Assembly (NCBI RefSeq): GCF_910592395.1
Contig: NC_088312.1
Location: 21,955,292-22,019,291, forward strand
Direction of reading: 5' to 3'
Length of the DNA stretch: 64,000 nucleotides
DNA from: Lineus longissimus
Lineage: Eukaryota; Nemertea; Pilidiophora; Heteronemertea; Lineidae
This document shows, piece after piece, positions 1 through 64,000 of the stretch. The translations under genes were made by a program, and so were the position numbers. Positions within the stretch are counted from its first letter, which is position 1. Every line of letters starts with the position of its first letter. Below the pieces are notes generated by a model, which saw only the letters and a program-made list of their open reading frames with translations, did no database searches and had not been told where the DNA came from.

Positions 1-194
1 TATGAGAGATATTGCCCCAAGCATAAACAAACACAACTGACTCACAAATCTCGATCTTATTCCTTCAAATGGGGTGATTCCTTGAGACCTGAGAAGTCAG
101 CACACTCAGAATCTTAAGACCACCGTCCTACTAAGATGGAATCACCTACAATACAATGCCCCTTTCTGAAGAATGAAATGGGGTCCATCACTCA

Positions 195-2554
<2,360 letters not shown>

Positions 2555-4073
2555 TGTGATGTTATAAGAACTGAATCTCTCAAACTACAGATGGATTGCA
2601 TTGCGGCATAGGACCTTTGCATTGACAGACAATTCGATTTGAACACAGACAGGGTGCGTTCCTACTGCAAGCATCGACAGTAGTTTGATAGTTTGAGTTG
2701 CCACGCCCACTTTGTTGGAGAACAAATCGAAACCAAAGACGATGTCTCTGGACTATGCAAAAGCAAGTGTGGCTCATATGGCAAGGTTTATGGATACCCG
2801 ATCAATGTCTGCCACAAAATTTCCACATTACTTTCGTTTCCCCTCTAAATATGGTTTAATTTAGAACTTTCTTAGTGTTTCAGGAGACGGAAAGTCAAAT
2901 TTGCCACCATTAAACAGTATGGCACGACAAGCCGGCAATAATCAGCAAATTAGAAGTAGAGAGGCTGCGCAAAGCTTACGTTTCGCTTTACGTTTTGTGA
3001 ACAGGTACTCCGATGGGAGTTGTGTCTCTTGTTGGAGTTGAGTTTGATCCCATCCGCAGTTCGAAAACGAAACGTAAAAATGCCCCCTCCCACCATCCGC
3101 TTTAGAAATAAAGATCGGCAGATGTAGAACTTGCCTGGATTGGGTGACCAGTTGCAGATTCCAAAGCGTGAGATCTTTTGGATGAAAGAAACAATGTGAG
3201 AGGAGGAAAGGGATCAGTCGATATTAGGCTCCCGATGCATCCCGATTTCGTCATCACTTAAAAATTTAGGAGGAGGGGCGGTCTAGTTACCACTCTAAGA
3301 CCAGGTTAACAGATTAGTAATTTTCGTCGTGACGCAACAGTACGTCATGTACATTTCTATTTGCAATACACTCAGCGCCTCCACCAACAAATTTTGGTTT
3401 GAATGGTGCGCCATAAAGTTCTTTTGCTAAGGATTGTGGGATTTCATTGGCGCCGTATTTACAATTTAACGCAAAAATTGTCACAAAACAAAATGAAACA
3501 AGTTGAATAAAGCAACGTAGGGTCGTTGGATTTTGATATCGCGGTTCTCCCCGCTTATAACACATCTATTTTAAGGTAGTTAACGTAAAACTGTACGATT
3601 TTCTTAAGTGGTCTTTGAGATTGCAGTGATTTAAAGTTGTGCTGAAAGTTTTTGTATTGTTCCTGTACATTTGTGTATATTGCTATACAGTGTACATTAT
3701 GTACAGAGATTTGGTGTGTATTTGGCCAGGCCCAGGGTAATGATTGACAGCTGCGGCTTCCTTTCATTAGTTTTGTTCACTGGAACTAAAAGCATGATAG
3801 GTTTTCATCCCATACCAGTTGTCACCTCACACCCTACTGACCAAGTGTAAAACATTAGGACTGGCAAAAACTTTACATGTAGGCCTACTCGCCCCTTTCT
3901 GTGAAGACATTTCTGTACCCTCCATTTTTTTGTGTTGATCCCTGCTCTGACTCTGAGCTGGGCTCTTTCTTGGCAGATTACTGAAAGACTGTCGTTTTGA
4001 ATTTCTGACAGCCAAGTTGAAACATTTTTTATCTCTGTTCTAACAATTTCACTATTTGATCAACAATTTTCAG
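2555..4073. promoter_or_regulatory. Divergent promoter region between POLQ and CHAF1B
   Basis: About 1.5 kb separates the two start codons of head-to-head genes, so both core promoters and 5' UTRs must lie here. The CHAF1B start codon directly follows a splice acceptor (ttttcag at 4067-4073), so at least one non-coding first exon lies upstream. A TTGGCGCC octamer resembling an E2F site overlaps an inverted CCAAT box at about 3446-3454. That is a motif match only; no transcription start can be placed from sequence. Confidence 0.5.
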
Positions 4074-7000
4074 ATGAAACTGTGCACACCAGAAATATCT
4101 TGGCACAACAGAGACCCTATCTTCAGCGTAGATTTCCAAAAATATGATGGAAAGATTCAACGGATGGTGACATCGGGAACAGACAAAAACATACGGGTAA
4201 GGGATGAGTTAATGGTACCATACTTTCATCTCTTTTCTAGTCCTCCGATGGAATGAGAATTGTCATGTCAAAACTTCATCATGTACATTGTACATGTACT
4301 ACGTTTCTAATAACCTTTAACCCCTGCCATCTTTTACCCACCCTCAATCAAAGGCTCTGGTTATTTCAGATATGGCAAGTCAGTATCACAGATGAGGGCA
4401 AAACGAAAATAGAATTTTTATCGACACTCATCAGGCATACAAGGGGAGTGAATGTGGTGAGATTCTCACCTAATGGTAAGTGGGAACATAGTAAATCATA
4501 ATAGGATGTTCATTTCAATTATGTAGATGTACGACTAAATCACCAGTGGCTGTTTTATAAAAAAGATGTTGTTGTTGATGTTGATGTTAATGTTGATGTT
4601 AATGTTGGTTATTATTGTTCCTTAAAGTCAAATATTGGATGAAATGCAAATTCCCTTTGCCATTATATTGAATGAATATTTGAAGGAGCATGGCACTCTG
4701 CTAATCTATTCACAGTAGCATCTTGTCATTTCTTTCAGTCTCATCCTAAAGTGTACCTTTGTCCTTTTCAGGTGAAGTTTTGGCATCTGGGGGTGATGGT
4801 GAGTGAGATTGAGAATGAGCAGTATTTGTTTTCAGCACAAAAAATTACAAGATAATTTTGACAGGTTTCATTGTTTCGTTTTCTTTCTAGCTGACTTTCT
4901 GCGGTTTGCTGTTTTGATGAAAACAACTGACACTGAGAACTGGAAGTCCCTTTTCCTGGTGTTAGTTACGTTGTTCAATCAAATCGTTTTGAAAATAGCA
5001 GGCTCTATGACACACATTAGTGATTAGTTAGAAAGACAGGTTGTATGATCTCTTTCTCTTGTTATTCATGCAGCGTATTTATAATCATATTTCACATAAA
5101 AATAACTCAGTTGTTTGATTGTCTAGATTGCGCAATCTTGTTATGGAAGCTGAGTGATGCAACAGCGCCACCTAATGGGATGTTCGGAGAGGAGGAAGAC
5201 GACAATAAGGAAACATGGAACGTGACAAAAACTCTGAGGTTGGTTGTGTATGATGTCATCTTGATCAGACTTTTGTTTGGAGAAAAAAATGCATCCATCA
5301 TAATATTCAAACCAAATATTGCACCTGTTTTATATGGAATAAGTTTTCCATGAAAAATCTTAGGCAAAATCACGTACCTCATCTCATGCCTAGTTTCACT
5401 AAAAACTTCCTCACCATTGCAGGGGTCACATAGAGGACATCTATGATCTGTGTTGGTCACCTTCGGGGAAGTATATGATAACGGGCTCGGTTGACAATAG
5501 TGCTATTTTATGGGATGTACACAAAGGTAGGTCGAATCTCTTGATTGTTTCTGTTCAATGTTGCAGTGGCTTTTAACTTTACGTTGTAACTTCTGAAAGA
5601 CGTCGAAAACGCCCCTATAAATTGTAACTGTGTCATTGGCTTTGTGGTTTTTAGTAAATTTTTGGGCATCAGCTCTAACATGAAAAGTACCGTTTCTTTA
5701 TTTCAGGGAAAAGTATGGCAATACTGAAGGAACATGGAAGTTTCGTTCAGGGCGTTGCTTGGGATCCGTTAGGGAAATATGTTGCTACTTTAAGCTGTGA
5801 TAGGTATGGAATTCAGTTTCTTTAAGGTGCACTAAACCTCATTCATTACAGTGGTCAATTTCTAGATTTTAAGCTAAATTGCCAATACCAGCTTCTGATG
5901 ATCCAGGATGCCCCTGTGAAGACTTGCTTTAATCACCGGTACCCAGTACATTGCTAGCAAAATTGATTACTTTTCAATCAGTTGTATTGTACCTGTTCAT
6001 TGAAAGAGTTTGATCCGTTTCAGATGTTGTCGGATATTCAATATAGCCTCCAATCAATGCGTGCACAGAATCAGCAAGATGTCTCTGCCATCCAGTCCAG
6101 TTGGTGAAGACGGCAAAGTCAAACAGTTTCGAATGTTCCACGACGATACGATGCGGTCGTTTTTCCGACGGCTGGAGTTTTCGCCAGACGGTCAGTTGTT
6201 GATTGCGCCTGCTGGGTGTTTGGAAGATGGAGACCAGATCAAAAATACTACCTACATCTTTGCAAGAGGAGCTTTTTCAAAGTAAGAGGGAGGGTTATAT
6301 TTCTTGTTTCATTTAGCCTTGTTCAATACTTGAGGGAGTCAAATAATATTTCATCTACTTAAAACAGTTTCATAACGACATCCTCTCCGCTTATAAAGAT
6401 GATTTGATTTTTAAAGAGGCTATTCCGTTACTTTCTGTAATCTGTAGCTCATAACAGCTGTATTTTGCACTTTTGTTTGCATCATTTATCATCTTTATTT
6501 TCAGACCGGCAGTTTACTTACCCGGCTCGCCTAAAGCAACCCTTGTTGTTAGATGTTGTCCTGTTTTGTTTGAATTACGGAAAGTGCCAAGAAAAAATAA
6601 AATTGGTAATTGCCCAAACCAGGATGATAAAATGTCGTCCTACCCACGTTGATAAACTTTTCTTAATGGGAGCTGTGTAGGAGCACCTTGAACACTGGAA
6701 CACATCATGTTTGGTCTCAGAAGAGGAATTTCTAGGGTGTCTAGAGACCCTTGCTCTTTTTTGATACGGCCTTCTGTATATTCACCATCTTTGAGTTGCT
6801 AGAATTCCTCCCCTGTCGTCGTCATCACTTTGGTGTCCTGGCCGAAATTTGGTCCTTTACCTTGAAAGAATTGTCATTTTGGGGGAAAATAGTCTTGTTT
6901 TAGTGGGCTGCTGAACTAATTGGGGGTAATCATCTTTTCCAGAATCCGAGGAAGGACCTCCTACTGATAATGAGAATCTGAAGGAATGGGAGAAATATGA

Positions 7001-9446
7001 AACCATGTTTTGGTGAGTTCATAATATTTTTTGTTCCTAAGAGGGATGGTGTTTGGTGGTCAAAAAGGAGGAAGATGCTTAGGCTTGAGCCTACGCCTAA
7101 AGAGGAGAGTCAGCTAGGTAATATTGACCTGGGGGATTTGCATATTTGTAAGTAATGGGGCTCTTGGAGTATATCAGTTATCTGCACTGGCTGAAAGAAC
7201 CATCTTAATTCAAATTCACATGAGAAAGTGCTCTGAGCAAAAATCATCAGTCTCGGCCACTAAAACATGCTGGCAGTCCCTTGGGCAGACGAAGAGAGGT
7301 CCAGTATGGAATGAATTTCCCTGCCCAATTATCTACATAACTCCTCTTCTTATTCTTGCTTTCAGTCTGCCATACCGGATAGTATTTGCTGTTGCCACTG
7401 AAGACTCAGTCCTCCTCTACGATACGCAGCAAATGGTCCCCTTCGCATACATTGGAAACATTCATTACCACCAGCTCAGTGACTTAACATGGTGAGTTCT
7501 GTTTTAGGAACTCGTCACGTTTTCTGCACAAAATATGCGGAAAACTATCTTGGACCATGATAACTTTGTTCTGTCGAATCCAACACAGCATAGCACCACC
7601 GAAACTGCTGCTCCAAAACAACTTGTGTGAGAAGCTCATTTCACTTTCCTTATCACTCGATGCCAAGAAATTTCATGCCAAAGTGACTTTGATTATGAAG
7701 CTATCAATACTTTTATGATCATTTTGTAGGTCATCTGACGGTAGGCTCCTCGGCATAGCATCAACTGATGGCTACTGTTCCATTGTTCAGTTTGACGAGG
7801 GTGAAATTGGCATTCCTACGGAGCAGAAGATCACTGACTTCAACAAGAATGAAACTGAGGTGAGGTGAGGGTGTGGCTGTGAGAAAAATGCCTTGTAGCT
7901 TTGCTATCTGTCAGTTCCCTTTCTTATGTATTCAGATCCATGTAGATTTGATTGATTTTTGAAACCCTGAGGCCGTGGAAAAGTTACCCTACATACTTAC
8001 TCAGACAATTATCTTTTGCTAGATTGAGAAAGACATGACCAAATTGATAGATTCCTCTGACCAGAGCTCATCTCCCCCCAATCTAAATACAAGGTAGGTC
8101 CCCAATCCATTTGGGTTTTGTTCAGAATGATATTTATAAGACTATAGAGTTGAAGCTTTCCTTTCTGAGCAGAGATATGATTGCACATTTAAGATTAACC
8201 CTGGTACCTGTCACCTCTAACTGGTCAAACTTCTCATGTAATTAAGGAAGGTTTTCCCCTTACATTGTAGATGTCCTTGGGGGCTCTTGTCTCCTACATC
8301 TAGGCTTCATGTCATGCACTGCTTACAGTGTTCTAGTTCATGTTCAGCCTCGAATCAGTATTTTAGTGCACAATCTTCTTTTATGCAGTCTGGCAAAGAA
8401 ATTAGACGAGACCCCACCTATGGAAAAGTCAACAAAGGTTAACAGTAACACATCTAATACAGATTCCCAGCCAAACACATCAGAGAAGACAAAAGCCAAG
8501 AAGCGAATACAGCTGATATCCTTATCAGTCGATGAGTCTTCAAAACTAGGCCCCTCAAAATCTGCAGGTAAAAATTGAATTCATTGACTTTGTCATAGGG
8601 TTGCTGCTTGTGTTCTTTGCTAGACAGAAATCTTGGTTCTGTACACTAGCAGGGTCTTCATTGGCATGGTCAAGCACAGAGGAGGACCAAATTTGAGGTT
8701 CATGCAGGGAATGTGCTGGTTTCTGAATATGAACTTTGAAATGACTGACTCTTGACTTTGACAAACTTTCACCGTCTGCTCTAACTTCAATAACACATTA
8801 CAGGTGACTCGACTAAGACTGAACGTACCATAGCTGATGAAGGGAAACAAAAGAGAAGAATCAATTTCACAACTTTAACCAGTAAGCAACCCGAAACATC
8901 CAAGATTGTTACCATTGATCTGACATCGGACAGAATCGAGGCGATCCCAGCTGCTGTTAGGAAGGAGAATTCTCCTGGACAAGCGATGGATGAGGCTGAT
9001 GGGCAGTCATCGCAGTCAACTGAAGGACAGTCGTCAAAATCCAAGGTAAATCCATTCAGAAAGCTTCATTCTTGCGATTGCATTGTGAATTCCATATCAT
9101 TCGATGAGCAATCTGCTGCTGACGGTATATGGCCCTGAACACAATAAGGCTATCATGCTAAAAAAAAGTGGAATACACCATATAACAAACTAACTTTTTA
9201 GTTTACCTTTAATTACTTGAGTAGGTTTGTCTTTGATTTCAGACTGTAACTGTTGGAGATGACTCGAGCCAGGACCTCTGTCTTATGATGGAAATGTCCG
9301 AAGATGAAAACAGTATCGACACATCGGAAAAGTTCTCCCAAGGCAGCAATAAAAGTGACGTATCGGACCTGATGGAGCATTGTAAAGGAGATGGGGCCAA
9401 GGCAAGCAGAAGAGTTCAAGTCACAACGTTATGTTTGAAAAAATGA
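4074..9446 (+). CDS. CHAF1B: Chromatin assembly factor 1 subunit B (p60), WD40 protein
   Basis: Fifteen coding exons with consistent phases total 1950 bp (649 aa plus stop): 4074-4196, 4370-4475, 4772-4798, 5127-5238, 5423-5526, 5707-5803, 6024-6281, 6505-6605, 6943-7012, 7366-7491, 7730-7859, 8023-8093, 8389-8567, 8804-9045, 9243-9446. The N-terminal 400 or so residues form the WD40 propeller, with p60-diagnostic stretches such as [25 protein letters not shown] and [11 protein letters not shown]. The tail is polar and has two B-domain-like motifs, KKRIQLISL (479-487) and KRRINFTTL (518-526); in known p60 this type of motif binds the histone chaperone ASF1. CAF-1 deposits H3-H4 behind replication forks. 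Human p60 has 559 aa; the extra length is in the tail. The third exon is only 27 bp. It is divergent from POLQ. Confidence 0.93.
4567..4610. repeat. Short GATGTT/AATGTT microsatellite in a CHAF1B intron
   Basis: An imperfect run of GTT, GATGTT and AATGTT units lies in the intron between coding exons 2 and 3 of CHAF1B. No functional sign is seen. Confidence 0.6.
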
Positions 9447-9896
9447 GGAGAGTGTTTCAGGCTGTATCCTATGGCATCAGATACTCTATTTTATGAAGAC
9501 AGTTTCGAACATTTTCATGGCCAGCTGAGTATGGCTAATTCATAGAGAACCACAGTTAATTTTGCATATCATTCATGTATATCAGACTTGCATTAACCAG
9601 ATCCTAGCAGATAAAGTACTAGCCTTTCCAAGTTGAAGTTCCCGCCCAGTTGGTGATGTGTAGAATAGATTTCATGAATAATGTGCAAAAGTGCTGGTCA
9701 GATTCTGATATACGTAGCGGTCGGGATATTTGATTTCAACCTGGGTCCAGCTGCAAGTCACTTCGTAACTCCCGACCGGCTCATCACAGTATAAGGAAAT
9801 AAGGATTCAAGAGTTCCACTGATAGGCTCCGTGACACAAGGCACCCCTAATTCCATTTTGTAAATATTCAAGTTCATGCATGAAGTTTGTGTCTAT

Positions 9897-9902
9897 AATA
9901 AA
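9897..9902 (+). terminator. Candidate CHAF1B poly(A) signal
   Basis: A canonical AATAAA lies about 450 bp after the CHAF1B stop codon; a second AATAAA is at 10065-10070. Either could end the transcript. No cDNA evidence is available here. Confidence 0.5.
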
Positions 9903-12202
9903 CTGAGAGGAATGAATTGCTAACTTGTATTTCTTCAGCATGGTACACGTTATGCATGTGATCCTGTCATGATTTTCGTGTCCTTGACGAATGATATTGG
10001 AAGAAATGATTTTTCTTGTTTTACTGATGCATTTGATTTGTACAGAATGATTAGGTCAGACACGAATAAAAAGATTCATTAGAAAATTGGTTTTGGATTA
10101 CATTTTTGTTTCGTACAGCCAACAGCTACATGCACCAGTTGGCAATGGGCAGATGCTCCGAGTAGCCTACATGTATTTGTCAAAGCTTTTGAAGTGAGAC
10201 GCAGCACCTGCTATGGAGATGAAGACAACCTGACATAGACTGCTGCCATTGAGGACAGGAAACTGTAGCTGTTAGTAGTTTAGACACAAGCAGCTCAATC
10301 GAGACAAACGGCACCTGCTATGGAGATGAAGACAACCTGACATAGACTGCTGCCATTGAGGACAGGAAACTGTAGCTGTTGGTAGTGTAGACACAAGCAG
10401 CTCAATCTAGACAAAACAAGCAATTGTGATTCTTGGCAAAAAGTATTGAGCAGTTGCTACAGTACGTCTCATTTTAACCTACCCGCAATAACTGGTAAAT
10501 AAACACTTGTGACACAGTTCAAAATGACAGGATAGTTTTTTCGTGTAATTTTATAGGCTATGCGATAAGTGCGCCTGAGTTACGCCAGTAAAAACCGTAT
10601 AAAATAACATGATATATTTTCCGTCCATCGACATTTTAGTAGGCCACCAGTGTTGCTGATAACGATAAAGTGCAAGTAGGCCTTTGTCCTTTTTCAACAT
10701 GCACTCAGCGCTGTATACACGAAACGGCACGTGCCATTCCCTACTACCAGACATCCTGAGGAAATCAGGGGCTTCTCGGCCCCTTCACACAAAGTCTATT
10801 CATCGCTAAAAAATTGTCATAACATAGGCCTACTATTGCAGTTGCACATCCCAGTTAGAAGGGACACGCAGATGCGCTTCTAGGCCTACCGATAGATCTT
10901 TTGGGCTGATGGAGCAACTCTTTAACCTTTAAAAGCACTACGTATCCCTTCTGACCAATCTTGGTAAGCCAAATGCACTTGTATGGAAATAAAGAAGCCT
11001 GAAAAATTATATTTATTTCATTCTTTCTGCAGTAAAATCACACAAGACATCAAAAAACACAATTGCGCATTGAACCTACAAAAATTTTCATACTCTGAGG
11101 TTTCAGAGGGACATCTTAGTTCATTTCGAGCGTTCTGCAAAATTCAGTAAGCCTTCATTCAACACTACAATGTACCATATGCAGGCTATTTTTAGTAGCG
11201 CCGACACTGGTTTCGTTGGTTTCAGAACAGGTTTATTTCACTCAATATTCATTCAAACTCTTTGTCAAAGCTATCATAGTGAAGCTTTAGGCCTTTGCTT
11301 TTCAACTTTATTGAACAAATAGCCAGACAAAACTTAGTTTTTCAAGAAATAATGTAGTTTCTGTTGCCACAGTCCCAAGTAAAATCGGGCACTGACGATC
11401 TTTTTGGCGGGAAGAATTTCTTGCGGCGCTGCCACGTGGCGCAGCTGGGTTTTTGTTGAAATTAAGTAAATTTGTGGCATTATAATGAACTATACAGCAC
11501 ATAATTGGTGTCTTTAGAAAGGGAATTTCATCAGCAATTCAATCAAATAGAAAATGAGGCAATTCTAATTATGTGGAACACAGTAACACCCAAGGAAGGA
11601 CATCGTCAATGAAATCTAAATCATCTCAAGTCGGCATTCTGTAGGCATGGCGTAGCGCCACGGCAAGACGCTCCAGAAGATTCCTGCAACCTATTCCCTC
11701 TGAAATCATGTTGTAAACATGCTCATATTCCGTTTTGGTAGTAACAGAGTAAAGCTAGTCCATAATGCCTTACGTGCGTCGTCTGCTATATCCTCCCCAC
11801 GAAGAGGGCGGCCCGATGATAACCTGAAGTCAGTGAAGATGTAGTGATTTTGAGTGGAAGCAGCATCTTTTTAGCAAAAAAATTGAAGAAAAAAAAAAAA
11901 ATCCGATGCGGGCGCTGATGCTAAACCGGTATTTTATTTTGTGTGGCCTTAATGCGTGTCCCATGACGTATAGATTACTTTTAATAGGCCTAATGTACAT
12001 GTACTGCCAAACAAAAAGTAAGGAAACTAAAGGCTTCATTAAACAGCTAAATGTCTCAGAGTTGCCCGGCAGCTGAGAACACCCCCCCCCCCCTCCGCAT
12101 CCTGCGCAGTGTTTATCCCGCCCCTTTTCGTATACCGCGCTAACCACTGCCAACGGACTTTGGCACTGCCCTGCCCATAGATGGATACCTTTGTTTACAA
12201 AA
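9903..12202. other. Intergenic stretch without a supported gene
   Basis: Between the CHAF1B 3' end and the promoter of the next gene I see no exon series with consistent splice sites. It contains a two-copy direct repeat at 10204-10415 and a poly-C run near 12084. The open frames here are short and have no recognisable protein features. Confidence 0.5.
10204..10415. repeat. Two-copy tandem duplication, 107-bp unit
   Basis: Units 10204-10310 and 10311-10415 are almost identical; each begins GCACCTGCTATGG and contains the block ending in CAGCTCAAT. It is non-coding as far as can be seen. A recent local tandem duplication explains it. Confidence 0.85.
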
Positions 12203-12221
12203 TGACGTCATTCTGACGTCA
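12203..12221. promoter_or_regulatory. Pair of CRE/ATF-type palindromes upstream of the PD-(D/E)XK-like gene
   Basis: Two perfect TGACGTCA octamers (12203-12210 and 12214-12221) are separated by 3 bp, about 430 bp before the start codon at 12646. A third copy is at 12613-12620. TGACGTCA is the known binding site of CREB/ATF bZIP factors. Their use here as a promoter element is inference from position. Confidence 0.45.
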
Positions 12222-12612
12222 CGCGTAACTTAAAAGATACTTCGTTGCGTGCGCATCGTGACCCCCAACAGCAGGCGTGACACGTCGAAAGATCGGGTTT
12301 CACTAGGATACCACAAGTGAGGATACCATGAGTTTTTCGCGCCTACGTTTACATGTATCTCATGACTTGCAAAAACCTGAGTAGGACTTTGTTACAAGAA
12401 CATATTCATATCCCAGTCAAGCATCATTACGATAGCTAGAGAAATATCAACAGGAGACGGTTTTTCGCAGATTTTCTCGATGAAAAGATGCAGCGAGGAG
12501 ACCCGTATTCCCGCCCGTATTAGTCCCGTATCGACGCAGACCGCCTTTTGGCTGCAGCTTTTTCTCAATGGAACACGTGGTTTGCGCGCGCTGCGTATTT
12601 TACAGATTTTCG

Positions 12613-12620
12613 TGACGTCA
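12613..12620. promoter_or_regulatory. CRE/ATF-type palindrome just before the start codon
   Basis: A perfect TGACGTCA lies 25 bp before the ATG at 12646, probably in the 5' UTR or core promoter. Its role is inferred from motif and position only. Confidence 0.4.
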
Positions 12621-12645
12621 TCAGATATCCAAAGCCATAGCTATA

Positions 12646-15600
12646 ATGGCGGCTGGTGCTGGACATGCTGGAAGCAGGATCCAAACAAAGAACAAAACTC
12701 ATGAATCTTTCGAATTATACGGTGATTCTGAAAGTAGCCAGGAGATAGATATTCCATCCGGGGCATGTTTTTGGGAATTTTCTCATGCAAAACGGGTTGG
12801 TGTATGTTTTAAACTAGCCGATCCCGATGGCGATGGCAGTGTGAGTGTGACTCTGACTGGTGGGGCCACTGGCACTGGACTGACTGGTAAGATAAGATAA
12901 GATAAGATAAGATAAGATAAACTTTATTTTCATCGGTATGAGATAAAATTACAAACAAACATGAGCTCCAAAGCTCTTGGACCGATATCAAACAAAGACA
13001 CGAGTAAAACACAACAAAGGTAGAGATGCCAACAGTTTGGCTTGACTGCAGGATCCCTTACAAAATATTTTTATGTCAAGGGTTAGGGTTAGGGTTAGGC
13101 CTAGGGTTAGGGTTAGGGTTAGGGTTATACTTTTTGTAAGGGATCTTGCAGTAGTGCCCTAGATTATTACATGCACATTGCACATTTGCATTTTTTGCCA
13201 TTCCATTTTCCTATAATCTTTTTGAAATATTTGAAATTTTCACTGGTTTGGATGCATCTTGGCAAATCATTGGTGGTGCAGCATCCATGGCATTGGCATT
13301 GCAGACTCGGACTGCAGCCAGCGATGTCGTCGGTGATCTAGATCAGACAGGGCGACATACAGGTACTTCTGCTTCATGACTTCTTCATCACATGGAGGTA
13401 TTATAAAAGAAAGGCACAACATCGGCATCGCTCAGAGCCACTAGCCTAATCCCCCTATAGTACAGGCCTAATCACTTCTATTCTATTGTTTCGCCTTTGG
13501 CTTTGTTTTAGGGTTGGTTAGGCCATGGAGGTATTATAAAGATGTTGATATCTGGCCATGGAGGTATCTTTATACAGTAGAACTCGCGTAAGTCGGCACC
13601 CTCGGGACTTAGATTTTGATGACGACTTACAGGTAGGTATGACGAGTTGTACGCACATTTTTAATGAAATTAACGTTAGATGAAGTTGGGACTTTCTGGC
13701 GGGTGCCGCCGACTTATGCACAGTGACGGGTTATACGATGCCGACTTACATGAGTTCTACTGTAATACCTCCGCGGCTAGGCCTTTAGGCACTGCCATTT
13801 CATTCATTTTGGCTAGAGCTTTAAATCTTGGAACAACGAGAACTCATTCATAATTCAGTTAAATACCAATTTCAAGGCTGGTACGCCGTTCCCTGGAAAA
13901 CAAAGTACAGCATACCAACCACCCTTGAAAATGAAGTGAATTCAAATTTCAAGAATGGTAATGTATGCGGTTCTTGGTTTTCCAGGGAAAGGCGTACCAG
14001 CCTGGAAATTCACAAATTGGTATTAACTGAATTATGAATGAGTTCTAGTTGCCCGAAGATTTCAAGCTCTAGCCAAAATGGCCTGTAGCCAACCCTTAAG
14101 ATGTGTATATACGTGAAATGAAAATAATTTCTGCCATCTTGCCCCGCGGCCGCTTCCCCAGTCTCGAGTCTGCACAGTAAAATGCATGCAAATGTTCGAT
14201 TCGCCTGCAGAAAACCTTTTCTTGATGTTCCCTCGCAAGTGACAAGTATTTCCACTGGCTTATTTGGTTGTAATGTATGTTGCAGTTCACATGTAACATC
14301 CCAAAAGTGCACTAAACTCTCCCTTATCGAAGAAAATTGGCATAATAAAAATATTTTTCTAGCGGACGAGCGAAGACCAAGCGCCATTGTGCATCAGCTG
14401 CTCACGGTTATTTTGTAGATCTTGAAGTGCGCATAGTTCTTTAACCTGTAGTTAGGTGGCGCTTGAGAGAACTGTCCAGTACATTGAAACCTCATGAAAC
14501 TAGCACCGTCTAACCACTAGACATCGAACTACTGAGGTCTACCAAATAACTGCAGACAACACGTGATTGGTAATGGCGCTGAAATGTTTCGTCCGCTAAA
14601 CTTTGGTTCATCTAAAAATGTCGATTTTCTTATCAAAAATGTGTCATATTGGATAAGATTTAGGTGTACCATGTATTGGTTGATAAAAACAGGACAGAAT
14701 ATTAGGTGTAAGTACTTACAACTTGAAAGGAAACACTGGAAATTTGCAAAGTGTTGAGGAGGTGAAAAATCTCTACTCATTTTACAGTAGAAGCGGATGC
14801 GGTTTGGCGCTTCTCAAAATGACGCCTGAGAATGGTGAACTTTTTAACGCAAGACCCATATTGGCCCCCCTCGCATAGCCTAATAGTATACCATTAGTCC
14901 CCACGGTGGCGCTGAAGTCGCGGCCAGCCGTGGGCCTAATTCCGATCTCACTTATTTTCGTTACCGCGACTGAAATCTGGTCGCGCCGCGGAACAGTCTT
15001 CCGAATGAACTGATAGTTTCTGTATGTTAAACTTGCAAAAATTGCTAATTTACAATAATTTACACGCAAAAGCGCCGAAATTCTACATTTCTTCCTGGAT
15101 AATTCTAATAGTGACCATTCTCCCGTGAAAGATACTTGCTAACGTCACACAAAAATGGGAAAAAAATCGGGGGTCAACCATTTAACTTTTGAGATATATT
15201 GAATTTGCACGAATCGGCAAAAAACGCATCAACTAGCACTTGACGTCATTTCAACACACATCCGACGCACATCCCAAGTTCAGTGTACACATACATCGGC
15301 ATCAGCAGTCAAATTAGTAGTTTCGTGTTATGAGCCTACTGGGCAGCGCTCCAGGATTCAGAAACTCCCAATAACATGCCAATGCCAAAACAATTGCTCA
15401 ATCAACACTGGCATACACCGGAGAGCAAGGAATCAACAATTTCTTAGGAACTATCGTGCTGGGGGGACACCTCGCATGAATATGTCGAAACTCCCTAATG
15501 ATACCTTAGGTTTTGAGTTAAAGATCAATAAAAACCAAACTTCAAATCAATCCAACCAGTAGTTTGCCCTTCAGAGCCCCAAACGATGCAAGCATAAAAT

Positions 15601-18600
15601 AAACTAATGGACTACAGGCCCATTCATCACAAATTTAGTACACGTTGTTATTGCTTGACCTTTATCGGACTTTACACTACTTGAAACAATACCATACTGA
15701 ACTCTTCATCCATCTTCCCTTCACATGAGGTGTGCACAGACCCTGGTCCCTGGCCATTTCATCTTTCATATTCTGAGCACTTGACATTCCAGTCAACTAA
15801 TCTGTCATGTCTGTCAATCTCTCGCCCAATTGGTGAATTTGTCCAGATCTTTCTTTAGGGTGGATGTTTCTTCTGGCGTAGAAGAATTAAAAAATACCCC
15901 TTTATTCTTCTTTCTAGGTAGACGTTTTCTTCAACAGATAGTGAAGCTGAAAGAGTATGACGACAAGTGGTGGGGCTCTTTGGAATGTTTCATTAAAGGC
16001 ACTCGCATGGACAAATTTGATCTCGATCTTGATGCTGCAACATGTTCACGAATTCACCAAGTGTTCTCGAGTCATGTGCATGGTCCAGAGAGTAGACATG
16101 ATGGAAATGAAGAACTTAAAGAAGAGCAAGATTTGGGATTTTGGCCCCGTGTTCGACAACAAGTGTCTGATCAAAGGATCAAATTGTCAAAAATGTACAA
16201 CAGGGCCAAGGAGTCCCAGGCACCGTATGAGGAGGTTATCAGGTATGTTCACAAATGGTGCGCTGTCCACAGGCCAATGAAAATAATTTAATTACTACAT
16301 GTAGTATAGTTTCTCATTTGATTCTGACCCCACACCAATTTCCATCATTGGCTCACCGTAGGGGAGTCTATACAATGCCGCTGTGTCCGTTGTCCGTCAT
16401 TGTCGTCGTCGACGTCGTATCCTGTGGTACGTTTCTTAACCGCTTGGGCTATGAACTTGAAACTTTGTACACGTGACCTCCTAGGTCATGTGAACCCTGA
16501 CGCTGAATTTCGTTCCAATCTTATTCTCAATTTGGCCACCAGGGGCTAAAAGTGGAAATCGAGAAAAAGTGTGATATCTCGATTGTAAGTGACTTGTTTT
16601 CAATAAAACTTAGACAACGGCTTAAAGTGGCCTTAAACCGCTAATGATTCAGCCTATTCTTAGCATTTTCTCGGGCGGTGAAAATGACCCGCCTCACTTC
16701 CTATTCACAAGTCTCGCGCAGATTAGTTACATGTAGTTAACAGATTAGGCCTGCTTAACATGTGTGGACCATGTGGTTCCATTCAGTAACTTGCGTATGA
16801 CTCAGTGATGCTTCGATACCTGATGTGGCCTATCATTAGCGTGCAAGGATCACTTTAACGGCTGAAACTAAGAACCTGAAATTGGGCATGGATGGCCCTC
16901 CAGGTCAGGTAACCTTGGATAACAATTTTCGGTCCAATCTGATTCACCTGGCCACCTGGGTCAGGTCAAAGCAGTTGTCCTGAAACTTCCATTTTGCTAA
17001 CTGCAGTACTTTCCGTAACTAGCATAAACTGATTGTCTACGGTGATCACAATGGCCCCTGGCCGTTTCATTTTCTATCGCCAATTTTGTTGGAGAAAAAA
17101 ATCGTCTTTAAAGGGGTAGACGGTTTGATTTATTCTTGGTCTGATTAAATAGAAATCCACTTATACACAGTGCCGTTGCGCAGACTTTATTATGCGTGCG
17201 AATCTGCTGAAACTTTGGAAATATCACAGAAACTATTGAGTGCAAAAACTTCAGGGCTGTTCTCAAGGTGTTTTGGATATTATGCTACACACCACCAGCA
17301 TTTATTTATTTTAATTTGCTTTTAAGAGACACCTGAAATAACAGTGAAGTGATAACAACTTCTGGATCTTTTTTCAGCCTTCATCATGTCCAGCAGTTTT
17401 TGGAACTCCTGGCTGATATCTTACACAGGACATCTTGTGGTTTAGTTCCAAAAGAAGCAGCATTCATGAATTTATTCCAGAGGTATGCTCAGCTGTGTAA
17501 ATTGTATCTCAGGTGAGTGCATAATGCTTTTTTCTGCATAATGTTTTTTTCTGTGTTTTCCTGTTACTGGTACCTGTAGTGTATTGCAAGGCGTGGTAAG
17601 CATTTCCTGACCTTCCCCTCCGCTACTCCAATGGCACTGATCATCATCATTTACACACAAGTGCCTCATTTCAAGTTCCACTATCTAAGTAATGTGTAGA
17701 GGGGAAAACACATCAGTAAAATGAAAAGGGCTACAATTTCTCCAGAGAAGGGAGATTCCTGTTGATCTTGTAAAGAAAGTCTTCTTGTAAAGAAAACTTT
17801 TTCCAGAAAATATTTCAGGGCAGAATGAAATTGCACTCCAAATGCAGTGATAGGGCCTCTGTCATTTGCCCTTCACCATTGCGGCAATTTACTGTTCCAG
17901 AGGCCCAATCATGAGGTCACTTTCATGTGTGCACACAATGGCTACATGCCGCCATTTCAAAAATTTTCATCTCGGGTACAAACTCTGCCTGTTTGGCCAT
18001 TCTGCTCTAAATTCATATACATGTAATACTCTTGTTTACACTGAACATGTTAGTAGTGAGTACAGGAAAAAGAAAAGAAAAATAATAATCAAGAAAATTT
18101 TGAAAATCAAAAATTAAACAAAGTTTGGCGAAGATCCGGCCAAGGCCCTGGGAGGAATAGGGGAACAAAGTGACAAGCAAACAAACAGACAAAGGTGCGA
18201 AACAGTGTTTTTCCCAGCCAGGTTTAGCATTTGGTTCATTTACCATTTTCTAGTATGGTTTTATTCCTCTTTAAGTCCTGGAGATACCATCACCCGCAAG
18301 ATGACGGTTCTCGGATATACAGTCAAATCCATGCCTGATTTCCAGTTCCGAAGCAAGGATGAGAGCAGAAATGAGTTCTTGGTGATAACTGTTGGAGAGG
18401 TAAGTGACTTTGGATTCTTGGGTAACAGTCTTTCCGATCAATGAGGAACCGGCGTTAAGATAAATGCCAGTGGCGGCGCCACAATCGATCATACCTTCTG
18501 ACGCCATGACGTCATTTTCTGGTCTTTTGACATCGCATGACGTCCATAGCGGGAAACCAAATTACATACATTTTTGCACCAGATTTCAACAACAGAAAAC

Positions 18601-20278
18601 GTGCCCAATAACTGGCATTGCGCAGATTTTCCGCAAAGTTATCTTGAGAACTGATAGCTAAAAAGATTTAAAGCAGGGAGATGTCCACGTCGCCGTAATC
18701 TTTTGAAAATAAGCAGCAGTTATTTTCGGGCTGAGAAATAACATGATGATAATTTTTTCGTGGCATGAATTTTCACAAATTAATGCCTTACAGTGGACAG
18801 ATTAATGATGTTTTTCTTACTTGCCTTGGTAGGGGTGTATTTGATCATTGAAATCGAAGAAATTTTTCACGACTGTATAAATCCACAAATAATGTATGCA
18901 ATGAGAAAGAATGCGTATAGTCTTTGAAAGTCGGCCTCTGATAGGCTCAATTTTAACCCCGCGAGGATTCTAAACCAATCGTATTGCTTTTAACGAGCAT
19001 TTTGTTAACCGACCCGCAGATCGTTTGAGCAATATGACGTGCGCCAGGGTAATTTGGTAAATATTGATGACGTCATCAAATGGCGCCGCGGGCGGATTTT
19101 AGTGTACCTGACATTGCCTTACACATATAGAGCAGGAATGATTGTGATAAAGGCAAGCAATGGTTTATCTAATGAGGGCTTTCAGAGGAAAGTGGTATTG
19201 AGATGAAGTTGTAAATAGTTTCTGTCAAATCTTTTATTTTTTTAGTGCAAGCCATCTGTGTGTCGTAAAGGTTCATCTGAGAAGACATATGGTCATGATA
19301 GCCCAAGCACAATTGCTGCAAAAAGACGTCGACTGAGTGGTTTGCCAGAAAAGCAAGACCATGACGCTTCTGTTCATGATAAAGCCGTGCAACATAGCCC
19401 CAGAACAGCACACAGACTGAGTGAAGATGAAGTCGCCATTGCTGAACTTGGCTGCAAACTGAGCGGACAACATGCTTGTGATCTCCTGTTGGAACTGCCT
19501 CATTCAGCCATGAAAGCATATGGGAGGGGAACCTGTATGCTTGGACTTATCATTGAAGGAACTAAGGTAGGCCGTATTCAACTACCCACTAACACTGTTC
19601 CTCTCAGGCAGCTGCATGGTAAACCATTTTGAAGAAACATCCACATTTTTTAAAGAGAAAGATGACAGAATTGGTTGTCACAAATGAATGAACACGGCCC
19701 TATTACGTAATCCAACTCAAAATCGGCTTGCACAAGGAAGTGATGGAATTTAGATGAAATCAAAGGCAGTGTTTCTGCCAGAAATAAATTCAAGGGGGGG
19801 AGGCAAAACGGTAAATACATTGTACATGTACGCTATAAAGTCAACATCCTTCAGTTTCTAATGCTGATTCTTTCTGAGACACGAGAAGTCCACTTTTCCA
19901 CAAGATATCTAAGGATGGCTGTCAACAATAATCGGACAAAGACACAATTCTTGCCACCAATGCAAGTCAGGTACGAATTTAAAGGCACGTAGGTAGACTA
20001 CGTGACCAATAAGCACATGAGTAGGGTCCCTGAACCTTATCATTCATAAAAAAATATGCAAGATATGGAGAATTTTTTTTGTCTTATTCCAGGTGCGATT
20101 GACTTGCCTTGAAATGAAAACAGAACATCTGGAGAAGATTCAGTCCTCGACAGAACCTATTGATGATGAAGAGGCAACACTCCACTATACCAGAGCATAC
20201 GATATGTTGAATTGCAACGACCGGAAACATTTGGATTACATATTACTGACTCTGGCCTTCCTAAATCCACACATGTAG
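12646..20278 (+). CDS. Uncharacterised protein with PD-(D/E)XK nuclease-like signature
   Basis: Six exons join in phase: 12646-12886, 15918-16242, 17378-17512, 18276-18399, 19246-19566, 20093-20278; 1332 bp, 443 aa. Residues 1-230 match no domain I recognise; residues 100-230 look largely helical. Exon 4 gives a proline-aspartate at 254-255 after a short hydrophobic strand. A second strand (FLVITVGECK) then supplies Glu275-x-Lys277, with the exon 4/5 junction falling between E275 and C276. A later helix has Gln350 (SGQHACDLLLEL), followed by strand-like MLGLIIEGTKV. The order PD, ExK, Q-helix, strand pair matches the PD-(D/E)XK nuclease fold. A basic KRRRL at 301-305 may be a nuclear signal. 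No family name or pathway can be given, and catalytic activity is unproven. Long introns contain several transposon fragments. Confidence 0.72.
12887..12920. repeat. GATAA microsatellite overlapping a 5' splice site
   Basis: About six to seven GATAA units follow directly after exon 1. The donor GTAAGA is itself made from the first repeat unit. Confidence 0.85.
13046..13151. repeat. Interstitial telomere-type tract flanked by inverted arms
   Basis: About eight TTAGGG units (13079-13127, one unit altered to TAGGCC) lie between two arms, 13046-13066 and 13131-13151. The arms are inverted complements at about 20 of 21 positions. It sits in intron 1 of the PD-(D/E)XK-like gene. TTAGGG is the telomere repeat of most animals outside arthropods and nematodes. 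Confidence 0.85.
13575..13762. mobile_element. pogo/Tigger-like MITE
   Basis: A 188-bp non-coding element begins CAGTAGAACTC and ends with its inverted complement; the inverted termini extend about 24 bp. It is flanked by TA on both sides (13573-13574 and 13763-13764), the target duplication expected of the Tc1/mariner superfamily. The CAGTAGAAC start recalls pogo/Tigger termini. No transposase is present. Confidence 0.7.
13805..14080. mobile_element. 276-bp foldback element (whole element is one imperfect hairpin)
   Basis: The outer arms 13805-13905 and 13973-14080 are inverted complements, and the middle also pairs, so the element folds about an axis near 13943. Arms begin and end with CATTTTGGC and its complement. 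It lies 43 bp after the pogo-like MITE, in intron 1 of the PD-(D/E)XK-like gene. No transposase or clear target duplication was seen. Confidence 0.75.
14081..15639. other. Intron 1 sequence without a supported feature
   Basis: About 1.5 kb of the first intron of the PD-(D/E)XK-like gene. I found only one further TGACGTCA octamer (15241-15248) and no convincing coding or RNA gene. Confidence 0.4.
15640..15770 (+). mobile_element. 3' fragment of the GCTCACC repeat family
   Basis: This segment aligns by eye with the last 130 bp of the element at 48352-49494: the same series of words including CACATGAGGTG and CCTGGCCATTTCAT, in the same order. It appears to be an end fragment in intron 1. Confidence 0.6.
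16351..17070 (+). mobile_element. Shorter copy of the GCTCACC repeat family
   Basis: It starts GCTCACCGTA, is followed by a degenerate GTCCGT/GTCGTC run, and contains the same GGCCACC-AGGGG words and the CCTGGCCGTTTCAT end as the element at 48352-49494. It is about 720 bp against about 1140 bp, so roughly one of the three internal 300-bp repeats is missing. It lies in intron 2 of the PD-(D/E)XK-like gene. No protein is encoded. Confidence 0.65.
17513..18275. other. Intron 3 of the PD-(D/E)XK-like gene, nothing further seen
   Basis: The donor at 17513 (AG|GTGAGT) and the acceptor before 18276 (TTTAAG) define it. Only a small repeat of CATAATG near the donor was noticed. Confidence 0.5.
18400..19245. 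other. Intron 4 of the PD-(D/E)XK-like gene with two TGACGTCA octamers
   Basis: The intron runs from donor GTAAGT to an acceptor TTTTTTTTAG. TGACGTCA occurs at 18507-18514 and 19068-19075, each near a GGCGCC word in opposite order, which could mark the ends of a degraded inverted-repeat element. That reading is tentative. Confidence 0.35.
19567..20092. other. Intron 5 of the PD-(D/E)XK-like gene, nothing further seen
   Basis: Bounded by GTAGGC donor and TTATTCCAG acceptor. No repeat or open frame stands out. Confidence 0.5.
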
Positions 20279-21333
20279 TGCCCCAAGAAAGAGTACGGTC
20301 ACTCTGCGTGAAGGTGCCACATACAGAGCAAACGAAACTGGTTTTCTGCCCGTCAACAGATGGGAGGCAACTTCCATGCATATGGGCTTCCGTATTCGAC
20401 TGGAGCCATGTTCTAGCAAACACTGCTCAAGTGGACAAAGATGGACATCCATGCATTGTATGCTTGAGGGGGCTAGGGGATGGTGAATATACTGGACTGC
20501 TCGAGGGAGAACATTACACTGATCCATAATACACAAAGTAACCTACTAGATATTTGACAAGGGAGCTCATCAAGGCCTCTGTCGAGCTCATTTGCTATGG
20601 TGTTGGTGGGACAGAGAACACCAGCCCCATGGCTTTGGCTCTGTCCAAAAGTGTATGATGGACTAGTGCAGTGTGTTACAGGCCTCCTAAATGCTCACTG
20701 TATCATGTTCCAGATTGCCCCTGTATACATATACATCCAGGACAAACAAGCAGGGGAATAGGACAGATTGTAGGGAACAAGAGTCCATTCAGTCGAGTTC
20801 CAAGAGGAAATGGTGAAAACTGGCACATGCATTGGGAAATCTATCATGGATTGCAAATAACCTTGGCATCATTTTCACTTGTTCCTCGAGTATAAACAAT
20901 TTCTTGACCTTGAACAGAAGGGAGAAAGAGGACATCCAGTTCGATAGAAAATTAATGAGTGTTCTCTTTATTACACTTTTTTTCAATAGAAATCATGGAA
21001 AGAACGAAACATTATTCTTAATGAGAGACTGACTCAACTCACTAGAAATAGGCAAAACAAACAAAATGGCAGTGAAACTAGCTATCTGGCAAGAACATTT
21101 TAGAGAATCTGTCATGATAGTCTCATTTCAATCTATAGAAAAAGGCTTTGATTGCTTTGCCTTGAATGGTGCCTGGATCATTAAACAACTTGTCTCACAA
21201 TACCTTGCAAGCCTTCAACTTTACCAATGTCCTGACACCAAAAAATGACCAGGACGACTTTTGATAGAAGCACATTGCAGGTGTAAGTAGTAGCAGGCAC
21301 TTGTGGAGGATTGAGTTGAGGTCGCAAGAGAGC
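20279..21333. other. 3' intergenic region between two convergent genes
   Basis: It lies after the stop of the PD-(D/E)XK-like gene and before the stop of the zinc finger gene on the other strand. TTTATT at 20968-20973 would read AATAAA on the minus strand and could end the zinc finger transcript. A 105-codon open frame on the plus strand (20212-20529) overlaps the last exon in another frame; its status is unclear. Confidence 0.4.
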
Positions 21334-23486
21334 CTAAGGGGTGACGTCATTCACCGAATAGTTCAACTTGTGCGGAGAAACATTATGAATGTTTCTCATA
21401 TGAGAATTGAGCGTCCCACGCTGTGTGAAACATTTCCCACAAATCTCACAAGTATATGTTTTCTCTCCTGTGTGAATATTAATGTGTTCCTTCAACTGAT
21501 CTTTACGCCGGAAAGCTTTTCCACAACGCGAACACGCAAATGGTCGTTCTCCCGTGTGCGTCATCATATGACTTTTCAAATTTGTTCGCTGGCGATATAC
21601 AACTCCACAGATCTGGCATCTCCAGTCAAGTCGCCCTTGGAGGTTCTTAGCAGGGGTATGTCCATCACGATGCATTCTTGCATGCATCTGCAGACTCCGG
21701 GCATTCGGGAAGAATTTACTGCATGTTCTACATTCATGGTTGTTTTTGAGGTCACGGCTTCTGGTTGCAAGAGAAAAACTCACCTGAAAATACAAATTCT
21801 CATTATATTCACAGGCCAAATCAGATCTGCTGAATGAAAGCAGTATCTGCTTTGATGCACCGTTATTAGTGTAGAGGTTCACATGCCTGGTGTACAATCA
21901 CAAATAAACATTCAGGCCAATCATACTATGATCCTGATCATTGCCTACAGAAGAAAACTTCAGAAGGTTTTCCCTTTTGTTCAAGTTGTAGCAGGCAAAC
22001 ACAATCTCCAATTCAAAAGTTCAGGCTCAGCTGTTTATTTGACATCTTTCTACATGTACAATACCACCCATCAACAATGTAGCTTCCCATTTCTTTCTCT
22101 GAACTTGCGACTGCAGACAAATGTGAAATAAGTTGTTATTTTCACAAAATGGAGCAGTGAAACAAAAAGAGTGTAAACTGGTCAAGGTATCCAGGCCGTG
22201 TTACCTCTGAATCCTTGTTCTTAACCGGTTCTGAGCTCTGGGCAGCCTTGGCCTCCACTCTGCCACTATCAGAATTGAATGCAGACGTTTTTTCAAAGCT
22301 TTTATTCAGGGTAACATGATAGCTTAGATCTCCATTGAGACCACCACTGGTAAGACGAATTGGATAGATTGTGCTCTTGGTGAAACCATTTGTTTCATCT
22401 GATTTTGATTGTCCTTCAGCAGCTGGGCTAGAGGTCATGCGTGACCTGGGCAGTTTTGATTTCAGAGGAGGTGTTGTCTGTGAAAAAAAGTCCTTTATCT
22501 CACACATGGGCTGATCTTTATCCAAGTCTCCTACAGAGGGTGAGTCTTCCATCTCCATGCCACCAACCTGCTGAAAAAAATGATTGAAATAATAGTGTAC
22601 AAGCAATTTAAGAGAGTTGTTAGCTTTTATGCAGTTCAAGTCATATTAGAAAACTACTTAAAAGAATTCATCAACATATTATGTTTCTAAAGGCCTACAT
22701 GTGCAATGACAACACCGACAACAGCGACTCTAAGAATACACCGGCACTTGAAAACAAAGATAATTCCTGAAAACTAGACAGATAGCGCAGCAGATGAAAT
22801 ATTTTTACTTCCTCTTGGAATATGATACTTACAATTCCTGCGTTTCCTTCATCACTTTTCTTTGTCCTTTTCTTTGCTGCTTTACTCCCTTGAAGCCCTG
22901 TGTCTAGAGACTGGTGTTCTAACTTAAACGGTCTCCTCTCCAACTCAATCTGTTGCTTTAGTTCTTCGTTTTCTTTCATAAGCTGTCCCTGTACCTTTTT
23001 CAACAAATTATCTTTAATTACTACCTCATCATGTTTCAAAGTCAACTCTGACTTCAGCGATTCTATTTCACTTCTACATTTTAAAACTTCAGTCTGTTTT
23101 TCCACAAGATCATTACTCGACTTTTCCAGTAGGCAATTTTTCGATTCCAAATCAGCTTGCACCGTTTGGAACATGCGATCTTTCAATGACAAGTCCTGTT
23201 GTGATTTATAAAGTTGGCTTTTCTTTGCTTGAATCTCATCTTGTAACTTTGAAAGTTCCTCCTTCCCTGTCACAAGCGTTGGTTTCATATTCTCCAACTG
23301 TTTCTTGCGCAACTCTAATTCCTTTTCTGCAATTTGGACGGCATTCTGTTTAACCGACAGTTCCATCTGGTACTTTATCATGATGCCAAACATATTTGTC
23401 CATGCATTTGTAAGCACTGCACCACTGTCCTGTAATTCTTTCTGCATTTGCTGGAAGAGACTGCTATCATCTCGGGAGTCCGACAT
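21334..23486 (-). CDS. Coiled-coil protein with four C2H2 zinc fingers
   Basis: Three coding exons on the minus strand, all in phase 0: 23486-22833, 22570-22205, 21783-21334; 1470 bp, 489 aa. Residues about 40-200 are a long heptad-rich coiled coil dense in K, E, L and Q. Residues 219-340 are polar linker. The fingers are at 358-378, 396-416, 424-444 and 452-473, each with CX2C-X12-HX3-4H spacing. TGER/TGEK linkers join fingers 2-3 and 3-4; the linker between fingers 1 and 2 is longer. A sequence-specific DNA-binding nuclear protein that dimerises through its coiled coil is the natural reading, but no orthologue is recognised. The start is set at the ATG at 23486; an in-frame ATG four codons upstream is possible. 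An acceptor TTTGTTCAG just before suggests a 5' non-coding exon. Confidence 0.82.
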
Positions 23487-23706
23487 TATGCACCACATCC
23501 TGAACAAAGAACAAAGAAAAAAAAGTTCAATTTAGAAATTCACGGATGCATTATTAACATAATCATGAACACAGCCAACTCTCACTACAAGCACTGTCGT
23601 CAGTGTCATCACTGATGTCGTATACGATAAGTGAGCGGATCCAGTAAAGATCTCTATCATCAGATGCTTACCAGTTAAAAATTTGCATAGTTTCAGGTCA
23701 AAGGCC

Positions 23707-24254
23707 CCACTCAGTGGTTACAAAAATTTCAACTACAGTTTTCATTGTAAATTCAGAAAAATTTCTAAGGCCAGCAAAGTCAGGTTCCCTTTCTGGACGG
23801 TGATTGAAAGGATCCCTTGTCCTCTCATTGCTGGCAGAGGCAGGTTCACCAGTCTGCAGACAATTAGAAATGCTCGGTGAAGGTGCATTGTTTTTTCTAC
23901 ATTTCTTAAGATCATAAGGGATCAAGTACAACACTAAAAAGTTTAAGAAAACTTCTAATGAGAGAGATCAAATTACTTCAAATTCTCAAATTTCTGGTAA
24001 TTTTTACAAATGTGGTGAACTTTCCAAAAATATCATCAGGACTCTCAGCGTTGCTTAGAATAATAACAGACACAAATCTGTCTGGTCATATATAACGTTC
24101 TTGATTCAAATCAATTCCATGCAACGCTGCCCATCTCAAGTTCCTTGCGAGCAAGACATTATTTGCTTACCAGTCTTGTAGCGTCCCCTATTAAATGCTG
24201 ACAGAACATATGGCACCAGGCGTACAGATCCGTCCCTTTATCTGATGTGGCAAT
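23707..24254 (-). CDS. Possible two-exon fragment of an unrecognised gene
   Basis: On the minus strand 24254-24171 is an 84-bp open segment with a good acceptor (TTTCAG) and donor (CTG|GTAAGC), open in one frame only. A second candidate, about 23865 down to a TGA near 23707, follows a TTGTCTGCAG acceptor and is open for about 52 codons. They can join in phase 0. Neither matches a protein I know, and the frame does not fit the zinc finger gene downstream. These may be 5' UTR exons of that gene or a separate short transcript. Confidence 0.25.
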
Positions 24255-24296
24255 CTGAAAGAGTAACACAGTCATCAACTTCTGTCATCAAAACAA

Positions 24297-24574
24297 GAGT
24301 GGAACCTCCCTTATCAGACACCTCTCTTAGCAGGACACCCTCAAGATATATGTCTAAAATAAGTCATTTCTATGCAAATTGTTCGCTGTAATCAGGAATC
24401 TCCCTAGTGGGGACAGCATCTGTCTGTCCCAAGGGTTTTCCTTAATAAAAGTGAGAAAACCATCACAAAAATTTTCGAATCAGTCTAGATTTTTCGTCTG
24501 CTGGAACAACATGTCACAGATCAGAATAGAATAGAAATCTGAACACAAATGCGCTGATTAGGTAAGTTTTACTG
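24297..24574. mobile_element. Degraded pogo-like MITE
   Basis: The left end (AGTGGAACCTCCCTTATCAG) and the complement of the right end (CAGTAAAACTTACCTAATCA) resemble each other and the CAGTAAAACC termini of pogo-type elements; a TA follows the right end. The left end is diverged, so the boundary is approximate. No coding capacity. Confidence 0.4.
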
Positions 24575-24875
24575 TATAGGGGGCGCTTCAGTTTTAACCA
24601 GAAGTCTTGGCAGCTTCCACTCGTCATCACTTTCTCTCATCCATAATAAGATGATATCACATTTTATTTAGCCGAGTGTGTGTCTTTTTTGTAATAACCT
24701 TGGGGGTTCTATAAAGATTTGATAAATTCAAATTCCCAAATTATGTATGCAAGTGGAATACCCAATAATAAAGGTACTGACTCATCATTATCTTGACATT
24801 CCCCCTAACCAAACTAATCCAATCATCCATAATACTCAATCAAAGCTGTTAAATAAAGGTATTGTAAGAACCATA

Positions 24876-25165
24876 ATTGAAGCAGTAGCATGGCAGGCTT
24901 GACACCTGGACAATGGACAAGGGATTAGACTGGATGAATGAAAAGGAGGTTTGGGTCACATGACTTAATCAGCAGAACCAGTTCTAACTGCCCTGTGCAT
25001 TTTGAATCAGTGCATTTTGAACCAGAATTGAAGCAGTAGCATGACAGGCTTGACACCGGGACAATGGACAAGGGATTAGACTGGAATAGTGAAAAGGAGG
25101 TTTGGGTCACATTACTTAATAAGCAGAACCTGTTCTAACTGCCCTGTGCATTTTGAATCAGTGCT
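24876..25165. repeat. Two-copy tandem duplication, 151-bp unit
   Basis: Units starting ATTGAAGCAGTAGCATG at 24876 and 25027 are nearly identical through CTGCCCTGTGCATTTTGAA. It is non-coding and is best explained as a local duplication. Confidence 0.8.
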
Positions 25166-25539
25166 GGTTTGTCTTTGGACTGAAGTAAGAGTGGAAATTT
25201 GTGTCTCATTTTCCTTAACAACTTGATCAAATTTATCTAAATTTGAGGAATCGAAATTCGAAGAACTAAATTTGAAGTTAACTTGTTCAGCTTATTCAGC
25301 AGGAGATTCTTGAACCTTTCAACAGTTGAATATTTCTGTTCCCATTTTTCTCTTTGAATGAGTTTCTTCTGGATTTTTCCGCAGGCCAAGACTCGAGGCA
25401 GGTCAACTTGGATGTGAGCTACTCTAAGTTAGGCGAGTACAACTTCTTTCCACTTTCCAAATGATCAGAACAGATGCAGAGAAAACTAATCTTTCAAGGA
25501 CCCACATGATGTGATGTCACATCATCAGTATATCTTTGA

Positions 25540-26190
25540 GCCAAGAATCAGACATCAGTTTCTTAAACTTTTCTGCTGATGCATCCCCGAAATGTTGATG
25601 TAGTTTCTTGGCAATCTTTTTCTTTGACTCTCAGTTTCGAACAGTTCAGGTACTTGATGTACTGATTCATCCTACATGTTTAGTGCAACACTTTTGACCG
25701 CGCCTTGGCCGGCAGTGATCACACTGAAGAAACCAGCCAAATCTGGTCACCGGACTTCTTGTCTGAACAAGTTGTTTGAACGACCCTGTAAAGCTTTTGT
25801 GGTCAGGTAACACTGAAATCAAGAACTTGATTAAGAACTTGATGTTGACTTATCAGTGTTCTCTTGATACCACGTAAAATACAATTTCAAATGATGTTAT
25901 AAATCAATGAATCAAAAACTTTTGGCAACCACTATCCCGCCTGTTGTGTCACACCGACTGTAACTAGCTGAAGAGGGAAGTATGCTGTTATGGATATCAG
26001 ATAGTGGTCTCCCTGGCATCTGCTTGCAATTTTTGTTGACACTCCACCATGATCCCAAGGACCTGGCTTTATCTAATGATACGTTCGCAGGGGGAGAGCG
26101 GGGAAGGGTGGAAGAGCCAGTCACCCCCGTGGGAGCATGATTCCTGAAAGGGTGTCTTTGGAAAGGGCAAACATTTGTTCGCCATTAAAC
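25540..26190 (-). pseudogene. Relic of a Copia-type pol (protease/integrase zinc region)
   Basis: On the minus strand about 25645-25540 reads KLHQHFGDASAEKFKKL, resembling the integrase zinc-binding lead KIHKQFGHASADRLQKL of the Copia elements farther right. Upstream on the same strand a DHYLISI stretch parallels their GHYCIEL. Frames are broken and no LTR was identified. The match is by eye over short stretches. Confidence 0.4.
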
Positions 26191-26559
26191 ACAAGATTTT
26201 GATCCTTGTCTTGGGTGTCTTTGAGAGAACTGATCACACACAATTCCCAACCTACTCGTCAGCCAGCTGACAGATTAACTGGGTCGAACGTGTTGCTGAG
26301 ATGTTTTTGAAGAGATACTTGTGGCTGTTGGAGTGACTTCTTGTCTAAACAGTACCATTCTGCCCCCTCTAAGGCATACAGTGGTAACTAATAAACTGAC
26401 TGCGAAATGAAAGCAAGTTGAACATGAGGTGCTCATCATTCCGTCTCGGGTTGCAGAGAAAACTAATCTCGCAAAGACCCAAGAGTCCAGAGTAGTTCTC
26501 TAGTAATAGTGCAGATAGTGAGTCGACTGTGTTTCCTCCGTCTCTGTTCAGGAAAAAAA

Positions 26560-27010
26560 ATGCTTCAGTCCTGGTTCAGTTAATCATGTTGCAGCTTTCA
26601 GCATTATTTCAGATATTTTGATTGCCATGGATCATTGAATGCCGATGGCCAACCTAGTCCACAAAGGCAAGACAACCAAGATAAGATCTCTGAGCCTTGA
26701 GTTTCTTAATGAGCACAGAATTGTGTTGGTTTCAAGAGAAGGTGAGAAGTAAGCTTTTAATCGTCCTCTAATATAGCAGACTGTGGTACCAGCATCTGGC
26801 ACTTGATACTAAGCTGCAATCTCTCTGATCAGACCAGTTTATGCTCTAGCCCTGTTTAAGTAATCATGTTGCATCTTTCAGCATATTTTCAGAGCCTATT
26901 GAATCGTTGAATGCCGATGGCCCCACTTGCACATTCAAGGAAGACAGCCAAGCCCAACGTGAGATAGTTGAGCATGAAGTTTACCCAGAGCACAGGTTTG
27001 TGCTGACAGA
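26560..27010. repeat. Degenerate two-copy repeat, spacing about 300 bp
   Basis: Segments near 26575-26745 and 26870-27010 share TAATCATGTTGCA, CTTTCAGCAT, GAATGCCGATGGCC and GAGCACAG in the same order, with many differences. Each has an exon-like piece after a TTTCAG, but only the second is open, so this may be an old duplicated exon or a decayed repeat. Confidence 0.5.
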
Positions 27011-27324
27011 TTCACACATTACAAAGTGTCAGCCACTGTGCATCACAGACACATGCATAATGCTGTCTTTGAAATCAGAAAAGATACTTTTTAAAGAGAT
27101 ATTTTTTGTTCTCTTATCTTTGCAACTGTTTCATGTTTGGTATTGTCAGGGTTATATCATTCCCCCTCACCACCATAACTGCCCGCACTGACTGCACTGC
27201 CCCTCTTCCCAACTTAACTCTCCTGACCTGCCAAGCACTATAATTGCCTTTACCTTGCATCCTGCATCCACCTGGCACATTATGAAATAACCCCGACTGT
27301 ATCACATGATGAAATATTTGCTGC

Positions 27325-29636
27325 TACGAATTAAAGATTTTTCTGCGAGTTTTAAGAAACCTTGCTATTGATCGGTATAATTGCATGATTTCACATTCTC
27401 ATATTTTTAAGGTTCAAGAAGTCTACAGGAATACAAGCTTGGAGAGGACAGGTTGCGGATCTTGGATTTTCATGGACTTGGGGATGACTACGAATGATTG
27501 TAGTTGAGGTAGGTCATGGTAGGTCTGACGATCCTGTATTTTTCAGCAAGTTTTAACATAACTTGGTAAGGATCAGAGATTTATCAGCGAGATTTAAGAC
27601 ATCTTGCCTGGCATCAGATTTATCAGCGAGATTTAAGATATCATGCTAGTGATCGGTATAATTGCATGCTTTCAGATTCTCATATTTTTAAGGTTCAAGA
27701 AGTCTACAGGAATACAAGCTTGGAGAAGACAGGTTGCAGATCTTGGATTTTCATGGACTTGGGGATGACTACGAATGATTGTAGTTGAAGTAGGTCAAGG
27801 TAGGTCTGACGATCCTGTATTTTTCAGCAAGTTTTAACATAACTTGGTAAGGATCAGAGATTTATCAGCGAGATTTAAGATATCTTGCTAGTGATCGGTA
27901 TAATTGCATGATTTCCGATTCTCATATTTTTAAGGTTCAAGAAGTCTACAGGAATACAAGCTTGGAGAGGACAGGTTGCAGATCTTGGATTTTCATGGAC
28001 TTGGGGATGACTACGAATGATTGTAGTTGAGGTAGGTCAAGGTAAGTGTCTAGATATGTATTTATCAGCAAGTTTTAACATAACTTGCCAAGGATCAGAG
28101 ATTTTTCAGTGAGATTTAAGACATCTTGCTAGGCATCAGATTTATCAGCGAGATTTAAGATATCATGCTAGTGATCGGTATAATTGCATGCTTTTAGATT
28201 CTCATATTTTTAAGGTTCAAGAAGTCTACAGGAATACAAGCTTGGAGAGGACAGGTTGCGGATCCTGGATTTTCATGGACTTGGGGATGACTACGAATGA
28301 TTGTAGTTGAGGTAGGTCAAGGTAGGTCTGACGATCCTGTATTTTTCAGCAAGTTTTAACATAACTTGGTAAGGATCAGAGATTTTTCAGTGAGATTTAA
28401 GACATCTTGCTAGGCATCAGATTTATCAGCGAGATTTCAGATATCTTGCTATTGATCGGTATAATTGCATGATTTCAGATTCTCAAATTTTTAAGGTTCA
28501 AGAAGTCTACAGGAATACAAGCTTGGAGAGGACAGGTTGCAGATCTTGGATTTTCATGGACTTGGGGATGACTACGAATGATTGTAGTTGAGGTAGGTCA
28601 AGGTAGGTGTCTAGATCCTGTATTTATCAGCAAGTTGTAACATAACTTGCCAAGGATCAGAGATTTTTCAGTGAGATTTAAAACTGCTTGCTAGGCATCA
28701 GATTTATCAGCGAGATTTAAGATATCTTGCTAGTGATCGGTATAATTGCATGATTTCAGATTCTCATATTTTTAAGGTTCAAGAAGTCTACAGGAATACA
28801 AGCTTGGAGAGGACAGGTTGCAGATCTTGGATTTTCATGGACTTGGGGATGACTACGAATGATTGTAGTTGAGGTAGGTCAAGGTAGGTGTCTAGATCCT
28901 GTATTTATCAGCAAGTTTTAGCATAACCTGCCAAGGATCAGAGATTTTTCAGTGAGATTTAAGACATCTTGCTATGCATCAGATTTATCAGTGAGATTTA
29001 AGATATCTTGCTATTGATCGGTATAATTGCATGATTTCCGATTCTCATATTTTTAAGGTTCAAGAAGTCTACAGGAATACAAGCTTGGAGAGGACAGGTT
29101 GCAGATCTTGGATTTTCATGGACTTGGGGATGACTACGAATGATTGCAGTTGAGGTAGGTCAAGGTAGGTGTCTAGATCCTGTATTTATCAGCAAGTTGT
29201 AACATAACTTGCCAAGGATCAGTGATTTTTCAGTGAGATTTAAAACAGCTTGCTAGGCATCAGATTTATCAGTGAGATTTAAGATATCTTGCTAGTGATC
29301 GGTATAATTGCATGATTTCAGATTCTCATATTTTTAAGGTTCAAGAAGTCTACAGGAATACAAGCTTGGAGAGGACAGGTTGCGGATCTTGGATTTTCAT
29401 GGACTTGGGGATGACTACGAATGATTGTAGTTGAGGTAGGTCATGGTAGGTCTGACGATCCTGTATTTTTCAGCAAGTTTTAACATAACTTGGTAAGGAT
29501 CAGAGATTTATCAGCGAGATTTAAGATATCTTGCTAGTGATCGGTATAATTGCATGATTTCAGATTCTCATATTTTTAAGGTTCAAGAAGTCTACAGGAA
29601 TACAAGCTTGGAGAGGACAGGTTGCAGATCTTGGAT
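27325..29636. repeat. Satellite array, nine units of about 281 or 242 bp
   Basis: The word GGTTCAAGAAGTCTAC recurs at 27411, 27692, 27934, 28214, 28495, 28776, 29057, 29339 and 29580. The spacings are 281, 242, 280, 281, 281, 281, 282 and 241 bp. The short units lack one copy of an internal sub-repeat of about 39 bp (ATCAGCGAGATTTAAGA type) that is doubled in the long units. Each unit has an AAGCTT (HindIII) site. No open frame persists across units. The array stops abruptly at 29636, where Copia DNA begins. Confidence 0.93.
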
Positions 29637-29649
29637 CTACTAATTATCA
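29637..29649 (-). repeat. Truncated Copia LTR stub at the array's left end
   Basis: Only CTACTAATTATCA, the outer 13 bp of the LTR, remains; the satellite begins immediately to its left. This would be the 3' LTR of copy A. Confidence 0.8.
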
Positions 29650-29859
29650 AACTCATCGCTCTTCTTTTTGTTTTATTGTTCTCATCCTGCATTGTTCCCT
29701 TCGAATTACGTATTGTGACAAAAATCCCTCAAAAACTTGCAAAGTCAAACACAGGAAAAGTCTAGTCCATTATCTATAGGCGGACTTAACGAAACTAAAA
29801 CGTCGAACGCATAAATAACATATTAACAAAGAATGTCTAGTCCCTTTCTTCAGGCGGGC

Positions 29860-32800
29860 TTAGAAAAGTTTCATTCCGGACAGCTTTCCGCTCTCCAGAA
29901 CACTTAGCAACTTGAGAGCTGATGCTCCCCGTTTGGTAAGACAGTCCGCCAGCTGTTCACATGACTCCACCCACATGATCTCGTTCACTTGTTTGTTGTC
30001 CACATTCTCCTTAATCGCAGACAATTCTAATCTCAGTCTCTTTTCTGTTACTGACTTGTTGGAGTTGATTGCCTCAAATAAAGATTTGCAGTCAGTAACA
30101 CATTTCAATGCCAATAGACGTGGATTTGCAACTCCATGTTGCAACTCACAGTACAACGTGGCCAGAAATATCCCTAGATCTATTCCGTCTGCCATCTCGA
30201 GTGTCTCAGCTGCTAGAGTGCTCCTTACCACTCTGCGTATTTTCTTGGAACTCCAGCAAACAGGGTTACATACTCCATCCTTTCCCATCAAAAAGACCAA
30301 TTGTCCTCCATGAGAACCATTATCTTCAGCATTTTCTAGTGATGCATCAGTGTATACAACGAGCTGCACATCCTCGTCTCCTAAGTACCTGAACCTGAGA
30401 GATACATGTTCTGATCTCACTCTCCTAATGATCTTGTTTGCTTCCAGCAAATCATTCACAGTGGCAGACTTCACGCGAGTTGCCAGCACTGCTGTATCGA
30501 ATATTATATCAGGCCTTGTTTGACGTGCGATCCAGAGCAACTGCCCAATTTTTGACCTCAAATGTTTCCGCTCTTCCTCGGCGACAGCAAAATCCTTTTG
30601 GGGTGATCGAGAGCTGCCTAACTGTATCGGTGTCAGACTAGAAGCAAAGCCCTCTTGGTTCACAAGAATGTCCCCATCTCTGTGTTGGACTTCCAAGCCA
30701 AGGTACTTAAAGGATTGCCTATCCTCTCTTCCCACATTTAGACTCTGCCTCAGCTGTTGAATTACTGACATCTCAAACTGTTTGGTGCCTCCCCATATGA
30801 AATCATCCACGTGAGCAGCCAACAGCCCAATCAGTTCTCCCTTACTATCCCGCCATGAGAACACGGCTGGATCCACTTTGGAGATTTTTCCTCCAGTTTC
30901 TATCATCACATCCTTCACTTTGTTGTACCAGCTAAGAGAAGCATCACTCAATCCATAGACGCACTTTTTCAGCCTCCAAACTTTTCCCGACACATTTGCT
31001 TCCTTGGGCGGTTTCACAAAGATGTCCCTCTCCAAACTATTTCCTTGAAGGAAGGCCGTCTTAATGTCCATTGAGTTTACCACCCACCTCCTCTGTGCGA
31101 TCACAGCCATCACTATCCTCAAGGAATCGTTCCCACAAGTGGGGGAATCTGTTTGGTTTGCACCATGCTCCTCAAACCCCCGAGCTACAAGTCTGGCCTT
31201 GGGGATTATTCCGGCTTCCGTATCCTTTAAAGTCAGAACCCATCTCGTTGATACACACTTTTGTCCTTGGTCCTGCACTTCTGAATAGACCTGATGATTG
31301 CTCCAACTCGAAAGTTCCTTTTGTTTAGCTTCTTCAAAGTCCACATTTTGGGAAATCATCACTTCATCTGGGTCCCGTCCTTGTTCTTCATGTTCAACAT
31401 CAACCAATTCTAGCCCATGAACCTTTTCCAAATCTACCGCCTCAGATCCACTATCTCCACCTATCTGTATATTATACCAGTGTTTGTATTTTCCACCTGC
31501 TTTCCCAGCACGGCTAACAACTTTGGCTGTCATCCTTTCCTCTTTTTCATCGTGTTTGAAAGCGATATCTTGTCCAACTTTGGTCCGATCAGTCTTAATC
31601 CCCGGGTTTTGTCCCTGTGCTCCCTCCTCTTGATCCTGGTCTTGGTTTGGATGATCATCTCCGTGTTGGATCGGCGGCTGATCATCATCATCTCCTGTTG
31701 CTGGTTTCTGTGGCTGCTCATCCTTGCTTGATCGATCCTGTCTGTTTCTATCATTGTCCTTGTTCTCTGTTGGATGTCCCGAAGAGTCCCCTGTCATAGC
31801 ACTGTGACTCCTCTGTTGGTTCACTAACTGAAGCCTACTGATATGAACCCTCACTAAGATCCCACCATGTCTGATGAATACAATTTTTCCATCTTGGCCA
31901 ATGACTGTGCCAGGACCCTTCCACTCCGTATTGTCTAGCCTCCTGTAGTATACTTTGTCACCCATCTGGTACTTGTCACCTGTGTATGACCGTGTCTGCT
32001 TCTTCAGGGCTCTCCTTATCCTCTCAGAGCACTCAGTCTCTGTGAAAGCCTTCCTCGTTGCGTAGAGGGCTCCTAGGTGTTCTCCTACGACCTTGCTGGT
32101 GGTAGTCCCCTCCAGTGCTGGCAACTGGTTGGTAAGGTTTGCAGGTAGATTTGGATTTCTGCCGAACACCAGCTGGTATGCACTGAAGCCATGTACATTT
32201 ATCATGCTATTCTTTGCATTGAGTGCCCATTTCAGTGCTGTCTCCCAACTGCAATTTCTGTCATGCTTTACCTTTAGCATTATGTTTGTTAGGACATGAT
32301 TGTGCTTTTCTAAGAGGCCATTACTGAATGGCGCGTACGCGGCAGTTGTGATCACCTTTATGTTGAAATTCTCACACAAATCACGTGTCTCCGAATTAGA
32401 AAATTCTCCGCCATTGTCACTGAACAATGAAGTTGGGGATCCAAAGATGCTAATCCAATGGGATAGAAACTCTTGGACGAACACTTGAGGCAACTTCCTT
32501 TTGACAATTGCCCCAGCACTGAAACGAGTGAACTCATCAATGATATGTAAATACCAAATGTTCCTGTCTAGCTCATGCAGGTCAACAGCTACGGTTTGGT
32601 TGAAATCCGTCGCTAAAGGGAGGCCCACTGCTGGTTTGGGAGGTACTTTCCTATACAAGGCAAGTTTGGCAAGTTTCACACTCTTTGACAACATCCGTCA
32701 GCATTTGAAAAATTTCTGGATTCTTCATGCCTGCACTGATCAGTAACTTCTGCAATCTATCTGCAGAAGCATGCCCGAACTGCTTGTGAATCTTAATCAA

Positions 32801-34249
32801 ATTTGCCTTTTGCCTTTGTGCATCCTGTAGTTCTGTCACCTGCATCACCTGTTTTGAGAGCTTCCTCCTCCATGATGAGCTGTTCCTGAAACAAGTCCGA
32901 GCCATTCTGTGTCACCAATACTTGATTTTCAACAAAACTAGCTTCCGCATCATGTGGTACTAACTCTATGCAATAGTGACCAGTAGAAGTTTGCAGTAGC
33001 TGCACAGGTTTACCAAACATCTTTGCAGTATCATTGCTTATGTCTAGTACTGTCTGCGCCCTTTTTAGAGCATCCTTGCTCAGAAGAAGTGGTAACTTGC
33101 TATTTACTACTTCTGTCTGGATGTTGCATGCGGTGCCAGCAATTTGTGCTGGAATCTGAACACATTTAAGCGATTTGACCTGTTTCCCATCACCGAATCT
33201 GAACACTCTTGTACTATCCTTACACGTATTGTACTATCCTTACACGTAATGCGCGACTGCTGATCTGTACCCAAGATGCTCTTGTAATTATCTAACCATT
33301 CTTGTCCACATACACTCCGTGTACATGCAGTATCGACTACTGCCGTCGAATATGCCTCGCACATGAACACTTCACTGGGGTCAGTGCCTTTTACAAACAA
33401 AGTTATATTACATTCCTCCTCATCTTTGCATTCCTTTATTTCCTCTCTGTGGGGGCAATCCTTTGCCCAATGAAAAACCGATTTACACACAGCGCACTTA
33501 GTACGATTTCCGAATCTATCGAGTGGGTTTGTTCCTCTGGGTACCTCACCTTTTTTATCGTTTCTACTACCAGCGTTGTAGTGTCCTGGTCCTTGATTCC
33601 TTCTCGTGTTGTTTGGAAATGATCTAGAATTAGACTGAGCATATGGAGCATTAGACTTGGTGTAACATGCATTCTCTGTTTTTACAGTAATGCCAGTGTC
33701 ATCGCTTGAACTATTACTCGGAGATGTACCCCCAAAAATTCTTTTCAGCGCCGACTTCATGGAACTGAACTTCAAATCAGAGGCAGCAGTCAGCGCTAGT
33801 TGTCGATCTGTGTCCGAAAGTCCCGCACTGTCGAGTAATTTGAAACTGAGAACAGCATCAGGTAACGACATGTTTGATTTCTTACAGAGCTCATGTCTCC
33901 TCTCAAACTCTATGATAAACTCTGTCATAGTTTGCCCTTCTTGTTTGTGATACTTATCAAAACTGGTGTAGTGTTCATACGCCACATCTACTTTGTCCCT
34001 TAGGAAAATCTTATCCAACTCCTGCAGGAGCGTTTTCAGTCCTTTGCCATCTTTTTCACTTAGTTTCTCTACCTTGATTTCGACAGCTCGTGCACGGGCT
34101 TGACCTTGTAGTGTAAGGGCAACAGCTAGTGCCTGCTTTGTGTCAGCTAAATCAGTCATTGTTTGCCATATAGCCAGTTCGTTTTTCCATGTTTCATAGT
34201 CCATCCCTGGGGTGAAAACTGGTGGGTTCTTGAAATTTGAAGCCGCCAT
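29860..34249 (-). pseudogene. Copia copy A gag-pol, broken by three frameshifts
   Basis: Gag starts at the ATG at 34249. A 20-bp tandem duplication (33210-33249) shifts the frame just after the protease. A 2-bp deletion near 32850 shifts it again before the integrase. The 7-bp insertion AGGCAAG at 32658-32664 ends the integrase zinc region at a TAG. From 32694 down to 29860 the rest of pol (integrase core, RT, RNase H; 944 codons) is open. It also lacks 12 bp (one RGPG unit) before the zinc knuckle. At many single-residue differences (KQALAV, HPNQ, GRDPDE) A agrees with copy F rather than its neighbours. Confidence 0.9.
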
Positions 34250-34315
34250 CTTGGAATTTTATGTCACTGTTTGAAAGTCAAGAGATCCGTGAAATCCTGA
34301 ATTGCTCTGCTACCA

Positions 34316-34557
34316 TGAAAATATCTGAGTAACCACTCACTTTGTACTTCAGCTATGATCCCTTGTGGTACCTTGTAACTTATCTGCTTGTCCAGGCCGG
34401 CCAGATTCCCATTCCTTTGGATCACTTTAGTTGCTCACCGAGCTCCTTCTGTCTCACTGCACCATGTGCTTTTTCCCTCTCTACAGATCACAGGTGTTTG
34501 GTCTAACACTATGATCACTGCCACCAAAGTCATGGTGGTAAGGTCTACTAATTATCA
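34316..34557 (-). repeat. Copia LTR between copies A and B
   Basis: 242 bp, TG...CA on the minus strand; shared as the 3' LTR of copy B and the 5' LTR of copy A. The primer-binding site for copy A follows directly at 34304-34315. Confidence 0.9.
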
Positions 34558-34767
34558 AACTCATCTCTCTTCTTTTTGTTCTATTGTTCTCATCCTGCAT
34601 TGTTCCCTTCGAATTACGTATTGTGACAAAAATCCCTCAAAAACTTGCAAAGTCAAACACAGGAAAAGTCTAGTCCATTATCTATAGGCGGACTTAACGA
34701 AACTAAAACGTCGAACGCATAAATAACATATTTACAAAGAATGTCTAGTCCCTTTCTTCAGGCGGGC

Positions 34768-37700
34768 TTAGAAAAGTTTCATTCCGGACAGCTTTCCGCT
34801 CTCCAGAACACTTAGCAACTTGAGAGCTGATGCTCCCCGTTTGGTAAGACAGTCCGCCAGCTGTTCACATGACTCCACCCACATGATCTCGTTCACTTGT
34901 TTGTTGTCCACATTCTCCTTAATCGCAGACAATTCTAATCTCAGTCTCTTTTTTGTTACTGACTTGTTGGAGTTGATTGCCTCAAATAAAGATTTGCAGT
35001 CAGTAACACATTTCAATGCCAATAGACGTGGATTTGCAACTCCATGTTGCAACTCACAGAACAACGTGGCCAGAAATATCCCTAGATCTATTCCGTCTGC
35101 CATCGAAAGTGTCTCAGCTGCTAGAGTGCTCCTTACCACTCTGCGTATTTTCTTGGAACTCCAGCAAACAGGGTTACATACTCCATCCTTTCCCATCAAA
35201 AAGACCAATTGTCCTCCATGAGAACCATTATCTTCAGCATTTCCTAGTGATGCATCAGTGTATACAACGAGCTGCACATCCTCGTCTCCTAAGTACCTGA
35301 ACCTTAGAGATACATGTTCTGATCTCACTCTCCTAATGATCTTGTTTGCTTCCAGCAAATCATTCACAGTGGCAGACTTCACGCGAGTTGCCAGCACTGC
35401 CGTATCGAATATTATATCAGGCCTTGTTTGACGTGCAATCCAGAGCAACTGCCCAATTTTTTACCTCAAATGTTTCCGCTCTTCCTCGGCGACAGCAAAA
35501 TCCTTTTGGAGTGATCGAGAGCTGCCTAACTGTATCGGTGTCAGACTAGAAGCAAAGCCCTCTTGGTTCACAAGAATGTCTCCATCTCTGTGTTGGACTT
35601 CCAAGCCAAGGTACTTAAAGGATTGCCTATCCTCTCTCCCCACATTTAGACTCTGCCTCAGCTGTTGAATTACTGACATCTCAAACTGTTTGGTGCCTCC
35701 CCATATGAAATCATCCACGTGAGCAGCCAACAGCCCAATCAGTTCTCCCTTAGTATCCCGCCATTAGAACACGGCTGGACTCACTTTGGAGATTTTTCCT
35801 CCAGTTTCTATCATCACATCCTTCACTTTGTTGTACCAGCTAAGAGAAGCATCACTCAATCCATAGACGCACTTTTTCAGCCTCCAAACTTTTCCCGACA
35901 CATTTGCTTCCTTGGGCGGTTTCACAAAGATGTCCCTCTCCAAACTATTTCTTTGAAGGAAGGCCGTCTTAATGTCCATTGAGTTTACCACCCACCTCCT
36001 CTGTGCGATCACAGCCATCACTATCCTCAAGGAATCGTTCCCACAAGTGGGGGAATCTGTTTGGTTTGCACCATGCTCCTCAAACCCCCGAGCTACAAGT
36101 CTGGCCTTGGGGATTATTCCGGCTTCCGTATCCTTTAAAGTCAGAACCCATCTCGTTGATACACACTTTTGTCCTTGGTCCTGCACTTCTGAATAGACCT
36201 GATGATTGCTCCAACTCGAAAGTTCCTTTTGTTTAGCTTCTTCAAAGTCCACATTTTGGGAAATCATCACTTCATCTGGGTCCTGTCCTTGTTCTTCATG
36301 TTCAACATCAACCAATTCTAGCCCATGAACCTTTTCCAAATCTACCGCCTCAGATCCACTATCTCCACCTAGGTACTGTATATTATACCAGTGTTTGTAT
36401 TTTCCACCTGCTTTCCCAGCACGGCTAACAACTTTGGCTGTCATCCTTTCCTCCTTTTCATCGTGTTTGAAAGCGATATCTTGTCCAACTTTGATCCGAT
36501 CAGTCCTAATCCCCGGGTTTTGTCCCTGTGCTCCCTCCTCTTGATCCTGGTCTTGGTTTGAATGATCATCTCCGTGTTGGATCGGCGGCTGATCATCATT
36601 ATCTCCTGTTGCTGGTTTCTGTGGCTGCTCATCCTTGCTTGATCGATCCTGTCTGTTTCTATCATTGTCCTTGTTCTCTGTTGGATGTCCCGAAGAGTCC
36701 CCTGTCATAGCACTGTGACTCCTCTGTTGGTTCACTAACTGAAGCCTACTGATATGAATCCTCACTAAGATCCCACCATGTCTGATGAATACAATTTTTC
36801 CATCTTGGCCAATGACTGTGCCAGGACCCTTCCACTCCGTATTGTCTAGCCTCCTGTAGTATACTTTGTCACCCATCTGGTACTTGTCACCTGTGTATGA
36901 CCGTGTCTGCTTCTTCAGGGCTCTCCTTATCCTCTCAGAGCACTCAGTCTCTGTGAAAGCCTTCCTCGTTGCGTAGAGGGCTCCTAGGTGTTCTCCTACG
37001 ACCTTGCTGGTGGTAGTCCCCTCCAGGGCTGGCAACTGGTTGGTAAGGTTTGCAGGTAGATTTGGATTTCTGCCGAACACCAGCTGGTATGCACTGAAGC
37101 CATGTACATTTATCATGCTATTCTTTGCATTGAGTGCCCATTTCAGTGCTGTCTCCCAACTGCAATTTCTGTCATGCTTTACCTTTAGCATTATGTTTGT
37201 TAGGACATGATTGTGCTTTTCTAAGAGGCCATTACTGAATGGCGCGTACGCGGCAGTTGTGATCACCTTTATGTTGAAATTCTCACACAAATCACGTGTC
37301 TCCGAATTAGAAAATTCTCCGCCATTGTCACTGAACAATGAAGTTGGGGGTCCAAAGATGCTAATCCAATGGGATAGAAACTCTTGGACGAACACTTGAG
37401 GCAACTTCCTTTTGACAATTGCCCCAGCACTGAAACGAGTGAACTCTCCGCCATTGTCACTGAACAATGAAGTTGGGGGTCCAAAGATGCTAATCCAATG
37501 GGATAGAAACTCTTGGACGAACACTTGAGGCAACTTCCTTTTGACAATTGCCCCAGCACTGAAACGAGTGAACTCATCAATGATATGTAAATACCAAATG
37601 TTCCTGTCTAGCTCATGCAGGTCAACAGCTACGGTTTGGTTGAAATCCGTCGCTAAAGGGAGGCCCACTGCTGGTCTGGGAGGTACTTTCCTATACATTT

Positions 37701-39276
37701 GGCAAGTTTCACACTCTTTGACAACATCCGTCAGCATTTGAAAAATTTCTGGATTCTTCATGCCTGCACTGATTAGTAACTTCTGCAATCTATCTGCAGA
37801 AGCATGCCCGAACTGCTTGTGAATCTTAATCAAATTTGCCTTTTGCCTTTGTGCATCCTGTAGTTCTGTCACCTGCATCACCTCTGTTTTGAGAACTTCC
37901 TCCTCCATGATGAGCTGTTCCTGAAACAAGTCCGAGCCATTCTGTGTCACCAATACTTGATTTTCAACAAAACTAGCTTCCGCATCATGTGGTACTAACT
38001 CTATGCAATAGTGACCAGTAGAAGTTTGCAGTAGCTGCACAGGTTTACCAAACATCTTTGCAGTATCATTGCTTATGTCTAGTACTGTCTGCGCCCTTTT
38101 TAGAGCATCCTTGCTCAGAAGAAGTGGTAACTTGCTATTTACTACTTCTGTCTGGATGTTGCATGCGGTGCCAGCAATTTGTGCTGGAATCTGAACACAT
38201 TTAAGCGATTTGACCTGTTTCCCATCACCGAATCTGAACACTCTTGTACTATCCTTACACGTAATGCGCGACTGCTGATCTGTACCCAAGATGCTCTTGT
38301 AATTATCTAACCATTCTTGTCCACATACACTCCGTGTACATGCAGTATCGACTACTGCCGTCGAATATGCCTCGCACATGAACACTTCACTGGGGTCAGT
38401 GCCTTTTACAAACAAAGTTATATTACATTCCTCCTCATCTTTGCATTCCTTTATTTCCTCTCTGTGGGGGCAATCCTTTGCCCAATGAAAAACCGATTTA
38501 CACACAGCGCACTTAGTACGATTTCCGAATCTATCGAGTGGGTTTGTTCCTCTGGGTACCTCACCTTTTTTATCGTTTCTACTACAGGCGTTGTAGTGTC
38601 CTGGGCCACGACCTGGTCCTTGATTCCTTCTCGTGTTGTTTGGAAATGATCTAGAATTAGACTGAGCATATGGAGCATTAGACTTGGTGTAACATGCATT
38701 CTCTGTTTTTACAGTAATGCCAGTGTCATCGCTTGAACTATTACTCGGAGATGTACCCCCAAAAATTCTTTTCAGCGCCGACTTCATGGAACTGAACTTC
38801 AAATCAGAGGCAGCAGTCAGCGCTAGTTGTCGATCTGTGTCTGAAAGTCCCGCACTGTCGAGTAATTTGAAACTGAGAACAGCATCAGGTAACGACATGT
38901 TTGATTTCTTACAGAGCTCATGTCTCCTCTCAAACTCTATGATAAACTCTGTCATAGTTTGCCCTTCTTGTTTGTGATACTTATCAAAACTGGTGTAGTG
39001 TTCATACGCCACATCTACTTTGTCCCTTAAGAAAATCTTATCCAACTCCTGCAGGAGCGTTTTCAGTCCTTTGCCATCTTTTTCACTTAGTTTCTCTACC
39101 TTGATTTCGACAGCTCGTGCACGGGCTTGACCTTGTAGTGTAAGGGCAACAGCTAGTGTCTGCTTTGTGTCAGCTAAATCAGTCATTGTTTGCCATGTAG
39201 CCAGTTCGTTTTTCCATGTTTCATAGTCCATCCCTGGGGTGAAAACTGGTGGGTTCTTGAAATCTGAAGCCGCCAT
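34768..39276 (-). pseudogene. Copia copy B gag-pol with duplicated integrase segment and two stops
   Basis: One frame is open from 39276 to 35764 (1170 codons). This copy lacks the 7-bp insertion seen in A, C, D and E. A 129-bp in-frame tandem duplication (37317-37445 / 37446-37574) repeats 43 residues that include the second catalytic aspartate of the integrase (FSDNGGEF). Two serine codons have become TAA stops, near 35764 in the RT and near 35461 before the RNase H; the frame is otherwise continuous to 34768. It could not make full RT. Confidence 0.9.
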
Positions 39277-39342
39277 CTTGGAATTTTATGTCACTGTTTG
39301 AAAGTCAAGAGATCCGTGAAATCCTGAATTGCTCTGCTACCA

Positions 39343-39584
39343 TGAAAATATCTGAGTAACCACTCACTTTGTACTTCAGCTATGATCCCTTGTGGTACCT
39401 TGTAACTTATCTGCTTGTCCAGGCCGGCCAGATTCCCATTCCTTTGGATCACTTTAGTTGCTCACCGAGCTCCTTCTGTCTCACTGCACCATGTGCTTTT
39501 TCCCTCTCTACAGATCACAGGTGTTTGGTCTAACACTATGATCACTGCCACCAAAGTCATGGTGGTAAGGTCTACTAATTATCA
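39343..39584 (-). repeat. Copia LTR between copies B and C
   Basis: 242 bp, same termini as the other LTRs, joined directly to the copy B primer-binding site on its left. Confidence 0.9.
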
Positions 39585-39794
39585 AACTCATCTCTCTTCT
39601 TTTTGTTCTATTGTTCTCATCCTGCATTGTTCCCTTCGAATTACGTATTGTGACAAAAATCCCTCAAAAACTTGCAAAGTCAAACACAGGAAAAGTCTAG
39701 TCCATTATCTATAGGCGGACTTAACGAAACTAAAACGTCGAACGCATAAATAACATATTTACAAAGAATGTCTAGTCCCTTTCTTCAGGCGGGC

Positions 39795-42700
39795 TTAGAA
39801 AAGTTTCATTCCGGACAGCTTTCCGCTCGCCAGAACACTTAGCAACTTGAGAGCTGATGCTCCCCGTTTGGTAAGACAGTCCGCCAGCTGTTCACATGAC
39901 TCCACCCACATGATCTCGTTCACTTGTTTGTTGTCCACATTCTCCTTAATCGCAGACAATTCTAATCTCAGTCTCTTTTCTGTTACTGACTGGTTGGAGT
40001 TGATTGCCTCAAATAAAGATTTGCAGTCAGTAACACATTTCAATGCCAATAGACGTGGATTTGCAACTCACAGAACAACGTGGCCAGAAATATCCCTAGA
40101 TCTATTCCGTCTGCCATCGAAAGTGTCTCAGCTGCTAGAGTGCTCCTTACCACTCTGGTTATTTTCTTGGAACTCCAGCAAACAGGGTTACATACTCCAT
40201 CCTTTCCCATCAAAAAGACCAATTGTCCTCCATGAGAACCATTATCTTCAGCATTTCCTAGTGATGCATCAGTGTATACAACGAGCTGCACATCCTCGTC
40301 TCCTAAGTACCTGAACCTTAGAGACACATGTTCTGATCTCACTCTCCTAATGATCTTGTTTGCTTCCAGCAAATCATTCACAGTGGCAGACTTCACGCGA
40401 GTTGCCAGCACTGCCGTATCGAATATTATATCAGGCCTTGTTTGACGTGCAATCCAGAGCAACTGCCCAATTTTTGACCTCAAATGTTTCCGCTCTTCCT
40501 CGGCGACAGCAAAATCCTTTTGGAGTGATCGAGAGTTTCCTAACTGTATCGGTGTCAGACTAGAAGCAAAGCCCTCTTGGTTCACAAGAATGTCCCCATC
40601 TCTGTGTTGGACTTTCAAGCCAAGGTACTTAAAGGATTGCCTATCCTCTCTCCCCACATTTAGACTCTGCCTCAGCTGTTGAATTACTGACATCTCAAAC
40701 TGTTTGGTGCCTCCCCATATGAAATCATCCACGTGAGCAGCCAACAGCCCAATCAGTTCTCCCTTACTATCCCGCCATGAGAACACGGCTGGATCCACTT
40801 TGGAGATTTTTCCTCCAGTTTCTATCATCACATCCTTCACTTTGTTGTACCAGCTAAGAGAAGCATCACTCAATCCATAGACGCACTTTTTCAGCCTCCA
40901 AACTTTTCCCGACACATTTGCTTCCTTGGGCGGTTTCACAAAGATGTCCCTCTCCAAACTATTTCCTTGAAGGAAGGCCGTCTTAATGTCCATTGAGTTT
41001 ACCACCCACCTCCTCTGTGCGATCACAGCCATCACTATCCTCAAGGAATCGTTCCCACAAGTGGGGGAATCTGTTTGGTTTGTACCATGCTCCTCAAACC
41101 CCCGAGCTACAAGTCTGGCCTTGGGGATTATTCCGGCTTCCGTATCCCTTAAAGTCAGAACCCATCTCGTTGATACACACTTTTGTCCTTGGTCCTGCAC
41201 TTCTGAATAGACCTGATGATTGCTCCAACTCGAAAGTTCCTTTTCTTTAGCTTCTTCAAAGTCCACATTTTGGGAAATCATCACTTCATCTGGGTCCTGT
41301 CCTTGTTCTTCATGTTCAACATCAACCAATTCCAGCCCATGAACCGTTTCCAAATCTACCACCTCAGATCCACTATCTCCACCTAGGTACTGTATATTAT
41401 ACCAGTGTTTGTATTTTCCACCTGCTTTCCCAGCACGGCTAACAACTTTGGCTGTCATCCTTCCCTCCTTTTCATCGTGTTTGAAAGCGATATCTTGTCC
41501 AACTTTGATCCGATCAGTCCTAATCCCCAGGTTTTGTCCCTGTGCTCCCTCCTCTTGATCCTGGTCTTGGTTTGAATGATCATCTCCGTGTTGGATCGGC
41601 GGCTGATCATCATCATCTCCTGTTGCTGGTTTCTGTGGCTGCTCATCCTTGCTTGATCGATCCTGTCTGTTTCTATCATTGTCCTTGTTCTCTGTTGGAT
41701 GTCCCGAAGAGTCCCCTGTCATAGCACTGTGACTCCTCTGTTGGTTCACTAACTGAAGCCTACTGATATGAACCCTCACTGAGATCCCACCATGTCTGAT
41801 GAATACAATTTTTCCATCTTGGCCAATGACTGTGCCAGGACCCTTCCACTCCGTATTGTCTGGCCTCCTGTAGTATACTTTGTCACCCATCTGGTACTTG
41901 TCACCTGTGTATGACCGTGTCTGCTTCTTCAGGGCTCTCCTTATCCTCTCAGAGCACTCAGTCTCTGTGAAAGCCTTCCTCGTTGCGTAGAGGGCTCCTA
42001 GGTGTTCTCCTACGACCTTGCTGGTGGTAGTCCCCTCCAGGGCTGGCAACTGGTTGGTAAGGTTTGCAGGTAGATTTGGATTTCTGCCGAACACCAGCTG
42101 GTATGCACTGAAGCCATGTACATTTATCATGCTATTCTTTGCATTGAGTGCCCATTTCAGCGCTGTCTCCCAACTGCAATTTCTGTCATGCTTTACCTTT
42201 AGCATTATGTTTGTTAGGACATGATTGTGCTTTTCTAAGAGGCCATTACTGAATGGCGCGTACGCGGCAGTTGTGATCACCTTTATGTTGAAATTCTCAC
42301 ACAAATCACGTGTCTCCGAATTAGAAAATTCTCCGCCATTGTCACTGAACAATGAAGTTGGGGGTCCAAAGATGCTAATCCAATGGGATAGAAACTCTTG
42401 GACGAACACTTGAGGCAACTTCCTTTTGACAATTGCCCCAGCACTGAAACGAGTGAACACATCAATGATATGTAAATACCAAATGTTCCTGTCTAGCTCA
42501 TGCAGGTCAACAGCTACGGTTTGGTTGAAATCCGTCGCTAAAGGGAGGCCCACTGCTGGTTTGGGAGGTACTTTCCTATACAAGGCAAGTTTGGCAAGTT
42601 TCACACTCTTTGACAACATCCGTCAGCATTTGAAAAATTTCTGGATTCTTCATGCCTGCACTGATCAGTAACTTCTGCAATCTATCTGCAGAAGCATGCC

Positions 42701-44167
42701 CGAACTGCTTGTGAATCTTAATCAAATTTGCCTTTTGCCTTTGTGCATCCTGTAGTTCTGTCACCTGCATCACCTCTGTTTTGAGAGCTTCCTCCTCCAT
42801 GATGAGCTGTTCCTGAAAGAAGTCCGAGCCATTCTGTGTCACCAATACTTGATTTTCAACAAAACTAGCTTCCGCATCATGTGGTACTAACTCTATGCAA
42901 TAGTGACCAGTAGAAGTTTGCAGTAGCTGCACAGGTTTACCAAACATCTTTGCAGTATCATTGCTTATGTCTAGTACTGTCTGCGCCCTTTTTAGAGCAT
43001 CCTTGCTCAGAAGAAGTGGTAACTTGCTATTTACTACTTCTGTCTGGATGTTGCATGCGGTGCCAGCAATTTGTGCTGGAATCTGAACACATTTAAGCGA
43101 TTTGACCTGTTTCCCATCACCGAATCTGAACACTCTTGTACTATCCTTACACGTAATGCGCGACTGCTGATCTGTACCCAAGATGCTCTTGTAATTATCT
43201 AACCATTCTTGTCCACATACACTCCGTGTACATGCAGTATCGACTACTGCCGTCGAATATGCCTCGCACATGAACACTTCACTGGGGTCAGTGCCTTTTA
43301 CAAACAAAGTTATATTACATTCCTCCTCATCTTTGCATTCCTTTATTTCCTCTCTGTGGGGGCAATCCTTTGCCCAATGAAAAACCGATTTACACACAGC
43401 GCACTTAGTACGATTTCCAAATCTATCGAGTGGGTTTGTTCCTCTGGGTACCTCACCTTTTTTATCGTTTCTACTACCAGCGTTGTAGTGTCCTGGGCCA
43501 CGACCTGGTCCTTGATTCCTTCTCGTGTTGTTTGGAAATGATCTAGAATTAGACTGAGCATATGGAGCATTAGACTTGGTGTAACATGCATTCTCTGTTT
43601 TTACAGTAATGCCAGTGTCATCGCTTGAACTATTACTCGGAGATGTACCCCCAAAAATTCTTTTCAGCGCCGACTTCATGGAACTGAACTTCAAATCAGA
43701 GGCAGCAGTCTGCGCTAGTTGTCGATCTGTGTCCGAAAGTCCCGCACTGTCGAGTAATTTGAAACTGAGAACAGCATCAGGTAACGACATGTTTGATTTC
43801 TTACAGAGCTCATGTCTCCTCTCAAACTCTATGATAAACTCTGTCATAGTTTGCCCTTCTTGTTTGTGATACTTATCAAAACTGGTGTAGTGTTCATACG
43901 CCACATCTACTTTGTCCCTTAGGAAAATCTTATCCAACTCCTGCAGGAGCGTTTTCAGTCCTTTGCCATCTTTTTCATTAGTTTCTCTACCTTGATTTCG
44001 ACAGCTCGTGCACGGGCTTGACCTTGTAGTGTAAGGGCAACAGCTAGTGTCTGCTTTGTGTCAGCTAAATCAGTCATTGTTTGCCATGTAGCCAGTTCGT
44101 TTTTCCATGTTTCATAGTCCATCCCTGGGGTGAAAACTGGTGGGTTCTTGAAATTTGAAGCCGCCAT
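39795..44167 (-). pseudogene. Copia copy C gag-pol, three frameshifts
   Basis: A 1-bp deletion near 43977 ends gag after about 70 codons. The 7-bp insertion at 42583-42589 splits the integrase. A 13-bp deletion near 40060, between two GCAACT repeats, removes the frame late in the RNase H. Between lesions the frame is open (43937-42576 and 42619-40040). The 13-bp deletion is shared with the adjacent copy D. Confidence 0.9.
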
Positions 44168-44233
44168 CTTGGAATTTTATGTCACTGTTTGAAAGTCAAG
44201 AGATCCGTGAAATCCTGAATTGCTCTGCTACCA

Positions 44234-44475
44234 TGAAAATATCTGAGTAACCACTCACTTTGTACTTCAGCTATGATCCCTTGTGGTACCTTGTAACTTA
44301 TCTGCTTGTCCAGGCCGGCCAGATTCCCATTCCTTTGGATCACTTTAGTTGCTCACCGAGCTCCTTCTGTTTCACTGCACCATGTGCTTTTTCCCTCTCT
44401 ACAGATCACAGGTGTTTGGTCTAACACTATGATCACTGCCACCAAAGTCATGGTGGTAAGGTCTACTAATTATCA
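44234..44475 (-). repeat. Copia LTR between copies C and D
   Basis: 242 bp; differs from the other LTRs at one noticed base (CTGTTTCACTG instead of CTGTCTCACTG). Confidence 0.9.
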
Positions 44476-47400
44476 AACTCATCTCTCTTCTTTTTGTTCT
44501 ATTGTTCTCATCCTGCATTGTTCCCTTCGAATTACGTATTGTGACAAAAATCCCTCAAAAACTTGCAAAGTCAAACACAGGAAAAGTCTAGTCCATTATC
44601 TATAGGCGGACTTAACGAAACTAAAACGTCGAACGCATAAATAACATATTTACAAAGAATGTCTAGTCCCTTTCTTCAGGCGGGCTTAGAAAAGTTTCAT
44701 TCCGGACAGCTTTCCGCTCTCCAGAACACTTAGCAACTTGAGAGCTGATGCTCCCCGTTTGGTAAGACAGTCCGCCAGCTGTTCACATGACTCCACCCAC
44801 ATGATCTCGTTCACTTGTTTGTTGTCCACATTCTCCTTAATCGCAGACAATTCTAATCTCAGTCTCTTTTCTGTTACTGACTTGTTGGAGTTGATTGCCT
44901 CAAATAAAGATTTGCAGTCAGTAACACATTTCAATGCCAATAGACGTGGATTTGCAACTCACAGAACAACGTGGCCAGAAATATCCCTAGATCTATTCCG
45001 TCTGCCATCGAAAGTGTCTCAGCTGCTAGAGTGCTCCTTACCACTCTGCGTATTTTCTTGGAACTCCAGCAAACAGGGTTACATACTCCATCCTTTCCCA
45101 TCAAAAAGACCAATTGTCCTCCATGAGAACCATTATCTTCAGCATTTCCTAGTGATGCATCAGTGTATACAACGAGCTGCACATCCTCGTCTCCTAAGTA
45201 CCTGAACCTTAGAGATACATGTTCTGATCTCACTCTCCTAATGATCTTGTTTGCTTCCAGCAAATCATTCACAGTGGCAGACTTCACGCGAGTTGCCAGC
45301 ACTGCCGTATCGAATATTATATCAGGCCTTGTTTGACGTGCAATCCAGAGCAACTGCCCAATTTTTGACCTCAAATGTTTCCGCTCTTCCTCGGCGACAG
45401 CAAAATCCTTTTGGAGTGATCGAGAGCTGCCTAACTGTATCGGTGTCAGACTAGAAGCAAAGCCCTCTTGGTTCACAAGAATGTCCCCATCTCTGTGTTG
45501 GACTTCCAAGCCAAGGTACTTAAAGGATTGCCTATCCTCTCTCCCCACATTTAGACTCTGCCTCAGCTGTTGAATTACTGACATCTCAAACTGTTTGGTG
45601 CCTCCCCATATGAAATCATCCACGTGAGCAGCCAACAGCCCAATCAGTTCTCCCTTACTATCCCGCCATGAGAACACGGCTGGACCCACTTTGGAGATTT
45701 TTCCTCCAGTTTCTAACATCACATCCTTGACTTTGTTGTACCAGCTAAGAGAAGCATCACTCAATCCATAGACGCACTTTTTCAGCCTCCAAACTTTTCC
45801 CGACACATTTGCTTCCTTGGGCGGTTTCACAAAGATGTCCCTCTCCAAACTATTTCCTTGAAGGAAGGCCGTCTTAATGTCCATTGAGTTTACCACCCAC
45901 CTCCTCTGTGCGATCACAGCCATCACTATCCTCAAGGAATCGTTCCCACAAGTGGGGGAATCTGTTTGGTTTGTACCATGCTCCTCAAACCCCCGAGCTA
46001 CAAGTCTGGCCTTGGGGATTATTCCGGCTTCCGTATCCCTTAAAGTCAGAACCCATCTCGTTGATATACACTTTTGTCCTTGGTCCTGCACTTCTGAATA
46101 GACCTGATGATTGCTCCAACTCGAAAGTTCCTTTTGTTTAGCTTCTTCAAAGTCCACATTTTGGGAAATCATCACTTCATCTGGGTCCTGTCCTTGTTCT
46201 TCATGTTCAACATCAACCAATTCCAGCCCATGAACCTTTTCCAAATCTACCGCCTCAGATCCACTATCTCCACCTAGGTACTGTATATTATACCAGTGTT
46301 TGTATTTTCCACCTGCTTTCCCAGCACGGCTAACAACTTTGGTTGTCATCCTTTCCTCCTTTTCATCGTGTTTGAAAGCGATATCTTGTCCAACTTTGAT
46401 CCGATCAGTCCTAATCCCCGGGTTTTGTCCCTGTGCTCCCTCCTCTTGATCCTGGTCTTGGTTTGAATGATCATCTCCGTGTTGGATCGGCGGCTGATCA
46501 TCATCATCTCCTGTTGCTGGTTTCTGTGGCTGCTCATCCTTGCTTGATCGATCCTGTCTGTTTCTATCATTGTCCTTGTTCTCTGTTGGATGTCCCGAAG
46601 AGTCCCCTGTCATAGCAGTGTGACTCCTCTGTTGGTTCACTAACTGAAGCCTACTGATATGAACCCTCACTAAGATCCCACCATGTCTGATGAATACAAT
46701 TTTTCCATCTTGGCCAATGACTGTGCCAGGACCCTTCCACTCCGTATTGTCTGGCCTCCTGTAGTATACTTTGTCACCCATCTGGTACTTGTCACCTGTG
46801 TATGACCGTGTCTGCTTCTTCAGGGCTCTCCTTATCCTCTCAGAGCACTCAGTCTCTGTGAAAGCCTTCCTTGTTGCGTAGAGGGCTCCTAGGTGTTCTC
46901 CTACGACCTTGCTGGTGGTAGTCCCCTCCAGGGCTGGCAACTGGTTGGTAAGGTTTGCAGGTAGATTTGGATTTCTGCCGAACACCAGCTGGTATGCACT
47001 GAAGCCATGTACATTTATCATGCTATTCTTTGCATTGAGTGCCCATTTCAGTGCTGTCTCCCAACTGCAATTTCTGTCATGCTTTACCTTTAGCATTATG
47101 TTTGTTAGGACATGATTGTGCTTTTCTAAGAGGCCATTACTGAATGGCGCGTACGCGGCAGTTGTGATCACCTTTATGTTGAAATTCTCACACAAATCAC
47201 GTGTCTCCGAATTAGAAAATTCTCCGCCATTGTCACTGAACAATGAAGTTGGGGGTCCAAAGATGCTAATCCAATGGGATAGAAACTCTTGGACGAACAC
47301 TTGAGGCAACTTCCTTTTGACAATTGCCCCAGCACTGAAACGAGTGAACTCATCAATGATATGTAAATACCAAATGTTCCTGTCTAGCTCATGCAGGTCA

Positions 47401-48351
47401 ACAGCTACGGTTTGGTTGAAATCCGTCGCTAAAGGGAGGCCCACTGCTGGTTTGGGAGGTACTTTCCTATACAAGGCAAGTTTGGCAAGTTTCACACTCT
47501 TTGACAACATCCGTCAGCATTTGAAAAATTTCTGGATTCTTCATGCCTGCACTGATCAGTAACTTCTGCAATCTATCTGCAGAAGCATGCCCGAACTGCT
47601 TGTGAATCTTAATCAAATTTGCCTTTTGCCTTTGTGCATCCTGTAGTTCTGTCACCTGCATCACCTCTGTTTTGAGAGCTTCCTCCTCCATGATGAGCTG
47701 TTCCTGAAACAAGTCCGAGCCATTCTGTGTCACCAATACTTGATTTTCAACAAAACTAGCTTCCGCATCATGTGGTACTAACTATGCAATAGTGACCAGT
47801 AGAAGTTTGCAGTAGCTGCACAGGTTTACCAAACATCTTTGCAGTATCATTGCTTATGTCTAGTACTGTCTGCGCCCTTTTTAGAGCATCCTTGCTCAGA
47901 AGAAGTGGTAACTTGCTATTTACTACTTCTGTCTGGATGTTGCATGCGGTGCCAGCAATTTGTGCTGGAATCTGAACACATTTAAGCGATTTGACCTGTT
48001 TCCCATCACCGAATCTGAACACTCTTGTACTATCCTTACACGTAATGCGCGACTGCTGATCTGTACCCAAGATGCTCTTGTAATTATCTAACCATTCTTG
48101 TCCACATACACTCCGTGTACATGCAGTATCGACTACTGCCGTCGAATATGCCTCGCACATGAACACTTCACTGGGGTCAGTGCCTTTTACAAACAAAGTT
48201 ATATTACATTCCTCCTCATCTTTGCATTCCTTTATTTCCTCTCTGTGGGGGCAATCCTTTGCCCAATGAAAAACCGATTTACACACAGCGCACTTAGTAC
48301 GATTTCCAAATCTATCGAGTGGGTTTGTTCCTCTGGGTACCTCACCTTTTT

Positions 48352-48402
48352 AGCTCACCTCTTAGCAGAGGTGAGCTTATCCCATACCGTGGCGTCCGTC
48401 GT

Positions 48403-48455
<53 letters not shown>

Positions 48456-49494
48456 CGTCGTCCGTTAGCAGGGCACGTTTCGTAACTGTTAGAGCTATTG
48501 AGTTGAAACTTGGTACACATATACCCTTATGTAATGACACCTTGGAGACCAAGTTTCGGTCCGATTCGTTTCATGGTTTGGCCACCAGGGGGCCAAACGT
48601 TAAAAGTGAAAATATGCAATATCTCCCTTAATAGTAGTCGGGAAATTTTGAAAAAAATATGGTAGGTACTTCTAGCAAAGGTGCATCATATATCCTCCGG
48701 GTTTTTGATTTGACCTCCTTTTCAAGGTCACAGAGGTCAAATGGTGTAAATTGGCCGTTAGGATGTAACGATGGCACGTTTCTAAACTGCAATGACTATT
48801 GATACCAAATTTGGTACACATTTACCCCTTAGTCAGGTGATCTCAGGGACCGAAGTTTGGTCCAATATGATTCACCACTTGACCACCAGGGGGCAAAATC
48901 CAAAAACCTTAAAAATGTGATTATTCCTTAACTTCTTGTTCGATTGCCACCAATTTGATATCATGGGTACATCTAACTACCATACAGTATATGTCACACA
49001 GGTTTTTAATTTGACCTTCTTGTCAAGGTCACAGAGGTCAAATGGCGTAAATTCGCTGTCAGGCCGTAACTATGGCACGTTCCTTAACTGCAATGACTAT
49101 TGATCACAAATTAAGTACACATGTACCCCTTGGTCAGGTAATCTCAGGTACCGAAGTTTGGTGCGATCTGATTTGCCGTTTGGCCTCCAGGGAGGGGGCC
49201 AAATCCTAAATTCTTCAAAATGCCATTATTCCTAGTAATGACTTGCCCGATTGGCACCAATTTTATATCATAGGTACATCTAATTCTAACAACCATTCAA
49301 TGTGTCACCCGGGTCTTCTTTGATTTGACCTACTTTTCAAGGTCACAGAGGTCGAATGTACTGTAAATTGGCCATGTTGGGGAAATTGTAATTGCTTGGA
49401 CCTACATCAAACCTAACACTACATGACACAATACCATGCTCTTTATCCATCTTTCCTCCACATGAGGTGAGCACAATGGCCCTGGCCATTTCAT
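48352..49494 (+). mobile_element. GCTCACC-family non-autonomous element inserted in Copia copy D
   Basis: Comparison with intact copies gives precise borders: the host run of Ts is interrupted and resumes at TTATCG (49495). The left end is a hairpin, AGCTCACCTC then GAGGTGAGCT. Next comes a CGT/GTC microsatellite (48394-48471). Then come three tandem units of about 300 bp, each starting near GGCACGTT (48474, 48773, 49074). Near the right end CATGAGGTGAGC is an inverted match to the left hairpin. Extra host bases amount to about 2 T, so any target duplication is very short. It encodes no protein; related copies lie at 16351-17070 and 15640-15770. Confidence 0.85.
48394..48471. repeat. CGT trinucleotide microsatellite
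   Basis: A run of about 20 GTC/CGT units with CCGTCGTCC interruptions at each end, part of the inserted element in copy D. Confidence 0.9.
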
Positions 49495-50268
49495 TTATCG
49501 TTTCTACTACCAGCGTTGTAGTGTCCTGGGCCACGACCTGGTCCTTGATTCCTTCTCGTGTTGTTTGGAAATGATCTAGAATTAGACTGAGCATATGGAG
49601 CATTAGACTTGGTGTAACATGCATTCTCTGTTTTTACAGTAATGCCAGTGTCATCGCTTGAACTATTACTCGGAGATGTACCCCCAAAAATTCTTTTCAG
49701 CGCCGACTTCATGGAACTGAACTTCAAATCAGAGGCAGCAGTCTGCGCTAGTTGTCGATCTGTGTCCGAAAGTCCCGCACTGTCAAGTAATTTGAAACTG
49801 AGATGAGCATCAGGTAACGACATGTTTGATTTCTTACAGAGCTCATGTCTCCTCTCAAACTCAATGATAAACTCTGTCATAGTTTGCCCTTCTTGTTTGT
49901 GATACTTATCAAAACTGGTGTAGTGTTCATACGCCACATCTACTTTGTCCCTTAGGAAAATCTTATCCAACTCCTGCAGGAGCGTTTTCAGTCCTTTGCC
50001 ATCTTTTTCACTTAAGTTTCTCTACCTTGATTTCGACAGCTCGTGCACGGGCTTGACCTTGTAGTGTAAGGGCAACAGCTAGTGTCTGCTTTGTGTCAGC
50101 TAAATCAGTCATTGTTTGCCATGTAGCCAGTTCGTTTTTCCATGTTTCATAGTCCATCCCTGGGGTGAAAACTGGTGGGTTCTTGAAATTTGAAGCCGCC
50201 ATCTTGGAATTTTATGTCACTGTTTGAAAGTCAAGAGATCCGTGAAATCCTGAATTGCTCTGCTACCA

Positions 50269-50510
50269 TGAAAATATCTGAGTAACCACTCACTTTGTAC
50301 TTCAGCTATGATCCCTTGTGGTACCTTGTAACTTATCTGCTTGTCCAGGCCGGCCAGATTCCCATTCCTTTGGATCACTTTAGTTGCTCACCGAGCTCCT
50401 TCTGTCTCACTGCACCATGTGCTTTTTCCCTCTCTACAGATCACAGGTGTTTGGTCTAACACTATGATCACTGCCACCAAAGTCATGGTGGTAAGGTCTA
50501 CTAATTATCA
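50269..50510 (-). repeat. Copia LTR between copies D and E
   Basis: 242 bp with the same TG...CA ends as the other LTRs. Confidence 0.9.
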
Positions 50511-50720
50511 AACTCATCTCTCTTCTTTTTGTTCTATTGCTCTCATCCTGCATTGTTCCCTTCGAATTACGTATTGTGACAAAAATCCCTCAAAAACTTG
50601 CAAAGTCAAACACAGGAAAAGTCTAGTCCATTATCTATAGGCGGACTTAACGAAACTAAAACGTCGAACGCATAAATAACATATTTACAAAGAATGTCTA
50701 GTCCCTTTCTTCAGGCGGGC

Positions 50721-53558
50721 TTAGAAAAGTTTCATTCCGGACAGCTTTCCGCTCGCCAGAACACTTAGCAAATTGAGAGCTGATGCTCCCCGTTTGGTAA
50801 GACAGTCCGCCAGCTGTTCACATGACTCCACCCACATGATCTCGTTCACTTGTTTGTTGTCCACATTCTCCTTAATCGCAGACAATTCTAATCTCAGTCT
50901 CTTTTCTGTTACTGACTTGTTGGAGTTGATTGCCTCAAATAAAGATTTGCAGTCAGTAACACATTTCAATGCCAATAGACGTGGATTTGCAACTCCATGT
51001 TGCAACTCACAGAACAACGTGGCCAGAAATATCCCTCGATCTATTCCGTCTGCCATCGAAAGTGTCTCAGCTGCTAGAGTGCTCCTTACCACTCTGCGTA
51101 TTTTCTTGGAACTCCAGCAAACAGGGTTACATACTCCATCCTTTCCCATCAAAAAGACCAATTGTCCTCCATGAGAACCATTATCTTCAGCATTTCCTAG
51201 TGATGCATCAGTGTATACAACGAGCTGCACATCCTCGTCTCCTAAGTACCTGAACCTTAGAGATACATGTTCTGATCTCACTCTCCTAATGATCTTGTTT
51301 GCTTCCAGCAAATCATTCACAGTGGCAGACTTCACGCGAGTTGCCAGCACTGCCGTATCGAATATTATATCAGGCCTTGTTTGACGTGCAATCCAGAGCA
51401 ACTGCCCAATTTTTGACCTCAAATGTTTCCGCTCTTCCTCGGCGACAGCAAAATCCTTTTGGAGTGATCGAGAGCTGCCTAACTGTATCGGTGTCAGACT
51501 AGAAGCAAAGCCCTCTTGGTTCACAAGAATGTCCCCATCTCTGTGTTGGACTTCCAAGCCAAGGTACTTAAAGGATTGCCTATCCTCTCTCCCCACATTT
51601 AGACTCTGCCTCAGCTGTTGAATTACTGACATCTCAAACTGTTTGGTGCCTCCCCATATGAAATCATCCACGTGAGCAGCCAACAGCCCAATCAGTTCTC
51701 CCTTACTATCCCGCCATGAGAACACGGCTGGACCCACTTTGGAGATTTTTCCTCCAGTTTCTAACATCACATCCTTCACTTTGTTGTACCAGCTAAGAGA
51801 AGCATCACTCAATCCATAGACGCACTTTTTCAGCCTCCAAACTTTTCCCGACACATTTGCTTCCTTGGGCGGTTTCACAAAGATGTCCCTCTCCAAACTA
51901 TTTCCTTGAAGGAAGGCCGTCTTAATGTCCATTGAGTTTACCACCCACCTCCTCTGTGCGATCACAGCCATCACTATCCTCAAGGAATCGTTCCCACAAG
52001 TGGGGGAATCTGTTTGGTTTGTACCATGCTCCTCAAACCCCCGAGCTACAAGTCTGGCCTTGGGGATTATTCCGGCTTCCGTATCCCTTAAAGTCAGAAC
52101 CCATCTCGTTGATACACACTTTTGTCCTTGGTCCTGCACTTCTGAATAGACCTGATGATTGCTCCAACTCGAAAGTTCCTTTTGTTTAGCTTCTTCAAAG
52201 TCCACATTTTGGGAAATCATCACTTCATCTGGGTCCTGTCCTTGTTCTTCATGTTCAACATCAACCAATTCCAGCCCATGAACCTTTTCCAAATCTACCG
52301 CCTCAGATCCACTATCTCCACCTAGGTACTGTATATTATACCAGTGTTTGTATTTTCCACCTGCTTTCCCAGCACGGCTAACAACTTTGGTTGTCATCCT
52401 TTCCTCCTTTTCATCGTGTTTGAAAGCGATATCTTGTCCAACTTTGATCCGATCAGTCCTAATCCCCGGGTTTTGTCCCTGTGCTCCCTCCTCTTGATCC
52501 TGGTCTTGGTTTGAATGATCATCTCCGTGTTGGATCGGCGGCTGATCATCATCATCTCCTGTTGCTGGTTTCTGTGGCTGCTCATCCTTGCTTGATCGAT
52601 CCTGTCTGTTTCTATCATTGTCCTTGTTCTCTGTTGGATGTCCCGAAGAGTCCCCTGTCATAGCACTGTGACTCCTCTGTTGGTTCACTAACTGAAGCCT
52701 ACTGATATGAACCCTCACTAAGATCCCACCATGTCTGATGAATACAATTTTTCCATCTTGGCCAATGACTGTGCCAGGACCTTTCCACTCCGTATTGTCT
52801 GGCCTCCTGTAGTATACTTTGTCACCCATCTGGTACTTGTCACCTGTGTATGACCGTGTCTGCTTCTTCAGGGCTCTCCTTATCCTCTCAGAGCACTCAG
52901 TCTCTGTGAAAGCCTTCCTCGTTGCGTAGAGGGCTCCTAGGTGTTCTCCTACGACCTTGCTGGTGGTAGTCCCCTCCAGGGCTGGCAACTGGTTGGTAAG
53001 GTTTGCAGGTAGATTTGGATTTCTGCCGAACACCAGCTGGTATGCACTGAAGCCATGTACATTTATCATGCTATTCTTTGCATTGAGTGCCCATTTCAGT
53101 GCTGTCTCCCAACTGCAATTTCTGTCATGCTTTACCTTTAGCATTATGTTTGTTAGGACATGATTGTGCTTTTCTAAGAGGCCATTACTGAATGGCGCGT
53201 ACGCGGCAGTTGTGATCACCTTTATGTTGAAATTCTCACACAAATCACGTGTCTCCGAATTAGAAAATTTTCCGCCATTGTCACTGAACAATGAAGTTGG
53301 GGGTCCAAAGATGCTAGTCCAATGGGATAGAAACTCTTGGACGAACACTTGAGGCAACTTCCTTCTGACAATTGCCCCAGCACTGAAACGAGTGAACTCA
53401 TCAATGATATGTAAATACCAAATGTTCCTGTCTAGCTCATGCAGGTCAACAGCTACGGTTTGGTTGAAATCCGTCGCTAAAGGGAGGCCCACTGCTGGTT
53501 TGGGAGGTACTTTCCTATACAAGGCAAGTTTGGCAAGTTTCACACTCTTTGACAACAT
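50721..53558 (-). CDS. Copia copy E second ORF: integrase core, RT, RNase H
   Basis: 945 codons open from 53558 to 50721. It carries the integrase catalytic core (FSDNGG, LLEKHN), the RT with HVDD, and the RNase H (YTDAS, AAET, TDCKS, ADCLTKR). The first codons only arise through the 7-bp insertion, so this is unlikely to be a natural start; translation would need a frameshift from the preceding ORF. A Lys/Glu difference (DNGGKF) sits next to the second integrase aspartate. Confidence 0.8.
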   Translation of the reverse strand: MLSKSVKLAKLALYRKVPPKPAVGLPLATDFNQTVAVDLHELDRNIWYLHIIDEFTRFSAGAIVRRKLPQVFVQEFLSHWTSIFGPPTSLFSDNGGKFSNSETRDLCENFNIKVITTAAYAPFSNGLLEKHNHVLTNIMLKVKHDRNCSWETALKWALNAKNSMINVHGFSAYQLVFGRNPNLPANLTNQLPALEGTTTSKVVGEHLGALYATRKAFTETECSERIRRALKKQTRSYTGDKYQMGDKVYYRRPDNTEWKGPGTVIGQDGKIVFIRHGGILVRVHISRLQLVNQQRSHSAMTGDSSGHPTENKDNDRNRQDRSSKDEQPQKPATGDDDDQPPIQHGDDHSNQDQDQEEGAQGQNPGIRTDRIKVGQDIAFKHDEKEERMTTKVVSRAGKAGGKYKHWYNIQYLGGDSGSEAVDLEKVHGLELVDVEHEEQGQDPDEVMISQNVDFEEAKQKELSSWSNHQVYSEVQDQGQKCVSTRWVLTLRDTEAGIIPKARLVARGFEEHGTNQTDSPTCGNDSLRIVMAVIAQRRWVVNSMDIKTAFLQGNSLERDIFVKPPKEANVSGKVWRLKKCVYGLSDASLSWYNKVKDVMLETGGKISKVGPAVFSWRDSKGELIGLLAAHVDDFIWGGTKQFEMSVIQQLRQSLNVGREDRQSFKYLGLEVQHRDGDILVNQEGFASSLTPIQLGSSRSLQKDFAVAEEERKHLRSKIGQLLWIARQTRPDIIFDTAVLATRVKSATVNDLLEANKIIRRVRSEHVSLRFRYLGDEDVQLVVYTDASLGNAEDNGSHGGQLVFLMGKDGVCNPVCWSSKKIRRVVRSTLAAETLSMADGIDRGIFLATLFCELQHGVANPRLLALKCVTDCKSLFEAINSNKSVTEKRLRLELSAIKENVDNKQVNEIMWVESCEQLADCLTKRGASALNLLSVLASGKLSGMKLF

Positions 53559-55107
53559 CCGTGAGCATTTGAAAAATTTCTGGATTCTTCATGCCTGCAC
53601 TGATCAGTAACTTCTGCAATCTATCTGCAGAAGCATGCCCGAACTGCTTGTGAATCTTAATCAAATTTGCCTTTTGCCTTTGTGCATCCTGTAGTTCTGT
53701 CACCTGCATCACCTCTGTTTTGAGAGCTTCCTCCTCCATGATGAGCTGTTCCTGAAACAAGTCCGAGCCATTCTGTGTCACCAATACTTGATTTTCAACA
53801 AAACTAGCTTCCGCATCATGTGGTACTAACTCTATGCAATAGTGACCAGTAGAAGTTTGCAGTAGCTGCACAGGTTTACCAAACATCTTTGCAGTATCAT
53901 TGCTTATGTCTAGTACTGTCTGCGCCCTTTTTAGAGCATCCTTGCTCAGAAGAAATGGTAACTTGCTATTTACTACTTCTGTCTGGATGTTGCATGCGGT
54001 GCCAGCAATTTGTGCTGGAATCTGAACACATTTAAGCGATTTGACCTGTTTCCCATCACCGAATCTGAACACTCTTGTACTATCCTTACACGTAATGCGC
54101 GACTGCTGATCTGTACCCAAGATGCTCTTGTAATTATCTAACCATTCTTGTCCACATACACTCCGTGTACATGCAGTATCGACTACTGCCGTCGAATATG
54201 CCTCGCACATGAACACTTCACTGGGGTCAGTGCCTTTTACAAACAAAGTTATATTACATTCCTCCTCATCTTTGCATTCCTTTATTTCCTCTCTGTGGGG
54301 GCAATCCTTTGCCCAATGAAAAACCGATTTACACACAGCGCACTTAGTACGATTTCCAAATCTATCGAGTGGGTTTGTTCCTCTGGGTACCTCACCTTTT
54401 TTATCGTTTCTACTACCAGCGTTGTAGTGTCCTGGGCCACGACCTGGTCCTTGATTCCTTCTCGTGTTGTTTGGAAATGATCTAGAATTAGACTGAGCAT
54501 ATGGAGCATTAGACTTGGTGTAACATGCATTCTCTGTTTTTACAGTAATGCCAGTGTCATCGCTTGAACTATTACTCGGAGATGTACCCCCAAAAATTCT
54601 TTTCAGCGCCGACTTCATGGAACTGAACTTCAAATCAGAGGCAGCAGTCAGCGCTAGTTGTCGATCTGTGTCCGAAAGTCCCGCACTGTCGAGTAATTTG
54701 AAACTGAGAACAGCATCAGGTAACGACATGTTTGATTTCTTACAGAGCTCATGTCTCCTCTCAAACTCTATGATAAACTCTGTCATAGTTTGCCCTTCTT
54801 GTTTGTGATACTTATCAAAACTGGTGTAGTGTTCATACGCCACATCTACTTTGTCCCTCAGGAAAATCTTATCCAACTCCTGCAGGAGCGTTTTCAGTCC
54901 TTTGCCATCTTTTTCACTTAGTTTCTCTACCTTGATTTCGACAGCTCGTGCACGGGCTTGACCTTGTAGTGTAAGGGCAACAGCTAGTGTCTGCTTTGTG
55001 TCAGCTAAATCAGTCATTGTTTGCCATGTAGCCAGTTCGTTTTTCCATGTTTCATAGTCCATCCCTGGGGTGAAAACTGGTGGGTTCTTGAAATTTGAAG
55101 CCGCCAT
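53515..55107 (-). CDS. Copia copy E first ORF: gag, protease and integrase zinc region
   Basis: 530 codons, intact from the ATG at 55107 to a TAG produced by the 7-bp insertion at 53522-53528. It contains the capsid-like N-terminus, a CX2CX4HX4C zinc knuckle (CAVCKSVFHWAKDC), an aspartic protease with DTA at the active site, and the integrase HH-CC zinc module. The end overlaps the next open frame by 44 nt in another frame. Copy E has no other obvious lesion, so it is a one-frameshift relative of copy F. Confidence 0.85.
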   Translation of the reverse strand: MAASNFKNPPVFTPGMDYETWKNELATWQTMTDLADTKQTLAVALTLQGQARARAVEIKVEKLSEKDGKGLKTLLQELDKIFLRDKVDVAYEHYTSFDKYHKQEGQTMTEFIIEFERRHELCKKSNMSLPDAVLSFKLLDSAGLSDTDRQLALTAASDLKFSSMKSALKRIFGGTSPSNSSSDDTGITVKTENACYTKSNAPYAQSNSRSFPNNTRRNQGPGRGPGHYNAGSRNDKKGEVPRGTNPLDRFGNRTKCAVCKSVFHWAKDCPHREEIKECKDEEECNITLFVKGTDPSEVFMCEAYSTAVVDTACTRSVCGQEWLDNYKSILGTDQQSRITCKDSTRVFRFGDGKQVKSLKCVQIPAQIAGTACNIQTEVVNSKLPFLLSKDALKRAQTVLDISNDTAKMFGKPVQLLQTSTGHYCIELVPHDAEASFVENQVLVTQNGSDLFQEQLIMEEEALKTEVMQVTELQDAQRQKANLIKIHKQFGHASADRLQKLLISAGMKNPEIFQMLTDVVKECETCQTCLV

Positions 55108-55173
55108 CTTGGAATTTTATGTCACTGTTTGAAAGTCAAGAGATCCGTGAAATCCTGAATTGCTCTGCTACCA

Positions 55174-55415
55174 TGAAAATATCTGAGTAACCACTCACTT
55201 TGTACTTCAGCTATGATCCCTTGTGGTACCTTGTAACTTATCTGCTTGTCCAGGCCGGCCAGATTCCCATTCCTTTGGATCACTTTAGTTGCTCACCGAG
55301 CTCCTTCTGTCTCACTGCACCATGTGCTTTTTCCCTCTCTACAGATCACAGGTGTTTGGTCTAACACTATGATCACTGCCACCAAAGTCATGGTGGTAAG
55401 GTCTACTAATTATCA
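55174..55415 (-). repeat. Copia LTR between copies E and F (3' LTR of F)
   Basis: 242 bp. By eye it differs from the LTR at the other end of copy F at two positions (CCAGGCC/CCGGGCC and CACAGG/CACGGG), which suggests a recent insertion or later homogenisation. Confidence 0.9.
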
Positions 55416-55421
55416 AACTCA

Positions 55422-55435
55422 TCTCTCTTCTTTTT
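55422..55435 (-). promoter_or_regulatory. Polypurine tract of Copia copy F
   Basis: On the minus strand 14 purines (AAAAAGAAGAGAGA) precede TGAGTT and then the LTR start TGATAATT. The tract primes plus-strand DNA synthesis in LTR elements. The 6-nt gap is unusual; if the LTR instead begins at TGAGTT it is 248 bp and abuts the tract. Confidence 0.6.
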
Positions 55436-55625
55436 GTTCTATTGTTCTCATCCTGCATTGTTCCCTTCGAATTACGTATTGTGACAAAAATCCCTCAAAA
55501 ACTTGCAAAGTCAAACACAGGAAAAGTCTAGTCCATTATCTATAGGCGGACTTAACGAAACTAAAACGTCGAACGCATAAATAACATATTTACAAAGAAT
55601 GTCTAGTCCCTTTCTTCAGGCGGGC

Positions 55626-58600
55626 TTAGAAAAGTTTCATTCCGGACAGCTTTCCGCTCTCCAGAACACTTAGCAACTTGAGAGCTGATGCTCCCCGTTT
55701 GGTAAGACAGTCCGCCAGCTGTTCACATGACTCCACCCACATGATCTCGTTCACTTGTTTGTTGTCCACATTCTCCTTAATCGCAGACAATTCTAATCTC
55801 AGTCTCTTTTCTGTTACTGACTTGTTGGAGTTGATTGCCTCAAATAAAGATTTGCAGTCAGTAACACATTTCAATGCCAATAGACGTGGATTTGCAACTC
55901 CATGTTGCAACTCACAGAACAACGTGGCCAGAAATATCCCTCGATCTATTCCGTCTGCCATCGAAAGTGTCTCAGCTGCTAGAGTGCTCCTTACCACTCT
56001 GCGTATTTTCTTGGAACTCCAGCAAAGAGGGTTACATACTCCATCCTTTCCCATCAAAAAGACCAATTGTCCTCCATGAGAACCATTATCTTCAGCATTT
56101 CCTAGTGATGCATCAGTGTATACAACGAGCTGCACATCCTCGTCTCCTAAGTACCTGAACCTTAGAGATACATGTTCTGATCTCACTCTCCTAATGATCT
56201 TGTTTGCTTCCAGCAAATCATTCACAGTGGCAGACTTCACGCGAGTTGCCAGCACTGCCGTATCGAATATTATATCAGGCCTTGTTTGACGTGCAATCCA
56301 GAGCAACTGCCCAATTATTGACCTCAAATGTTTCCGCTCTTCCTCGGCGACAGCAAAATCCTTTTGGAGTGATCGAGAGCTGCCTAACTGTATCGGTGTC
56401 AGACTAGAAGCAAAGCCCTCTTGGTTCACAAGAATGTCCCCATCTCTGTGTTGGACTTCCAAGCCAAGGTACTTAAAGGATTGCCTATCCTCTCTCCCCA
56501 CATTTAGACTCTGCCTCAGCTGTTGAATTACTGACATCTCAAACTGTTTGGTGCCTCCCCATATGAAATCATCCACGTGAGCAGCCAACAGCCCAATCAG
56601 TTCTCCCTTACTATCCCGCCATGAGAACACGGCTGGACCCACTTTGGAGATTTTTCCTCCAGTTTCTATCATCACATCCTTCACTTTGTTGTACCAGCTA
56701 AGAGAAGCATCACTCAATCCATAGACGCACTTTTTCAGCCTCCAAACTTTTCCCGACACATTTGCTTCCTTGGGCGGTTTCACAAAGATGTCCCTCTCCA
56801 AACTATTTCCTTGAAGGAAGGCCGTCTTAATGTCCATTGAGTTTACCACCCACCTCCTCTGTGCGATCACAGCCATCACTATCCTCAAGGAATCGTTCCC
56901 ACAAGTGGGGGAATCTGTTTGGTTTGCACCATGCTCCTCAAACCCCCGAGCTACAAGTCTGGCCTTGGGGATTATTCCGGCTTCCGTATCCTTTAAAGTC
57001 AGAACCCATTTCGTTGATACACACTTTTGTCCTTGGTCCTGCACTTCTGAATAGACCTGATGATTGCTCCAACTCGAAAGTTCCTTTTGTTTAGCTTCTT
57101 CAAAGTCCACATTTTGGGAAATCATCACTTCATCTGGGTCCCGTCCTTGTTTTTCATGTTCAACATCAACCAATTCTAGCCCATTAACCTTTTCCAAATC
57201 TACCGCCTCAGATCCACTATCTCCACCCAGGTACTGTATATTATACCAGTGTTTGTATTTTCCACCTGCTTTCCCAGCACGGCTAACAACTTTGGCTGTC
57301 ATCCTTTCCTCCTTTTCATCGTGTTTGAAAGCGATATCTTGTCCAACTTTGATCCGATCAGTCCTAATCCCCGGGATTTGTCCCTGTGCTCCCTCCTCTT
57401 GATCCTGGTCTTGGTTTGGATGATCATCTCCGTGTTGGATCGGCGGCTGATCATCATCATCTCCTGTTGCTGGTTTCTGAGGCTGCTCATCCTTGCTTGA
57501 TCGATCCTGTCTCTTTCTATCATTGTCCTTGTTCTCTGTTGGATGTCCCGAAGAGTCCCCTGTCATAGCACTGTGACTCCTCTGTTGGTTCACTAACTGA
57601 AGCCTACTGATATGAACCCTCACTAAGATCCCACCATGTCTGATGAATACAATTTTTCCATCTTGGCCAATGACTGTGCCAGGACCCTTCCACTCCGTAT
57701 TGTCTGGCCTCCTGTAGTATACTTTGTCACCCATCTGGTACTTGTCACCTGTGTATGACCGTGTCTGCTTCTTCAGGGCTCTCCTTATCCTCTCAGAGCA
57801 CTCAGTCTCTGTGAAAGCCTTCCTCGTTGCGTAGAGGGCTCCTAGGTGTTCTCCTACGACCTTGCTGGTGGTAGTCCCCTCCAGGGCTGGCAACTGGTTG
57901 GTAAGGTTTGCAGGTAGATTTGGATTTCTGCCGAACACCATTTGGTATGCACTGAAGCCATGTACATTTATCATGCTATTCTTTGCATTGAGTGCCCATT
58001 TCAGTGCTGTCTCCCAACTGCAATTTCTGTCATGCTTTACCTTTAGCATTATGTTTGTTAGGACATGATTGTGCTTTTCTAAGAGGCCATTACTGAATGG
58101 CGCGTACGCGGCAGTTGTGATCACCTTTATGTTGAAATTCTCACACAAATCACGTGTCTCCGAATTAGAAAATTCTCCGCCATTGTCACTGAACAATGAA
58201 GTTGGGGGTCCAAAGATGCTTATCCAACGGGATAGAAACTCTTGGACGAACACTTGAGGCAACTTCCTTTTGACAATTGCCCCAGCACTGAAACGAGTGA
58301 ACTCATCAATGATATGTAAATACCAAATGTTCCTGTCTAGCTCATGCAGGTCAACAGCTACGGTTTGGTTGAAATCCGTCGCTAAAGGGAGGCCCACTGC
58401 TGGTTTGGGAGGTACTTTCCTATACATTTGGCAAGTTTCACACTCTTTGACAACATCCGTCAGCATTTGAAAAATTTCTGGATTCTTCATGCCTGCACTG
58501 ATCAGTAACTTCTGCAATCTATCTGCAGAAGCATGCCCGAACTGCTTGTGAATCTTAATCAAATTTGCCTTTTGCCTTTGTGCATCCTGTAGTTCTGTCA

Positions 58601-60005
58601 CCTGCATCACCTCTGTTTTGAGAGCTTCCTCCTCCATGATGAGCTGTTCCTGAAACAAGTCCGAGCCATTCTGTGTCACCAATACTTGATTTTCAACAAA
58701 ACTAGCTTCCGCATCATGTGGTACTAACTCTATGCAATAGTGACCAGTAGAAGTTTGCAGTAGCTGCACAGGTTTACCAAACATCTTTACAGTATCATTG
58801 CTTATGTCTAGTACTGTCTGCGCCCTTTTTAGAGCATCCTTGCTCAGAAGAAGTGGTAACTTGCTATTTACTACTTCTGTCTGGATGTTGCATGCGGTGC
58901 CAGCAATTTGTGCTGGAATCTGAACACATTTAAGCGATTTGACCTGTTTCCCATCACCGAATCTGAACACTCTTGTACTATCCTTACACGTAATGCGCGA
59001 CTGCTGATCTGTACCCAAGATGCTCTTGTAATTATCTAACCATTCTTGTCCACATACACTCCGTGTACATGCAGTATCGACTACTGCCGTCGAATATGCC
59101 TCGCACATGAACACTTCACTGGGGTCAGTGCCTTTTACAAACAAAGTTATATTACATTCCTCCTCATCTTTGCATTCCTTTATTTCCTCTCTGTGGGGGC
59201 AATCCTTTGCCCAATGAAAAACCGATTTACACACAGCGCACTTAGTACGATTTCCGAATCTATCGAGTGGGTTTGTTCCTCTGGGTACCTCACCTTTTTT
59301 ATCGTTTCTACTACCAGCGTTGTAGTGTCCTGGGCCACGACCTGGTCCTTGATTCCTTCTTGTGTTGTTTGGAAATGATCTAGAATTAGACTGAGCATAT
59401 GGAGCATTAGACTTGGTGTAACATGCATTCTCTGTTTTTACAGTAATGCCAGTGTCATCGCTTGAACTATTACTCGGAGATGTACCCCCAAAAATTCTTT
59501 TCAGCGCCGACTTCATGGAACTGAACTTCAAATCAGAGGCAGCAGTCAGCGCTAGTTGTCGATCTGTGTCCGAAAGTCCCGCACTGTCGAGTAATTTGAA
59601 ACTGAGAACAGCATCAGGTAACGACATGTTTGATTTCTTACAGAGCTCATGTCTCCTCTCAAACTCTATGATAAACTCTGTCATAGTTTGCCCTTCTTGT
59701 TTGTGATACTTATCAAAACTGGTGTAGTGTTCATACGCCACATCTACTTTGTCCCTTAGGAAAATCTTATCCAACTCCTGCAGGAGCGTTTTCAGTCCTT
59801 TGCCATCTTTTTCACTTAGTTTCTCTACCTTGATTTCGACAGCTCGTGCACGGGCTTGACCTTGTAGTGTAAGGGCAACAGCTAGTGCCTGCTTTGTGTC
59901 AGCTAAATCAGTCATTGTTTGCCATATAGTTAGTTTGTTTTTCCATGTTTCATAGTCCATCCCTGGGGTGAAAACTGGTGGGTTCTTGAAATTTGAAGCC
60001 GCCAT
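55626..60005 (-). CDS. Copia copy F gag-pol polyprotein, intact single ORF
   Basis: 1459 codons without interruption. By residue: gag 1-250; zinc knuckle CX2CX4HX4C at about 256-269; protease DTA at 310-312; integrase zinc ligands H486, H491, C522, C525; integrase triad D552, D607, E643 (35 residues between the last two, a standard DD35E); acidic, glutamine-rich linker 811-880; RT with D1058 in MDIKTAFLQG and HVDD at 1143-1146; RNase H D1298, E1345, D1383, D1432. Integrase before RT defines Ty1/Copia. With no stop or shift between gag and pol, a single polyprotein would be cut by its own protease. Complete LTRs, a primer site and a purine tract flank it, so it is the only copy here that looks competent for transposition. 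Confidence 0.95.
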   Translation of the reverse strand: MAASNFKNPPVFTPGMDYETWKNKLTIWQTMTDLADTKQALAVALTLQGQARARAVEIKVEKLSEKDGKGLKTLLQELDKIFLRDKVDVAYEHYTSFDKYHKQEGQTMTEFIIEFERRHELCKKSNMSLPDAVLSFKLLDSAGLSDTDRQLALTAASDLKFSSMKSALKRIFGGTSPSNSSSDDTGITVKTENACYTKSNAPYAQSNSRSFPNNTRRNQGPGRGPGHYNAGSRNDKKGEVPRGTNPLDRFGNRTKCAVCKSVFHWAKDCPHREEIKECKDEEECNITLFVKGTDPSEVFMCEAYSTAVVDTACTRSVCGQEWLDNYKSILGTDQQSRITCKDSTRVFRFGDGKQVKSLKCVQIPAQIAGTACNIQTEVVNSKLPLLLSKDALKRAQTVLDISNDTVKMFGKPVQLLQTSTGHYCIELVPHDAEASFVENQVLVTQNGSDLFQEQLIMEEEALKTEVMQVTELQDAQRQKANLIKIHKQFGHASADRLQKLLISAGMKNPEIFQMLTDVVKECETCQMYRKVPPKPAVGLPLATDFNQTVAVDLHELDRNIWYLHIIDEFTRFSAGAIVKRKLPQVFVQEFLSRWISIFGPPTSLFSDNGGEFSNSETRDLCENFNIKVITTAAYAPFSNGLLEKHNHVLTNIMLKVKHDRNCSWETALKWALNAKNSMINVHGFSAYQMVFGRNPNLPANLTNQLPALEGTTTSKVVGEHLGALYATRKAFTETECSERIRRALKKQTRSYTGDKYQMGDKVYYRRPDNTEWKGPGTVIGQDGKIVFIRHGGILVRVHISRLQLVNQQRSHSAMTGDSSGHPTENKDNDRKRQDRSSKDEQPQKPATGDDDDQPPIQHGDDHPNQDQDQEEGAQGQIPGIRTDRIKVGQDIAFKHDEKEERMTAKVVSRAGKAGGKYKHWYNIQYLGGDSGSEAVDLEKVNGLELVDVEHEKQGRDPDEVMISQNVDFEEAKQKELSSWSNHQVYSEVQDQGQKCVSTKWVLTLKDTEAGIIPKARLVARGFEEHGANQTDSPTCGNDSLRIVMAVIAQRRWVVNSMDIKTAFLQGNSLERDIFVKPPKEANVSGKVWRLKKCVYGLSDASLSWYNKVKDVMIETGGKISKVGPAVFSWRDSKGELIGLLAAHVDDFIWGGTKQFEMSVIQQLRQSLNVGREDRQSFKYLGLEVQHRDGDILVNQEGFASSLTPIQLGSSRSLQKDFAVAEEERKHLRSIIGQLLWIARQTRPDIIFDTAVLATRVKSATVNDLLEANKIIRRVRSEHVSLRFRYLGDEDVQLVVYTDASLGNAEDNGSHGGQLVFLMGKDGVCNPLCWSSKKIRRVVRSTLAAETLSMADGIDRGIFLATLFCELQHGVANPRLLALKCVTDCKSLFEAINSNKSVTEKRLRLELSAIKENVDNKQVNEIMWVESCEQLADCLTKRGASALKLLSVLESGKLSGMKLF

Positions 60006-60060
60006 CTTGGAATTTTATGTCACTGTTTGAAAGTCAAGAGATCCGTGAAATCCTGAATTG

Positions 60061-60071
60061 CTCTGCTACCA
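60061..60071 (-). promoter_or_regulatory. Primer-binding site of Copia copy F (initiator tRNA-Met)
   Basis: On the minus strand TGGTAGCAGAG follows the LTR's terminal CA with no gap. It is complementary to the last 11 nt of animal initiator tRNA-Met (CTCTGCTACCA). The same sequence follows every LTR in the array. Confidence 0.8.
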
Positions 60072-60313
60072 TGAAAATATCTGAGTAACCACTCACTTTG
60101 TACTTCAGCTATGATCCCTTGTGGTACCTTGTAACTTATCTGCTTGTCCGGGCCGGCCAGATTCCCATTCCTTTGGATCACTTTAGTTGCTCACCGAGCT
60201 CCTTCTGTCTCACTGCACCATGTGCTTTTTCCCTCTCTACAGATCACGGGTGTTTGGTCTAACACTATGATCACTGCCACCAAAGTCATGGTGGTAAGGT
60301 CTACTAATTATCA
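60072..60313 (-). repeat. Copia LTR at the right end of the array (5' LTR of F)
   Basis: 242 bp. Its outer edge TGATAATTAG meets BEL/Pao integrase sequence at 60314, which fixes this LTR boundary. Confidence 0.9.
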
Positions 60314-62002
60314 GCAACCTGTCTCAAACCATAGGTTTCCTGATGCCACTCTTCCCTTTGGTAATACTCCTTGCAACTGTTCCTTGGGATTTGCCAATGA
60401 CCTGATGCACGTGATGCATCTTTCCTGTGTCATGTGTGCTAGCTGCGTCCCATGTATTATCCAGTAACGCTTTCTCAGCAGGTACAGTAGTGTCCTCGGT
60501 GGTGCATGAGTGAAAGCAACGTGATAATACCGAGCCACTACTACAGACAGATGGTGTTTCTGAGGCAAGATCAGTTGATGCTTCTCCGAGTAAGGTAGGT
60601 TACTCTCCGTTAGTCGTCCTCCGACTCTGAGTGAGCCAGCTCCGTCCACAAATGGCTGTAATTTGTGCAGCTGCGTTTTCTTCATTTTTGGTCCCACCTT
60701 TCCAATCTTGCCTATCTCCTCCTTGTAGACTGATTGCTGCACGTAAGAGACAATTGCTATTTCAGCACTCGTAATCTCCTTGACTGTTATCGGTCCCTTC
60801 AGTCCTGTGTACTCCTGGATTCGCTTCCCACACTTCGTCTGTAGGCACCACGTCTTGAATCGCAGCAACCATGCAGTCGACAACCTCAACTTGGTCCAAT
60901 CGGAGTGAGGCTCGACCATTTTCATGAATGTCCCATCCTGGTCCTCAGCTATGTCCATCCTCTCTACTGCTGCAACTGTCACATCCCTCTTGAACTCAGG
61001 GTAATCATCTGGAAGCTCCTCCATAGCTGGACATACTGGCCATGCCTCTGGTGGACCCCATAAAAACTCTGGTCCATTGTAGAACTGTCCATACTCAAAA
61101 AACTTGTCCATGTCGAGTCCTCTACTGCATATGTCTGCAATATTCATTGTACCTGGGACATGTCTCATGTTGACTTTTAGTTCCTCTGCCGTGTCTCTGA
61201 TTTCTTGTAACCGGTTGGCGCAGTAAGGTTTAAATCTTCTGCTATGATTTTTTAGCATAGCTAGCACAGCGGTGCTATCGACCCACTGATAGATCGAGTC
61301 CCAGTGCACATCCGACTCATTCACGACGAATCTGATCGCTCCCATCGATAGAAGGGCTGCCTGCAATTCTATTCGAGGTATTGTCTTCTTCTTCGCCGGT
61401 GTTACTAGCGTCTTGGCCAATACAAAGCTGACATGAATCTTTCCTTCACTGTTGACATGATAAGCGAACAGTACGTAGCCGTATCCCGATTCCGATCCAT
61501 CGGACATTACATGTAGCTGTCTTGACTTGATCTCTCCGAATCCTTTTGGGACAATGTAGCGCGGTCTCTTAACTTCAGACAGCTTTGAGATGGACTCCAG
61601 CCACCTTTCTATCTCCTCAGCATCCCCTGGTACCAGCGGATCATCCCATCCACTCCCATTTCTGGTATTCCTCTGCAAGATCTGTTTAGGTTTCAACGTT
61701 ACCGGGGCAATGCTGCCCTCTGGATCGAACAGCGATGCAATATGTCCTAGGAGGCCTCGTCTTGTCAAAGGCCTGTCTTTCTTCCTTGTCTTGAACATGA
61801 AGCTGTCATCTTGAATTTCCCAGCTTACACCAAGGACTCTCTCCTGGGTGCCAATCTCTCCTCCTGAGATGTCTAAATCCAGCTCCTTCACAGACTTTGC
61901 CCGTCTATCCTCTGGAATCAACTGCATCAATTCTGCTGAGTTTGTGACCGATTTTGCCAGCTCGAATCCTCCTATGTCATACATATCGAAGATGTTCTTC
62001 AC
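60314..62002 (-). pseudogene. BEL/Pao RNase H and start of integrase, truncated
   Basis: About 560 codons are open. Seen in order: the RT thumb (GGFELAKS, SWEIQDDSF), the RNase H with SDGSE, PRIELQAAL, WVDSTAVLAML and NIADICSRG, then the integrase zinc module (HAPPRTLLYLLRKRYW and CITC). The frame ends at the junction with the Copia LTR: the catalytic core of the integrase is missing, and the last few residues are read from LTR sequence. Confidence 0.88.
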
Positions 62003-62966
62003 TATGATATGGCTATCTCCTTTTTCATCGATCGGATTATGTCATCAACATAGGAATGTCTCAGTCCTGTTTTGATGACTTCAGGGTGAAACTGATCAGC
62101 ATTGTCCTTGCAGGTTCTTTTCATGGCGTAGCCTGCATTCCCCGGTGAGTGCGTCCCGCCGAAGAAATTATGCAGTAGCTGGTATTCCTCGACATCACCG
62201 TTGATATCATCATCTACGAACCACAAGAATCGCAGTAAGTTCCAATTTTCTCTAGGGACAAACACCTGGTTAAACATACAATTAATGTCTGCTTGGAATG
62301 CGATTTCTCCGCCCATCCTGAATCTGAGGAGGACAGCTAGGAGCGAGTTTATCTGATCCTCTCCACTGTAGATATGATCATTCAGGCATGAATTCTCATA
62401 TTTGGCTGCTGCATCCCAAACAAGTCTCAATTTGCCTGGTTTGGCCTCATGGTACACGTGGTGGAATGGCACGTAATTCACCACATCCTCAGTCTTGATT
62501 TCATCCTTGGGTATTCTCCGAATGTATCCCTTGTTTCTATAGTCAGCAAATAACTCCTGGTATGCCTCCAACTCCGTCTTCTCTGATGTAGGGGCAACTG
62601 TCTTCCCCTTGGACAGTTCGATTTTAATGACATTAGGCGTTTCCGTGCTAATTCTCTATTGTTTGGCATTGTATCAGCAGTCTCTATGAGCGGGATTGGA
62701 TTGTAGTAGTGTCCATCACAACGATATGTCCCATCTTCGAGAATCTTTCTGACCTTGAGGTCATCTGCAGAAATTGGCTTTTCGAATTCATACTTAGTCC
62801 CTGCATACTCGAACTCAGCTAACTGCATTAGCTTCTCACTCAGATTCTTTTCCAGAGATACAAAGTTGCAATCCAACTTGCCATGTGGGATTCCACCGAG
62901 CAATGTCCAGCCCCATTTGTACCTGACTGCCACTGGATCCCCTCTCGATTCTCCTGGTCTCCACTC
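62002..62966 (-). pseudogene. BEL/Pao pre-RT and reverse transcriptase, frameshifted
   Basis: The first open part (62933-62478) gives the pre-RT region with NNRELARKRLMSLK, then loses register around 62600. The next open part (62571-62002) continues the RT with GKLRLVWDAA, FQADINCMFNQV and the catalytic YVDD, then shifts again near 62030 at a run of five Ts. Residues around the RT active site are conserved, but the protein cannot be made in one piece. Confidence 0.85.
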
Positions 62967-64000
62967 CTATTGCTGGTGTACTTCTGGTACATTGCTACCA
63001 ATGAGTATCTTTACTCTATCAGTGGGCGTCGCCGAGATCTGCAGCTCTGATAGATGGCTGTACCATTTCCATACTTCCTTGCTGGGGATATGTCGGTTAC
63101 CCATGGGCAATTTCTCCCATGAATATACCTCGTTCAATCTGATCGGCTCCTCGGTACCATCTGCACTTGAAATGTCCAACTCGACGACAGTACTGAGTCC
63201 TGACTGAGTCCCATGCAAAGTGTTCAATGAAATGTTTTCATCCGCTGGTTCTATCGCAAGATCAAACAGCAAGCTTTTCTCCATGAAACATGCACTAGAG
63301 TACGAGTCTATACCGGCCCAGGTCCTGACTTCCTTTCCTGATACAGGCGATTTCACAACTACAGGAAAAGCTGGAAAGTATACTTTCTGATCCTGTGCAC
63401 CCTCAACATGTGTACACATGTTTTCTAAAGTCTCACAAGGTTTTTCATCGAAATGGAGAAGTGTGTGATGCTTTCGCGATGCTCTGCAATCCTTCACCTT
63501 GCATTCCTTTGGCAAAGGGCACTTTGACACAAGGCTGTGATCGAGTTTCTTATCTGCATTCAGACAGTAATAGCATAGCTTCTCACCTTTTATGATCTCG
63601 TGTCGCTCCTTCCATGGTTTGGCTTTCAGCATGCGACATTCCCAAATTTGATGACCAGCTTTTGAGCATACAACACATTTCTGATTGTAACCAATGTTAT
63701 TGTTAGTGTCCCTTTTCAGGGTGTCCTTTTCCTTGGAACCATGAGTACTGGTACTCCTATTCTCTCCTTTTACGGTACTAGTCGTAAAGACTGATTGAGA
63801 CTTGGATTTAGTCCAACTCCCCGATGCATTACTCCTCGCAGCATATCTATTGAAATTCTGAACACTACCGCCAGTGGGGGTAGTGCTAGCAGTACCACTG
63901 GCTCGTTTATCTAGAAGTACAGCAAACTGACTGTCATTCATTTGTAACGCCAGCTCCTTCACAAAATCGACAACATGTTTGAATCTGACATCCTGACTCC
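62967..64000 (-). pseudogene. BEL/Pao gag C-terminus and protease, partial
   Basis: Open on the minus strand from the window edge to a TAG at 62967-62969. It has a CX2CX4HX4C knuckle (CVVCSKAGHQIWEC), a second Cys/His-rich segment (CYYCLNADKK onward), then the protease. The usual DSG active site reads IDSYSSACF here, with the glycine position replaced by tyrosine, so the enzyme may be inactive. Downstream of the stop the same frame continues into the pre-RT region (VRYKWGWTLLGG), so the TAG is a nonsense change. Confidence 0.8.

Follow-up and report, generated by a model that had tools for sequence, protein, structure and literature searches.

How a locus comes to hold six copies of one Copia retrotransposon, lying head to tail and sharing single long terminal repeats (LTRs), is the question raised by the array described here, which lies in a window of 64,000 nucleotides (the whole stretch of Lineus longissimus DNA analysed). 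The answer that we consider probable is that one inserted element gave rise to a dimer, which was then enlarged on the spot to six units through successive unequal homologous exchanges.

Anatomy of the array and its insertion site

Self-comparison of the window delimits six minus-strand Copia gag-pol internal regions with single 242-bp LTRs between them, from 29637 to 60313, at a spacing of about 4.9 kb, or 6.0 kb where a later insert sits. The sequence-only reading had given this head-to-tail arrangement correctly to the base; the refinements to that first description are that the left end of the array is without a full LTR and that the coding strand is the minus strand. The internal regions, all in a single orientation, are accompanied by five junction LTRs and one outer LTR, these six being complete (242 bp each, from TG end to CA end). 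The features are as follows.

27322-29636, plus strand: 281-bp satellite array, left flank; the same family is found again past the right flank, at C5:22027645-22029837
29637-29649, minus strand: leftmost LTR remnant, 13 of 242 bp, joined to the satellite
29650-34315, minus strand: internal region A, with a 20-bp tandem duplication and a 7-bp frameshifting insertion common to A, C, D and E
34316-34557, minus strand: LTR shared by A and B, 242 bp
34558-39342, minus strand: internal region B, with 129 bp duplicated in tandem within the integrase region
39343-39584, minus strand: LTR shared by B and C
39585-44233, minus strand: internal region C, with the 7-bp insertion and a 13-bp deletion common to C and D
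44234-44475, minus strand: LTR shared by C and D, with one private substitution
44476-50268, minus strand: internal region D, broken by a 1142-bp insert
48352-49493, no strand assigned: the 1142-bp repeat insert, in D only, with a (CGT)n tract and internal repeats of about 300 bp
50269-50510, minus strand: LTR shared by D and E
50511-55173, minus strand: internal region E
55174-55415, minus strand: LTR shared by E and F
55416-60071, minus strand: internal region F, with an unbroken gag-pol frame of 1462 aa containing rve and RVT_2
60072-60313, minus strand: outer 5' LTR, without two derived bases of the five junction LTRs, with an exact terminus and GCAAC flank
60314-62966, minus strand: interrupted Pao/BEL element with Peptidase_A17; a 98.5-98.6% copy lies 6.2 kb further right

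The LTR length of 242 bp was fixed independently, from four genome loci that match nothing but the LTR stretch, three of them at 95-96% and one at 81%. By the filter applied to tandem LTR retrotransposons in rice, a structure starts and ends with an LTR; here the right end is complete, an exact LTR terminus within the Pao/BEL element, and the left end is the 13-bp remnant directly against the satellite. A target duplication around the whole array is absent, with GCAAC at the right and satellite at the left, and none is found at any of the five junctions. The unoccupied site is preserved in the neighbouring Pao copy, which runs unbroken through the Copia insertion point; the remainder of the interrupted copy was sought in the window, where a single 16-base chance match was the only result. 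The Pao duplication, which is internally joined, directly adjoins the Copia array.

In the 1462-aa gag-pol frame the integrase (rve, residues 561-639) stands upstream of the reverse transcriptase (RVT_2, residues 994-1205), and both of the two longest frames, F and B, in which domain order was examined have rve upstream of RVT_2, which is the Copia order. As in Ty1/Copia elements, the LTRs have TG..CA ends and other insertions of the family carry 5-bp duplications, perfect in the four of four examined (CCAAC at the C2 copy, CAGGT at the C3 copy, GTCAT at a second array on C5 and ATTGG at a solo LTR on C4). Directly next to the LTR lies a candidate primer binding site, TGGTAGCAGAG, which may resemble the 3' end of initiator-methionine tRNA. 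Neither tRNA genes, in a search run in bacterial setting, nor RNA families at gathering score were found. The best protein matches bearing an organism name are from a limpet and fishes. A host gene repeat, suggested by the 5-kb period, was ruled out by the Pfam content.

Differences among the units

Any two units differ by 20-50 substitutions per ~4.9 kb (0.4-1.0%), D and E being the closest pair with 20, and so small a difference excludes chance resemblance. The counts of derived and private sites that follow, like those on neutrality, exclude every alignment column in which one or more of the six units has a gap. With the C2 and C3 copies as root, and with five sites where these disagree or one is missing set apart and three more marked uncertain, the derived substitutions common to groups of units are nested: four sites in BCDEF, four in BCDE, three in CDE, two in DE and two, located in the LTR, in ABCDE. 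Private substitutions number 18 in F, 16 in B, 15 in C, 13 in A, 9 in E and 7 in D. Moreover, two derived bases are present in all five junction LTRs and missing from the outer one. The 7-bp insertion of A, C, D and E and the 13-bp deletion of C and D are both frameshifting; private indels occur in units A to D, with the insert in D besides, but in neither E nor F.

At a distance of 1.2 Mb on C5, inside one target duplication, lies a second array, also of six copies and of the same rare Copia family; it has the outgroup state at the BCDEF, BCDE, ABCDE and DE sites and at the first three CDE sites. In a tree of the units built without this second array, the BCDEF, BCDE and CDE forks received 91/96, 98/93 and 97/93 (bootstrap/SH-aLRT). 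Two of the five inner forks reach the tree tool's own mark; BCDEF, with bootstrap 91, falls short of it, and the D+E fork stays below 80.

Private and shared substitutions of the array both fit neutral decay, and those of the C2 copy do not. Nonsynonymous and stop changes, with a neutral expectation of 0.744, make up 52 of the 75 private in-frame substitutions (p 0.35) and 13 of the 16 shared ones (p 0.78), which gives a neutral-like 65 of 91 for all in-frame differences. Changes private to the separate C2 copy include only 5 of 18 of this kind (p 4.5e-5; shared array versus C2-private changes, Fisher p 0.0026). The C3 copy, a second control, is indistinguishable from neutral (47 of 71, p 0.13), so that the selection contrast is drawn from C2 alone. 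The shared class is small, with 16 sites.

Proposed growth of the array and its alternatives

The history that we propose would begin with one Copia element entering a Pao/BEL element situated in the 281-bp satellite. We infer that this single element became a dimer, by LTR-LTR unequal exchange or by arriving as such (a founding dimer of multimeric arrival is possible), and that the dimer would have grown in situ to six units by repeated unequal homologous exchange, or by break repair of equivalent effect, templated by a misaligned sister or homologue, the steps being far enough apart for neutral mutations to accumulate. The outer units, A and F, would have split early and the inner ones later. 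A single later deletion may then have started inside the leftmost LTR and reached into the satellite, removing the remainder of the Pao copy together with the left border and the target duplication; the 1142-bp repeat would have inserted into unit D, presumably after the last duplication.

Copying in place by unequal exchange is favoured because the derived mutations are nested, the shared changes neutral, the frameshifting indels shared and the junction LTRs of one common type; the array would be the product neither of six insertions nor of one multimeric insertion alone. Of the two origins offered by the sequence-only reading, unequal crossing-over is supported by these four lines, whereas a multimeric or rolling-circle product is not supported as sole origin, since the copies seem not to have split all at once.

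A single ladder of births does not accommodate every site: the 7-bp insertion and the CE, AB, BDEF and CD sites conflict with it, which calls for conversion or for crossovers within units. In favour of exchange, the units form mosaics: A is 18-24 differences away from the others in the outer-left third, against 6-19 among B-F, and in the gag+LTR third the figure for A is 5-8 and that for the outer end of F against B-E 12-15. Distance follows physical order weakly (Mantel r 0.42, with 52 of 720 orders equally high) and so is not main evidence. That exchange went on other than by the plain copying of blocks is shown by the conflicting sites and the mosaic thirds, as expected if gene conversion within a pre-existing array had made the nesting; the nesting would then say little on the growth in copy number, a reading compatible with unequal exchange. 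As the explanation of the array it is doubtful, since copy number still needs a source and the single type of LTR found at all five junctions is most easily understood if the junctions were copied along with the units.

It is unlikely that a ready-made multimer (a 1-LTR-circle concatemer, template-switched or recombined cDNA, or read-through tandem RNA) entered the site as six units in one step. Such a hexamer should leave a star tree, in place of which supported inner forks are seen, and would not account for frameshifting indels held in common or for shared substitutions without a selection signature, even though the majority of changes are private and the inner branches short. Multimers of Ty1 cDNA promoted by homologous recombination are stated for yeast (PMC7524711), and a single tandem insertion has been argued for one rice locus (PMC11899658).

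Decidedly unlikely is serial addition, in which fresh Copia cDNAs would have recombined one by one into a resident element, independently of integrase and in a Ty1-like manner; integrase-independent integration into pre-existing elements in yeast is cited in PMC11899658. A complex small indel is common to unit A and the C2 copy and absent from B-F, and A is not separated from C2 in the tree, which leaves room for a second source for this unit. Units drawn from an active source should, however, differ under selection, as C2 does, and not in the neutral-like manner of the array; two frameshifting indels are, furthermore, common to several units.

That mis-assembly expanded one or two real units into the six seen is very unlikely. 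With HiFi fragments of 12-20 kb after shearing (PMC8593623), against 30.7 kb for the array, no spanning read is expected; yet every unit has 7-18 private substitutions, A-D have indels and D an insert of their own, the window contains no N, and 20-50 differing sites per pair should let HiFi reads be distinguished. The unit count could be off by one. Finally, six independent insertions, already held unlikely by the sequence-only reading, found no supporting point and are refuted by five junctions with one LTR each and no target duplication, against perfect 5-bp duplications at all four other insertions.

With growth in place by unequal exchange as the preferred reading, the question of growth is answered for this locus with fair confidence: the old mutations of the six units order their births in part, and the C2 sister insertion, under selection, serves as a control. 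In the second array, where sites were counted in the 357-3440 stretch only, given four or more of the six copies and agreement among three or more of the four outgroup rows, the repeat unit is a 3.08-kb internal segment, unlike the LTR-bounded units of the main array. As a single chromosome carries two arrays of six copies from the same rare family, LTR-bounded and internally joined arrays can be compared in a natural setting, which bears on the route from mobile element to tandem repeat. Tentatively, distal C5, or the Copia family itself, might have an exceptional tendency to serial tandem amplification regardless of the homology from which it starts, as the LTR-bounded units, the array of 3.08-kb internal segments and the internally joined Pao duplication beside the main array would illustrate; if true, the arrays would have been caught early in turning a coding LTR element into satellite.

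Comparison with known tandem arrays

Such an array was not reported in a nemertean in a literature search covering titles and abstract openings among the matches listed, with most subscription journals outside its coverage. Multimers of a Copia-type element are known as the Ty1 multimeric arrays of yeast, which have single shared LTRs and were reportedly described by Bryk et al. in 2001. Ty1 multimers are described as formed from cDNA (PMC7524711), whereas the mutations found here point to growth after insertion.

In plants, tandem LTR-retrotransposon structures have been described in rice, Arabidopsis, almond and cotton (PMC11899658), with perfect target duplications in 10 of 28 clear cases; recombination and tandem insertion are both considered in that paper, whose discussion does not decide between an inserted multimer and growth in place. 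As in the present array, single LTRs alternate with internal regions in one orientation and unit identity is high. The two rice loci given in detail are, however, two-element tandems, whereas six coding-Copia internal regions are found here, in an animal, with one border lost and the order of unit births partly readable from mutations.

Six internal regions in a row had been called unusual by the sequence-only reading, a reasonable judgement where a full-length coding element is concerned; the Cassandra TRIM arrays of plants reach up to 12 repeats (PMC7215508). These are likewise long LTR-internal arrays with incomplete end units reported; Cassandra is without coding capacity and its authors report no unit differences, against 0.4-1.0% here. 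The tandem LTR elements of the kangaroo, as described in PMC11899658, also belong to an animal and share their internal LTRs, but are centromeric. Since tandem LTR arrays are already known from rice, Cassandra and kangaroo, the present array can be regarded as an edge-truncated form of a known type.

Anatomy of the array and its locus

Six Copia internal regions (A to F, left to right), all on the minus strand, alternate with 242-bp LTRs, which bears out the sequence-only reading that six such regions stand here with single LTRs. The locus comprises the following features (C5 is the contig of the window; bare positions are window positions):

29637-60313, minus strand: six-unit Copia array
60072-60313: outer LTR, at the right end of the array
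48352-49493: 1142-bp insert in unit D
C5:22015605-22027644 (window 60314 onward): Pao/BEL tandem duplication, its junction internal and apparently non-LTR
27322-29636 and C5:22027645-22029837: 281-bp satellite, on both flanks of the compound locus

On the coding strand, the LTR starts with TGATAATTAGTAG, ends with TATTTTCA and is directly followed by TGGTAGCAGAG, which we take to resemble a methionine-initiator primer site. The LTR length is confirmed by four loci that match no more than this stretch, three of them at 95-96% and the fourth at 81%. In the longest frame (1462 aa, unit F), integrase precedes reverse transcriptase, which is the Copia order. Six LTRs are complete, the leftmost being reduced to 13 bp adjoining the satellite, while on the right the array stops exactly at an LTR end, with GCAAC and then the Pao/BEL element beyond it. 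The 1142-bp insert is confined to unit D, and is therefore presumably younger than the last duplication; the insert, a repeat, contains (CGT)n, with GCTCACC/GGTGAGC near its ends. The bases flanking a solo LTR of the same family in C4 match part of this insert by eye.

Along C5 the layout is satellite, Copia six times, Pao twice, and satellite again past the second Pao copy, from C5:22027645. The Pao stretch right of the array has a copy 6.2 kb further right, in the same orientation and with 98.5-98.6% identity. Since this neighbouring copy runs through the Copia insertion point, the unoccupied site is visible, and GCAAC is present there once. The Pao portion expected left of the array was not found in the window. 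We infer that one deletion explains the left edge: it would have started inside the leftmost LTR, taken all but 13 bp of it together with the Pao remainder, and ended in the satellite. The second Pao copy holds an insert of ~370 bp, possibly a fragment of another retroelement from its likeness. The satellite has at least 100 genome matches on many contigs, and a 226-bp piece of window 25974-26198 is found again within its right block (94%).

The assembly totals 391,118,348 bases in 30 contigs, the window being C5:21955292-22019291. The published account of the bootlace-worm assembly describes a 391-Mb span obtained with Hifiasm from 79-fold PacBio long reads, with HiFi libraries of 12-20 kb fragments (PMC8593623).

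Divergence of the units and probable growth of the array

Pairwise substitutions between units range from 20 (D/E) to 50 (C/F). Rooted on the C2 and C3 copies, two other genomic copies of the family, the derived states nest (BCDEF 4, BCDE 4, CDE 3, DE 2), in addition to private derived substitutions (F 18, B 16, C 15, A 13, E 9, D 7); a second array of the family, 1.2 Mb away, has the outgroup state at the nested sites. In the maximum-likelihood tree, support is 91/96 for BCDEF, 98/93 for BCDE and 97/93 for CDE, only the last two passing the mark of the tree tool; C, D and E are not separated from each other in it, nor A from the C2 copy. When these nested splits are set against the physical order A B C D E F, the end units A and F appear to have split first and the inner units later, as expected of an array growing from within.

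The array is also a mosaic. In its outer-left third, unit A has 18-24 differences to the others, which have 6-19 among themselves; in its outer-right third, unit F has 12-15 to B-E and 7 to A. All five junction LTRs carry two bases missing from the outer right LTR. At both sites this outer LTR agrees with the LTRs of C2, C4 and the second array; in the C3 copy, the 3' LTR agrees with the junction LTRs at one of the two. A 7-bp insertion is common to A, C, D and E and a 13-bp deletion to C and D, neither length being a multiple of three. Because some sites (the 7-bp insertion, CE, AB, BDEF, CD) conflict with a single ladder, conversion or crossovers inside units must also have taken place. The correlation of distance with physical order is weak, 52 of 720 orders being as high. 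A second source for unit A would fit a complex small indel in the 57230 region, which only A and the C2 copy have; B-F, C3 and the second array lack it.

There is good evidence for stepwise growth in place, and on these sequence comparisons exchange after insertion is the process indicated for the growth phase. Unequal crossing-over, earlier proposed as one possible origin of the array, is supported for its growth; the first dimer may have come from it or have been inserted as a dimer.

Decay, selection and the rest of the family

Within the reading frame, nonsynonymous or stop changes make up 52 of the 75 private array substitutions and 13 of the 16 shared ones (neutral expectation 0.744). 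For the C2 insertion the private count is only 5/18 (p 4.5e-5), a sign that the source lineage was under selection. Array and C2 changes differ by Fisher test (shared p 0.0026, private p 0.0023), a contrast which rests on C2, since the changes separating C3 from the rest (47/71, p 0.13) are indistinguishable from neutral. The second array looks alike in its raw counts (37/46 private, 9/10 shared, 5/9 common to all copies). Given the neutral-like changes and the indels common to units, mutations arisen in decaying DNA were evidently passed from one unit to another, an indication that the copying took place on the chromosome.

The family is rare, with at least four loci beyond the array: one element in C2, one in C3, the tandem locus C5:23183637-23205255 and the C4 solo LTR, all four with perfect 5-bp target duplications. 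The C2 flanks (1-760 and 5895-6801 of the extracted locus) hold repeats ~73-81% similar to pieces of the 281-bp satellite. The second C5 array is a single insertion, bounded by two outer LTRs and the target duplication GTCAT. Its repeat unit is a 3.08-kb internal segment, of which six copies follow each other without intervening LTRs; inserts are found in copy 3 and deletions in copies 5 and 6, and at the repeat junctions the aligned pieces overlap by ~2 bp.

Genome-wide, at least 70 reverse-transcriptase matches fall in 44 loci (same-strand matches <15 kb apart merged), and among these listed matches long regular arrays occur at only two loci, both of this family. Given the first array, three of the 43 other loci belong to the family, so that the chance odds of the second falling in it (~3 in 43) are suggestive only. 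That the distal region of C5, or this family in itself, is prone to amplify in tandem is possible, though less likely than not. At C17:3574539-3578036, two Copia reverse-transcriptase matches on one strand start ~3.2 kb apart, possibly a small tandem.

Comparison with known tandem LTR arrays

Tandem LTR elements with common internal LTRs have been described in rice, Arabidopsis, almond and cotton, in a report which refers further to kangaroo centromeres, Drosophila and yeast (PMC11899658), and Cassandra arrays reach up to 12 repeats (PMC7215508). The present array is a real, rather large case of this known kind. In the rice account, no decision is taken between tandem insertion and later recombination (PMC11899658), whereas here, for the growth phase, the evidence favours exchange after insertion. 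Because its left border has been lost, the array falls outside the rice filter (an LTR at both ends) and has no flanking target duplication. It works like the rice-type tandem LTR arrays, of which it may best be regarded as an edge-truncated variant.
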